Position numbers and translations under genes: made by a program
In this document: one piece after another, positions 1 to 64,000 of the stretch
How the letters are laid out: every line of letters starts with the position of its first letter
Numbering within the stretch: position 1 is the stretch's first letter
Origin: Branchiostoma floridae
Taxonomy: Eukaryota; Chordata; Leptocardii; Amphioxiformes; Branchiostomatidae
Direction: 5' to 3'
Assembly (NCBI RefSeq): GCF_000003815.2
Contig: NC_049986.1
Location: forward strand, 24,013,306-24,077,305
Length of the DNA: 64,000 nt
The notes under the pieces: model-generated
The model's database searches: none
What the model saw: only the letters and a program-made list of their open reading frames with translations
Told to the model about the DNA's origin: nothing

Positions 1-3000
1 ATCACAGACCCAAGCAACCCTGTCTTGTCGGATGAAGCCTGCTGCCTGTCCAAACTTGGTGATGTCTACGTCAAACGAGGCCAACTGACAAAAGAAGGTA
101 AGAAATTCACACAAGCAGCGGCGCTGTACAACGCAGCTATAGCCAGAACTGTCGACCCTAATAGCAGGCAAAGTCTCTTTGAGAAACTACAACAAGTGGA
201 ACGGCTATTCCTTCAACATGTAGTGGGATTAAAGTGCCAAATTAATCGTTGTAATTCCAATGAAGATCATAAAAATCAGTTGAAAGCCGTCCGTGCCTAT
301 GCAAAATCGCAGTTGGAAATCATCGACGAGAAACACAACCCTTACCAATATGACGAGAGTGACCCCGTGGTAAGAGAAATTGAGGTCCAAAGAGCCGAAG
401 CAGTCCAGGAGCTGTTCCAGTACATCGCGAAAGAAAGACGAGAGTTCGTCCAAGGACTTCTTGAAGAATGCATGGAGAAACTGGGACCTCCCCCGTGTAA
501 GTACGCGTACATAGGTCTGGGCTCCCAGGCAACAGAACTGGTCACACCGTACTCTGACCTGGAGTTCGCCATTCTGATTGAGGAAGGGGAGGACAATGAC
601 GTCACGCGAAGGTACTTCCTCAATCTCACACACAACCTACAACTGAAAGTCATCAACCTTGGGGAGACCATCCTCCCAGCTATGGCCATTCCGTCACTCA
701 ACGATTTCTACTCAGAGGACCCGGAGAGAGACTGGTTCTTCGACTCCGTCACACCTCGCGGCTTCGCCTTTGATGGCTTCATGCCATGGGCTTGTAAGAC
801 TCCATTTGGAAGAGAGCAGACCAAATCCAAACCGCCCCTTAGTCTTATCCAGACGCCAGCCCAAATGGCACAGTTTCAGCGGCAAGACGTTTCCTTGGCA
901 GAAGGTTACCACCTGTCTATCGTCCTCAAACGTGCGGTGCTCCTAATGGGAGATCAGGATCTGATGCACGAGTACACGGACAGACTAAGAGAATCCACAG
1001 CTACGTCGCCTGATCTCGGATTGGCGACACTGTTGAAGCGTAGTATTGGAGAAACTGGCACCTACTTGCCCCAGGAACAGCTGTTGGATGTTAAAAAAGA
1101 AATATATCGCGTACCTAGTCTAGCTATTGAATTGTTACGAGTTGTCTTTGGGGTTGAGTCTGCCAGCGTGTGGGAAGCGTTGGTGGAGTTAGAGAGAAGA
1201 CGACAGGTCAGTAATGAAAATGCGAACCACTTAAAAGTCCTAACCAGCATCTCCGCAGAGCTGCGATTGAGAACATACCTGAGTAACGAAGGGCAGAGGG
1301 AACAACTTTCTGTTCTACCCGGGATGAAAACTGATTTGGAGGGACTAGACATTTCTAACTCCGTCATTGATACAGTTTTCCGTATTCCGGACACCAAAAT
1401 GCTCTTCCGGTACTACTACACAGCTATTCCACTTAAGGAATGTATTTTGGATGTCTTTGGCAATGGTATCCAGGCCCAAATGGCGGCGTTTTTGGAAGCG
1501 GTCCTGTTTGACAACTCCCATCTACTCAGGGGCCTCATAGCTCAAAAATTGCATAAGTATCGCGAATCTACCATTTCGCTCGAAGCAGCGATGGGTACAG
1601 CTGAAGGAGATCAGGAAATTCTTGTGTCGATACTTATTGCTCTTGCAGACAATTGTATCAGATATAATGATTTTGGGGGAGTTATTAAGCACTCGGAACA
1701 GTCCCTGAAAATTCTTGAAAGTATATATGGAGACAAGGCACATCCTGGCATTGCAATGTCGCTTCACAACCTTGGATTATCCTGGAGTGAGCTCGATGAT
1801 CAGAACAAAGCGATGGACTACCTTCAACAGTCACATTCCATGACAGAGGTTAATTACGGCAGTGACGCGGCAAATCATGAGCTTGCTAGTTTATCGTACG
1901 ACCTTGGAATATGTTGGTCTAGTCTCGGTGATATGAAAAAGGCTATGAAGTACCACGAGCAATCTTTAAAGATAGGAAAATCTATGTTCGGAGATAAAGC
2001 AGCGAATCTTTATATTGCAAGATCACTGAACAGTCTTGGGCAGTGTTGGAGTAAGCTTGGTGACGACAGGAAAGCCATCAACTACTTTGAACAGTCACTG
2101 ATGTTGGATAAGACAATGTATGGACACAATACGGTACATCCTTCCATGGCTATGACATATCACAATCTTGGACTGTGTTGGATTAATCTCGGAGATTACG
2201 GGAAAGCTGCCCGCTTATTCAAACATTCACTTGAAATGTTGAAAGTTGTACATGGAGACAACACAGTCCACCCCACTGTAGCCAAGGTACTCGATAGTAT
2301 TGGATCATGTTGTAATCAATTGGGCGACCTACGGAGAGCAATCAGCTGCCATGAGGAATCCCTGAAGATGAAAATAACTATCTATGGGGAGACTACAGCG
2401 AAAGGTGATATCGCTGGGTCACTTAACAATCTTGGATCCGCTTGGCAAAATCTTGGTGATGTCAAGAAAGCTATCGGCTACTTTGAGCAGTCACTAAGGA
2501 TGCTGGAAGAAATACATGGAGACAATACACCACATCCTGACACAGCCAACACACTAAACAATCTTGGAACTGCTTGGGATGACGTTGGCAATAGCATAAA
2601 AGCACTCAGCTACCATGAGCAGTCATTGAGGATGAAGAAAACCCTCTATGGACATAACACTCCACATCCCGACATTGCGAGTTCATTAAACAATCTTGGG
2701 TCTGTTTGGAGTAACATCGGTGATAAGAGAAAAGCCATCAGCTTCTATGAAGACGCGCTGAAGATGAGGATAGCTCTCTATGGAGACAACACGGCACATC
2801 CCGGTATTGCCTCGGCGTTCTCCAACCTTGGCTCTGCATTGCGTGAATTGGGCGATTATAAACAGGCTATGACTTACTTTGAGAGGTCTCTGAAGATGGC
2901 GAAAGCCATCTACGGAGAGAGCACTCCAAATCCTGACATTGCCAGATTACTTAATAATCTTGGGAGTGTTTGTAGTAGTTTAAGCCAGCACGAGAAAGCA

Positions 3001-4296
3001 ATCAGCTACCACAGAGAGTCACTACAGATGAGGAAAACTATTTATGGAGACAACACACCTCATCCTGACATTGCCTCGTCACTTACCAATATTGGGTCAT
3101 ATTGGAGTAAACGTGGCGATGAGAGGAAGGCGAAAACATACCACGAACAGGCTCTTGGCATGTTGAAAGCTGTCTATGGAGAGGAGACGGACCATCCTCG
3201 AATTGCCTCGTCACTTTGTAGTCTTGGGGCATGTTTCTGTAAACTCGGCGACGAGAGAAAGGCGATCAAGTATCATGAAGCATCATTAAGAATGTATAAG
3301 GTTATCTATGGCGAGGGAACGCCACATCCTGATATTGCCAAGTCATTCGGCCATCTTGGGGACTCTTGGAGTGAACTTGGTGATTTGGAGAAAGCTATAC
3401 ACTACTTCGAACAGTCCTTGAAGATGAAGAAAACTATTTACGGAGATAGCAAAGATCATCCTGACATTGCCAACTCTCTTAATAGTATTGGAGCATATTG
3501 GAGTAAAGTTGGCGACAATAAGAAAGCCATTTGCTACTTTGAAGAGTCGCTGAAGATGTATAAGCGTATTCATGGCGATAACATGGTACATTCTGACATT
3601 GCCCGGTCACTTCACAATCTTGGATGTTCATGGGAGGAAGTTGGAGACTGCAAGAAAGCGGTTGGCTACTTAGAAGAGTCATTGAGGTTGTACAAATATG
3701 TGTATGGGGAACAGACGGCACATCCTCTAATTGCCAAAGGATTTAACAATCTTGCAGTAGCTTTGACCAGGCTTGAAGAGCATTCGAAGGCGGCCGGTTA
3801 CTGTACACAGTCCCTTAGAATGCGCAGAACTATCTACGGAGAAAATTCACTACACCCTGACATTGCCGAGTCACTCCAGAACCTAGGGGTATGTTGCAAA
3901 AATCTCGGAGAGCACTGGAAAGCAATCAACTACTACGAACAGGCACTGACGATGATGAAATCTATCTACGGACAAAACACGACACACCCAAACGTTGCCG
4001 CGCTACTTTGCAATTTTGCATTATCTTTAAGCAACCTCGGCGATGACAGAAGAGCCATAAACTACTATGAACAGGCACTTGCGATAATGAAAGCTGTTTA
4101 CGGGAAAAACACGGCACACCCCAACGTTGCCACGCTACTGTTCAATCTTGGGTTATCTTGGCGCAAACTCGATGACAAGCAGAGGGCAGAGAGCTACACC
4201 GAACAATCAATACTGATGATGCAAGAGGTCAAAAGAGAGGACACGGCTGATTGTGAATTTGCCCAGGCACTCAGGGATGTGGATCTATTACAGTGA
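1..4296 (+). CDS. Nucleotidyltransferase-like / TPR-repeat protein, 5' end outside window
   Basis: The frame is open from base 1 (eight codons before the TTG at 25) to TGA at 4294-4296, so the true start lies upstream. Counting from the codon at 25, residues about 160-300 resemble the nucleotidyltransferase fold of DUF294/GlnD-type proteins: a glycine-serine pair at 166-167, then SDLE with acidic residues 178 and 180, followed by the conserved 'LGETILPAMAIPS', 'TPRGFAFDG' and 'TPFGRE' stretches. Residues about 545-1410 are some 20 tetratricopeptide repeats of about 44 residues of the kinesin-light-chain/NPHP3 type (consensus LNNLG..W..LGD..KAI.Y.EQSL.M with YG-N--HPDIA linkers). No signal peptide or membrane segment is seen, so a cytoplasmic scaffold is likely. 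More than 4.2 kb is uninterrupted by introns. Ligand and activity are unknown. Domain calls are from motif recognition; the TPR call is firm, the nucleotidyltransferase call less so. Confidence 0.85.
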   Translation: MTDPSNPVLSDEACCLSKLGDVYVKRGQLTKEGKKFTQAAALYNAAIARTVDPNSRQSLFEKLQQVERLFLQHVVGLKCQINRCNSNEDHKNQLKAVRAYAKSQLEIIDEKHNPYQYDESDPVVREIEVQRAEAVQELFQYIAKERREFVQGLLEECMEKLGPPPCKYAYIGLGSQATELVTPYSDLEFAILIEEGEDNDVTRRYFLNLTHNLQLKVINLGETILPAMAIPSLNDFYSEDPERDWFFDSVTPRGFAFDGFMPWACKTPFGREQTKSKPPLSLIQTPAQMAQFQRQDVSLAEGYHLSIVLKRAVLLMGDQDLMHEYTDRLRESTATSPDLGLATLLKRSIGETGTYLPQEQLLDVKKEIYRVPSLAIELLRVVFGVESASVWEALVELERRRQVSNENANHLKVLTSISAELRLRTYLSNEGQREQLSVLPGMKTDLEGLDISNSVIDTVFRIPDTKMLFRYYYTAIPLKECILDVFGNGIQAQMAAFLEAVLFDNSHLLRGLIAQKLHKYRESTISLEAAMGTAEGDQEILVSILIALADNCIRYNDFGGVIKHSEQSLKILESIYGDKAHPGIAMSLHNLGLSWSELDDQNKAMDYLQQSHSMTEVNYGSDAANHELASLSYDLGICWSSLGDMKKAMKYHEQSLKIGKSMFGDKAANLYIARSLNSLGQCWSKLGDDRKAINYFEQSLMLDKTMYGHNTVHPSMAMTYHNLGLCWINLGDYGKAARLFKHSLEMLKVVHGDNTVHPTVAKVLDSIGSCCNQLGDLRRAISCHEESLKMKITIYGETTAKGDIAGSLNNLGSAWQNLGDVKKAIGYFEQSLRMLEEIHGDNTPHPDTANTLNNLGTAWDDVGNSIKALSYHEQSLRMKKTLYGHNTPHPDIASSLNNLGSVWSNIGDKRKAISFYEDALKMRIALYGDNTAHPGIASAFSNLGSALRELGDYKQAMTYFERSLKMAKAIYGESTPNPDIARLLNNLGSVCSSLSQHEKAISYHRESLQMRKTIYGDNTPHPDIASSLTNIGSYWSKRGDERKAKTYHEQALGMLKAVYGEETDHPRIASSLCSLGACFCKLGDERKAIKYHEASLRMYKVIYGEGTPHPDIAKSFGHLGDSWSELGDLEKAIHYFEQSLKMKKTIYGDSKDHPDIANSLNSIGAYWSKVGDNKKAICYFEESLKMYKRIHGDNMVHSDIARSLHNLGCSWEEVGDCKKAVGYLEESLRLYKYVYGEQTAHPLIAKGFNNLAVALTRLEEHSKAAGYCTQSLRMRRTIYGENSLHPDIAESLQNLGVCCKNLGEHWKAINYYEQALTMMKSIYGQNTTHPNVAALLCNFALSLSNLGDDRRAINYYEQALAIMKAVYGKNTAHPNVATLLFNLGLSWRKLDDKQRAESYTEQSILMMQEVKREDTADCEFAQALRDVDLLQ

Positions 4297-4337
4297 TTTA
4301 ATAATGCTAGAGAACAGGAACGTTTGTCTTTGGATGC

Positions 4338-4343
4338 AATAAA
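4338..4343 (+). promoter_or_regulatory. Polyadenylation signal of the TPR gene
   Basis: An AATAAA hexamer lies 42 bases after the TGA of the TPR gene, the expected place for a short 3' UTR. Confidence 0.5.
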
Positions 4344-5736
4344 TCTTTGGATCTCTAAAGCTCTGTTTTGAAAACAAAAACAAAACATGAATCAACCAGA
4401 AACAGTATATAGAAACAATTCAATCCACATGATAATAGTTCACTAAATTTGTATGTTCGTTTTAAATATCATCCAAGCTAAGTACACACAGATATTTATG
4501 GAATGGTAAACAGTACATCGCAAATAATTTCTTAGAACAGAATAAAAGAAAAATCATCACATATATGAAATGTCAGTAATACCTTAACTTATGATAACTC
4601 TGCACGTAAAAATCCTAACCTCAAAACACTCTTTACGTACTTGGCAGCGAATGGAATGACGTCGTCATATTTCAACATGAAACTCCTTTACATTATGTTC
4701 ATACAGCTTATACCAAACAGCAATTCATATATTGTTATCGAAATGTTTATTCTTGTCTTGAAACTTTATCAATCACAACTGGTATGACAATGTGTCAATA
4801 TCAACGTAAAACCAACAAAGTCAATAGGGTAAAGTAGAATTGCGTTATCTCACCTGGCGTTTGTTTCTTCTTACATTTTGGTGGCGTTAAAAACTTTCTA
4901 CATCATTTATGACAGCCGTTGGAACAGACAACAATGTAAGATTGCAGAGCCGTATATGCCGTATTATTGGCTTAATCCTGCCCTTATTGTGTAATTTGTT
5001 ACATAAGGCACTTGGTTCGCCTAAAACTTAGAAGAATTAAATTGTCGATGTGATACATATATAGGCTGAACGGCTTCTATTAGGATTCTGAATATCTTAT
5101 CTCAACACATGTACATGTTAGATCAATCTCTAAAACATTTTGTGCTTTATAATTAGCAGAATATCTTATTCTTCAAATCTTTAATCTAATTTTCCTACTA
5201 AACTGAACTGATTCTAGCACCAGAGGCAATTGGCACATGTTCACTATTAGCACATACAGGAGTAGTGTCAAACGTAACAAGTATAAATGTGTTAAATGTA
5301 CACCGACCGCTGTTCTCTGTAGGGATCTTTGGCTTAAGAAAACAACGGGTCACCTGCAAATTTTGTCTTGTTCTCTCCCTTTCCCTTATTCTCTCTTTGT
5401 CTCTCCTATCTTATTTACATCCATTTTATGCATTGAAAAAATCAAGATATTCTGAATCTTTGGGACGTTCCGGTCAGTGTAACGGCGTTTTGCGTATTGC
5501 CGGACCAATTCAAAGACAGTGCCGTTGTGATTATATATATATACCTCCGATGAACAAAGCAGTTTTGCTTAGATAATCATCTCTTAAAAAAGAAATATCA
5601 AACAAAATAATTTCTATATTCACGTCAGTATCATCTCTTGTCAGCTATAATCAATGGTGTCAAGTTGAAAAACAGTGTCCATTTAAATTCATTTTTTCTG
5701 TACAAAATAAAAATTAAGACCACATCTAAGAAGACG
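4344..5736. other. Convergent intergenic region, no gene seen
   Basis: AT-rich sequence between the 3' end of the + strand TPR gene and the 3' end of the - strand CUB/LDLa gene. The open frames here are short, overlapping and without recognisable domains or splice structure. The right part probably includes the 3' UTR of the minus-strand gene. Confidence 0.5.
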
Positions 5737-8700
5737 CTACGTGTGCGGGTTCCCGTCCCTCAGCCCTCTCGCCTCTTCATCATCCTCCTCTGTCGGTACC
5801 TTCATGTTCTCTTTCAGTCTCCTGTTGGACCGGGTCGACGACCGAGCGTCCGTTGACCTCAGCGGTCTCCCACGCTTGTCCACCTGGCGCTGCCTGTAGG
5901 CGTGCCCCACACACGCCGCTGCAATTAGCAGCAGAACCGCTAGGACTAGCGCCACCACGATTCCCACCACCACGTTGTCTGATCCTCCTGGAAAATTAAA
6001 AAAAAAATTCATTCGAAAATGAAACTTTCTGTTAGACAACATAAAAAATCGACTTTGGCAATTCCTCTTAATGGCTACTATCTACTCATGATAAAAAGCA
6101 CCCAAATCTTTGATAATTGACAAATGACATTTCATGGAGCCGAAATTTTGATTTATTTTGCACTCGACGGTTTGAAACAATTTTAGAATTAACATCATAT
6201 CATGACATTGATGTTTTTTCATGCCACCATGGGCTGAATGCAGAACTAAAGGTTATGTTGTCAGTGAAAAATTGGTGACAAAACTATTTGAATAAACTAT
6301 ACTATTAGATGACATCATTATACTAGTACTCAGCAAAGTAGATGGGCATTTTGTCATTTTTTTTTTCCTTTTGAATTATTTCTTGAATTTGCCCCCGATG
6401 TACCTGACTGAGGCTGGCAGTCTGTCTCGTCAGAGTTGTCCCTGCTGCCGCAGTTGGGAAACCCGTTACACACCAGGGCAGTGTGGATGCAGCGACCGGC
6501 ATGCCCCGCGCACAGGAAACCGTTACAGGTCCCGTTAGCTGGGGAATAAATGGATGAACGTTTTACATCCTGGTTTATTCGTCCAAGCTTNNNNNNNNNN
6601 NNNNNNNNNNNNNNNNNNNNNNNNNNNNNNNNNNNNNNNNNNNNNNNNNNNNNNNNNNNNNNNNNNNNNNNNNNNNNNNNNNNNNNNNNNTCCATTTGTT
6701 ATCAGTATTGTTCATATCTTCCTTCATCTTGTACTTCGCTTAGTTTAATTATGTTGATGTCCTTGTATATATATACATGTGTAGTATACGAATAGTGGTA
6801 GTGTGAATATAAGTTGATAACTTGAGTGCGCCACCACTACGTTTGTCTCATCTGTCAAAGTGAATGAAAAAAAATATGTAAAACGACTACTCTCAAAATC
6901 TCACAGCGTTCCCTACGACTGCTACATCTAAAACAGATGGACCACGAAGATAACGAACTTAAAGATTAAGAGAGTCACTAATGCAACATCAGTAATTTGA
7001 TATATCAGCGCATTTTAGATAGCCATTCATTGATTCAAGGCATTTTGAGAAGTCTTCGATAATACTGTTAAAAATCTTTCTTATTTCGTGGAACGCAATA
7101 ACGTTTGGAGTTGTAATGCGGTTACAACTCACCTGGTGTGTGGGTAAACTGTGTCCATGACGCCTGGAACCTTCCTCGGCCCGTCTTGGAGGTGAAACTG
7201 GGAAATTCAATAAGAATGTTTCATTGTGAAAGCTAGTACGAGATTCGGGATGCATATTTGCCTTCTCTATCCCGTCATTTGAGTAACTCCTCCTCATCAT
7301 ATTTCTACGTGACGGGAATGTCCCATTGTAATATTTGACGAGAAAATATTTTTCAAGCTCTGAATGCAGCTCGAGTTTTGCAGCATATTTGCAACGGACC
7401 TACCTGACGATGAGAGCGGTTGCGTCAGGGCTGGTTTCCATGACGTCAGGCGAGTCGTCAGTTTTGGCGGGCTCAGCTATCACCAGAGCCCCGGTGTCGT
7501 CATGTTTCACTTGGTACGTCTGTAACTCAGCGTCTGGGCCGAGGTAGAGGGAAAATAAAGTTTGTAATATGCGACCAAAACAATAAACTTGGGCCATCGC
7601 TGATGCTTTCGGATGTTTTTGTCCAACCGTTGATGACACTCGTCCGTAAGGTTACGTGTTGGTCATTTCTATCCAAAGAAAGGCTGTATTATGTTAACCA
7701 ATAATTCGATTGCTCATTAAGTAGCTATAATGTAGTATTACGTTACCTAAGTTTGCCTTACATTGTACCCGCTCTACAAATGTTGTGCAATAAACTTTGA
7801 ATTGACTTGACTTGACTTAAGTCATATGCACCCATCAACATCATGGTCTGTACATTCTGACTTGCCATTTGGATCTCCTACACGCAGACCCACTCTTTTT
7901 CTCCAATCTCTATCACCCTTGTTTTAATAATGCGGCCTCATTCACTTTCACTAGCTATAGTCTCTTCCTTCTCAATCAATTGTTCTACAATCTCTCTTCA
8001 CTCGGTGTGTATCTAAACCCCACCATGTCCTGAAATAACTTTCTGATTCTATATTCCATACCTTCATACGCGATGTCCATCTCCAAGAAGTGCACAGAGA
8101 CGTCGTTGTTCGGAGAGGAGAGCTCCAGGACCCACTCGCACTGGAACACATCGGCGGGGACAGGGCCGGGGTAGCCCGGGGACTCCAGCACGCCTCCCGC
8201 TACCCTGTACGTACCGCCACAGTCTGTGGAGAAAATTATCCATTGGTATAAAACTATATGGACTGTTACAGGGCCCGGCCAGGACCGGGACATACTAAAC
8301 ATGTCGGCGGGGACAGGGCCGGGGTAGCCCGGGGACTCCAGCACGCCTCCCGCTACCCTGTACGTACCGCGTAAGAACTACTCTAAAGCTACTCAGAAGC
8401 TAGCTTCGTGGTCTTTATTTCATAAGTCTAGTCCCCAAAAGCTGCCTGGCCGGGCCCCGGTTAGGAAATGTGACCGACACATTGCAAGACCAACAGGACA
8501 TCTCCAGCTACGTTATACATTCCAAAACCTAATGAAAATTATAGTCAGAGTAAAAACTGTTCTAGGACCAGCAACAAGTCCGGATCGCACTGGAGCACTA
8601 CACCGATTACGGATTTTATTTCCATTCTATTAAAAAAAAGGTCGGGAAAGTGATATCTATACAATGTAAGCTGAAAGAAAGTTAACATTTGCTCACTGTT

Positions 8701-9479
8701 AGTGATGAAGTTGAATTCAACCTGGAACCCCCCGAAGTTCTTGGTTTCGTCCGTGACGAAGGTGAGCTGAGCCCTTGACCGTGACGTCACCAGAGCGGGC
8801 GGGACGCAGTTGCCACAGTAACGGCCCAGGGTGCGCACTGGTTGGTCCACGTCATTCAGCTCCTCTACCTCCAGGTAGTCATGGTGACAGGTGAAGAAAC
8901 TATGAGGAAAATAAAAATATGCAATTCAAGATGTCGAATGTACAAAAAACTAAGGTTTAAGTAACTTTTACGCTTTGTCCAAATGCTTCTATTCTTGCGC
9001 CCAAGATTATCTAAGAAAATGTCGACCAAGAAAACGTCCATTTTCCTACGTAGTCACGTCTAGCTATAGATTTTGTTTTATTTTTAACTGGATGGTTGTA
9101 ACGGGGTAAATGCCAATCCGCTCTAGCGTTGCGAAATTAAGACGAGGAAAGTTTCATTATTTCATATACATCTCCCTGTATGTATAGAATTTTCGGAATA
9201 TGTTTAACTAGTTTCATCTGTATTATACTTATGATTCCATCCCAGTAGTGTCGCCAAAAATTGTCAGGCCAACCACCTACCACGGTCTGTTGCTCTCGTG
9301 CGGTGCGCCCTCTATCTCCAGGGCGTTGAACTTCAGCCGTAGCCTCTCCCCAGGCCTCCCCTGCAGGACGTAGGTGCAGAACTGCCTGTCCGGGTAGTCC
9401 GCCGGGAAGCCTGGCGAGGCTATCACGCCGTCCGGACTGTCCTCACTGCTGTGCACGTACCTGCACGGCTCCTGGCTCT
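5737..9479 (-). CDS. CUB-CUB-LDLa transmembrane protein (NETO-like), 5' exon(s) missing
   Basis: Seven minus-strand coding exons join with consistent phase and GT-AG sites: 9281-9479, 8697-8899, 8062-8223, 7404-7533, 7133-7197, 6404-6538 and 5737-5987 (stop TAG at 5739-5737), about 381 residues. The first two exons form CUB 1 (PCRYVHSSEDSPDGVIASPG through TLGRYCGNC to GGFQVEFNF). Exons 3-5 form CUB 2 (NCGGTYRVAGG ... GRGRFQASWTQF). Exon 6 is one LDL-receptor class A repeat (CNGFLC...CIHTALVCNGFPNC...DNSDETDC). Exon 7 has a hydrophobic membrane segment (VVVGIVVALVLAVLLLIAAA) and a basic-then-acidic tail of about 55 residues. CUB-CUB-LDLa-TM is the order of neuropilin/tolloid-like (NETO) proteins, auxiliary subunits of ionotropic glutamate receptors. 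The short tail differs from vertebrate NETOs, so another CUB/LDLa receptor is possible. The signal-peptide exon was not found; the N gap falls within an intron. Confidence 0.75.
6591..6690. other. Assembly gap (100 N)
   Basis: Exactly 100 N bases, probably a scaffold gap of nominal size. It lies in the intron between the last CUB 2 exon and the LDLa exon. Phase across that intron is consistent (P-A-N-G-T-C), so a missing exon is possible but not required. Confidence 0.98.
8271..8458. repeat. Duplicated CUB 2 exon fragment flanked by GC-rich inverted repeats
   Basis: Bases 8304-8370 repeat 8151-8217 (67 bases, offset 153) without a visible difference; 8151-8217 is the start of the first CUB 2 exon. 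The copy sits in the upstream intron and lacks that exon's acceptor. It is bracketed by an inverted pair, GGGCCCGGCCAGG at 8271-8283 and its complement at 8445-8457. The copy looks like an exon fragment carried in a small inverted-repeat structure, or a local slippage duplication. It is probably not spliced. Confidence 0.7.
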
Positions 9480-10768
9480 CTGTGGTACAGGAGAGGAGAA
9501 GAAGGTCTGTTATAATAGAATACAATGAATTATAGTGTATTTCATTTGACTCCTTGTTAAAAATCTTTAAGCTGTTTTGTTTTCACTTGACCGTTTTTGT
9601 ACACCATCTGTTTCCAAGATTTATCAAATAATTTTTAAATGGTATTCATTTTAAGTTTTATTTCTATTAATAGAACTGTCCATCTAAAATTTATTGTTCA
9701 ATCTCATTTTGCATTTTATCATATCCCTCGCCTGACGTTGGGTAAAATTCGTCAAGAACGCCATTTCGCTACAAATCACCCGGACTCCAGGAAGAATAGT
9801 TACATATCAGTCACTAATGGAGATACATATCAAACCAAACCAAACCAAACGTTTCCGTGTATGCATGTAAGTTTGAGCGAAATCCGTGGAAAGCGCATTC
9901 ACGTTGGCCTAAGTCTTAAGGGTAACACTGGCATTTCTTGGCGCTACCATTTAAAGACCGTCTATATTTTATGATCCGACCATATATAACAACTTGAGTC
10001 CGAAGCCGGTATCAGTGAATAAATTCCTATTAGAAACTACGCGTGAATGTTTGAGACCGTGTCCGTGGTTGTAATGAATGACCACCACTGCCAGACCGTG
10101 CCTGAGTGATGGAGTAAACCGGCGCGCGTGGCCCAATCAATAGTACCGGGGTACACGGTAACACAAGCAGCAGGGCAGGCACACAATCAGCCGAGTCAAT
10201 AGCAGTCCTTCGTAGAAGCTGCCCAGGACGTCTAATTTTTAAAAACGTCAAAACTATATAGTTGTCGTCGCGTCATACAAAATGCAGTCAAACAGGTAGA
10301 ATACGTTGCCTGGTGAGCTTTGACAATAAAGACAGTTGAAACGCTACTACGAACTTATCATGTATCATTTTTAATTGTTTCCCATTATAGCACTTGTCCC
10401 TTTCGGTGGTTCCAAAAACCCCTCTGGCCCATGGACTACCTGTTGAGATAGCTATCTTTGTAGACTGAGTGAGACTGCGATGGAGCCAGCATATTCAAAG
10501 GGAAGTCGAAGGGACAAATTTGACTCTCTGGTCTAGAGTTTCTAGCCACTGAACTAAATGGAAAGAATCCTTACAGAAAGGAGCACGATTCTTTTCACCT
10601 TACCAGGTGAAGTGCGCACACAATGCTGCAGTTGTTCGTTAATGACCCAGCCCGCGTGCAGTGATCGCCTGACGAGCTCTTGTCGCCGGCTGAAGTGCTA
10701 ACAGGCGCTCGCGGGGACAAAACAATGTCAATAGAGCGAACTTCACCCCAACTACTAGTATGTTCCGC

Positions 10769-10965
10769 GCAACTAATCTCCAAGCAGATCTTTCGATGGA
10801 AAACTCGTAACTGCCAGTCAAGACAGCCTTTCAGGTACAGAGGACTTGCCTCAATCGAAAAGAACAAAGACTATCAACATCCATATGGATTCCGAAGCTG
10901 AAGGACCGTCCAGGCTTCCAGGCTGACAGTTACGAATATGCCAACGAAAGATTTGTTTTGAGATA
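10769..10965. repeat. Imperfect inverted repeat
   Basis: A left arm near 10770-10830 (CTAATCTCCAAGCAGATC then ...TTCGATGG...CTCGTAACTGCC) and a right arm near 10905-10965 are imperfect complements. The left arm begins with the TAATCTCCAAGCAG end that also bounds the elements at 12890-13205 and 61537-61647, so this is probably a degenerate member of the same transposon family. Confidence 0.5.
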
Positions 10966-10970
10966 CATGC

Positions 10971-10972
10971 GT

Positions 10973-11031
<59 letters not shown>
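10971..11031. repeat. (GT)n microsatellite
   Basis: About 60 bases of almost pure GT dinucleotide repeat, with one TTT interruption near 10979. Confidence 0.97.
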
Positions 11032-11694
11032 GGCATCACATCCTGCCTTTAGGCGGCAGATTGGGACGTGTTTTCGGATAACGTGTGGTTACATATACTT
11101 AGCTCATAACAGTTTTGTACATATTAGGACAATTATTGTAATGCCCATTATTCCAGGGATTCTACTATTTAACCTCAACATAGTGACATTCGCAAGGCCT
11201 TCTTCAACTGTACACATCCCTGTTCCACAGCAGACCAACTTCAAGGAAGCTAAAGCAAAGAGCACAGCCCATCGTAGGTGCAAATACGATTTGTCTACGT
11301 GCAGAAACGTAGGCAATCTTTTGGGATCCGTCAGTGGTGAGTACCGCCTCCGTACGAACTGGTAGGGAATCCGACGGATTTTGGAGCACGCAGACACGCC
11401 CTAGAACTTTACGTGCAGGCAAAACTTTGTGTGCCGTCGGGCTGCAGATTTGCCCCCCGTACGTGCAAGTAAGGGCGACGTGCCTGTCCTGTACAGCCTG
11501 AACGTTTTCAGAAATACGTGGCGAACGTGGCCTCCCAATAAAACGTACGGAAAAATTACACGTACGTACGGCGGGTTGTGCCCTTAGCTTTACAGTTCAA
11601 CGGCATACGTTTATGGAACAGGCTACCTTTGAGGAAAGCCATACTCTTTACCAGGGCATCCGTTGCCAAGTCCCTTAAAAGCAGCTGCAGGTCA

Positions 11695-12040
11695 AGATTA
11701 ATCAATGTATTGCACGTGCCCTTGCTGTGCTATTGTATTGAACTGTGCTACGCCGCCAAGGATCGACTTTGTCGGCTATACAGATACAGGTACAGATACA
11801 GATTTAACTTCTGTAAGAACATATCAGAACGACCCGTGTGATTGTAGCCAGTCCAATATCACATTAAAAGCAGGTCAAGATAAGTTACTGTTACATGCAT
11901 TATAAGTGTCCTTGCTTTGCTAATCTATTCAATTGTGCTACAGCAAAGAGCGACTTTCACTACTGTACAGATAAAGGTGTAAGTACACATCAGAACGACC
12001 CGTGTGTGATCGTAGCCTGTTCGATACCACATCTCCTCAC
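11695..12040. repeat. Imperfect direct duplication, unit about 180 bases
   Basis: Two adjacent copies share, in order, a 'CCTTGCT-TGCTAT' stretch, 'AACTGTGCTAC', 'CGACTTT', 'ACAGATA-AGGT' and 'CAGAACGACCCGTGTG'. No coding potential was recognised. Confidence 0.6.
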
Positions 12041-12889
12041 AAGGTGATCAGACAGGGTTTAACAGGTTCTGCTGACGTCATCGCGTCATGGGACCGGCAC
12101 GATAAGATGTGGGATAACTCGTACGGGCCAGGCAAGAATGATTGTCTGGTTATCGTCACTTATAAACATTCAAATGAAGACATTAAAACTAGAAGCCTAA
12201 GGGCAACATTTACAAGGAAATACATAATGTTTACATTCACGTGTTATAGAACCTGGAGGCAACTCTCCATCTTCATGTCTACCTTGTCCCCCCCAACGAC
12301 TTGGAGGTCAAGGGACTAGGTAGGTAGGTTATAGTCTGACAAAGCACTGCTCTGTTTGATCTTACTCAAACACATTCATACATGACCAGCCCCTCCATCT
12401 CTGTCCTGCCATTTGCTACATAACGTAATCGAACACCATAAGGTGTTTGCTACTTAATCGTAACCATGGTGACAGCCGCCTGGTCCAGGTCATTGACCTT
12501 ATTTCTTTGGAACGGCACAAGAAAAAGTAACGTAAACATGATCATGTGGAATAAAGAATCAGACGGATATGTTAGTAGCGTGAACTGGTAAGTGAGCTGA
12601 TACTAGCATCGTTCAATATACGAGTAAGCCAGCTCCATCAAACCTACATCGCTTAAATCACCATGGATATCAGCGCACGAGTCTCGGGCTTACAAAAACA
12701 TTATGGAAGACAGGAACATTTGGAGGGAAGGGCTGGACTTATATATAGATCAGGCAACCTGCCCGAAATGATGATGGTGGCGGTGAGAGAGTGACCACTT
12801 CCGCTAATGCGATACTTCCCATTCCTGGATCAGGGTGATAAGTGGGTGAGAGGTCATGACCGGAAGCCTGCCATCCTGTGTGGACCCAC

Positions 12890-13205
12890 TAATCTCCGGG
12901 CAGATCCTACGGTAGCATAAGATAGTTTCTAAAGCTGAAGCTTAAGTTCCCCATACATCAGTGAGATGCGTCGGGCCCGGCGCCCATCTCCGTTTCCTAG
13001 CCCTGGGGCCTCACATAGGTGCAAGCACTACAGCAGGGGGCTAGTCCACTGGTGGTGTAGTGTGTTTGTTTAGATTCCATATTCTTCCTCTTTATAGCAG
13101 AGAAAGAAGTATGTACCACTTTTTTAAAGATCAAAGGCTGGTGTAGCCGGCCTAGGACTGTGTGTACTGGCTACCGAAGGTACCGTAGGATCTGCTTGGA
13201 GATTA
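12890..13205. mobile_element. MITE-like element with TAATCTCC...GGAGATTA ends
   Basis: The left end TAATCTCCGGGCAGATCC and the right end (complement TAATCTCCAAGCAGATCC, continuing CTACGGTA) form terminal inverted repeats of about 25 bases. The element is about 316 bases and non-coding. Its interior (about 12965-13135, minus strand) matches the 3' part of the SINE-like repeat at 32632-32930. No convincing target-site duplication was seen. The same ends occur at 61537-61647. Confidence 0.6.
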
Positions 13206-13331
13206 CGGACTGACCTAGTTTCCATAGTATATAGCTACCTGGCCTGGCAACTCAACCTATGCGCGATTGTTAAGAACCAGATGGGGTGCATAAGGGAGTG
13301 AATAGAACGGACCAGACGTGATATTTCATGA

Positions 13332-13537
13332 TTTATAGCACGGTCATGAATGAAAGCTAGAGTGTGCTTGAACTAGCTATAGAAGACTTTTCTAGAGCCA
13401 TGGAGGATAGGGAGAGCTTGAGCGAAAAGCTACATAGCTAGGTTTATAGCATGGTCATACGCATGCAAGCTGGAGTGTGCTGAACTAGAAGACTTTTCTA
13501 GAGCTACGGAGGATGGCGATAGCTGGAGCTCAAAGCT
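13332..13537. repeat. Two-copy tandem repeat, period 111 bases
   Basis: The segments beginning TTTATAGCACGGTCAT (13332) and TTTATAGCATGGTCAT (13443) are imperfect copies sharing GAAGACTTTTCTAGAGC and the downstream GGAGGAT stretch. No coding potential was recognised. Confidence 0.7.
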
Positions 13538-15393
13538 TTAATGTTATACCTAGATTGTGAATATGATGAAGAAGATTTTTAGATCAGAAGCTGCAATCAG
13601 AATTCTTTAGTGGTCCGAAACTTTTTCCGACGACCTAATTCGAAATAGCAGTACAAACAATTCATGGACAATCTAGCAACTTACACTAGTATCATAATCA
13701 TACTGAAAAAGCCGAAACAAGAACGCTGTAACCGATCCTCGTGAGTGCCTCGCCATGGCGACTAGTCAGTTGATATCTTGACTCCAACCTTTTACCAGAA
13801 GTGAAATGTTACCGGCACGTCTAAGTGGAGGCGATATAAAGCGACGCCAACCGTCTGAGACTTGTAGTCTGAGATGGGGCTTAGCATGGCTGATCTCTTC
13901 TAGTCATAACTATCGGTGGAAAAAGAAATGTTCATGTGAATGCTTCTCCTGACACTTAAAGGCTGTTCATTTGGAGCCGTCACACGGGTGTCTGTATACA
14001 AGTCCGTATGGGTTCCGTATTGAAGTTCTTTTGATTTCGGTCAAGTTTGCAGGAATATAAGTTGTATTTTACTTTGATATTTGCTGTGCAGAGTCTGCAG
14101 ACTGGTTATCGAACCAAAGAGACGAGTTTTTCAGCCACAAACTTTTTAAATTTTTTTTTTAAAAACTTTATTCAGATAAACAAAAAAAACATAAAATACA
14201 GCCGCAAACTTTACCCAAAACCCCAAATATGTAAATGTAGGAACTCATACGGACTTGAATGCACACTCCCTGCGGTCATTCGGTTTGTACTACTTTTGTT
14301 GCTAGGATTTTCTGCGAGGTTGTGTCTGTTGTAGGACATATTAATTTTGCAGCAAACATACGGGATTGTGACAAGAAAGCCATCAGACTGCGATCGTACG
14401 CTGGTCTCTACCAGACTGACTACGCTGGTTGTTATAGGGAGAATAATTTGCCAGCGGGGAGTTTTGCCACCAGAGGAGTTGGTCGGCCTCCGCAGGGAAA
14501 CATGAATCTAACGGTGGTCTGACTCCCCTGGGGAATTTCCTGATTTTTCCCCCCCGAATTCTACGGTCCCCGTGCTCCCATAGAAAGTCCTGGTGGAGGC
14601 TAATCGTACGCCGCAACGTTCGTGACCGGGCACGTAGTTGTACAAAAGGGTTTTATCAGATGCCAAGAGCAGGGAACAATGGACCTCGGCTTCATACAAC
14701 ACTCAGGGGCTGTCTAGCAACGAGCAAGTCGGACAGGCAGTACCTGGCAATTATTTAGGTCCCTAACCACTAAATAGCGTACATTATAAATCTGAGAATA
14801 ATCAAACCTAGCATATTTTCAAAGCGCTGTCACATTTGCAAATGTCTAGGTAATACAGAATGTACCCTTACAACCCTTAGGTTTATCGCATGGTCAGTTG
14901 AAAGTATGCACAGTCCAGTATTGGTCTGTGTAACTCAAACTCCGCTGTCCGGGGTTGTATATATTAAACTTGCCTCCCGTCGGCAACGTCGGGTGGGTCA
15001 CTATAAGTGCGATTTAATCAGACTAAGTCTAGTATACATGTATAGCAGGAATTCCAGGGCAAACAAGTGCATGTATGGTTCTCTACATTGTAAAGGGATG
15101 TACGAATGTAGAGCGAACAGCAAACCTTGCTGCCGGACAAGCGTAACCAACCAGGGGGCGAGAAGAGAACCAGTATTCACAGATGTCAGCCATGCTTCTA
15201 AACTGATTCAGTTGACATATCATAAATATACGTTACATTGTACCCCGGGGGAAACTATATATAGAGAAACTGTCTGCCTTAAAGATCCCGTATCATGTAA
15301 CAGGTAGTTATTGGTCTGGAACCTGTGCAAATACCGCAGGTGTCGCGGTAGTGTGTACAGGTACTGGGGTGTGACCATGTTCTGGGGACAGGG

Positions 15394-15401
15394 AGTGTGT
15401 G

Positions 15402-15449
<48 letters not shown>

Positions 15450-15460
15450 TGTGCGTGCGT
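15394..15460. repeat. (GT)n microsatellite
   Basis: A GT dinucleotide tract with a few GC and TT interruptions. Confidence 0.95.
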
Positions 15461-18159
15461 GTATTTCTGTACGTGCATGTCTGTGTATATGAGTGACGAA
15501 ATATCTGGACAAACAAGTCGTAACAATTGTTAAGGACAAATGTGAACATAAGAAAATAAGATCTAGATGCAATTAAAAAAAGACTGAAATGTTTCAATTC
15601 TTTCCAATTTTCCTCTCAAAAGTTTTTTCCAAGTGAAAACGTCGGAACCAGTCCCTGTTTGAATCAAGAAGTACCCTGGAGACCCCCTGGCCTCCCGACA
15701 GTCACCTAGAGTCGGCCCTGATCGATCCGTCGCCCAGAGGTCAGTCCGGCACATCTAACACACCACGGGATCAATGTTGTGGGCAGGGTTCACGGAAGGG
15801 TTGGGACTATGTGGTAGGTGGTATCTCACAGCACTTGGGGTACCGGTGCGGCACTCTGTGGTTCGAAAGGTTACTCAACGTTGTGTGTATTTTGTTGTCA
15901 TACTATTACGTATTACTCAATATGTAGATTATTAAAAAATAGGCGAAAATAACACAACAGCGCCGCCGTGAACGAACCCCGCAGTGCCTCACCGGCGCCC
16001 CAAATGCAGTGAGATACCACCTTCAGAAACAACCTCTTCCTTTCCGGGTTACATAAATGATTGCTCAGCGGGTGACGTTTGACCTTAGCCGCAGTTGATC
16101 TTGTTAGTCAGTGGTGTACGGTGTTTTTTCATGTCCCCTGGATGCCCCCAAATAAATGTATGATTGAATAAATGATATCAATTAGGAAACATGCGCAACC
16201 GAGTCAGCGTTTTGTTTCAAACATGACCTTCAGTTTGTTCTGTGGTATGAAATAATACGTAAAGCAGAGAAATGAACATATCATAACAAGAAATGTCTGC
16301 ATCTTTCAAACATTAAAGTTCTACGCAGATGCTTGATTGACGAAGATCATGCTGACTTACTTAAAGTTGAAAAAAAATCGTAAGCAGAAAAATACTTCGA
16401 CTTTCTTGACCAAATTTCCTGTCAAATGGTAAAACATTAATTTTATATAAACTTGCAAGTTGCTGTCAACTTGTAAGATTGTTTAGATTCGACGTGTTAG
16501 AAATGTTATTATTTGATCAACAGTAGAAAAGAATTTCGTCTATCCTATTTAATCTGTCAACAGTTTAGAAGTTAAAAACAATATTTGATTGCCTGGGGCT
16601 CGTCCGGAAAAGCAACACCGTGGAAGAATGATATATCGAGAATGGACTTTGATTTTTTTACCCACTTAATTCTGTTTCAGTCCGTGGGTCTATATTGCAG
16701 TGCTCATATCCCAATCGATAGACTGTGGGTAATATCATCTTGTCTAGGGTTCACCTTCTAGTCTATCCCCCGACTTCTTTGTAAGGTAAAAGTAAATAAT
16801 GAAACTTAGACTTTTGTCCACGTTAGCTTGTTACACTCTTCATAATTCCGTATGTTATTTTGTAGATGATATGTTATTACTCTTCCTCGCACTTCTTTGC
16901 TCCTTTACATTCCTAAGATGTTGTATCGTGGATCGATGTTGTGTATTTACTCAGCAGTGTGGCCTGTTGACCTGGGGTCGAAGGTACAAGGATACAGCAA
17001 ATGACGATGTTTGCCTGTTCCTCTGATTGAATCCTTTATTCCTGTTTATTACTTTGACATAAAATATGGACTGAGTGACGTCGTAGAATGATGAAAATGT
17101 TTTATCTAATGAGTAACTTAAAATCTATTGTGCATGTATGTATCATACCCACGTGCATTTGATTTAGCCCCCTCTCGTATTCTTCTTTTCCCCAAAATGC
17201 TAGTATTTTGATGTACCTGTATGTAAAGGCGTCTTATGTTCTTTATACGTTCTGCTGCGCCAAATCTACTACCTTGAAAGAATGTCATCCACAGAATTAA
17301 GCTGCCCCGGCCTTATTGGAGTGCATATAGTGACGCACGGGCCCAGACGTATTAAACAGACCAGAAAGATTTCTGACTTAATGGCTTCGGTTATTGCACG
17401 ACTTTGAGTTGACATTTCATGTTATCGCGACACATTCCAAGCCTATGTTTTTCAGGCAATGCTTTCAAATAACCCCAACGGCTTCCATATATTTTATCAT
17501 ATACTGCAATCTATCTAACGTTATACAACTAGCTATGATAAGTTTATAATACCCGATAGTAAAAACGACAATAAGTTACTAATTTCAAACACAAGACTGA
17601 CATAGGGCTTTGGAAGTTGTAAAACAGCACTGCAAGGATGCCTTTGATATACTTCACAATTTAAGGGTCTACTGCTTATGTGAGCCACATACAATACTCA
17701 GTTACAGACCACATGGACTGCAGAACAGGATCATTGACGCGAAGCAGCATTGACGGCAAACACGTCCGACTGGCCGCCAGCCAGCGTTTGTGTACGACAG
17801 CTGGTCACGTAAATACATGACTGCAAATTCCGCATACCTAACCTCCAAACGACGCCAGTTTACCCCCTTAATACTCAAGGGCTGCCATTAATATTTTCGT
17901 GACTGAAAGTCCCCATATTTCGGCTATATGAATCCAGAGATAGAGTTAATAGTGTGTACTTACGTGCTAGTTTCACAGCAGGCATTAACGTTAACGTTAG
18001 AAGTGCCACAACTCCCCACACATATCCTCTCCCCACAACGTTACAGGCCATCGCTTCCTTGTGCGTGTTTCTTGTCGCTTCCTTCTCACAGCGTCTCGGA
18101 TAAAATTATTTTCCAGTCGGGATCTGTCCTTACAAACACCTTGTGGGCTTGACAAGTCG

Positions 18160-18262
18160 CTTGGCACGTAAAGGCGGAAGGCTGGGACTCGAACTCCCGA
18201 CCTCTGGGTTGTACAACACGGCACTGCGGTTCACCTGGTTCGGTTCCCGCCCGGCCGGATGA
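18160..18262 (-). repeat. tRNA-like SINE fragment
   Basis: On the minus strand a B-box-like GAGTTCGAGTCCCAGCC follows GTGAACCGCAGTGCCGTG at tRNA-like spacing. The anticodon region (GTTGTACAAC) does not fold as a normal seven-base loop, and the acceptor ends do not pair. A decayed tRNA-derived retroposon is more likely than a working tRNA. Confidence 0.35.
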
Positions 18263-20202
18263 ATGGCGTGCGGTGACACAAACCGTGACGTCGCGTATGT
18301 GTCGAGGCCTGTGATTGGTCGCCGGTCCCTAAGGGGCTCGTTCCAAAATGTCGGACTGCTCATAATTGTTACAGCTTGCATAGTTGACAGACTGGTCGGT
18401 TTGCTCACTTATCGCCTGAAAAAATCTTCCGGCCCTTTCAGACGATATCAGAAATATCATCAATACCTCATTCTTCAGCCAGGTCCGGCGACATTTATAG
18501 AGTCCAAAGTTCGTCTGACGCAGACGACAGTTCCCTCAGCGGAGGGCGTTGCTAGGAGACCGGTTATTAGGGCCGCCATTAAAGGATAATGGAGCGGAGG
18601 GAGGTCAGGGTCAGCTTCTCGTAAGAGGGTCAAGGTTGTCAGTAAGTGAGACTAAGAATTCTTACAATTGTTCTGACATTACAGATGCTATAGAAGTGCG
18701 GTTCACAAATCAACTTAGTTACGTGACAAGTTCTGGGTTGTGTTTTGACACGCAGTCTTTGTAATGTTATTTACAGTGGCAATATTTGTCTTAGTCAAAC
18801 ATTGCTCACTTGGACCCAACATGTTGCGTGCACGTGTAGTTCTATTTCCTAACGCATGTTTAAAAGGAAATGCTGTTTTGTCTTCAGTCTACGGTAACGT
18901 CCAGACAATATGAATACGTGTGAGTGAAATATAAGTTGAGAGTTTGATAACATATTGTACTCCTAGTGTCTAAGATAAACAGTATTGTAATGGAAAAATT
19001 AATTTGGCCTTTCAATGATCAATGTAGTTTTTTGTATTTTGAATATATGGTTATAAATACAATGCATTAGCAGGTAGATTTGTCATAAAAACGTCTGTTT
19101 TACTAAACAAGCAAGGCTGGATAAAAAATAACCCTACTATGATAGACAGCAAGACAAGCAACTTTGACATATTGGCATTTACATACTTGTCGTGTATAAT
19201 TATCTAGGGACATGCGAGAGAAAAAAACACACACTTGAAAATCAGAACTGAGATTTTTTTATTCACTCAAACGCACATGTAAGCATATTGTATTCTATTG
19301 TTTGTTTGCAATATTGTAGGGTTTATAAATGAAATATTAAAAAGCTTTGGTGGTTTGTATATCTAATATATAAACTTGATATTGTCATTAAAGCATTGTG
19401 ACTATTGATTATCACATGGAAGACAAAAATTAAGGTCACACATGTACAAACACACACACACACGTGTGGCTTCAAATTGTTATAGATATATAATTAAAAT
19501 TTAGAGCACACACATGAACAAATACACTCAAAGAAACACACACATACTACACTAACACAAATGCACAGACATGAACACAGACACACAATATTTGTATATA
19601 TACAATTGATCATGACATTCCCCACTTTCACAATTCTTGTGGTTTAGTCCATATCATATCATATGACACTTCAGTGTAATGTATGCCACAATCATCTGAT
19701 TAACCATGACACGTGACACGCTCATTCGAACCACCAAGGTCGTGACCTTGATATGATGGCAGGAATAATTACGGACGGCAGTTTCCGATAACATCAGATA
19801 TGTACCACCGCCATCTGTCCATAGGAAATACCTTTTACATGTACCATGTACCTGGAGGGATGGGGGTTGTCACAGAAGTTATGGCAGTGGGGTCGCTATG
19901 CAGTTGAGGGCGTATAGCTCTCTCCATTTAAGCCCCCCTCCCCATGTGCATAGGCCTACTTACGTTTCAACTCAGATTCAACTCTAGTGTAAGATACCTG
20001 GTACAAAATGCAATCTTTACCGTAAGTCCCCCTCACACGCACACACCATCACAATAATGGACACAAATCGATTACTCTATGATGGAAATATAAATGTTCC
20101 TGGACAGTACAGTTAAAATCTTTCAAAAGCGCAAGCCTCCGTTGATAAACCGTCGACATCTTAGCGAACAAGAGACAAGGTCATCAGGACGTATCCTAGC
20201 GC

Positions 20203-22578
20203 CTAGAGCGGAGGTTCCCACTTCTTTATGCCTTTTTTCTCGCAAACCGAACCCTGGAAGATGTGTTTGCCTTTCCCCTTACCATAGAGCCACTCGTCAA
20301 ATTCGGGCAAACTCAGTATCGTCATGTCCTCCTTCGTTGTTGTGCTCTTGTCGTTTGGTCCGTAGACCCCTACTCCGAATGGTGACAGCTTGGCGCTCTC
20401 GTCCCCAGGGTAGCACACGGCCTTCCAGAAGAAGCTGGGAAAGAGCACGCGACCTTTCACCCATTTATCGTTTATACTTATCTTTGTTCCTGTGATGACG
20501 TAAAGGATGTTGTTGGCGCTGTTAATGGCTTTTGCTTGTTTGAATATTTCCTCAGCCTTTTCCAGTACTTTTCTCTCAAGCTTTCCCCAAGCTTTGTTGA
20601 ACTCTTTAGGCTGCGAACAAGAAAGGACAAGACCTCACGAATCTACAAATATAGAAGATAATAGATATACCGTGTATATCTCGCTTAATAATCTTTTAAT
20701 CTATTAATCTTATAATCAATTATGATTTGAGAAACAAGGAGTTTCATCTTGAATATTGCCTCCCGATCACGGATTTATACATGCAAAGGACACCTCGCAA
20801 GTAAAGCTTCTAAAACCAGTTAATCTGCAACGTCTATGATTGCACGGAACAAGCCCAATGGGTATCATCAGGCAATGAAATCAACTGGATTTGGCAACGT
20901 GAATTATCTTGAAATTAGTGTTCAGCCTTACTTGAGGAGCCATGTTGATCATGCTGAAAGTAGCATCATGAGCGTCCACGTCGTGGTCATTGATTTCGCG
21001 GGGGTTGATGTGCCCCCTCTCAGCGATTTTACCACAACCGTCGAGGTCTTCATTCAGAGCTTGGCAGTCTCCACATTTTTCCATACGCATGGTACTGTCG
21101 ACACTTTCACAGTCTGAAACATGGGTGACACCCCATTTTTGTGTGCCCCGCCCATAGTTACATTTCTTACTAAGATGGTTGTGGAATTCCTGAGAGCACA
21201 GTCCTGTACACAAAAGAAGATTTATATTGAAATTGATTCAACATAAAGGTTTATAATGGCAATGACGATTTGTATCGCAAAACGAAATTTCGCTTCACCG
21301 GGCTTATGAAGCACATGTTTACCAAAAACTTTCAAACCTCAAAAGAGACTACTGGATTACCTAGCTGAACGCGCTTCCATAAGCTATTGTCCCGTTCTGC
21401 AACCTTTATCTTTGGCCTTGTAATAGTTGATGCAGTGTACTCAGGAATCCGGTACTTCAGGTTGTACAGCGTGGCGAACAGCGCGCCCCCTGCAGGTTGC
21501 TCCTGCGTCTGACAGATCCGACAGGAGGTGGAGTCGTCTCCGTAGATGCTGGGCGGCCATGGCGTACCAACAAAGAAGTCTGGACAGTGCTTGCCCAGGT
21601 TGGAGCACCTCTTCATACACTCTTTGACGGGGGCCGCTTTAACCGGCTCTGTAGATATGAAGAAAAGGACTGAATGATGAAATACTTGAAATCGGGGGCT
21701 GGAAGACATTCATATCTTAAGCAGGTTGGCAGGTTTTAGTGAAATTTAAATTGATTTGCTTTGCAACCAATAGCATGCCACACAGATTAGTTGTAGCAAA
21801 GCAGTCAGAAGAACGCATTGCAATCAGCGCGCTTGTTGAGTTGTGTTGTACAATGCAACATACTAGTAACTTATGTTTGTTAACAACTTACGGGCTCCAA
21901 TTATTTTGTAGAAGGATTTTCAGCGGGACTGTAACAGAACCAACCGTAAACACGTTTGCTTGAAACGGGATGGCTTACTATCATCTAGACTGCACGCGGT
22001 GGTCTTCTTGGATTTGCCTGCAGATTTGAGTGTCCTTGATCGATACACGAAGTCAGCAAAATCATCCTCTTCACTGCTCACGCCAGCCTCCCCGCCTACT
22101 ACCTGCAATACAAAGTGTAAGTTAACAACCTCGCACTGGAAAGGTCGCGTCCTTTCAGATGAGACGTAACGCTCATTCGCGTTCTGAGGCAAGCACCTAT
22201 TGCATGTGAGGCACGGCGATAGAAGATTTATCAAGAACTTGCACGTGGAGCCGCAAGTAATGTAAGATTCAGTCTCCGCCATCTTAGGAGCAGAATAGTA
22301 ATGACGCTGCTGTTGATTTGTTAATATATAAAGTTGATCATGATTAGGGCGAAATAAATTAATGAAATACAGTAACATTGCAGTCTGTAGATCATACCAT
22401 TGTCTTCATTCGCAGGTGCAGTAGCGCATAAGTTAATGTGGTATTATCTATCTAATTCGACAGCAATTGATTCTTTACTCATCCTCAAACACTTGGCAAG
22501 AAAGAAAAATCGACGAACCAGTGCAACAGCGACTCCTAGCAGTCCAAGTGCGAACAGCTTGCGTGATTGTCCCTCCAT
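20203..22578 (-). CDS. Secreted DNA/RNA non-specific endonuclease, ENDOD1-like
   Basis: Five minus-strand exons give a complete 383-residue protein with matching phases: 22519-22578, 21979-22102, 21361-21648, 20932-21203 and 20203-20610 (stop TAG). Exon 1 encodes a signal peptide (MEGQSRKLFALGLLGVAVAL). Exon 3 contains FATLYNLKYRIPEYTAS, the typical start of the Endonuclease_NS domain of ENDOD1-like proteins. Exon 4 carries the active-site motif ERGHINP (usual family form DRGH) with the general-base histidine, and ends ATFSMINMAPQ. Exon 5 begins EFNKAWGKLE (metal-binding asparagine region), then YVITGT and FFWKAVCYPG, as in the family. Paired cysteines fit an extracellular protein. It probably cleaves nucleic acid outside the cell or in the lumen; the substrate is unknown. 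The exon 1 donor is GTTCGT, a weak site, so the first exon is less certain than the rest. The Asp-to-Glu change in DRGH may be tolerated. Confidence 0.82.
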
Positions 22579-22636
22579 CGTATGTACTCTGTAGGTATAT
22601 ATATGTGTGTTCGTAGTAATTTCAACAGACCCCAGT

Positions 22637-22803
22637 CAGCTTATACCCCCTTTCCAATAGGAAGGCGCTCCAACCGCTCTCTCTGCGCTTCCATGGCGAC
22701 CATGGCGGGCGCACCGCGCTCTTCCCAATTTGAGGTCGCAGAGAGAGAGAGAGCGGTGTGAGCGCCTTTCTTATGGAAAGCTCACTCGGGGCTGTTATAA
22801 ACG
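22637..22803. mobile_element. Palindromic MITE-like element
   Basis: The left half (TTATACCCCCTTTCC, then GGAAGGCGCTCCAACCGCTC) is an imperfect complement of the right half (GAGCGGTGTGAGCGCCTTTC, then GGAAAGCTCACTCGGGG..GTTATAA). The arms are about 60 bases, each ending inward in a CTCTCT/GAGAGA tract, around a short centre. The sequence can fold into a long hairpin. No coding content. Confidence 0.6.
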
Positions 22804-23179
22804 AATACCAACTCAACTCAATATTACGGAGAAATTACTGACGGAAGGTTTCCAAATACTTTCCAAGTTTTACTTAGTGTGGAAAAAAGTGTGCTTCCTG
22901 GAGTAATTCTGGAAACCAGTCCGGCGTTTTTCAAGTAGTTTGCACTAGTTATTGATAAATTACCAACACAATTTGATTATCAAAATGTTGAATCGGCACA
23001 CTGTCTGCTTTTGACATATCTGCGGCAAGATCGCCAGGTGCAATTAGGCCCTATAGTATATTTCGACAAGAGTGGGACAACCGAGTGATCCAAACAAGAA
23101 AAATGGCATTAGGTTAAGGAAAGAACGAGGAGTCACAAACTCAGACACCAGGCACAATCTAACCCTCTACTGTATACTT

Positions 23180-23735
23180 TGGTCACCCGACATAAAAGGC
23201 GTTACACAGACAACATTGACTTTCCAAGTCAGGTTCATATTAAACACAAACGTTTTTTTCACACCTTTCTTTGCACCTTGATTGCGTTTTTATGTCAATA
23301 TTTCAACCTCTCCACTTGTTTTCTGTACCTTGTACTTGGTCGTCACCCGACATGAAAGGCATTACATAGATAATATTGACTTTAAGTCAGGTTCCTATTA
23401 GCCACAATGACTTTTGCCTTGGCACCTTTTGTGATTGGCATGTTTTTTATGTAAACATTTCAACCACTTTACGCTTCGCTTGTTCCATGTACCTTGTAGT
23501 CACCGGCTAACACAAAAGGCGTTCTGGAGACAACATTGACTTTCCAATAAAGGTTTCTATTAGCTACAATGACTTTTGCCTTGGCATTGGTACTTTTGTG
23601 GTTGCTTAATTGGCTTTTTTTCCGTAAATATTTGAACCCCTCCACGCTTCGCTTGTACCCTGTACCCTGTTATGTGGTCACCACCCAACATGAAAGGCAT
23701 TTGACAGACGGCATTGTTGACTTATAATTGTCTAC
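23180..23735. repeat. Diverged tandem repeat, about 3.5 copies of 160-177 bases
   Basis: The phrase GGTCACC(C)GACAT.AAAGGC recurs near 23181, 23339, 23498 and 23674, each time followed by an ACATTGACTTT-like stretch; a CAATGACTTTTGCCTTGG phrase occurs in the second and third copies. Copies have diverged by substitution and small insertions. No coding content. Confidence 0.75.
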
Positions 23736-25028
23736 ATGTGGAACCTCACAGAGGACTTGACGCCTTGACACCTTTGTTGTACTGTATACATATATTCCTA
23801 CCAGCAGGGATGAATGGTGGCTTTATTCTCTACGTCGCAGGACGACGTATGCTGGCCTTTCAAAGAATATTTTCCTTCCGAAATTTCATATCAAGAAAGA
23901 GAAACATTTCAGGTATATTTTATGGCACGCAGAGAGTCATATGTTGGCAGTAACTGGTACATCCATTAATGTTTTACTATTGATATAGATTTTAAAATTT
24001 CTCAAATTTTACAGTTTTGTCATAGAATACGCCAAAAATAGTTACTCAAGCAACTGTATATCGTTTTTGAAACGGTCAGCCTCAACCCCACCTCAGCAAC
24101 GGAAAAAGACAAACCGATTAGATTTCAAAGATGGAAATAAGCAAGTGGGGTACTGAGACATGCAGCTTGATACCTGTGCAGGTCCAGTCTTCTACAATCA
24201 TGGCTAATTTGAGTCAGGGACATGATTAGTTACATGTCAATTGGGCATTCATTGTCCTGTTTCTTTTCTGACGGGTTATCAAGTCACTCATAAAAATCTT
24301 AACAACAAACTGAGATATCTAACTCTCAAGAGGGTAACTAATATGTCTTAACAGTTTTTTTTACAGAATTTTCGAGCCTATTTTAAAACCAATGAGATTA
24401 CTCGTACATGTATTCAGGAAGTTCCGACTTAGACCAGCTGTGTAGAAACAGCCTCAAACCGTTATGTGCTAAAGTCTCTACAAATAAATCTTAGATTTCG
24501 CGGTCCATGTTTACATCGCTTTTCACATTGAAAAGCTGCCCTGCGTTAGAACATTTCTAAACTGTAAGAAATATGCCAGAAGAGACAGTAGAACAGGGTG
24601 GAGAATAAAGACTTAAAGTTTGACTCACTTTTGTCACTTGTCGAAGAGTTCTGTAGCAGTAGTCTTTGCACCAGTTGCTTTCCAGAAACAACGACCGTCT
24701 CGGACAGAAGTGGACTGAGTGATGCAGGACGCGTTGCTGACATGTTGTTGACACTGTGCCATGATCCGGTGTTGAAGGTTAAGGGTAAAGGTAACTTTTT
24801 ACAGCAAAATTTTTCTAACCTTTTTTCTCATTTTCATGTTCCTTTGCCACTGATTCAGAATCATCTTGACTCTGCATTTCCTGCATCTGAGGAAAGTACC
24901 TAACAGAAACGGGGAAACGGTGAGCCTGTGTAATTAGTCAGGTGCTGTTCACATGAATTACGTCATCAAAACAATGTTGATTGCCAAAATCTCATCCTAT
25001 TGCCCACTGAAATTAGAGCGGGATAATG

Positions 25029-25563
25029 CCACAGCAAGTAAATTTTATGGATGACATCCTCAGCAGACTGCAAAAATAGTGCGATAGGGCGGAAAAAAAA
25101 CAAGATGGGTGAAAAAAAACAAGATAGCTACATTTTCAAAATAGGCACCATAAAGTTGTGATGACTGTTGTAAAAAGAATTAAAGGGACAAAACATGGCA
25201 TCAGAGCCAACAAGGCATTCATTTCTGTACTTAAGACATGTATTGGTGTGGTAAAAGTGACACTAGTGTGGTAGACTGGCATCACCAACAAAGTTAGTAA
25301 CCACACTCTTAGCTTCCATATTGGTGTCACTTTTACAACTATCCAATAAGTTTCATTCATTTCTACAACTACAGTCCTGGGTACCTCGCAAGTGTCACTT
25401 CTACAAGTATAATTATTAGGCCAAACACAATATATTTGCTCATTTTGCTACTTTATCGTCATGTTGATCATCCCTGCAGAAGAAAAACTTCTTGTTTCTT
25501 TTCTGAAATCAGGCGAAAATTAATGCACGCGCTGATGTCATCCATAAAATTTACTTGCTGTGG
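25029..25563. repeat. Inverted repeat with 30-base arms, 475-base spacer
   Basis: The arm at 25029-25058 (beginning CCACAGCAAGTAAATTTTAT) is the exact complement of 25534-25563. The spacer is non-coding. It is consistent with a non-autonomous DNA transposon, though its outer limits and target duplication could not be set. Confidence 0.6.
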
Positions 25564-26239
25564 TCTAAGTAAACCGCCTTTCAGGCTCTCCTGGCCTGCA
25601 TGGCTTGAACCAAACAAGCAGCATTTTTGTTAGCACAGCCCGTGGATTGTTTATGTTTTTTTACGTTTATTACGAAGAAATAACAATATATTCTATGAAT
25701 TTTGGGTGTTGTCGTCTTTCAAATCGTACTTTTACTAGGTGGATCATATAAACAATATTTTAGTCGCTAATCGGACCCAATTCAATGTAAAGGGGTTCTG
25801 ATACAAAATTCTGTCTGGACGAATGGTAGCACCCATCAATGCTAGGAATTACATGGTCTTGGGATTCGAACCTAAAAGATTCCATTGCATGGTAACCCCA
25901 CAATAGTATTTTTTTTGTACTTTGTATTTATCTCTTTCTGTCTTATTTTAACAAGGGTACGCCAACTGAGAGAGAAACCTAATGATCATATGATCTCAGT
26001 TGTTTGCACTTCAGAACGTTAACCTTTGACCACTGCGGCAGACCCGGAAGCAATTCTGGCGATATTTTCTACTACACTGTAACGGGAGGTCCAGCAGCTA
26101 GCCCTTTGCCTGGTCGGGTCCATTTGCCTTTACTTGTTACTAGTACTTTTTACGCCACGAAAGGTAAGACGACCGCTACTTTATACGGAAGGGGTTTTAC
26201 ATTTACCACAAGTTATCTTAAGCTCACTACTACTAGTAG

Positions 26240-26268
26240 TTGGGGGGGGGGGGGGGAGGGGGGGGGGG
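26240..26268. repeat. Poly-G tract
   Basis: About 29 bases, almost all G with one A. It could form G-quadruplex structure and may be unreliable in length. Confidence 0.9.
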
Positions 26269-26900
26269 CAGAAGAGGTAACTGTCCTTCAGGTATCGTAC
26301 ACTTATGATTCACGTATTGCTAAGCTCCAAAAGACTGAGTCGTGTGGCTATTTCTATGTATTATGTTTGACTGCCGTATGCAACGTATTAAACATTACTT
26401 TCATATATTGTCCAAACAGCACTAGTATAATTTATAGGCACGGCAGTTTTGTGTGAATGACTATATGCACTCTTGCTGTTCTACGGCAGACTGCTTGATG
26501 GCGCTTCCAAATTAGTTGCCGCAAGACCGTGGGGGGACCTTAAATCTGCTTTTAGATTCAGTATCACGCTGCCCCAATAAGCACGTTCACCATTCTATGA
26601 ACGCATGTGCAGCGATAGGAATTATGGGTAATCTGTTAAAGGTGAAGGCCCCTGAGACGTAAACAGACATGTCTGGACATTGTTATGCAAATCGAGACAA
26701 TAGTCAATAGTTTACAGTCAGAGCCTTCACCACTGACATATTACTCAGAATTCCTGACACTGCACATGTGTAAGGTGTACGTGCTTACACAACGCATCGC
26801 CAACTTCAAATACAAAGTATTGCAGCATTAATATTTTGGTAGGTAGGGATCGCTTTTTAGCTTTTAACATAGACAGTGTGCGTGTGTTTTCCAGGTCAGC

Positions 26901-29900
26901 ATGGCTGCTACAGTGTTCTGGACCTACAAGGAAACGAACGTTCCTTCCAATGTTACGAAGGAGACGCTGGAGGCCTTACCCGACTTTCAGATCCGCGATG
27001 ACGACATTGTTGTGGTGAGCTTCCCAAAGGCAGGTGAGTCGTTAGACAGCTTTTCATGGACACGCTTTGGCCTCTATCGCCAAAGCCCTTAAAGCTTCCT
27101 TAATTAGCCCTGTACACTAAAGTAGTTTGTGCTGAGCGGTTCCTGTCTTTTACAAGGGTCGAACTGGCTTCTGGAGATCATCTGTAAGCTGCTGAGATCG
27201 GCGGGTAGGACGGAGGAGCCGGTGGACAGTTTGTTGACAGGACCGCTGGAGATGACTCTCCCGTCAGCCGAGCAGCCCGGTTACGTCACACTCGCTGCCA
27301 AGTCCTCCCCTCGCATCTTGAAGACTCACCTCCCGATCCGCTTCGCACCACGAGGGGTGTCCAAGCCGCAGAACAGGGTGGGGCGATGATATTTGATATC
27401 TATAGTTTTTGTGAACGTTTTTTGTAATGCCATAGCCATAACCATCACATGTGTTAGCGATCCTTTCCTCCCCTCTTCCTTTAAGCCCCGGTCACAAGAA
27501 TCGTACGACGTCCTTGCGATGGCATATTACGCCTATCGCACGATGATCACAGTGGATCGCAGCTAAATCGTAAGCAAAATCAGCCATCGCAGAGCATCGC
27601 AGAGCATCGGATGATGTTCAAAATTTTTCCAGCGTCGTACGATTTTTCACTTGTGTCTCTTCTGTATAGCCGTCTGACCGTTTTTGTGCTTCTTTAACCA
27701 ACAAAATGTGGACATAGCTGTTGAATACCTTCCTATAATATCTTTAACTGTAAAAATAAATTAAAAAAGACTATGATAACAAGAGTATTACAAGCAAAAG
27801 TTCAAATCAAGCGTGAGTACTGGTATGGTTATCTCGGTCTGCTTGCCGGCTCAACGTGTCAGGCTCTTTCGAATATTGTATCATGATATGCTATCAACAA
27901 AAAGATGCCATCATACAAAAATCATATCATAAGCATTATATCATATATATTTCCGACTCATGCCTTTATGTTTGAGTTGTCCCCATGGTTATTACGATTA
28001 TGGTAAACTGACCCAAGACCGACGAGAGCTGAGATTTGATCTAATTATCAACTCACGTGCATGAAGCGATCAAACAATTGTCTGCATCACCTGTGCGGGG
28101 CGCGCTGTTCTCTGGTTGCGATTGTGGCAGTTGCGACTGATATATTTTCCCTTTTCGTCAATATCGACAATATCAGGGAAAACTGAAACCATCACAACAT
28201 GCTAAAAATTCATAAATCTAAAACCTCATCAGTAGACAAAAATTGCCGTAATGAAGTCTGCTTTGGGGGCAAATAAAATCTTACGACGATAGCGAAATTT
28301 TGAACATGTTCAAAATCCATTTCAGTCCTATTTTCGTCATAGGAGGCTCCCCGATTTACTATGATTTACCTGCGATTGACGCAAATACGCTCTAATGACC
28401 TCATCGTACGATGCACTACGATCCTTGTGACCACGGCTTCATATATTTAAACCATTGCTTCCGATTCTTCCCCGACTTACGACGTACTGCGCTTATGCCG
28501 CGCATAAAACCTCCATCGCAGTCAATCGTACGATTCTTGTGACCGGGGCTTTAGTCAGTCCCAGCTACCCCCCTCCCACAAGTTTTTCCTTGGGGACGGC
28601 TCAGTAAGTGAGTAGTCGTCCATAGACTACTAGCCATGGACTACCATTAGACGCGGCGCAATACATGTAAACATGAACAAGAACGTTCAATCCTCCACCT
28701 TTTTTCCGGCTGTGTCGGGCAAGTCAAAGAAAGATATTCATATCATGTTTGATTCTATGCGGTTTTCGACCAATCGACTGCTCAAATACTTACCAAATTG
28801 CTCTTGCTCCCTTGGTAGGTAAAAGTGCTGGTGATGATGAGAAACCCGAAGGACTCCGCGGTGTCATATTACCACTTCAGCAGGAAGCTCGGTCCGCTGA
28901 TGGGACTGGGAGAACCCCCGGCCTGGGAGGAGTACGCCCGGGCTTTTGTGGGCGGACAAAGTCAGTAATCAACAAATCGATAACCTTTATCATAGTTATA
29001 GAGTATATGTCATAACTTGGCTGTGATGTGGTTTGATACAGGTGTTCCGAACCGGGTGATAATTTGGGTTAGAACACGGGCTTGTGCTGTTGTCACAAGG
29101 GCTTTCTTAAAATCATTTGGACGCACTTCGAGTGCTCCAAGTGCTCCACTGTAGCAAATTTGAATTTCACAACATTTGGTATGTTGGTAGGTGTCGTGAA
29201 GACAAAGTTCAAGTTAATTTGTTTGAACCTTTGTTTATTCATGAAAGCTCAAATCGGCCTGCAGGCCGCTTTTCATTGAGGCCATGAGGGAAGAGGCAAG
29301 GGTCAGACAGCGTTTATAAAAGAGATATAGTTGACATCACTTAAAGTCCTAATGAGTCTTATAAGTCTATGTACACAACTTTACATACATGGTACAAAAG
29401 ACATAATAGCGAGAGACATCATAGCCCTTGCCTACGCTGCTGCAGCGGAACCTGTATGAATTTTTGTCTTTTTTTATACAGTTTCGTACGGAGACTTCTG
29501 TGACCACGTGTTGGGCTGGTGGCAGATGCGGGACGACCCCCATTTCCTGTTCCTCAAGTATGAGGACATGAAAAAGGTATCGTAAGTCTGAAACTAAAGT
29601 GTACCGTATTCTTTCTTGATCCAATACAAAAAAAATAGGATACAAATAATGCGAATTTAGACAAACTCCTTGGTGTCCCTTAGCATTGCTGCAGTCACGT
29701 GTCTCCTACGCCCCGGAAGCTGCAATAGACGGGTCAATTTAGTCCTAACTGTTTTCCCGGTGTTGGTTAAATAAAATTCAGATGCTTTATAAATTTTGGT
29801 CTCCCTCTTGTGACTCACTTAAGACATGAGCCTTTCCAGAAAAGTGACGTCAGGGGTTGATTGAACGTAACATAAACGTGTCAGGAAGTTGATACCGTTC

Positions 29901-30829
29901 CCCATATGGCGTTAAAATTCTATCCTGGATTTCTTTTCTTCGTGTTGGATGAATGATTCAAAACCTTTTACCGTCACAGTGTGTCTTAACAACGAAGATG
30001 ACCACCCATTCTGATGCCTAATGTTTTGCATACTCTCAGGACGTCCTGAGTTCTGTGCAGACCATTGCTACCTTCCTAGACATCACCCTGGATGGAGCAG
30101 CCATCGCCGCCATAGCAGAAGAATCAACGTTTGACAGGATGAAGCAAGACTTTAGTGCATCGCAGTGGCCGACAAGAAGGATCCTTCCCAGGAAAGGTAC
30201 CAGTTTTTGTGAATTCAAAGTGACGAACTATGACCGGTTCTATGTTCATTTAAGGTAACTGAAATTAAAGGACGTTAAATCCACATAGAAGAGTTGAACT
30301 GTTTTCCAACATAGCTAAAACAAGTTCTCATAATTAGTTAATATCTTTGGTATTACTATTGATTTCAGGTATTTTCTTTGGATTCTAAAATTACAGAAAC
30401 ACAGCACACGGGCTGGCAATTCATGTTCAGGTTATTTTTTAGAAGTAAATTGTTTTGCAATTAATTTTTTGGCTCATTTTCTTTGTGTAAAATTGTAACA
30501 GAGTGCCTCGGCAGACAGTGAAGTCAGACACAAAGAGGTGCCGTGACCTTTAGAAGTGCATATAATGATCCTTAATTACAAGGTACTCATCTGATCTTCT
30601 CGCTTCTGGCTGTTCCTGTTCCTACCTTTATCTAATAGGCATAAATGTGTTCCTGCTTTTGCAGTTTCCTCAACAGAACGGTAACATTAATTAGTACTTT
30701 TTTATTCTACATTGCACAGGCATTGCCGGAGACTGGAAGAACATGTTAAGTCCAGACGAGAGTAAAGCATTTGACTCGTGGTGTGAGAAGAAGTTATGTG
30801 GGACAGGCCTTAATTTTGAGTTTGAATAA
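26901..30829 (+). CDS. Cytosolic sulfotransferase (SULT family), copy 1
   Basis: Six exons with GT-AG sites and matching phases: 26901-27033, 27157-27377, 28819-28960, 29482-29576, 30040-30196 and 30720-30829, giving 285 residues (family about 290). It should transfer sulfate from PAPS to a small acceptor in the cytosol. The 5' PAPS loop is VSFPKAGSNW (residues 39-48). The catalytic histidine is His102 in ILKTHLP. The 3'-phosphate site is RNPKDSAVSYYHF from Arg126, and the C-terminal RKGIAGDWKN motif lies at 248-257. All key residues are present, so activity is expected. There is no signal peptide, and no membrane segment as Golgi enzymes would have. TTTTCCAG just before the start codon suggests a 5' UTR intron. 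Intron 2 contains a Harbinger-like element. Copy 2 follows in tandem. The substrate class cannot be told from sequence. Confidence 0.93.
27484..28550. mobile_element. Non-autonomous DNA transposon, PIF/Harbinger-like
   Basis: The ends are perfect inverted repeats of about 25 bases beginning AGCCCCGGTCACAAGAATCG, flanked by a 3-base TTA duplication (27481-27483 and 28551-28553). TTA/TAA target duplications are typical of PIF/Harbinger elements. The 1,067-base interior has no long open frame and contains further CGTACGAT-type motifs related to the ends. It sits in intron 2 of sulfotransferase copy 1 and is absent from copy 2. Confidence 0.75.
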
Positions 30830-31306
30830 AATAATATTTGAGTTAAGGTAGCAAGGTTGTCTTGTGGTCAGGGTTCTTAACGTCGAATCTGAAGGTTTTG
30901 AGTCCGAATACGAAGAAAAATGATTTTCTGTGATTGGTTTGTTTGTAAACCAAATGACGTCAAACAAACAATAAACTTGGTGTGAAAAACAAGTGATTGA
31001 GTCATGAAAGCGTGTTTTGATAATGTTTGCCTTCGCTATGAACGACACAGTCTCGACAAGTCCCTAGGCCCTCTTCAGCCAGTTTGAGTGGTAAAAGTCA
31101 GTCACAGAAGGGTACGCAGTTCTGTTTTTGGTACCCTCTGGCAGTCAGGTATGGAACATGCCGTAACGTCATCATCAAAAGGTTCAAATGTCAGCTGTGA
31201 ATAACCGGTTTGTTCGGAGAGGACGTTGACTTACTAGGATGGGTCTGGCTATCTCCCCGGGCTATAGTTAAAGTGGATCTATCAAGACCAGCCTAAAACA
31301 TCCAAC
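30830..31306 (+). promoter_or_regulatory. RTK-array 3' flank and promoter-like module between the sulfotransferases
   Basis: After the sulfotransferase stop, the sequence is of the RTK-array type: the GTTTGTAAACCA...CAATAAAC segment (AATAAA at 30970-30975) found after each RTK, then the module beginning CTTCGCTATGAACGACACAG found before each RTK, up to the kinase fragment at 31307. The AATAAA may serve the sulfotransferase. A near-identical copy is at 36110-36587. Confidence 0.6.
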
Positions 31307-31426
31307 ATGAACAACAAGAAGGCATTTGTCGTCCTCTTGACCTGCCTGGCCGTCCTCGACAGTGTCCAGGGAACGCTACTGTTGTCAGCGAACGTCCCAG
31401 AAAACGCTCACGCGGGGGAAAGTTAG
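31307..31426 (+). pseudogene. Truncated RTK 5' end, fragment 1
   Basis: An ATG and 39 codons match the signal peptide and first cadherin strand of the array RTKs (FVVLLTCLAVLDSVQG, then SANVPENAHAGE), followed by a chance TAG where the homology ends abruptly after GGGGGAAA. It ends about 55 bases before the start codon of sulfotransferase copy 2. It is a relic of an RTK gene cut by the duplication that made the sulfotransferase pair. It could be transcribed, as the promoter-like module is present, but would give only a signal peptide and a stub. Confidence 0.8.
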
Positions 31427-31481
31427 TGCCCCACTTCTTTGCATAGTTGTCCTATAAACTGAATGAAACAATCAGGTCAGT

Positions 31482-34400
31482 ATGGCAGCAACGAGGTTCT
31501 GGACCTACCAGGATATGCACTTTCCCTTCAGTGCTACCAGAGAGACGCTGGAGGCCTTACCCGACTTTCAGATCCGCGATGACGACATTGTTGTGGTAAG
31601 CTACCCGAAGGCAGGTGAGCAGTTAGGGCACGCCTGTTGATGATATTCATTAGAGAGCTTTTCATGCACACCTTAGGCCCCTGTCGCAGGAATGCACATG
31701 CTATATGATTTTAAGAGACACCCTTGGACCTGTCAGCCTGTGCACTTAAGCAGTTCTCGCTCCGGTTAGGGCCGTCCCTCGGATAGGTCGTTAAATGTAG
31801 CTCCGGTGTTTGAAGAGAGCCACACCTCCAGCATGTTAAAGATCACACTTATCGAAAATAATAGGGGTCCTTGCCGGTGTGAGTGGTTAAAAACTTACAG
31901 TCCCGTGGCCGCACCAATTACTGTCCTATTGAAGCTACTCCGCTCCAGACCCTTGCGATTTAGCCCCACCAACTGTAAGCTCCTCGCAATTCAGCCCCTG
32001 TCTGCAATGAGAAAATAGTCGGCTCACCCAATAACAACAATCAAAGAGCCGTTGCGGTTATAGAAACAATTAAGAGCCGTAGGTTATGCCTGATCCTGTC
32101 AGCTCCCAACCACAGATGTCCTTGCTCATCACCGGTACCAACTCCCAACTATGGTCTGGAGAAGGTCGCTTAACTCAGCCTGAGTACCATCCTCCGTAGT
32201 GACCGCTGGCTCAATCCTTTCGTTTGCGAGCTAGCGGTCACTACGGAGGATGGTTCTCAGGCTACGCGATACTATCTTCGGCTATGTGATAGCGTTACAC
32301 TATTAACATGTACACCGGCTACTAAAATGTGGTTAATTAATGTGAATGAACAAATCACTTTGTTCAAGGGTCGAACTGGCTTATGGTGATCATCTGTAAG
32401 CTGCTGAGAGCGGCGGGTAGGACAGAGGAGCCGGTGGATACTCTGTTGTCAGGACCGATGGAACTGACTCTAAAGATGGCCGAACAGCCTGGTTACGTCA
32501 CACTCGCTGCCAGGTCCTCCCCCCGCATCTTCAAGACTCACCTCCCGATCCGCTTCGCACCGCGGGGGGTGTCCAAGCCGCAGAACAAGGTGGGGCCATG
32601 GTATCTGTATGTTTTTGCCCACATGGACTTAACGCCGGTGCAATGGCCGAGTAAGTTGAATATTCTTGATGCCTTGCATTCGGTAGGTCGTGAGTTCGAT
32701 CCCCAGCCGAGTCATACCAAAGAATTTTAAAATGGTACATTCTACTTTCTCTGCTTAGCACTCAGCACTAATGAGGAAGAGTATGGAAGTCAAACACACA
32801 TCACTACCAGCGGACCAGCCCCCTACTGTAGTCACTAACTTGACTTGCACAAATGTGTGGCCCAAGGGCTACTAGAAATGGAGATGGGCTACACCCCTAA
32901 GCATCTGCACAGATGTACGGGAAACTTTAACTTTTTAACCCTATTCAGACCGGGGGGGGGGCTTTTGAGGCCCGCGCTAACTTCGATGTCCTATAACGCC
33001 AGAACGGCTTACGCTAGAGCCACCAAATTTGGTGAGTTTTCCTAAAATATTGTTGGCAACAATTTTACGAAGTTTGACAAATTTTCCATTTTTTCTTGTT
33101 GCCATGGCAACCGTTTGTTGACAGGCAGTTTTGCCAAAAATCACAATTTTTGATTCTAACTATGTATTTTTCACATTTATTTGCTATATTACTGCAATTT
33201 TGTTACATAAATAAAATCTTATATTATTCAGCATATCTTTCATAATTATATATGCATAAATTATGCTAATTTGATGACGTCATCAGCCCAAAATCCAAGA
33301 TGGCGGACCGAATGGCCAGATCAAGAATAACAAGCTAATTATCCCTTAAAATTTGTAACTACCTGGTATTTTTTCATCAAAAACCATCTAAATGAATGAA
33401 TTTAGTCTATTGCCATTGCCCTTTGTGATTATTTGTTGCAAAAAAAGTATTTTTAAAAATTCAAGGTGATGGATATAATATGGCGGAGCCCAACTCGTAT
33501 CTTAGACGTACATGACGTCATTTTATGACGTCATATTGACGTCATTGATGTTGCTATTGGCAACGCAAGTCGTAATAAACATTATTATTCTGTTATCTGC
33601 ACTTGTTGTTACATTTTTGCAGCATAACTTGAAGTTTTCTGAGAATACCCATTTTTCATGGGTTTGGCCAATGTAATCAAATTGATGACGTCATAATTAC
33701 GTCATCTTACGTCAACGTAACGTCAAACGTCACATACTTGTTAGATATTATGTCGAAATCATGTCCTGAAAATTTGGTGGCCCTACGGCACGTCGTTTTA
33801 GAGTTATAGGACTTAGAAGTGGAGGGCCTCAAAAGCCCCCCCCCCGGTCCAGGGATGACCAAAAAAGCCCGCTCTGAATAGGGTTAACTTAATGCAGTAG
33901 TTATACTCATACTTGAAAAACTAAGGATAAATTACCCTATGCTCTTGTCCCCATGGCAGGTAAAAGTGCTGGTGATGATGAGAAACCCGAAGGACTCCGC
34001 GGTGTCATATTACCACTTCAGCAACAAACTCTGTCCGCTGCTGGGCCTGGGAGAACCTCCGGCCTGGGAGGAGTTCGCTCGGGCTTTTGTGGGCGGACAA
34101 AGTCAGTAATATTGTTTATGTCATACCTGGGCCGCGATAACGTTCGATTTGGGTGTTCCGGACCGTGCGATAACTTTGGTTATTACACGGGCCTATATGG
34201 CCTTGTTTGAACGCACTTCGAGTGACGCGCTAGCAAACATTTTAATACCGGATTCAGATGTTGGAATTAATTTTGTTACAGTTTTTGTTTGTTTGAGGAA
34301 ACAGAATTACCTCAACGTATGGTGAATTTTGCATTGAAATGTGTTTGTTTTATCCGATGGGCATGACATAAATAAAACACAACACGGTATATTCCGCATC

Positions 34401-36109
34401 AACCCCGGTCCCTTCCCGCCAGTCGGATCGCTCTACGCCCTTAAACCGATCCTACCCGCGGTCGGGCTGGTACTCAGGGTCTTACGGAATACACCGTGTT
34501 GTATTCTATATTTATGTCATACCTGTGTCGTGATCACGGTCGATAGGGTGTATGTATAAACACATTACTGAACAGTGGAGGACTTAAAAACTATTCCACG
34601 ACATTTATGTATGGCACAAAGAAGGTTATATGTTTTCCGTCGTGCTATGGTAGAGTGGCTGTGGACGGAGTCAAAACTCGAGTTTTGATGATATTTGGTA
34701 ATGGGCATCTCAGCTCCTTCCTACGGCGCGGAACCTGTATGTTAATTTACTTTGTGCAACAGTTCAGTACGGAGACTTCTGTGACCACGTGTTGGGCTGG
34801 TGGCAGATGCGGGACGATCTTCATTTCCTCTTCCTCAAGTACGAGGACATGAAAAAGGTGTGGTATAGTCTGAAACTAAAGTGTAGCTTATTTACTATTG
34901 CTCTTACGAGAGACAGGTTGGCGCGAGGACTTCAAAATTTTATCCAATGCAAAAAAAGGATACACACAATGCGACTTTAGACAAACACTTTGGTGTTCCG
35001 TAGGATTACAGCAGACGTGACCATTGAACTATTTTCCAAGTTAGTTTAGTTTCTTCGTAAACTTTTGTCTTCCTCTAGTATTCCTTTCATTCAGTTCAGG
35101 CATGCATAAGTAACATGACGTCATGGGTTGATTCAACCTACTATAAACGTGTCAGAAAGTCGATACCGTCCGCCGTCTGACGTCAAAATTTGTCTTTGTG
35201 TCGGATGAATGGTCTTACCATGTCTCTTAACAACGTAGGATTTTACGTAAAATTAGGATTTTACCATGGTCAATATTGACTGAAGGAGGCCATATATATG
35301 ACAAAGTAGATGACCTCAGCTCCTATTCTGATGCCTAATGTTTTTGTGTACCCTCAGGACCTCCCGGGTTCTGTGCAGACCATTGCTACCTTCCTAGACA
35401 TCACCCTGGATGGAGCAGCCATCGCCGCCATAGCAGAAGAGTCAACGTTTGACAGGATGAAGCAAGACTTTAGCAGATCCCAGTGGCCGACGAAAAGGAT
35501 CATTCCCAGGAAAGGTGTGTGTGTGTGATAAACTATGACAAGTTCTACGTTCATTGTCAAGTAAATGGGTTTCAAGGGACGTCCCATCCACATTCAAGGG
35601 TTTTGCTTGGGCGTTGTGTCAACATGAAACTGTTTTCCACCATAGCTAAGACAAAGAGCTAACCCAGAGCATACGCACAGGCTGCCAAAAAATGTCCGCG
35701 TTATGTATAGCTTAATAGGTAGGTTTAATTGTATACAAATGCTCATCTGGTCATTCTTGTTGTAGAACAGTAATAGCAGAGGGGGAAGTGCCTCTGCAGA
35801 CAGTGAAGACTGACACAAAAAGGTGGCAAGGACCTTAGAAGTGAACTTAATGATCATTAATTACAAGTTACTCTTATTCTCGTCTCTGGCTGTTACTGTT
35901 CATAGTCTTATCTAATATGCATAAATGTGCTCCTGTTTTATAGGTTCCTCAACAGAACAGTAATGTCAATTACTTTTTTATTCTACATTGCACTTACAGG
36001 CATTGCCGGAGACTGGAAGAACATGTTGAGTCCAGACGAGAGTAAAGCATTTGACTCGTGGTGTGAGAGGAAATTATGCGGGACAGGCCTTAATTTTGAG
36101 TTTGAATAA
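31482..36109 (+). CDS. Cytosolic sulfotransferase (SULT family), copy 2
   Basis: Six exons of exactly the same lengths as copy 1: 31482-31614, 32369-32589, 33960-34101, 34763-34857, 35358-35514 and 36000-36109, giving 285 residues. The PAPS loop is VSYPKAGSNW, closer to the family's YPK form. IFKTHLP holds the catalytic histidine; RNPKDSAVSYYHF and RKGIAGDWKN are kept. Most differences from copy 1 lie in the first 25 residues (FWTYQDMHFPFSATRETLEA against VFWTYKETNVPSNVTKETLE) and a few sites around SNKLCPLLGL. Exons 2-6 are otherwise very close, suggesting recent duplication with a diverged substrate-side N terminus. Intron 2 carries a SINE-like repeat and a piggyBac-like element absent from copy 1. 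An in-frame acceptor-like CAATCAG precedes the start, as in copy 1. Confidence 0.93.
32632..32930 (+). mobile_element. tRNA-derived SINE-like repeat
   Basis: The head has an A-box-like TGGCCGAGTAAGTT and a B-box GAGTTCGATCCCC at tRNA spacing, followed by a body of about 200 bases. The body matches, in inverse orientation, about 12965-13135 (shared GGACTAGCCCCCT/GACCAGCCCCCT, GGGCTA and GGAGATGGGC phrases). It lies in intron 2 of sulfotransferase copy 2 and is directly abutted by the piggyBac-like element. Confidence 0.6.
32939..33883. mobile_element. Non-autonomous DNA transposon, piggyBac-like
   Basis: A TTAA duplication (32935-32938 and 33884-33887) flanks a 945-base element with inverted ends CCCTATTCAGA...TCTGAATAGGG. 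Further inside, inverted CCGGGGGGGG..CTTTTGAGGCCC segments and CTATAAC/GTTATAG follow. A TTAA target and CCC- termini are typical of piggyBac elements. No transposase frame is present, so it is a MITE. It sits in intron 2 of sulfotransferase copy 2. Confidence 0.78.
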
Positions 36110-36587
36110 AATAATATTTGAGTTAGGGTAGCAAGGTTGTCTTGTGGTCAGGGTTCTTAACGTCGAATCTGAAGGTTTTGAGTCCGAATACGAAGAAAAA
36201 TGATTTTCTGTGATTGGTTTGTTTGTAAACCAAATGACATCAAACAAACAATAAACTTGGTGTGAAAAACAAGTGATTGAGTCATGAAAGCGTGTTTTGA
36301 TAATGTTTGCCTTCGCTATGAACGACACAGTCTCGACAAGTCCCTAGGCCCTCTTCAGCCAGTTTGAGTGGTAAAAGTCAGTCACAGAAGGGTACGCAGT
36401 TCTGTTTTTGGTACCCTCTGGCAGTCAAGTACGGAACATGCCGTGACGTAATCATCCAAATGATTCAAATGTCAGCTGTCAAAAACCGGTTTGTTTGGAG
36501 AGAACGTTGACTTACTACACTGGGTCTGGCTATCCCTCCGGGCTATAGGTACTGTAGATTCAATCAGACAAGCCAAAAACATTCAAC
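36110..36587 (+). promoter_or_regulatory. Second copy of the RTK-type 3' flank and promoter-like module
   Basis: Nearly identical to 30830-31306, with AATAAA at 36250-36255 and the CTTCGCTATGAACGACACAG module. It continues into kinase fragment 2 at 36588. The close identity marks the sulfotransferase unit plus RTK flank as one recent duplication. Confidence 0.65.
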
Positions 36588-36753
36588 ATGGACAACAACA
36601 AGGGACTTTTTGTACTGCTGACCTGCCTGGTCGTCTCCGACAGAGTCCAGGGAACGCTACAGTGAACGCGAACGTCCCAGAAAACGCTCATGTTGGGTAA
36701 ACCGTCACCGGTGTTCGGTCGGCCATAGGGGAAGAGAAGGAGGAAGTAAGATG
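36588..36753 (+). pseudogene. Truncated RTK 5' end, fragment 2
   Basis: Homology to the RTK signal peptide and cadherin start runs over about 166 bases. A one-base deletion after ACGCTACAG turns the frame into TGA (36663-36665) after 25 codons, and a second stop follows at GGGTAA. Homology ends at GAGGAAGTAAGATG, and upstream-type sequence of RTK-A follows. It is a non-coding relic. Confidence 0.82.
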
Positions 36754-37344
36754 ACTCCTTCATCTGAAAACACGGATAAGGAATACATGAGAGGCAATTA
36801 TAATGTGCTGGTCAGCTAGCCACCAAATAATACACCTATTCGTAGAGGCGAAGATGGGAGCTTTTTTCAAAAGCACTGCTTTAGTTCTTGACTCAGCCGC
36901 TCGGTCAACCTGCAAGCTCTTTGTCTCCAGACGTAACCTTGTTTTTGTCACATCTGACTTCTTTGGGCCTTACCATTCCCCTACCTGTAAAGGGTGGTTT
37001 CTTCAAAACACAACAATGATTGTGTGAGTCTCGTCATGAATGCCTGTTTTGATGATTTTTGCCGTCGCTATTAAACAATCAGTTTCCACAGGTCCCTCCT
37101 CGGGCAAGTTGTAGTGGTGAAAACCGGTCACAAGTGGACAAACTATCGTTGCGCCCACTGTTCTGTTTCTCGTCCCCTCTGGCATTCAGGTAAGGAACAT
37201 ACCGATCCTGTTACGTAACGATATAAGCAGGCTTAGGTTCTATTTTCAGCTGTTCAACAAAAACCTGTTTGTTTGGAGAGGACGGTATGCTTACCATGCT
37301 AACACCCCAGGTTAGAGCCTAAAGCAGTCGACAAGGACAGAAAC
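36754..37344 (+). promoter_or_regulatory. Upstream region of RTK-A
   Basis: It contains the conserved CTGGTCAGCTAGCCACCAAA block (from 36808), then the proximal promoter-like module with TTACGTAA (37211-37218) and ATATAAGC (TATAAG at 37222-37227), about 120 bases before the ATG at 37345. TTACGTAA is the palindrome bound by PAR/CEBP-type bZIP factors; TATAAG at this position could be a TATA element, giving a 5' UTR of roughly 90 bases. Confidence 0.5.
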
Positions 37345-40138
37345 ATGAAATTTTTCGTTCTCTTGACCGTCTACGTCTTGGTAGTCTCCGACAGAGTCCA
37401 GGGGACGCTACAGTTGTCAACGAAGGTTCCAGAGAACGCTCATGTTGGGGAAACCGTCACCAGTGTTCGGTCGGCCAAAGGGGAAGGTAGGGAGGAAGTG
37501 ATATGTAAAATCGTCGCCGGAGACAAGAACAGACGCTTCCTTGTGACCGACTGCGTGATCCAAGTGGCGCGTCCGTTGGATTACAGCGTCGACCCGAGCT
37601 ACAACCTCACGGTAAACGTCACCGGGTCCTCCGGAAACCCCGAGCAGCTGTATGTTGATGTACAAGTCCAAGACGTGGAGGGATACCCGCCTGTTTACAA
37701 CGACACGTGCGAAATGCCGACTCGAACAGCATGGGGGAATTCAGGCGATTTGAACGTCGATATGAAATGGACAGTCAAGGGCATGTCAATGAATATTGGA
37801 GAGGTGTTTTTCTCGAATCACTTTTATTACAATCCCAATAGTGTTAAGGACCAGGTTTCAACAAGAGTATACTCGGATAACAATAATTGTCTAGTGCAGT
37901 TTGTATGGAAGCCCATGAATGGCGATGATATCACTTTTATTAATTCGTTGTGGAGTACGTCGATAGAACGACCGTGCTTGAACTGTTCTGGATCAACAGA
38001 TGGGGCATCCGTCCTCCAATTTGAAGTATTGCACAGTTCTACAGGCTTTACTCCCAGTTCGTCTGGCAGCTGTTACACAGGGCCTATTCCTCAAACTGAT
38101 AGACAATTTATATTTGGTGGTTCGTTGACGATTTCATCCATGAAAAGGAATCTTTTCACATGCGACCTGCCAGACAATATCTCGGTCTCCTTAATTCCAC
38201 ATGGCAACGGTCGTGACATAATACCTCTACTTGTAGAGTTTGATGCCCAGCCAGTCGGATGTCCCCCTAACAAGTACGGCGTGTTGTGTGACCAGAACTG
38301 CACCTGTGAGAACGGTGCCCGCTGTCATGGGCTGAACGGGGCCTGCAAGTGTCAGCCTGGATGGCAGGGTGTCGTCTGCGACATACCTTACAGTACAGTG
38401 GTCATCATCGAGACCCCTGGCGACTCACGACGGATTTACATCTCCGGCACTGTTACGTTGCACTGCAAGGTTTTCCATCTGACTGCTGACAGGATGATGT
38501 GGACATTTCCTAATAAAACGGAAAAGTGGCTGCAGGGCGCTCAGGAAGATCGTGTAAGGATCCAAAACATACAGTCCGAACACAACGGTACCTACACCTG
38601 TACTGTGTTAACGGAAGATGGGGCGGCCATTAACGCAAGTTATGAGCTTCAGACCGTCGCTTGTCCTCCCGGAAAAACGGGTGAATCGTGCGAAGAGGAG
38701 TGCGTCTGTAGCCATGGCGGCAGCTGTGACAGGTGGGCCGGCTGTGTGTGTCCGCCGGGATGGACAGGAACCACGTGTCAGACCTCCTGCCCAGTTGGCA
38801 CCTACGGACAGGGTTGCAGCAGGCGGTGTCGGTGTCAGCATGACGCCACCTGCTTCCTTACCGACGGCCGGTGTAACTGCACGGAAGGCTGGTTCGGCAG
38901 TAACTGCAGCAGGCCCTGCCCCGCAGGTCGGTACGGATGGAAATGTTGGCATGCTTGTGCCTGTAAGAACAATGCCAAGTGTAACAACGTGGACGGAACC
39001 TGCGCCTGCGTGCCACCCTGGACTGGTAAGTTCTGTGACGTCATCGAAACGGACACATACACACTCCAGATTGTCATACCCCTGGTACTGACTCTGCTTG
39101 TTGCTGCACTAGTATTGCTAATACTCTACAAACGACAGAAGGCTAAACATGGGGCACAAGAAGAGCCTTTAGAGGAAACCAGAGTTCTTCTAGAGCTGAG
39201 AAACATGGAAGACGACCTGGCACAGAGTTTGCAGCCCGGCTGGCTCAACCGGTGGGAGAGGAACGCCGACGATCTGACTCTGAACGAACTGGTCGGGCTG
39301 GGCGCGTCCGCACAGATCAGGAAAGGACGGCTTCGAACGGCTGACGCTGACGTCACGGTGGCGGTCAAGTCCGTCCGCATAGAGGACAGGCGGTGCTACC
39401 GAGCCTTCTGCCGGGAAGTCGCCCCGCTGATAGCCGTGCACGAAAACCAGGGAGGAAGAAAAACGGGGGACATCCCAACATCGTCAAGCTCTTTGCGGTC
39501 CTCACGATGTCCACACCGAAGTGTATTCTCTTGGAATTTGCTGCCAAGGCGAACTTTTGCTCATTCTAAAACAACCTCAGCAGAACGGTCCTCTTGGCAG
39601 GTTTGTCCGTTATGCCGTCCAGATATCTCATGCCCTGGACGAGCTCCGACGTCTGCGTATCGCTCACGGTGACGTTGCCGCCCGAAACGTCCTGGTCAGC
39701 GGCGATGACGTGGCCAAACTTGCTGACTTCGGTCTGGCCCATGACGTGTACACCGAGACTACCTACGTGTCCGCAGTAAATAACGACGTCGACGAACTCC
39801 AGCCCATGAAGTGGATGGCTCTGGAGTCGCTGGAGTCTCGCGAGTTCACGTGCGAGAGCGACACGTGGTCGTTCGGCGTGCTGTTGTGGGAGATCGCCGC
39901 CTTCGGGGAGGAGCCCAGCTACCAGCGCCAGCGCCAACTGAGTTGTCCCAAGTTGGTGGGGCTCCTGAGGCAGGGGGTCCGTCTGGACAGGCCGCCCGGA
40001 TGTCCGGACAAGCTTTATGACGTCATGAAGTCGTGTTGGCGGGAGGAGCCGTCGGCAAGACCAGAGCCGGCAGAACTGGAGCAGAAGCTGACGGAATGTT
40101 GCCAAGAGTTGGACCCACTTCTGGCTGTGGATATTTAG
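37345..40138 (+). pseudogene. RTK-A: receptor tyrosine kinase, type I ectodomain, frameshifted kinase
   Basis: Same intronless plan as RTK-C: signal peptide (KFFVLLTVYVLVVSDRVQG), cadherin repeat, type I module, EGF, Ig, three EGF, membrane segment and kinase N-lobe. Against the intact copies it has a net two-base gain between 39442 and 39470 (GAAAACCAGGGAGG and AAAAACGGGGG) and a one-base loss near 39546 (GCCAAGGC for GCCAAAGGC). The first frame therefore ends at 39672 after 775 codons, before the catalytic loop; the rest of the kinase (GELLL... HGDVAARN ... LAVDI) is in another frame to the TAG at 40136-40138. A translated product would be a membrane receptor with glycine loop, lysine and alpha-C glutamate but no HGD or DFG: kinase-dead. 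The ectodomain is intact and close to RTK-C. Sequencing error is an alternative; two independent indels make it less likely. Confidence 0.85.
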
Positions 40139-42273
40139 ATCCTTGTGTGGATAACAAATGTAAAGTAGGGCAGCTTGCAATATGAATTTTTGATTATGCA
40201 AACAAATTTAAAGCCTGCTTGTGGGTCGAAATACCGAGATATTGATCTAGTTTGTTTATTGTTTTTCGACCCTTTCATTATATCAAATATCTGAATAAGT
40301 AGGAAGTTTTTTTCGTGCATTCAAGCCTTTCGGAGACAGATGTTAATCAGGGTACCTACATTAGAATCTGTCTGTGTGTTCATTGTAGAAAACTTTGAAT
40401 ATTGTTAATTAGAGCTTCGTATTTTTAAAGATTTTATTTTACCTTTATTCAACCTTGATACATTTTCGGCCTAAGCCGTTACTCCGTATACGTATGTTAC
40501 TTTACGTAACTTTTACAGATTATACATTGTTAGAACATATTTGCCATAACGAAATGTTATATCGATGAATTTTGCAATCATCATTCATTAATGTATGAGA
40601 TATGTGCATATTTTAGGTATTATAGACAGTTTATCAGAGGGACCATAACGGTTAGTACGCATGTGTTAGACATATTAGTATGCTCGACGCTTTTTTATGT
40701 ACCATGTCCAAAATGCTGCAACAGTCTTGCACTCTATTATTTAGTATATGTGTTTCTGAAGTGTTTTGTTTCTAGAGAATGTACATTGTTAGCTATCTAG
40801 AAATGAACGTTGGCCATTTTTACTGTTTTGTTTGTAAACCAGATGACATAAAACAAACAATAAACGTGGTGTCAATAACAATTGATTGACTCACGTCATT
40901 AAAGAATGCTTGCATGTAGTTTCTACGTCCTGTTTTTAACGTCTTAAAGTACAGGAAGATTGGCTACGTACAAGTTAATGTATGAAAGCTTTTGGGCTGT
41001 ATAAAATATCCAAGTATCATAGTTTTTGTAAGCTTGGCCGTCGCCATGTACGATCGATCCAGTCTCCACAAGTCGCTCCTCAGTCCCTTTGAGTGTGAAG
41101 ATCAGTCACAATTGGAAGAACCATTGGTGGCCCCGCGGTTCTGCTTCTTCTCGCTCTGGCAGTCAGGTATGCGAAACACGCTGAACTTGTTACGTAACGT
41201 TATAAGCAGTAGACGGTTCAAATGACAGCTGTCAAATACAAATGTATGTACCAGTTTCATTGGACAGGACATCGATTTGATATATACAACGCTTTCGTCT
41301 TGCAATCAGGAGATCAAACCGAGACTTTTGCATTTTTTCTAAACATCTATTCGACAAAACAATCTTTATTGACACGACTAAAGTGCAGCGACTTTCGTAA
41401 GGTCGACATGTATAACAACTACTTACAGTACAACTAAACACATATATATGGATATCTATAGGTGTGAATACATCAACATAAAGGGTCTAGCATGTCATTT
41501 ATACTATTGGTTCTACGGTACAAACAATCGTGGACATATTTGCCTACTTGTACACAGTGAGGATTATCGCCCCCAGAAAGTAGTTGAGTTTATCTATCAT
41601 TTGTAAAGTATATAGTCGATACGTCTTAACATTGTGCCTCTCAAATGGCGGCTTTATCTTCAACAGTACTCCCTAATCTTAAAACAGGGATAAGGAACAC
41701 ATGAGAGGCAAATATAATGTACTGGTCAGCTAGCTACCAAATAATACGCCTTTTTGTAGAGGCGAAAATGACAGATTTTTTTTCAAAAGCACTGCAGTAG
41801 TTCAGCCGCTCGGTCAACCTGAAAGCTCTTTGTACATGTCTCCAGTCGTAACCTAATACCTTGTTTTTGTCACATTTGACTTCTCTGGGCCCTACCATTC
41901 CCCTACCTGCCTTCTTCAAAACAGAACAACGATTGCATGAGTCTCGTCATGAAAGCCTGTTTTTGTAAGGAGTGTGGTCGCTATGTGCGAATCAGTCTTT
42001 ATCAGTCCTTCCCCATTTGATAGTGGTGAAAATAGGTCACAAATGGACGGACCATTGGTGGGTCCTCGGTTTTACTTATACCCCCCCCCCCCCCCCCTCC
42101 CCCGGCAGTCAGGTACGGAAAATACCGATCTTGGTACGTAACGTAAGCATAAGCTCAAATGTCACCTGTCAATAAACAAGGCGATCAAGGTAAGCGCAGC
42201 CGTCCCCGAATAAACCGGTTAAACAGGTTCTCCCTCCGGCTAAAACCGAGCAGAAGAGCCTTAAATATTCAGC
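40139..42273 (+). other. RTK-A to RTK-B intergenic unit
   Basis: In order: 3' flank with CTAAGCCGTTACTCC and AATAAA (40859-40864); a distal promoter-like module from about 41030 (GGCCGTCGCCATGTACGATC, then TTACGTAACGTTATAAGCAG near 41193); the GGTCAGCTAGCTACCAAATA block near 41723; the proximal module with TACGTAA (42135-42141) and a weaker CATAAG; and a C tract at 42081-42103. The 3' flank is nearly identical to that after RTK-E. Confidence 0.6.
42081..42103. repeat. Poly-C tract in the RTK-B promoter region
   Basis: A run of 17 C, one T and 5 C sits in the proximal module of RTK-B, about 170 bases before the start codon. The type II sister RTK-D has only ACACCCCCCACCC here, so the tract has expanded. 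The opposite strand could form a G-quadruplex. Confidence 0.9.
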
Positions 42274-45099
42274 ATGGACCACAACGTGGCATTTTTCATT
42301 CTCTTGACCTGCCTGGCCGTCTCCGACAGTGTCCAGGGAACGCTACAGTTCTCAGCAAACGTCCCAGAAAACGCTCACGCGGGGAAAACCGTCACCAGTG
42401 TACGGCCGGCCATAGGGGAAGGTCGGGAGGAAGTAAGATGTGAAATTGTCGCCGGAGACAAGAACAGACGCTTCCTTGTGACCAACTGTGTGATCCAAGT
42501 GGCGCGTCCGTTAGATTATAACGTCGACCCGAGCTATAACCTGACGGTAAACGTCACTAAGTCCTTCGGAAACCCCGAGCAGCTGTATGTTGATGTACAA
42601 GTCCAAGACGTGGAGGGATACCCGCCTGTTTACAACGACACGTGCGAAATGCCGACTCGGAATGGTCCGGGGAAGTCAGGCGATTTGAACCTAGATATGA
42701 AATTGACAGCCGAGGGTATTGCAATGGATGTAGGAGAGGTATTTGTCTCAAAATACATTCATTACGAAAAAGAAAGGGACCCATTTTCGATTTCAGAGCA
42801 GTATATTTTTTTCACCGATAACGAGAATTGTCTGGTGCAGGTGATATGGGAGCCATTCAATTCTTATGACACCATAACCGCTCAATCGCTCTCGGACTCC
42901 CTAGTAGAACAATGCGTGCAATGTGTTAGTTCGGCAGGCGTGGCATCCGTCGTCCAATTCGAAATATTTAAAAGGTGGTCCGGATTTAACCCAGAGGCAA
43001 AGAATTCCCGCAAATGTTATCTGGGGCCCATTCCTGAAACTGGGGGATACTTTATACTGGCCGGTTCATTCGTGCTTTCTTCCAACATCAAAAACCATTT
43101 TACGTGCAAGCTACCAGAAGATATCTCAATCTCTGTTTTTATAAATGATATGCATCAGAAAACAATACCTGTACGTTTAGAATTTGATTTCAAGCCAGTC
43201 GGATGTCCCTCTAACAAGTACGGCGTGTTTTGTGACCAGAACTGCACCTGTGAGAACGGTGCCCGCTGCCATGGGCTGAACGGGGCCTGCAAGTGTCAGC
43301 CTGGATGGCAGGGTGTCGTCTGCGACATACCTCACAGTACAGTGGTCATCATCGCGACCCCTGGCGACTCGACACGGATTCACATCACTGGCTCTGTAAC
43401 GCTGCACTGCAAGGTTTTCCATCTGGCTGCTGACAGGATGATGTGGACATTTCCTAATAAAACGGAAAAGTGGCTGCAGGGCGCTCAGGAAGATCGTGTA
43501 AGGATCCACAACATACAGTCCGAACACAACGGTACCTACACCTGTACTGTGTTAACGGCAGACGGGACTGCCATTAACGCAAGTTATGAGCTTCAGGCCG
43601 TGGCTTGTCCTCCCAGAAAAACGGGTGAAACGTGCGAAGAGGAGTGCGTCTGTAGCCATGGTGGCAGCTGTGACCGGTGGGCCGGCTGTGTGTGCCCGCC
43701 GGGATGGACAGGAAACACGTGTCAGACCTCCTGCCCAGTTGGCACCTACGGACAGGGTTGCAGCAGACGGTGTCGGTGTCAGCATGACGCCACCTGCTCC
43801 CCTACCGACGGCCGGTGTAACTGCACGGAAGGCTGGTTCGGCAGTAACTGCAGCAGGCCCTGCCCCGCAGGTCTGTACGGATGGAAATGTCGGCATGTTT
43901 GTGCCTGTAAGAACAACGCCACGTGTCACAACGTGGATGGAACCTGCGCCTGCGTGCCACCCTGGACTGGTACGAGGTGTGGCGACATCAAAACGGACAC
44001 ATACACATACACATTCCCGGTGTCTCTCCAGATTGCCACACCCCTGGTACTGACTCTGCTAGTCGCTGCACTAGTTTTGTTTATAGTCTATAAACGGAAG
44101 AAAGCTAGACGAGCGGAACATGAAAACAATCTAGAGGAGACCATGGTTGTACTGGAGCTGAGAAACATGGAAGAAGACCTGGCGCAGAGTTTGCAGCCCG
44201 GCTGGCTCAACCGGTGGGAGAGGAACGCCGACGATCTGACTTTGGACGAACTGGTCGGGCTGGGCGCGTTCGCACAGATCAGAAGAGGACGGCTTCGTAC
44301 GGCTGACGGTGACGTCACGGTGGCGGTCAAGTCCGTCCGCATGGAGGACAGGCGGTGCTACCGAGCCTTCTGCCGGGAAGTCGCCGCGCTGATAGCCGTG
44401 CACAAAAACGGTGAGGAAGAAAATGGCGGACATCCCAACATCGTCAAGCTCTTTGGGGTCGTCACGATATCCACACCAAAGTGTATTCTGTTGGAATTCG
44501 CTGCAAAAGGAGAACTTTTGCTCATTCTAAAACAACCTCGGCAGAACCATCCTCTTGGCAGGTTTGTCCGCTATGCCGTCCAGATATCCCGTGCCCTGGA
44601 GGAGCTCCGACGTCTGCGTATCGCTCACGGGGACGTGGCCGCCCGAAACGTCCTGGTCAGCGGCGATGACGTGGCCAAACTTGCTGACTTCGGTCTGGCC
44701 CACGACATCTACACCGAGACTACCTACGTGCCCGCAGTCAATGACGACGTCGACGAACTCCTGCCCCTGAAGTGGATGGCTCTGGAGTCGCTGGAGTCTC
44801 GCGAGTTCACGTGCGAGAGCGACACGTGGTCGTTCGGCGTGCTGCTGTGGGAGATCGCCACCTTCGGGGAGGAGCCCAGCTACCAGCGCCAGCGCCAACT
44901 GAGCTGTCCCAAGTTGGTGGGGCTCCTGAGGCAGGGGGTCCGTCTGGACAGGCCGCCCGGATGTCCGGACAAGCTGTATGACGTCATGAAGTCGTGTTGG
45001 CGGGAGGAGCCGTCGGCAAGACCAGAGCCGGCAGAACTGGAGCAGAGGCTGACGGGATGTGGCAAAGAGTTGGACCCACTTCTGGCTGTGGATAATTAA
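42274..45099 (+). CDS. RTK-B: intronless receptor tyrosine kinase, type II ectodomain
   Basis: A 941-residue single-frame membrane receptor. Signal peptide 1-22; cadherin-like repeat to about 121 (VPENAHAGKTV ... ARPLDY ... DVEGYPPVYND); type II form of the unrecognised module, about 129-310 (GPGKSGDLNLDMKLTAEGIA ... ISISVFINDMHQK); EGF (CTCENGARCHGLNGACKCQ); Ig with NGTYTC; three EGF repeats; membrane segment (ATPLVLTLLVAALVLFIVY); kinase with GLGAFA, VAVK, HGDVAARN, DFGLAHD and MALE. Many N-glycosylation sequons are present. The membrane-proximal and juxtamembrane stretch (KKARRAEHENNLEETMVVLE) also follows type II, shared with RTK-D. The frame is complete, with TAA at 45097-45099. ATG 42274 is chosen because it starts the signal peptide and aligns in all copies. 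Ligand unknown. Confidence 0.93.
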   Translation: MDHNVAFFILLTCLAVSDSVQGTLQFSANVPENAHAGKTVTSVRPAIGEGREEVRCEIVAGDKNRRFLVTNCVIQVARPLDYNVDPSYNLTVNVTKSFGNPEQLYVDVQVQDVEGYPPVYNDTCEMPTRNGPGKSGDLNLDMKLTAEGIAMDVGEVFVSKYIHYEKERDPFSISEQYIFFTDNENCLVQVIWEPFNSYDTITAQSLSDSLVEQCVQCVSSAGVASVVQFEIFKRWSGFNPEAKNSRKCYLGPIPETGGYFILAGSFVLSSNIKNHFTCKLPEDISISVFINDMHQKTIPVRLEFDFKPVGCPSNKYGVFCDQNCTCENGARCHGLNGACKCQPGWQGVVCDIPHSTVVIIATPGDSTRIHITGSVTLHCKVFHLAADRMMWTFPNKTEKWLQGAQEDRVRIHNIQSEHNGTYTCTVLTADGTAINASYELQAVACPPRKTGETCEEECVCSHGGSCDRWAGCVCPPGWTGNTCQTSCPVGTYGQGCSRRCRCQHDATCSPTDGRCNCTEGWFGSNCSRPCPAGLYGWKCRHVCACKNNATCHNVDGTCACVPPWTGTRCGDIKTDTYTYTFPVSLQIATPLVLTLLVAALVLFIVYKRKKARRAEHENNLEETMVVLELRNMEEDLAQSLQPGWLNRWERNADDLTLDELVGLGAFAQIRRGRLRTADGDVTVAVKSVRMEDRRCYRAFCREVAALIAVHKNGEEENGGHPNIVKLFGVVTISTPKCILLEFAAKGELLLILKQPRQNHPLGRFVRYAVQISRALEELRRLRIAHGDVAARNVLVSGDDVAKLADFGLAHDIYTETTYVPAVNDDVDELLPLKWMALESLESREFTCESDTWSFGVLLWEIATFGEEPSYQRQRQLSCPKLVGLLRQGVRLDRPPGCPDKLYDVMKSCWREEPSARPEPAELEQRLTGCGKELDPLLAVDN

Positions 45100-47076
45100 A
45101 TCCTGGCTTGAATAACGATGCAAAGTAGAATTGCTCGCAAAAGGAAATTTTCTATGTGCAAGCCATGTGGGTCTAAATACCAAGATGTTGATCTAGTTTG
45201 TTTATTGCAAAAAAGTTGTTACTCAAGCAACTGGGTATGATTTTGCTTGCTTGAGTAACTACTTTTTGGCGTATCTTATTACCTGGATGTCTAACGTACA
45301 TCGACGTAGTTTGTTGATTGTTTTACGACCATTTTATTATATCAAATATCTGAATAAGTAGGAATTTTGTTCGCGCATTCAAACCTTTCGGAGACAGATG
45401 TTATTCAGAGTACCTCAATTTGAATTTGTCTTTGTGTTCATAGTAGCAAACTTTGAAAATTGTCAATTAGACCTCAGTTTTTTTGGAAGCCTATTTTTTA
45501 AGACCTTTATTTAACCTTGATACATCTTCGGCCTAAGCCGTTACTCCCTATACGTATTTACTTTACGTAACTTTTACAGGTTATACATTGTTAGAACATC
45601 TTTACCATAACGAAATGTTATATCAATGAAATTTCCAAACATCATTCATGAAGGTATGAGATATGTGCATAATTTAGGTATTATAGTGGTTTTATCAGAG
45701 GGACCATAATGGCTAGTATTTAGAACGCATTTTAGTATGCTCGACGTTTTTTTATGTAGGAGGAGGTCGACGTGATCAAACATGTTCAAACATGATCAAA
45801 CATGTTCGCACATGTATTTATGTACCATGTCCAAAATGCTCCAACAGTCTTGTACTCTAGTATTTAGTACATGTGTTGTTGAAGTGTTTTGCATCTTAAG
45901 AATTTACACATCTGGATATAAATGGTTGTCATTTCTTACGACTGTTTTAATTGTAAACTAGATGACGTAAACAATAAACCTCGTGTCATAAAGAATTGAT
46001 ATATATATGATTGACTTACGTCATTAAAGAATGTTTGTATATAATTTGTACGTCCTGTTTTAACGTCTTAAAGTACAGGAAGATTAGCTACGTACAAAGT
46101 AACGTAAGAAAGCTATTGGGCTGTATAAAGTATCCAAGTATCATATTTTTTGTAAGCTTGGCCGTCGCTATGTACGGACCAGTCTCCACAAGTCGCTCAC
46201 CAGCCCCTTTGACTGCTAAAAATCGGTCACAATTGGAAGAAACATTGTTGGGTCCGCGGTTCTGCTTCCGGTCGCTCTGGCGGTCAGGTATAGGGGAACA
46301 TGCTGAACTTGTTCCGTAACGTTATAGGCAGAAAAGGGTCACATGTTAGATGTCAAATACCAGTTTGTTTGGAGAGGACATCCATTTGATTTATACAAAG
46401 CTTTCGTCTAAAATATATAATATAAAGTATATACTTAATACGTCTTGACGTCAAATGAAGGCCTTATCTTCAGCAGGACTCTCTAATCTGAAAACATGGA
46501 TAAGGAATACATGAATACATGAGAGGAAATTATAATGTGCTGGTCAGCTAGCCACCAAATAATACTCATTTTCGTAGAGGCGAAAATGACAGCTTTTTCA
46601 AAAGCACTGCTTTAGTTCTTGACTCAGCCGCTCGGTCAACCTGCAAGATCTTTGTCTCCAGACGTAACTTAATACTTTGTTTTTCTCGCCTTTGGCTTTT
46701 CTGGGCCCTACCATTGCCCTACCTAAAAACTGGGGTTTCTTCAAAACACAACAATAATTGTGTGAGTCTCGTCATGATAGCCTGTTTTCGCAAGGTTTGC
46801 CGTCGCTATGAAAGAATCAGTTTCCACCGGTCCCTTTTTGGGCCGGTTGTAGTGCTGAAAACCGGTCAGAAGTGGACAAACTATCGTTGGGCTCACTGTT
46901 CTGTTCTGGTCCCCTCTGGCAGTCAGCTACTGAACATACCGATCCTGTTACGTGACGGTATAAGCAGGCTTAGGTTCTATTTACGCAAGAAAAAACTTTT
47001 TGTTTGGAGAGGACAGTGTGCTTGTGAAGCTAGCCCTCTGGGTTAGATCCGCCCAGACGAGCTAAGAACACTCAAC
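45100..47076 (+). other. RTK-B to RTK-C intergenic unit
   Basis: It contains the shared 3' flank (AATAAA at 45973-45978), a small hairpin insertion at 45208-45321, the distal module from about 46150 with CCGTAACGTTATAGGCAG, the GGTCAGCTAGCCACCAAATA block near 46542, and the proximal module with TTACGTGA (46948-46955) and TATAAG (46959-46964), 113 bases before the RTK-C start. Confidence 0.6.
45208..45321. mobile_element. Small hairpin insertion in the RTK-B 3' flank
   Basis: Relative to the flanks of RTK-A and RTK-E, about 114 bases are inserted after GTTTATTG. It holds complementary arms at 45210-45230 and 45246-45266 (GTTACTCAAGCAA / TTGCTTGAGTAAC). The end CGCCAAAAA.TAGTTACTC also occurs at 24030-24053, so this is a dispersed repeat. 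Confidence 0.55.
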
Positions 47077-49875
47077 ATGGACAAAAACATGCCCTTTTTC
47101 GTCCTGTTGACCTGCCTGGTCGTCTCCGACAGTGTCCAGGGAACGCTAAAGTTGTCAGCGAACGTCCCAGAAAACGCTCACGCGGGGGAAACCGTCACCA
47201 GTGTTCGGTCGGCCATAGCGGAAGGTAGGGAGGAAGTAAAATGTGAAATTGTCGCCGGAAATAGGAACGGACGCTTCCGTGTGACAACCTGCGTGATCCA
47301 AGTGGCGCGTCCGTTGGATTACGGCGTCGACCCGACCTATAACCTCACGGTAAACGTCACCGGGTCCTCCGGAAACCCTGAGCAGCTGTATGTTGATGTA
47401 CAAGTCCAAGACGTGGAGGGATACCCGCCTGTTTACAACGACACGTGCGAAATGCCGACTCGGACAGCATGGGGGAACTCAGGCGATTTGAACGTCGATA
47501 TGAAATGGACAGTCAAGGGCATGTCAATGAATATTGGAGAGGTGTTTTTCTCGAATCACTTTTATTACAATCCCAATAGTGTTAAGGACCAGGTTTCAAC
47601 AAGAGTATACTCGAATAACAATAATTGTCTAGTGCAGTTTGTATGGAAGCCCATGAATAGCGATGATATCACTTTTATTGATTCGTTGTGGAGTACGTCG
47701 ATAGAACGACCGTGCTTGAACTGTTCTGGATCAACAGATGGGGCATCCGTCCTCCAATTTGAAGTATTGCACAGTTCTACAGGCTTTACTCCCAGTTCGT
47801 CTGGCAGCTGTTACACAGGGCCTATTCCTCAAACTGATAGACAATTTATATTTGGTGGTTCGTTGACGATTTCATCCATGAAAAGGAATCTTTTCACATG
47901 CGACTTGCCAGACAATATCTCGGTCCCCTTAATTCCACATGGCAACGGTCGTGACATAATACCTCTACTTGTAGAGTTTGATGCCCAGCCAGTCGGATGT
48001 CCCCCTAACAAGTACGGCGTGTTGTGTGACCAGAACTGCACCTGTGAGAACGGTGCTCGCTGCCATGGGCTGAACGGGGCCTGCAAGTGTCAGCCTGGAT
48101 GGCAGGGTGTCATCTGTGACATACCTTACAGTACAGTGGTCATCATCGAGACCCCTGGCGACTCACGACGGATTTACATCTCCGGCACTGTTACGTTGCA
48201 CTGCAAGGTTTTCCATCTGACTGCTGACAGGATGATGTGGACATTTCCTAATAAAACGGAAAAGTGGCTGCAGGGCGCTCAGGAAGATCGTGTAAGGATC
48301 CAAAACATACAGTCCGAACATAATGGTACCTACACCTGTACTGTGTTAACGGAAGATGGGGCGGCCATTAACGCAAGTTATGAGCTTCAGGCCGTCGCTT
48401 GTCCTCCCGAAAAAACGGGTGAATCGTGCGAAGAGGAGTGCGTCTGTAGCCATGGCGGCAGCTGTGACAGGTGGGCCGGCTGTGTGTGTCCGCCGGGATG
48501 GACAGGAACCACGTGTAAGACCTCCTGCCCAGTTGGCACCTACGGACAGGGTTGCAGCAGGCGGTGTCGGTGTCAGTATGACGCCACCTGCTTCCCTACC
48601 GACGGCCGGTGTAACTGCACGGAAGGCTGGTTCGGCAGTAACTGCAGCAGGCCCTGCCCCGCAGGTCGGTACGGATGGAAATGTTGGCATGCTTGTGCCT
48701 GTAAGAACAATGCCAAGTGTAACAACGTGGACGGAACCTGCGCCTGCGTGCCACCCTGGACTGGTAAGTTCTGTGACGTCATCGAAACGGACACATACAC
48801 AATCCAGATTGTCATACCCCTGGTACTGACTCTGCTTGTTGCTGCACTAGTATTGCTAATACTCTACAAACGACAGAAGGCTAAACATGGGGCACAAGAA
48901 GAGCCTTTAGAGGAAACCAGAGTTCTTCTAGAGCTGAGAAACATGGAAGATGACCTTGCACAGAGTTTGCAGCCCGGCTGGCTCAACCGGTGGGAGAGGA
49001 ACGCAGACGATCTGACTCTGGACGAACTGGTCGGGCTGGGCGCGTCCGCACAGATCAGAAGAGGACGGCTTCGAACGGCTGACGCTGACGTCACGGTGGC
49101 GGTCAAGTCCGTCCGCATAGAGGACAGGCGGTGCTACCGAGCCTTCTGCCGGGAAGTCGCCGCGCTGATAGCCGTGCATGAAAACAGTGAGGAAGAAAAT
49201 GGCGGACATCCCAACATCGTCAAGCTCTTTGGGGTCGTCACGATGTCCACACCGAAGTGTATTCTCTTGGAATTTGCTGCCAAAGGCGAACTTTTGCTCA
49301 TTCTAAAACAACCTCGGCAGAACCGTCCTCTTGGCAGGTTTGTCCGCTATGCCGTCCAGATATCCCGTGCCCTGGAGGAGCTCCGACGTCTGCGTATCGC
49401 TCATGGTGACGTGGCCGCCCGAAACGTCCTGGTCAGCGGCGATGACGTGGCCAAACTTGCTGACTTCGGTCTGGCCCATGACGTGTACACCGAGACTACC
49501 TACGTGCCCGCAGTCAATGACGACGTCGACGAACTCCTGCCCCTGAAGTGGATGGCTCTGGAGTCGCTGGAGTCTCGCGAGTTCACGTGCGAGAGCGACA
49601 CGTGGTCGTTCGGCGTGCTGCTGTGGGAGATCGCCGCCTTCGGGGAGGAGCCCAGCTACCAGCGCCAGCGCCAACTGAGTTGTCCCAAGTTGGTGGGGCT
49701 CCTGAGGCAGGGGGTCCGTCTGGACAGGCCGCCGGGATGTCCGGACAAGCTGTATGACGTCATGAAGTCGTGTTGGCGGGAGGAGCCGTCGGCAAGACCA
49801 GAGCCGGCAGAACTGGAGCAGAGGCTGACGGAATGTTGCCAAGAGTTGGACCCACTTCTGGCTGTTGATAATTAA
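47077..49875 (+). CDS. RTK-C: intronless receptor tyrosine kinase, type I ectodomain
   Basis: 932 residues in one frame; used here as reference. Signal peptide 1-22; cadherin-like repeat 23-121 (PEN at 31-33, LDY at 80-82); type I unrecognised module about 129-307; EGF 308-348; Ig 351-438 (Cys376, Trp388, Cys421); three EGF repeats 442-567; membrane segment about 577-597; tyrosine kinase 647-918. Kinase residues: GLGASA at 653-658 (third glycine of the loop replaced), Lys677, Glu693, HGDVAARN from His776 with Asp778, DFG 796-798, activation-loop tyrosines 804 and 809, and MALE 826-829 in place of APE. Catalytic Lys, Asp and DFG are intact, so activity is possible. The tail is only about 14 residues, with no tyrosine docking sites after the kinase. 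It lies between RTK-B and RTK-D on the same strand. Confidence 0.93.
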   Translation: MDKNMPFFVLLTCLVVSDSVQGTLKLSANVPENAHAGETVTSVRSAIAEGREEVKCEIVAGNRNGRFRVTTCVIQVARPLDYGVDPTYNLTVNVTGSSGNPEQLYVDVQVQDVEGYPPVYNDTCEMPTRTAWGNSGDLNVDMKWTVKGMSMNIGEVFFSNHFYYNPNSVKDQVSTRVYSNNNNCLVQFVWKPMNSDDITFIDSLWSTSIERPCLNCSGSTDGASVLQFEVLHSSTGFTPSSSGSCYTGPIPQTDRQFIFGGSLTISSMKRNLFTCDLPDNISVPLIPHGNGRDIIPLLVEFDAQPVGCPPNKYGVLCDQNCTCENGARCHGLNGACKCQPGWQGVICDIPYSTVVIIETPGDSRRIYISGTVTLHCKVFHLTADRMMWTFPNKTEKWLQGAQEDRVRIQNIQSEHNGTYTCTVLTEDGAAINASYELQAVACPPEKTGESCEEECVCSHGGSCDRWAGCVCPPGWTGTTCKTSCPVGTYGQGCSRRCRCQYDATCFPTDGRCNCTEGWFGSNCSRPCPAGRYGWKCWHACACKNNAKCNNVDGTCACVPPWTGKFCDVIETDTYTIQIVIPLVLTLLVAALVLLILYKRQKAKHGAQEEPLEETRVLLELRNMEDDLAQSLQPGWLNRWERNADDLTLDELVGLGASAQIRRGRLRTADADVTVAVKSVRIEDRRCYRAFCREVAALIAVHENSEEENGGHPNIVKLFGVVTMSTPKCILLEFAAKGELLLILKQPRQNRPLGRFVRYAVQISRALEELRRLRIAHGDVAARNVLVSGDDVAKLADFGLAHDVYTETTYVPAVNDDVDELLPLKWMALESLESREFTCESDTWSFGVLLWEIAAFGEEPSYQRQRQLSCPKLVGLLRQGVRLDRPPGCPDKLYDVMKSCWREEPSARPEPAELEQRLTECCQELDPLLAVDN

Positions 49876-50032
49876 CAAATTGTTTTATGATGTTTAGATC
49901 TTCCTGTTGTGAATAATTGACAAACTGTACAAATTTCTTAATGACAGCAAATTAATTCAGGTTTTGAATTTTTTCTGACACGTTCGAAAAATTTGGAAAT
50001 ATGATACGAAGAGAGGTGATATATGGTGCATA

Positions 50033-50727
50033 GAGTCCATTCCAAGACACCATGCGGATGTTTGTTGACATTGTTTAGAATTGATTTTAACGTTTTGTAA
50101 TTATATGTCTCGGACATTTGATACTTCAGAAATATTTTTAACACTGTTTCAACTTTATAAATATTTCCCTGGTCCTGTAAAACTTTGGAAATATTCATGG
50201 TGTGGAATTGGATACTTCTAATGGTTTCTAAATAATGATAACAGCATTCTACCATTATTCACCATTTTCTACCATTTTCTACCATTTTTTGTAAATGGTT
50301 CGGTGGGCTGGGAAGATAGCAATTCACACATCCTTGCAAAGTATGGTTGGGTGCCATGCAACAATGGCCCACCACAAAGGATCCACCAGTGCCCAGCAGT
50401 GAAATCTAAAAATACACAGATGCAACAATAGGGCTTACTAATAAACTAATTTTACCATTTGGCCAGGTTTACCATTTTTTGTAAATATTTGTAAATGTGA
50501 AATAATCACAGAGAGGTTTCACAATTATTCTAAATAAAGATATTTTTGTACAGTTACTTTCAAAATGTTTCTAAAATATTCAAAGAAATTCAAATAAATG
50601 AGTATTTTCTTAGTCAATTTTTTGAAAATAATTTAATTATTGTGGCTCAGATATTCCTTTATTCAAAATAATTCATACTAATTATAAATATCGCCTAAAA
50701 ACCCTCATGGTGTCTTGGAATGGACTC
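50033..50727. mobile_element. Non-autonomous TIR element with TA flanks (Tc1/mariner-like)
   Basis: The ends are perfect inverted repeats (GAGTCCATTCCAAGACACC, continuing ATG) with a TA dinucleotide at both outer borders (50031-50032 and 50728-50729). The 695-base interior is AT-rich and non-coding, with repeated TTTCTACCATTTT phrases. A TA target fits Tc1/mariner-type elements. It is inserted just after RTK-C and is absent at the equivalent place in the other units. Confidence 0.7.
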
Positions 50728-50741
50728 TAATTGCACAGGCC

Positions 50742-50744
<3 letters not shown>

Positions 50745-50780
<36 letters not shown>
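50745..50780. repeat. (TA)n microsatellite
   Basis: 36 bases of pure TA repeat just outside the right end of the TIR element. Confidence 0.97.
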
Positions 50781-50783
<3 letters not shown>

Positions 50784-52592
50784 TTTTTTGAGAATATGTA
50801 GAACCATGTGCATTTGGAAAAGAAAATTTCACCGGTATTCTATGATTACACATTTTTTACATTCATGTGTAATGCTTTATTTAACAGATTTGTACTGCAC
50901 AAAAATGTAATACTAATATTCACTAGATTTTATGCATTTTATTAATATAAACTTACAATTACATATGTGGCAGTATGACTTATTAGTGTGATTGACGCTT
51001 TGTTTTGATTCCAACGAAAATAAACTTTATTCCATTTTTGTATACCATGTCCAAAATTCTGCAAAAGTCTTGTGCTCTTGTATTTAGTATATGTGTTGCT
51101 GAAGTGTTTTGTGTCTCAAAAATATACATTACTAAGTATCTAGAAATGATCCGTGGCCATTTTCTACGACTGTTTTAATTATAAACTAGATGACACTAAA
51201 CAAGCAATAAACGTGGTGCCATAATGACTGATTGACTTACGGCATTAAAGAATGTATATAATTTGTACGTCCTGTTTTTAACGTCTTAACGTACAGGAAG
51301 ATTGGCTTCGTACAAATTAATGTATGAAAGCTATTGGGCTGTATAATGTATCCAAGTATCCTAGTTTTTGTAAGCTTGGCCGTCGCTATGTACGATCCAG
51401 ACTCCACAAGTCGCTCCTCAGCCTTTTTGAGTGGTAAAATTCGGTCACTGTTGGACGAACTGCTTCTGGTCGCCCCTCACAGTAAGGTACATGGCGAAAT
51501 ATGCTGACCTTGTTACGTAACGTTATAAGCAGAAGACGGTTCAAATGACAGCTGTCAAATACAAATGTATGTACCAGTTTGATTGGACAGGACATCGATT
51601 TGATATATACAACGCTTTCGTCTTGCAATCAGGAGATCAAACCGAGACTTTTGCCTTTTTTCTAAACATCTATTTGACATAAACAATCTTTATTGACACG
51701 ACTAAAGTGCAGCGACTTTCGTAAGGTCGACAGGTATAACAACTACTTACAGTACAACTAAACACATATATATGGATATCTATAGGTGTGAATACATCAA
51801 CATAAAGGGTCTACCATGTCATCTACACTATTGGTTCTACGGTACAAACAATCGTGGACATATTTGCCTACTTGTACACAGTGAGGATTATCGCCCCCAG
51901 AATGTAGTTGAGTTTGTCTATGATACTATCATTTGTAAAGTATATAGTCGATACGTCTTAACATTGTGCCTCTCAAATGGCGGCTTTATCTTCAACAGTA
52001 CTCCCTAATCTTAAAACAGGGATAAGGAACACATGAGAGGCAAATATAATGTACTGGTCAGCTAGCTACCAAATAATACGCCTTTTTGTAGAGGCGAAAA
52101 TGACAGCTTTTTTTTCAAAAGCACTGAAGTAGTTCTTGACTCAGCCGCTCGGTCAACCTGAAAGCTCTTTGTCTCCAGACGTAACTTAATACTTTGTTTT
52201 TCTCACATTTGACTTCTCTGGGCCCTACCATTCCCCTACCTGCCTTCTTCAAAACAGAACAACGATTGCATATGTCTCGTCATGAAAGCCTGTTTTTGTA
52301 AGGAGTGTGGTCACTATGTGCGAATCAGTCTTTATCAGTCCTTCCCCATTTGTAGTGGTGAAAATAGGTCACAAATGGACGGACCATTGGTGGGTCCTCA
52401 GTTTTACTTATACACCCCCCACCCGGCAGTCAGGTGCGGAAAATACCGATCCTGGTACGTGATGTAGGCATACTTTACGGTTCAAATGTCATCTGTCAAT
52501 AAACAAGGCGAGCAAGGTAAGCACAGCCGTCTAAGGAATGAAATGGTTCTCCCTCCGGCTAGATCCGAGCAGAAGAGCCTTAAATATTCAGC

Positions 52593-55394
52593 ATGGACCA
52601 CAACGCGGCATTTCTCGTTCTCTTGACCTGCCTGGCCGTCTCCGACAGTGTCCAGGGAACGCTGCAGTTGTCAGCAAACGTCCCAGAAAAAGCTCACGCG
52701 GGGAAAACCGTCACCAGTGTACGGCCGGCCATAGGGGAAGGTCGGGAGGAAGTAAGATGTGAAATTGTCGCAGGAGACAAGAATAGACGCTTCCTTGTGA
52801 CCAACTGTGTGATCCAAGTGGCGCGTCCGTTAGATTATAACGTCGACCCGAGCTATAACCTGACGGTAAACGTCACTGGGTCCTTCGGAAACCCCGAGCA
52901 GCTGTATGTTGATGTACAAGTCCAAGACGTGGAGGGGTACCCGCCTGTTTACAACGACACGTGCGAAATGCCGACTCGGAATGGTCCGGGGAAGTCAGGC
53001 GATTTGAACCTAGATATGAAATTTACAGCCGAGGGTATTGCGATGGATGTAGGAGAGGTATTTGTCTCAAAATACATTCATTACGAAAAAGAAAGGGACC
53101 CATTTTCGATTTCAGAGCAGTACATTTTTTTCACCGATAACGAGAATTGTCTGGTGCAGGTGATATGGGAGCCATTCAATTCTTATGACACCATAACCGC
53201 TCAATCGCTCTCGGACTCCCTAAAACAATGCGTACAATGTGTTAGTTCGGCAGGCGTGGCATCCGTCGTCCAATTCGAAATATTTAAAAGGTGGTCCGGA
53301 TTTAACCCAGAGGCAAAGAATTCCCGCAAATGTTATTTTGGGCCCATTCCTGAAACTGGGGGATACTTTATACTGGCCGGTTCATTCGTGCTTTCTTCCA
53401 ACATCAAAAACCATTTTACGTGCAAGCTGCCAGAAGATATCTCAATCTCTGTTTTTATAAATGATATGCATCAGAAAACAATACCTGTACGTTTAGAATT
53501 TGATTTCAAGCCAGTCGGATGTCCCTCTAACAAGTACGGCGTGTTTTGTGACCAGAACTGCACCTGTGAGAACGGTGCCCGCTGTCATGGGCTGAACGGG
53601 GCCTGCAAGTGTCAGCCTGGATGGCAGGGTGTCGTCTGCGACATACCTCACAGTACAGTGGTCATCATCGCGACCCCTGGCGACTCGACACGGATTCACA
53701 TCACTGGCTCTATAACGCTACACTGCAAGGTTTTCCATCTGGCTGCTGACAGGATGATGTGGACATTTCCTAATAAAACGGAAAAGTGGCTGCAGGGCGC
53801 TCAGGAAGATCGTGTAAGTATCCACAACATACAGTCCGAACACAACGGTACTTACACCTGTACTGTGTTAACGGGAGACGGGGCGGTCATTAACACAAGT
53901 TATGAGCTTCAGGCCGTGGCTTGTCCTCCCGGAAAAACGGGTGAGTCGTGCGAAGAGGAGTGCGTCTGTAGCCATGGTGGCAGCTGTGACCGGTGGGCCG
54001 GCTGTGTGTGTCCGCCGGGATGGACAGGAACCACGTGTCAGACCTCCTGCCCAGTTGGTACCTACGGACAGGGTTGCAGCAGGCGGTGTCGGTGTCAGCA
54101 TGACGCCACCTGCTCCCCTACCGACGGCCGGTGTAACTGCACGGAAGGCTGGTTCGGCAGTAACTGCAGCAGGCCCTGCCCCGCAGGTCTGTACGGAAGG
54201 AAATGTCGGCATGTTTGTGCCTGTAAGAACAACGCCACGTGTCACAACGTGGACGGAACCTGCACCTGCGTGTCACCCTGGACTGGTAAGTTGTGTGACG
54301 TCATAAAAAAGGACCCATTCCCGTTGTCACTCCAGATTGCCACACCCCTGATACTGACTCTGCTAGTCGCTGCACTAGTTTTGTTTATTTTCTATAGACG
54401 AAAGAAAGCTAGACAAGCGGAAAATGAAAACAATGTAGAGGAGACCATGGTTGTACTGGAGCTGAGAAACATGGAAGAAGACTTGGCGCAGGGTTTGCAG
54501 CCCGGCTGGCTCCATCGGTGGGAGAGGAACGCCGACGACCTGACTCTGGACGAACTGGTCGGGCTGGGCGCGTCCGCACAGATCAGGAGAGGACGGCTTC
54601 GTACGGCTGGCGCTGACGTCACGGTGGCGGTCAAGTCCGTCCGCATAGAGGATAGGCGGTGCTACCGAGCCTTCTGCCGGGAAGTCGCCGCGCTGGTAGC
54701 CGTGCACGAAAATAGTGAGGAAGAAAATGGCGGACATCCCAACATCGTCAAGCTCTTTGGGGTCGTCACGATGTCTTCACCGAAGTGTATTCTGTTGGAA
54801 TTTGCTGCCAAAGGCGAACTTTTGCTCATTCTAAAACAACCTCGGCAGAATCGTCCTCTTGGCAGGTTTGTTCGCTATGCCGTCCAGATATCCTGTGCCC
54901 TGGACGAGCTCCGACGTCTGCGTATCGCTCACGGTGACGTGGCCGCCCGAAACGTCCTGGTCAGCGGCGATGACGTAGCCAAACTTGCTGACTTCGGTCT
55001 GGCCCATGACGTCTACACCGAGACTACTTACGTGTCCGCAGACAATGACGACGTCGACGAACTCCTGCCCCTGAAGTGGATGGCTCTGGAGTCGCTGGAG
55101 TCTCGCGAGTTCACGTGCGAGAGCGACACGTGGTCGTTCGGCGTGCTGCTGTGGGAGATCGCCGCCTTCGGGGAGGAGCCCAGCTACCAGCGCCAGCGCC
55201 AACAGAGCTGTCCCAAGTTGGTGGGGCTCCTGAGGCAGGGGGTCCGTCTGGACAGGCCGCCCGGATGTCCGGACAAGCTGTATGACGTCATGAAGTCGTG
55301 TTGGCGGGAGGAGCCGTCGGCAAGACCAGAGCCGGCAGAACTGGAGCAGAGGCTGACAGAATGTGGCCATGAGTTGGACCTCGTTCATAATTAA
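52593..55394 (+). CDS. RTK-D: intronless receptor tyrosine kinase, type II ectodomain
   Basis: 933 residues, same domain order as RTK-B and closest to it. It shares the type II module (GPGKSGDLNLDMKFTAEGIA) but lacks two residues there (SLKQCVQ for SLVEQCVQ). The membrane-proximal segment is shorter (KKDPFPLSLQIATPLILTLL). The juxtamembrane KARQAENENNVEETMVVLE is type II. The kinase keeps GLGASA, VAVK, HGDVAARN, DFG and MALE. The C terminus differs: HELDLVHN replaces the ELDPLLAVD ending of the others. The frame is intact from signal peptide (NAAFLVLLTCLAVSDSVQG) to TAA at 55392-55394. Confidence 0.93.
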   Translation: MDHNAAFLVLLTCLAVSDSVQGTLQLSANVPEKAHAGKTVTSVRPAIGEGREEVRCEIVAGDKNRRFLVTNCVIQVARPLDYNVDPSYNLTVNVTGSFGNPEQLYVDVQVQDVEGYPPVYNDTCEMPTRNGPGKSGDLNLDMKFTAEGIAMDVGEVFVSKYIHYEKERDPFSISEQYIFFTDNENCLVQVIWEPFNSYDTITAQSLSDSLKQCVQCVSSAGVASVVQFEIFKRWSGFNPEAKNSRKCYFGPIPETGGYFILAGSFVLSSNIKNHFTCKLPEDISISVFINDMHQKTIPVRLEFDFKPVGCPSNKYGVFCDQNCTCENGARCHGLNGACKCQPGWQGVVCDIPHSTVVIIATPGDSTRIHITGSITLHCKVFHLAADRMMWTFPNKTEKWLQGAQEDRVSIHNIQSEHNGTYTCTVLTGDGAVINTSYELQAVACPPGKTGESCEEECVCSHGGSCDRWAGCVCPPGWTGTTCQTSCPVGTYGQGCSRRCRCQHDATCSPTDGRCNCTEGWFGSNCSRPCPAGLYGRKCRHVCACKNNATCHNVDGTCTCVSPWTGKLCDVIKKDPFPLSLQIATPLILTLLVAALVLFIFYRRKKARQAENENNVEETMVVLELRNMEEDLAQGLQPGWLHRWERNADDLTLDELVGLGASAQIRRGRLRTAGADVTVAVKSVRIEDRRCYRAFCREVAALVAVHENSEEENGGHPNIVKLFGVVTMSSPKCILLEFAAKGELLLILKQPRQNRPLGRFVRYAVQISCALDELRRLRIAHGDVAARNVLVSGDDVAKLADFGLAHDVYTETTYVSADNDDVDELLPLKWMALESLESREFTCESDTWSFGVLLWEIAAFGEEPSYQRQRQQSCPKLVGLLRQGVRLDRPPGCPDKLYDVMKSCWREEPSARPEPAELEQRLTECGHELDLVHN

Positions 55395-57709
55395 ACCCTT
55401 GTTTGATTTATGAATAACGATGCAAAGTAGGACAGCTTGCATTAGGAAATTTTCTATATGCAACCAACCAATTCTAGAGCCAGCATGTGGGTCTAAATAC
55501 CAAGATATTGACCTAGCTTGTTTATTGTTTTTCGACCATTTCATAATATCTGAATAAGTATGAAGTTTTTTTCGCACATTCAAGCCTTTCGGGGAGTTAT
55601 TCAGAGTACCTAAATTTGAATTTGTCTGTGTGTTCTTAGTAGCAAAATTCGAATATTGTCAATTAGACCTCCGTATTTTTGGAAGCCTATTTTTACGATC
55701 TTTATTACACCTTGATACATCTTCGACCTAAGCCGTTACTCCGTTTACGTAGTTACTTTAACGTTTACAGGTTATACATCGTCAGAACATTTTTGCCATA
55801 ACGAAATGTTATATCATAATGAGTTTAATGAAAGATCAGCCATATGTAAGATAAGAACAAGCGCACATCCGTTAGAAATAGAAAGGGGCCGCTATAAACA
55901 GCTCCCTGTCCACGAGAGATTGAGTACATATTGTCCAATGAATGCAGTGGAAAATGAAACACATTTTATCAGTCAGTGTACCCACTATGAAACCGAAAGA
56001 AAAACATTATTTCAAACAGTTCCCACAATTTCACCAAGCTTTTATCACCTAAGTGATCACCAAAAGACTACATTTCTATTAAAAGCACAAAATCCCACCA
56101 TCATACAGAACGTGGGACAGTTCATTAACCACTGCCTTCAAAGAAGAAGTCAAACCCGACAATAGTATCCATAGTATCATGTAGTTGATTAGAAACTAGT
56201 TTTATGTACTTACCTCTCTTAGTTCTTGAGACTGTGTATGCAATTAGCCCTCGGGCATGATATTGCAAATATATAAACAATATAAAGTTATACCGATAGA
56301 TTTTGCAAACAACATTCATGCAGGTATGAGATATGACTATTTTAGGTATTATAAAGGTTTTATCAGAGGGACCATAATGGCTAGTATTTAAAACGCATGT
56401 GTTAGACATGCTGACGCTTTTTCATGCACCATGTCCAAAATTCTATGACAGTCTTGCACTCTAGTATTTAGTTCATGTGTTGCTGAAGTGTTTTGTGTCT
56501 CAAGAATATACAATGTTAAGTATCTAGAAATGATCGGTGGTCATTTTCGACGACTGTTCTGTTTGTAAACCAGATGACATTAAATGAATAATAAACGTGG
56601 TGTCGGAAACAATTGATTAACCTACGTTATTAAAGTACGTTTTGTGTTTAACGTTTAAAAGTACATGTACAGGAAGATTGGCTACGTACAAAATAATGTA
56701 AGAAAGCTATTGGGCTGAATTAAGTATCCAAATATCCTAGTTTTTGTAAGCTTGGCCTTCGCTATGTACGAACCAGTCTCCACAAGTCACTCACCAGCCC
56801 CTTTGAGTGGGAAAAATCGGTCACAATTGGACGAACTATTGGTGGCAAGGCAGTTCTGATTCTGGTTGCCCCTGGCAACCATGTAGGTAACATGCTGAAC
56901 TTGTTCCGTAGCGTGATAAGCAGAAGGTTCTAAAGTCAGCTCTCAAATACCAGTTTGTTGAGGACATCCATTTGATATATATATATACAACACTTGCATC
57001 TTGCAATCAGGAGGTCAAAACGAAACTGCGATTTTTCTAAACATCTAAAATTAATAATATAAACTATAGAGTCAATACGTCTTGCCGAGGTGCCCGTCAA
57101 ATGATGGCCTTATATCTTCAGTAAGACTCGCTAATCTGAAAACACGGATAAGGAATACATGAGAGGCAAATAGAATGTACTGGTCAGCTAGCCACCAAAT
57201 AATACTCCTTTTCGTAGAGGCGAAAATGGCAGCTTTTTTTCAAAGGCACTGCTTAGTTTTTGACTCAGCCGCTCGTCAACCTGCAAGTTCTTTGTCTCCA
57301 GACGTAACTTAATACTTTGTTTTTTCACAGTTGACTTGTCTGGGCCATACCATTCCCCTACCCATAAAGGGGGGTTTCTTCAAAACACAACAATGATTGT
57401 GTGAGTCTCGTCATTTGGCCTGAATGTTATGGTTTGCCGTCGCTATGAAAGAATCAGTTTCCACAGGTCCCTCCCAGGGCCGGTTGTAGTGTTGAAAACC
57501 GGTCACAACTGGACAAAATATCGTTGGGCCCACTGTTCTGTTTCTGGTGCCCTCTGGCATTCAGGTAAGGAACATACCGATCCTGTTACGTAACGTTATA
57601 AGCAGGCTTAAGTTCTATTTTCAGCTGTTAAACAAAAACTTGTTTGTTTGAAGAGGACAGTGCTAACACCCCAGGTTAGAGCCGTCAAGACAAGCCTAAA
57701 GCACTCGAC
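55395..57709 (+). other. RTK-D to RTK-E intergenic unit
   Basis: Shared 3' flank interrupted by a retrotransposon fragment (55818-56290), AATAAA at 56590-56595, distal module from about 56745 (CCGTAGCGTGATAAGCAG near 56917), GGTCAGCTAGCCACCAAATA near 57182, and proximal module with TTACGTAA (57586-57593) and TATAAG (57597-57602), 108 bases before the RTK-E start. Confidence 0.6.
55818..56290 (+). mobile_element. 5'-truncated non-LTR retrotransposon fragment
   Basis: An open frame to 56165 encodes about 115 residues like the C-terminal end of LINE reverse transcriptases: RSAICKIRTSAHPLEIERGR, then a cysteine/histidine cluster C-P-M...ENETHFISQCTHYETER. It interrupts the 3' flank of RTK-D between GTTATATC and GTTATACC, possibly an 8-base target duplication with one change. 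The fragment ends in an AT-rich simple tail (AATATATAAACAATATAAA). It is non-functional. Confidence 0.7.
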
Positions 57710-60532
57710 ATGGACAAAAACGTGACATTTTTCGTTCTCTTGACCGTCTACGTCTTGGTAGTCTCCGACAGAGTACTAGTGCTGGGAACGCTACAGTTGT
57801 CAACGAAGGTTCCAGAGAACGCTCATGTTGGGGAAACGGTCACCAGTGTTCGGCCGGCCACAGAGGAAGGTCGGGAGGAAGTAAGATGTGAAATTGTCGC
57901 CGGAGACAAGAACAGACGCTTCCGTGTGACCGACTGCGTGATCCAAGTGGCCCGTCCGTTGGATTACGGCGTTAACCCGAGTTATAACCTCATGGTAAAC
58001 GTCACCGGGTCCTCCGGAAACCCCGAGCAGCTGTATGTTGATGTACAAGTCCAAGACGTGGAGGGATACCCGCCTGTTTACAACGACACGTGCGAAATGC
58101 CGACTAGGACAGCATGGGGGAACTCAGGCGATTTGAACGTCGATATGAAATGGACAGTCAAGGGCATGTCAATGAGTATCGGAGAGGTGTTTGTCTCGAA
58201 TCACTTTTATTACAATCCCAATAGTATGAAGGACCAGGTTTCAACAAGAGTATACTCAGATAACAACGATTGTCTAGTGCAGTTTGTATGGAAGCCCATG
58301 AATGACGATGATATCACTTTTATTAATTCGTTGTGGAGGACGTCGAAAGAACGAAAGTGCTTGAACTGTTCTGGATCAACAGATAGGGCATCCGTCCTCC
58401 AATTTGAAGTATTGCACAGTTCTACAGGCTTTACTCCCAGTTCGTCTGGCAGCTGTTACACAGGGCCTATTCCTCAAACTGATAGACAATTTATATTTGG
58501 TGGTTCGTTGACGATTTCATCCATGAAAAGAAATCTTTTCACATGCGACCTGCCGGACAATATCTCGGTCTCCTTAATTCCACATGGCAACGGTCGTGAC
58601 GTAATACCTCTACTTGTAGAGTTTGATGCCCAGCCAGTCGGATGTCCCCCTAACAAGTACGGCGTGTTGTGTGACCAGAACTGCACCTGTGAGAACGGTG
58701 CCCGCTGTCATGGGCTGAACGGGGCCTGCAAGTGTCAGCCTGGATGGCAGGGTGTCGTCTGCGACATACCTCACAGTACAGTGGTCATCATCGAGACCCC
58801 TAGCGACTCACGACGGATTTACATCTCCGGCACTGTTACGTTGCACTGCAAGGTTTTCCATCTGACTGCTGACAGGATGATGTGGAAATTTCCTAATAAA
58901 ACGGAAAAGTGGCTGCAGGGCGCTCAGGAAGATCGTGTAAGGATCCACAAAATACAGTCCGAACATAACGGTACCTACACCTGTACTGTGTTAACGGGAG
59001 ACGGGACTGCCATTAACGCAAGTTATGAGCTTCAGGCCGTCGCTTGTCCTCCCGGAAAAACGGGTGAATCGTGCGAAGAGGAGTGCGTCTGTAGCCATGG
59101 CGGCAGCTGTGACCGGTGGGCCGGCTGTGTGTGTCCGCCGGGATGGACAGGAACCACGTGTCAGACCTCCTGCCCAGTTGGCACCTACGGACAGGGTTGC
59201 AGCAGGCGGTGTCGGTGTCAGCATGACGCCACCTGCTCCCCTACCCACGGCCGGTGTAACTGCACGGAGGGCTGGTTCGACAATAACTGCAGCAGGCGCT
59301 GCCCCGCAGGTCGGTACGGATGGAAATGTCGGCATGCTTGTGCCTGTAAGAACAATGCCAAGTGTAACAACGTGGACGGAACCTGCGCCTGCGTGTCACC
59401 CTGTACTGGTAAGTTGTGTGACGTCATCGAAACGGAAACATACACGTTCCCGTTGTCACTCCAGATTGCCATACCCCTGGTACTGACTCTTCTAGTCACT
59501 GCACCAGTAGTGTTGATACTGTACAAACGGAAGAAGGCTAAACATGATGCACAAGAAGAGCCTTTAGAGGAAACCAGAGTTCTTCTAGAGCTGAGAAGCA
59601 TGGAGGACGACCTGGCGCAGAGTTTACAGCCCGGCTGGCTCAACCGGTGGGAGAGGAACGCCGACGATCTGACTCTGGACGAACTGATCGGGCTGGGCGC
59701 GACTGCACAGATCAGGAAAGGACGGCTTCGCACGGCTGACGCTGACGTCACGGTGGCGGTCAAGTCCGTCCGCATAGAGGACAGGCGGTGCTACCGAGCC
59801 TTCTGCCGGGAAGTCGCCGCGCTGATAGCCGTGCACGAAAACAGTGAGGAAGAAAATGGCGGACATCCCAACATCGTCAAGCTCTTTGGGGTCGTCACGA
59901 TGTCCACACCGAAGTGTATTCTCTTGGAATTTGCTGCTAAAGGCGAACTTTTGCTCATTCTTAAACAACCTCGGCAGAACCGTCCTCTTGGCAGGTTTGT
60001 CCGCTATGCCGTCCAGATATCCCGTGCCCTGGAGGAGCTCCGACGTCTGCGTATCGCTCACGGTGACGTGGCCGCCCGAAACGTCCTGGTCAGCGGCGAT
60101 GACGTGGCCAAACTTGCTGACTTCGGTCTGGCCCATGACGTGTACACCGAGACTACCTACGTGCCCGCAGTAAATGACGACGTCGACGAACTCCTGCCCC
60201 TGAAGTGGATGGCTCTGGAGTCGCTGGAGTCTCGCGAGTTCACTTGCGAGAGCGACACGTGGTCTTTTGGCGTGCTGCTGTGGGAGATCGCCGCCTTCGG
60301 GGAGGAGCCCAGCTACCAGCGCCAGCGCCAACTGAGTTGTCCCAAGTTGGTGGGGCTCCTGAGGCAGGGGGTCCGTCTGGACAGGCCGCCCGGATGTCCG
60401 GACAAGCTGTATGACGTCATGAAGTCGTGTTGGCGGGAGGAGCCGTCGGTAAGACCAGAGCCGGCAGAACTGGAGCGAAGGCTGACGGAATGTTGCCAAG
60501 AGTTGGACCCACTTCTGGCTGTGGATATTTAG
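57710..60532 (+). CDS. RTK-E: intronless receptor tyrosine kinase, type I ectodomain
   Basis: 940 residues. Signal peptide about 1-26 (NVTFFVLLTVYVLVVSDRV, then LVLG), like that of RTK-A; cadherin repeat; type I module (GDLNVDMKWTVKGMSMSIGE); EGF; Ig (Lys in place of Thr in MMWKFPNK); three EGF with a Trp-to-Cys change in SPCTGKLC; membrane segment (IPLVLTLLVTAPVVLILYK), containing a proline; kinase with GLGATA, VAVK, HGDVAARN, DFG and MALE. The membrane-proximal part (TFPLSLQIA..., KRKKAKH) mixes type II features with a type I juxtamembrane stretch (AQEEPLEETRVLLEL). The frame is complete, with TAG at 60530-60532. The extra Cys in the last EGF gives an odd cysteine count there. Confidence 0.93.
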   Translation: MDKNVTFFVLLTVYVLVVSDRVLVLGTLQLSTKVPENAHVGETVTSVRPATEEGREEVRCEIVAGDKNRRFRVTDCVIQVARPLDYGVNPSYNLMVNVTGSSGNPEQLYVDVQVQDVEGYPPVYNDTCEMPTRTAWGNSGDLNVDMKWTVKGMSMSIGEVFVSNHFYYNPNSMKDQVSTRVYSDNNDCLVQFVWKPMNDDDITFINSLWRTSKERKCLNCSGSTDRASVLQFEVLHSSTGFTPSSSGSCYTGPIPQTDRQFIFGGSLTISSMKRNLFTCDLPDNISVSLIPHGNGRDVIPLLVEFDAQPVGCPPNKYGVLCDQNCTCENGARCHGLNGACKCQPGWQGVVCDIPHSTVVIIETPSDSRRIYISGTVTLHCKVFHLTADRMMWKFPNKTEKWLQGAQEDRVRIHKIQSEHNGTYTCTVLTGDGTAINASYELQAVACPPGKTGESCEEECVCSHGGSCDRWAGCVCPPGWTGTTCQTSCPVGTYGQGCSRRCRCQHDATCSPTHGRCNCTEGWFDNNCSRRCPAGRYGWKCRHACACKNNAKCNNVDGTCACVSPCTGKLCDVIETETYTFPLSLQIAIPLVLTLLVTAPVVLILYKRKKAKHDAQEEPLEETRVLLELRSMEDDLAQSLQPGWLNRWERNADDLTLDELIGLGATAQIRKGRLRTADADVTVAVKSVRIEDRRCYRAFCREVAALIAVHENSEEENGGHPNIVKLFGVVTMSTPKCILLEFAAKGELLLILKQPRQNRPLGRFVRYAVQISRALEELRRLRIAHGDVAARNVLVSGDDVAKLADFGLAHDVYTETTYVPAVNDDVDELLPLKWMALESLESREFTCESDTWSFGVLLWEIAAFGEEPSYQRQRQLSCPKLVGLLRQGVRLDRPPGCPDKLYDVMKSCWREEPSVRPEPAELERRLTECCQELDPLLAVDI

Positions 60533-62510
60533 ATCCTTGTGTGGGTAACAAATGTAAAGTAGGACAGCTTGCAATATGAATTTTTGATTATGCAAACAAA
60601 TTTAAAGCCTGCTTGTGGGTCGAAATACGGAGATATTGATCTAGTTTGTTTATTGTTTTTCGACCCTTTCATTATATCAAATATCTGAATAAGTAGGAAG
60701 TTTTTTTCGTGCATTCAAGCCTTTCGGAGACAGATGTTAATCAGGGTACCTACATTAGAATCTGTCTGTGTGTTCATTGTAGAAAACTTTGAATATTGTT
60801 AATTAGAGCTTCGTATTTTTAAAGATTTACCTTTATTCAACCTTGATACATTTTCGGCCTAAGCCGTTACTCCGTATACGTATGTTACTTTACGTAACTT
60901 TTACAGATTATACATTGTTAGAACATGTTTGCCATAACGAAATGTTATATCGATGAATTTTGCAATCATCATTCATTAATGTATGAGATATGTGCATATT
61001 TTAGGTATTATAGACAGTTTATCAGAGGGACCATAACGGTTAGTACGCATGTGTTAGACATGTTAGTATGCTCGACGCTTTTTTATGTACCATGTCCAAA
61101 ATGCTGCAACAGTCTTGCACTCTATTATTTAGTATATTTGTTTCTGAAGTGTTTTGTTTCTAAAGAATGTACATTGTTAGCTATCTAGAAATGAACGTTG
61201 GCCATTTTTACTGTTTTGTTTGTAAACCAGATGACATAAAACAAACAATAAACGTGGTGTCAAAAACAATTGATTGACTCACGTCATTAAAGAATGCTTG
61301 CATGTAGTTTCTACGTCCTGTTTTTAACGTCTTAAAGTACAGGAAGATTGGCTACGTACAAATTTATGTATGAAAGCTTTTAGGCTGTATAAAGTATCCA
61401 AGTATACTAGCTTTTGTAAGCTTGGCCGTCGCTATGTACGAACCAGATTGCACAAGTCGCTCCTTAGCCCCTTTGAGTGGTGAAAATCGGTCACAATTGG
61501 ACGAACCATTGTTGGGTCCGCGGTTCTGTTTTTGGTTAACCTCCAAGCAGATCCTACGGTGCCATACGATAGTATCAAAGCTGACCAATGAGTATAGCCG
61601 GACAAATGGAGTTAAATGGGCCCCGGAGTGGAACTGCTTGGAGATTACTTTTGGTCGCCCTGTCAGTCAAGTATGCAAAACATGCTGATCTTGTTACATA
61701 ACATTTTAAGCAGTAGACGGTTTAAATGGCAGCTGTCAAATGCCAGTTTGTTTGGAGAGGACATCCATTTGATTTATACAACGCTTTCGTCTTGCAATCA
61801 GGAGGTCGAACCGACAATTTGCGATTTTTTCTAAACATCTATTTGATATATAATATAAAGTATATAGTTAATACGTCTTGCAGAGGTGCCCGTTAAATGA
61901 CGGCCTTATCTTCAGTAGGGCACCCTAATCTGAGAACACGGATAAGGAAGACATGAGAGGCAAATAGAATGTGCTGGTCAGCTAGCCACCAAATAATACT
62001 CATTTTCGTAGAGGCGAAAATGACAGCTTTTTCAAAAGCACTGCTTTAGTTCTTGACTCAGCCGCTCGGTCAACCTGCAAGATCTTTGTCTCCAGACGTA
62101 ACTTAATACTTTGTTTTTCTCGCCTTTGGCTTTTCTGGGCCCTACCATTTCCCTACCTAAAAACGGGGGCTTCTTCAAAACACAACAATAATTGTGTGAG
62201 TCTCGTCATGATAGCCTGTTTTCGCAAGGTTTGCCGTCGCTATGAAAGAATCAGTTTCCACCGGTCCCTTTTTGGGCCGGTTGTAGTGCTGAAAACCGGT
62301 CAGAAGTGGACCAACTATTGTTGGGCTCACTGTTCTGTTCTGGTCCCCTCTGGCAGTCAGGTACTGAACATACCGATCCTGTTACGTGACGGTATAAGCA
62401 GGCTTAGGTTCTATTTACGCAAGAAAAAACTTTTTGTTTGGAGAGGACAGTGTGCTTGTGAAGCTAGCCCTCTGGGTTAGATCCGCCCAGACGAGCTAAG
62501 AACACTCAAC
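60533..62510 (+). other. RTK-E to RTK-F intergenic unit
   Basis: The 3' flank (AATAAA 61247-61252) is almost identical to that of RTK-A. The distal module from about 61415 is split by the 111-base element at 61537-61647 and its core is decayed (TTACATAACATTTTAAGC). From about 61970 the sequence is nearly identical to the upstream region of RTK-C, with TTACGTGA (62382-62389) and TATAAG (62393-62398) 113 bases before the RTK-F start. Confidence 0.6.
61537..61647. mobile_element. Small MITE with TAACCTCC...GGAGATTA ends (hAT-like)
   Basis: Absent from the equivalent site in the other spacers. Inverted ends TAACCTCCAAGCAG / CTGCTTGGAGATTA enclose 111 bases. It is flanked by TTTTTGGT and CTTTTGGT (61529-61536 and 61648-61655), an 8-base duplication with one change, as hAT elements make. 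Same family as 12890-13205. Confidence 0.7.
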
Positions 62511-64000
62511 ATGGACAAAAACATGCCCTTTTTCGTCCTGTTGACCTGCCTGGCCGTCCTCGACAGTGTCCAGGGAACCCTACAGTTGTCAGCGAACGTC
62601 CCAGAAAACGCTCACGCGGGGGAAACCGTCACCAGTGTTCGGTCGGCCATAGGGGAAGGTAAAGAGGAAGTAAGATGTGAAATTGTCGCCGGAGACAAGA
62701 ACAGGCGCTTCAGTGTTACAAACTGCGTGATCCAGGTGGCCCGTCCGTTGGATTACGGCGTCGACCCGACTTATAACCTCACGGTAAACGTCATCGGGTC
62801 CTCCGGAAACCCCGAGCAGCTGTATGTTGATGTGCAAGTCCAAGACGTGGAGGGATACCCGCCTGTTTACAACGACACGTGCGAAATGCCGACTCGAACA
62901 GCATGGGGGAATTCAGGCGATTTGAACGTCGATATGAAATGGACAGTCAAGGGCATGTCAATGAATATTGGAGAGGTGTTTTTCTCGAATCACTTTTATT
63001 ACAATCCCAATAGTGTTAAGGACCAGGTTTCAACAAGAGTATACTCGGATAACAATAATTGTCTAGTTCAGTTTGTATGGAAGCCCATGAATGGAGATGA
63101 TATCACTTTTATTAATTCGTTGTGGAGTACGTCGATAGAACGACCGTGCTTGAACTGTTCTGGATCACCAGATGGGGCATCCGTCCTCCAATTTGAAGTA
63201 TTGCACAGTTCTACAGGCTTTACTCCCAGTTCGTCTGGCAGCTGTTACACAGGGCCTATTCCTCAAACTGATAGACAATTTATATTTGGTGGTTCGTTGA
63301 CGATTTCATCCATGAAAAGGAATCTTTTCACATGCGACCTGCCGGACAATATCTCGGTCTCCTTAATTCCACATGGCAACGGTCGTGACATAATACCTCT
63401 ACTTGTAGAGTTTGATGCCCAGCCAGTCGGATGTCCCCCTAACAAGTACGGCGTGTTGTGTGACCAGAACTGCACCTGTGAGAACGGTGCTCGCTGCCAT
63501 GGGCTGAACGGGGCCTGCAAGTGTCAGCCTGGATGGCAGGGTGTCATCTGTGACATACCTTACAGTACAGTGGTCATCATCGAGACCCCTGGCGACTCAC
63601 GACGGATTTACATCTCCGGCACTGTTACGTTGCACTGCAAGGTTTTCCATCTGACTGCTGACAGGATGATGTGGACATTTCCTAATAAAACGGAAAAGTG
63701 GCTGCAGGGCGCTCAGGAAGATCGTGTAAGGATCCAAAACATACAGTCCGAACATAATGGTACCTACACCTGTACTGTGTTAACGGAAGATGGGGCGGCC
63801 ATTAACGCAAGTTATGAGCTTCAGGCCGTCGCTTGTCCTCCCGAAAAAACGGGTGAATCGTGCGAAGAGGAGTGCGTCTGTAGCCATGGCGGCAGCTGTG
63901 ACAGGTGGGCCGGCTGTGTGTGTCCGCCGGGATGGACAGGAACCACGTGTCAGACCTCCTGCCCAGTTGGCACCTACGGACAGGGTTGCAGCAGGCGGTG
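62511..64000 (+). CDS. RTK-F: receptor tyrosine kinase, type I ectodomain, 3' end outside window
   Basis: The open frame starts at ATG 62511 (MPFFVLLTCLAVLDSVQG after MDKN) and has no stop up to the window edge, 496 codons. It covers signal peptide, cadherin repeat, type I module, EGF, Ig and the start of the EGF triplet (to CSRRC). It is closest to RTK-C, including the PPEKTGES and GVICDIP variants, but has SNCSGSPDGA-type and GKEEVRCE differences. One cadherin glycosylation sequon is lost (TVNVIGSS for TVNVTGSS). The transmembrane and kinase parts lie beyond the window, so their integrity is unknown. Confidence 0.9.
   Translation, partial: MDKNMPFFVLLTCLAVLDSVQGTLQLSANVPENAHAGETVTSVRSAIGEGKEEVRCEIVAGDKNRRFSVTNCVIQVARPLDYGVDPTYNLTVNVIGSSGNPEQLYVDVQVQDVEGYPPVYNDTCEMPTRTAWGNSGDLNVDMKWTVKGMSMNIGEVFFSNHFYYNPNSVKDQVSTRVYSDNNNCLVQFVWKPMNGDDITFINSLWSTSIERPCLNCSGSPDGASVLQFEVLHSSTGFTPSSSGSCYTGPIPQTDRQFIFGGSLTISSMKRNLFTCDLPDNISVSLIPHGNGRDIIPLLVEFDAQPVGCPPNKYGVLCDQNCTCENGARCHGLNGACKCQPGWQGVICDIPYSTVVIIETPGDSRRIYISGTVTLHCKVFHLTADRMMWTFPNKTEKWLQGAQEDRVRIQNIQSEHNGTYTCTVLTEDGAAINASYELQAVACPPEKTGESCEEECVCSHGGSCDRWAGCVCPPGWTGTTCQTSCPVGTYGQGCSRR

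Follow-up and report, generated by a model that had tools for sequence, protein, structure and literature searches.

A tandem array of receptor tyrosine kinase genes in Branchiostoma floridae and a genome-wide family with one strongly diverse ectodomain module

The array and the structure of its genes

The stretch of Branchiostoma floridae DNA analysed here (the window; 64,000 nucleotides of contig NC_049986.1, forward-strand positions 24,013,306 to 24,077,305) contains six receptor tyrosine kinase (RTK) genes arranged head-to-tail, with a start-to-start spacing of 4.8-5.5 kb. Table 1 presents the coordinates of the genes, of selected domains and of two remnants of further copies. A first-pass annotation made from the letters alone had proposed a tandem array of at least six copies. 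The array is real and six is the number within the window; followed beyond it, the count rises to ten (C8:24050641-24099266), of which eight are complete and the first and tenth are broken. In copy 1 the kinase region is disrupted by frame changes and resumes in another frame (39434-40138), and in the tenth copy the kinase occupies a separate frame. A single run of 100 N is found elsewhere in the window.

Table 1. Features of the array in the window
Feature	Position	Strand	Remarks
Remnant, first ~39 codons of a further copy	31307..31423	+	tblastn, 74%
Remnant, first ~55 codons of a further copy	36588..36751	+	tblastn, 76% and 65%
Copy 1	37345..40138	+	X type A; broken, with a first frame at 37345-39672 and kinase sequence in other frames up to 40138
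Copy 1, module X plus a few adjacent codons	37672..38268	+	type A
Copy 2	42274..45099	+	RTK frame uninterrupted over 941 aa; X type B
Copy 2, module X plus a few adjacent codons	42607..43212	+	type B
Copy 3	47077..49875	+	RTK frame uninterrupted over 932 aa; X type A; serves as reference copy
Cadherin repeat of copy 3	47140..47415	+	aa 22-113
Copy 3, module X plus a few adjacent codons	47410..48006	+	type A
Three EGF-like repeats of copy 3	48397..48777	+	aa 441-567, Tie2-like
Tyrosine kinase of copy 3	48988..49872	+	aa 638-932, HGDVAARN catalytic loop
Copy 4	52593..55394	+	RTK frame uninterrupted over 933 aa; X type B
Copy 4, module X plus a few adjacent codons	52926..53528	+	type B
Copy 5	57710..60532	+	RTK frame uninterrupted over 940 aa; X type A
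Copy 5, module X plus a few adjacent codons	58055..58651	+	type A
Copy 6	62511..64000	+	X type A; exits the window, complete in the genome (932 aa)
Copy 6, module X plus a few adjacent codons	62844..63440	+	type A

Copies 2-5 are each a single open frame of 932-941 codons without an intron in the coding region, a feature overlooked in the first pass and from which the broken copy 1 departs. Among the family members fetched from the genome, 31 of 33 have an uninterrupted single frame and the remaining two are broken copies. As read in 23 of the 33 fetched genes, with the signal peptide and transmembrane (TM) helix identified by eye, the predicted order is signal peptide, cadherin, module X, EGF, Ig, three EGF-like repeats (EGF3), TM and kinase. 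The hallmarks of the RTK superfamily are therefore present in the form of a signal peptide, an ectodomain, one TM and a cytoplasmic kinase (PF07714, E 9e-63 in copy 3). In the same copy, the cadherin (E 9e-8) exceeds the Pfam cut-off and the Ig domain (Ig_3, E 5e-7) barely does so; the cadherin score falls under the cut-off in copies 1 and 4. The EGF repeats each fall under the cut-off when taken individually, yet the Ig-EGF3 segment aligns with Tie2. One family member, L062, gives no Pfam Ig match and is missing most of EGF3.

With the broken members L013 and L022 excluded, the catalytic residues of the kinase are kept almost throughout: the VAVK Lys in 30 of 31 members (L061 has Asn in its place), the HxD Asp, catalytic-loop Asn and DFG Gly in all 31, and the DFG Asp in 30, the last case being an alignment gap. 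On these grounds the family kinases are presumably active. The catalytic loop of the window clade reads HGD and not HRD.

A genome-wide family and its likeness to known receptors

Searches of the genome place at least 117 kinase loci on 18 contigs. At 74 loci or more, an ectodomain match and a kinase lie together in a single frame that has no stop and is 850 codons or longer. The first figure draws on 119 of 137 rows, the 18 omitted being weaker kinases and those on C16, pieces of loci already counted, and short fragments on C12, C15 and C4. For the second, 124 kinase and 124 ectodomain rows were paired where their open frames had the same length, reached 850 aa and contained no stop. Set aside were 46 kinase rows with shorter frames or a stop, which are broken or possibly intron-bearing; among the other 78, C10:15166933 and C16:16614229 have no ectodomain match and two rows are pieces of one C6 locus in different frames. 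Counted by hand, 21 of these 74 have an ectodomain match confined to the cadherin part, and one match extends to query position 186. Since 121 of 421, 130 of 161 and 134 of 457 candidates were scored, all family counts are lower bounds. In a tally of subtelomeric placement over 23 of the 35 clusters, those on contigs of available length, 11 lie within the terminal 10% at one or other contig end (binomial p 0.0025, KS p 0.04); neighbouring clusters are not independent of one another.

Amphioxus tyrosine kinases were surveyed by D'Aniello et al. in 2008, in a paper whose title reportedly announces gene expansion. Passages in PMC6060547, PMC8662651, PMC12837073 and PMC2754479 cite that survey. 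Among the matches listed in a literature search, no title or opening of an abstract dealt with an intronless amphioxus RTK family.

Judged from predicted domains, the whole architecture fits none of the RTK families tested (Tie, RET and FGFR), which within that set supports the first-pass view that the order matches no RTK family. The nearest likeness in the ectodomain is to Tie2, of which the stretch 158-319 (the Ig end and EGF1-3) aligns with the family at E 6e-16, or 4.6e-17 with a shorter query. The remainder of the Tie2 ectodomain is unmatched, whereas the family has a cadherin, module X and an uninterrupted coding frame. Pfam scans of three window proteins and eight others found no FN3 and at most one Ig region, unlike Tie. 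Turning to the kinase, the best 60 of 2639 PDB matches are EGFR (as a double chain), FGFR and RET, and none is Tie. Within those 60, the kinase profile gives FGFR3 as the best single-copy match (253.6 bits) and RET at 241.2 bits. In a separate search, a single-sequence query places ABL1 (162.0 bits) slightly above FGFR4 (158.1 bits). The kinase appears to resemble those of FGFR and RET. The RET ectodomain comprises four cadherin-like domains and a cysteine-rich domain, with no known EGF or Ig; the family has one cadherin match followed by X-EGF-Ig-EGF3, an arrangement that RET is not known to have. The FGFR ectodomain, according to a passage of PMC2754479, consists of three Ig domains, and the same 11 Pfam-scanned proteins of the family have no such three-Ig ectodomain.

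Module X and the conflicting histories of the gene segments

Module X is about 155-195 aa in length and has four invariant cysteines, kept in all 16 members of an alignment in which the range of L010 is an estimate that includes eight residues beyond X. Any given Pfam family matched at most one of these 16 members, and a PDB sequence search with X returned a single match at E 0.42, taken as chance. AlphaFold predictions of X for the six window copies were discarded (pLDDT 29.4 and 28.4).

X is the only strongly diverse module of the ectodomain, and in three clusters it stands out as a block of old divergence. Pooled synonymous divergence in X is 0.50 in the C8 cluster, 0.44 in C7 and 0.67 in C12, against 0.07-0.26, 0.13-0.19 and 0.08-0.19, respectively, in the six other domains. 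The first-pass annotation spoke of a conserved kinase and a variable ectodomain. The former is borne out by low kinase divergence within clusters compared with X; the latter applies to module X, the cadherin, EGF, Ig and EGF3 being much more alike among copies. Within the C8 array, nine copies divide into types A and B, between which synonymous divergence is 0.66 in X and 0.06-0.34 in the other domains, climbing at aa ~121-160 and dropping at ~281-301. (L013 and L022 are truncated in this comparison, and L022 enters no group mean.) Over ungapped 300-nt stretches of X, identity is 77-78% between types and 98-99% within a type. A mutation hot spot in X is rejected by a dS of only 0.04 among copies of each type. 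Exchange of X between clusters is likewise unsupported, its identity being at most 32% between the C8, C7 and C12 groups and 38-99% within them. Nor does codon constraint alone account for the low dS of the framework around X, as between-cluster dS there runs from 0.50 to saturation, with the exception of the C12-C1 kinase (0.30).

The same mosaic pattern recurs in three clusters on three contigs, and the copies differ in X, spacing and flanks. Both observations tell against an assembly artefact, in which uncollapsed haplotypes or misjoined repeats would have created the array. The great similarity of the tandem copies, the broken state of both array ends and the run of N are what such an artefact could leave, but we consider it very improbable.

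Several lines of evidence show that the segments of these genes have different histories. Trees of X, of the cadherin and of EGF1-kinase, built without the broken members, are mutually rejected in six AU-test comparisons (p from 0.014 down to 2e-81), although by the SH test the X tree is still allowed by the cadherin data (p 0.09). GC3 was compared in 23 of the 33 fetched genes. All 23 have a lower value in X than in the cadherin and EGF1, and 22 have a lower value in X than in Ig, EGF3 and kinase, counts that are not independent because the members are related. In all four pairs tried, synonymous differences cluster in X beyond 10,000 permutations, one of them narrowly (42.0 against a maximum of 41.5); circular shifts attain the observed clustering in 1 of 910, 23 of 906, 9 of 888 and 18 of 910 cases. 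Two pairs of genes ~1.4 Mb apart have a dS of 0-0.08 in EGF1, Ig, EGF3 and kinase, and in the same frames X stands at 0.29 and 1.12 and the cadherin at 0.22 and 0.29. A C1 gene compared with the C12 cluster has a dS of 0.09-0.19 at kinase aa 761-880 and mostly above 0.7 N-terminal of the kinase. Together, the tree conflict and the lower GC3 in X point to gene conversion, probably in preference to another recombination process, that homogenises the framework and spares X.

Flanking DNA was searched by blastn from five query copies (L001, L006, L017, L024 and L005). The C8 array copies have flanks in common, as tandem duplicates do, and L005 on C15 has the coding sequence of the C8 copies but only ~40 bp of flank in common with them. 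Upstream of L024 on C12, blastn found no counterpart in the other members of its cluster; downstream, matches occur in four of five mates, long in L027 and L029 and short in L025 and L028. One explanation for such unrelated flanks, and for the absence of coding-frame introns from all 31 unbroken fetched members, is serial retroposition, with every locus a recent retrocopy of an active source gene. The flank of L005 would suit this proposal. The common flanks within the C8 array do not, and recent retrocopies would also have X in common, yet X is far older than the rest. Among the candidates scored, which are part of all candidates, no intron-bearing parent gene was found. Serial retroposition is thus improbable, while one old founding retroposition is compatible with the explanation that we prefer below.

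A stronger contender is that the mosaic arose passively: alignable parts were converted, and X, weakly constrained, drifted past the identity that conversion needs, with no special role in recognition. Conversion in an already diverged X may indeed fail passively. Group means of dN/dS are higher in X (0.38-0.64) than in the kinase (0.29-0.40), in keeping with weaker constraint, and the unmatched upstream flank of L024 fits as well. Set against this, X is kept as a module with its four cysteines inside uninterrupted frames, and the near identity of X within types A and B means that it can stay alike among some copies. A passive origin is accordingly possible but somewhat unlikely. Since the group means in X are not above 1, positive selection on X is not claimed; for recent pairs, dN/dS in X is 0.84-1.14 in three C7 pairs and 0.16-0.58 in three C12 pairs.

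A possible recognition repertoire

The explanation that we favour, with modest confidence, is that this large intronless RTK family is a recognition-receptor repertoire in which X serves as a ligand cassette and signalling is held in common. Each gene would encode one receptor, with an N-terminal cadherin repeat, a diversified cysteine-containing X, a conserved and partly Tie-like EGF-Ig-EGF3 stalk, a TM helix and an FGFR/RET-like kinase. Conversion between gene copies, acting within arrays, across more than 1 Mb and in one case between chromosomes, would keep the framework and kinase alike, and the receptors would therefore signal in the same way. X would evade homogenisation and retain old divergent versions, so that different receptors would bind different ligands. 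The diversity of X would then have been selected, and X itself would be the ligand-binding part. Copies that are alike except for one outward-facing module are the pattern expected if each recognises something different and sends the same signal.

A specifically immune or allorecognition system, the role suggested in the first-pass annotation, is a narrower proposal. The copy number, the dynamics of the array and the combination of a single variable external module with a common kinase all fit it. An HGD catalytic loop is a feature of plant immune receptor kinases, and its presence in the window clade in place of HRD adds a point by analogy only. However, receptors built in this way would also suit recognition between neurons or gametes, and we regard a specifically immune role as rather doubtful.

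For the broader recognition repertoire, clustered protocadherins offer a parallel in mode and not in homology. Passages of PMC1852091 describe them as tandem receptor genes with large coding exons. In each gene one part is kept uniform by regional gene conversion while further ectodomain repeats remain diverse, and GC3 is higher where conversion has acted. Regional homogenisation, tree conflict and a diverse external part recur in the amphioxus family, where conversion is the likely mechanism. Clustered protocadherins are not RTKs and their homogenised part is the C-terminal ectodomain, whereas here homogenisation extends to both sides of one internal module. Unlike them, each gene of the family also has its own kinase, and the loci are dispersed over many contigs.

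By extension, and only tentatively, the family could act as an RTK identity code, in which more than one hundred intronless loci supply selection-diversified X cassettes on a conversion-uniform kinase and the set of X modules expressed distinguishes cells or individuals. This reading covers either an RTK counterpart of the clustered protocadherins or an innate recognition repertoire outside the known classes of immune receptor. Animals usually have few RTKs, encoded by multi-exon genes that are each conserved, and humans have ~58 in all. By that measure, a family of this size, intronless where read and carrying one strongly diverse module in a homogenised framework, would be an unusual RTK repertoire. 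The sharp prediction of the repertoire reading is that ligand specificity resides in module X. The family also provides a natural case of ectopic homogenisation that ends at the same domain edges in three clusters.

Tandem intronless receptor genes in the window

Six receptor tyrosine kinase (RTK) gene copies lie head-to-tail in the window (C8:24013306-24077305) and belong to an array of ten (C8:24050641-24099266) in an assembly of 513.4 Mb, which bears out the tandem array of at least six proposed in the first-pass annotation. Copies 2-5 each form one complete open frame of 932-941 codons, copy 6 crosses the window edge and is complete when read from the genome, and copy 1 shifts frame within the kinase; in the whole array, copies one and ten are broken. 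The term intronless refers to coding frames read from genome sequence; untranslated parts may contain introns. In copy 3, the reference copy, the kinase, Ig and cadherin domains all exceed the Pfam cut-off. The cadherin match of copies 1 and 4 falls under that cut-off, as does each single EGF repeat. Between the cadherin and the first EGF lies module X, which matched no Pfam family and had no convincing match among PDB sequences. Other features of the window are listed below; a transmembrane (TM) exon recognized by eye among the CUB exons probably forms one gene with them.

Other features of the window
Feature	Window position	Strand	Evidence
Open frame, 1431 aa, tetratricopeptide-repeat-rich, entering from the left edge	1-4293	+	TPR_12, E 7e-125
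CUB-domain exons	~5740-9582	-	Two exons at E 3e-8, one at 3e-5
Run of 100 N, among CUB exons	6591-6690		
Two DNA/RNA non-specific endonuclease (PF01223) stretches	20206-21237	-	E 8e-6; 0.004 (under cut-off)

Divergence centered on module X

Along the array, X follows the order A, B, A, B, A, A, B, A, B and then a third type. Identity between types A and B is 47-48% in X and 91-97% in the kinase; the earlier description of a conserved kinase with a variable ectodomain holds for the kinase and X, but the other ectodomain modules are far less divergent. Mean synonymous divergence between the types reaches 0.66 in X, compared with 0.06-0.34 for other domains, its edges coincide with the X borders, and the same X-centered pattern is found in the C7 and C12 gene clusters. 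Faster mutation of X is argued against by a difference of 0.04 inside either type. The frame's synonymous sites are in turn free to change, since its divergence between clusters runs from 0.50 to saturation; the exception is the C12-C1 kinase (0.30), a low value traced to a tract at aa 761-880 (0.09-0.19).

Further evidence points to regional homogenization. For 12 members, trees of X, cadherin and EGF1-kinase were mutually rejected by the AU test, the weakest conflict arising when the cadherin data were tested against the X tree (AU p 0.014, SH p 0.09). Mean GC3 is 0.45 in X versus 0.52-0.64 in other domains, and a study on fugu protocadherins uses GC3 as a signature of regional gene conversion (PMC1852091). 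Two pairs of C8 members ~1.4 Mb apart, L008/L009 and L010/L012, have EGF1, Ig, the three EGF-like repeats (EGF3) and kinase in common but not X and cadherin. Cadherin divergence in the C12 cluster is just 0.08, although blastn matched the upstream flank of its member L024 to none of the other cluster members; the downstream flank has matches in some of them. We suggest that X would bind ligand and that the shared stalk and kinase would deliver a common signal, with conversion holding the signaling half uniform as X remains diverse. Such receptors might serve the immune or allorecognition role proposed in the first-pass annotation. The diversity of X may be selected; group means of dN/dS in X are 0.38-0.64, and the divergence of X may by itself stop conversion there.

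The family across the genome

Searching the genome with the kinase of a distant member returned family members first, at no fewer than 117 kinase loci on 18 contigs (a minimum), followed by kinases at most 39% identical and short fragments. At least 74 loci, counted by pairing kinase with ectodomain rows, carry both matches in a single frame that runs 850 codons or more without a stop; these form 35 clusters on 14 contigs, and in 21 pairings (counted by hand) the ectodomain match is limited to the cadherin part. Frames are uninterrupted in 31 of 33 fetched members (889-1054 codons from the first ATG), the other two, L013 and L022, being the array's broken copies. By alignment, domain order is kept in fetched C1, C7, C10, C11 and C12 members. 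Cadherin is absent from the Pfam matches of L024 and L063, and L062 (C9) gave no match for Ig and is missing most of EGF3. Among the portion of genome candidates scored, no intron-bearing close relatives were found. No title or abstract listed in the literature searched concerned the intronless state or X mosaic of these RTKs; D'Aniello et al. (2008) may already cover part of the RTK expansion.

Clusters (C1, C7, C8, C12 and others) tend toward contig ends: of the 23 on contigs of known length, 11 fall in the first or last 10% of the contig. Separately, G000:C16:16614229-16619973 holds two kinases in long open frames of 900 and 624 aa, with ~39% identity to this family and no ectodomain match, which are possibly a sister family.

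Kinship and sequence motifs

Among the PDB matches listed, the kinase profile scored 253.6 bits against FGFR3 and 241.2 against RET, a ranking topped by an EGFR double chain because two copies were summed. A single-sequence query gave ABL1 (162.0 bits) and FGFR4 (158.1 bits) behind the same chain. The sequence of Tie2 aligns with the family's Ig-EGF3. Cadherin repeats typically carry PEN, LD and DxNDNxP motifs; window copies retain the first two and have DVEGYPPVYN at the DxNDNxP position. Of 31 members, 10 have HRD in the catalytic loop and 21, the window clade among them, have HGD. C-terminal tails that we take to be class I PDZ-like end 20 of the 31 unbroken fetched members (L010, L012, L014-L021, L023-L030, L061 and L063) and none of the window copies. 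In L061 (C10:15169400-15172400), Asn replaces the VAVK lysine of the kinase, a substitution by which this member is a possible pseudokinase.
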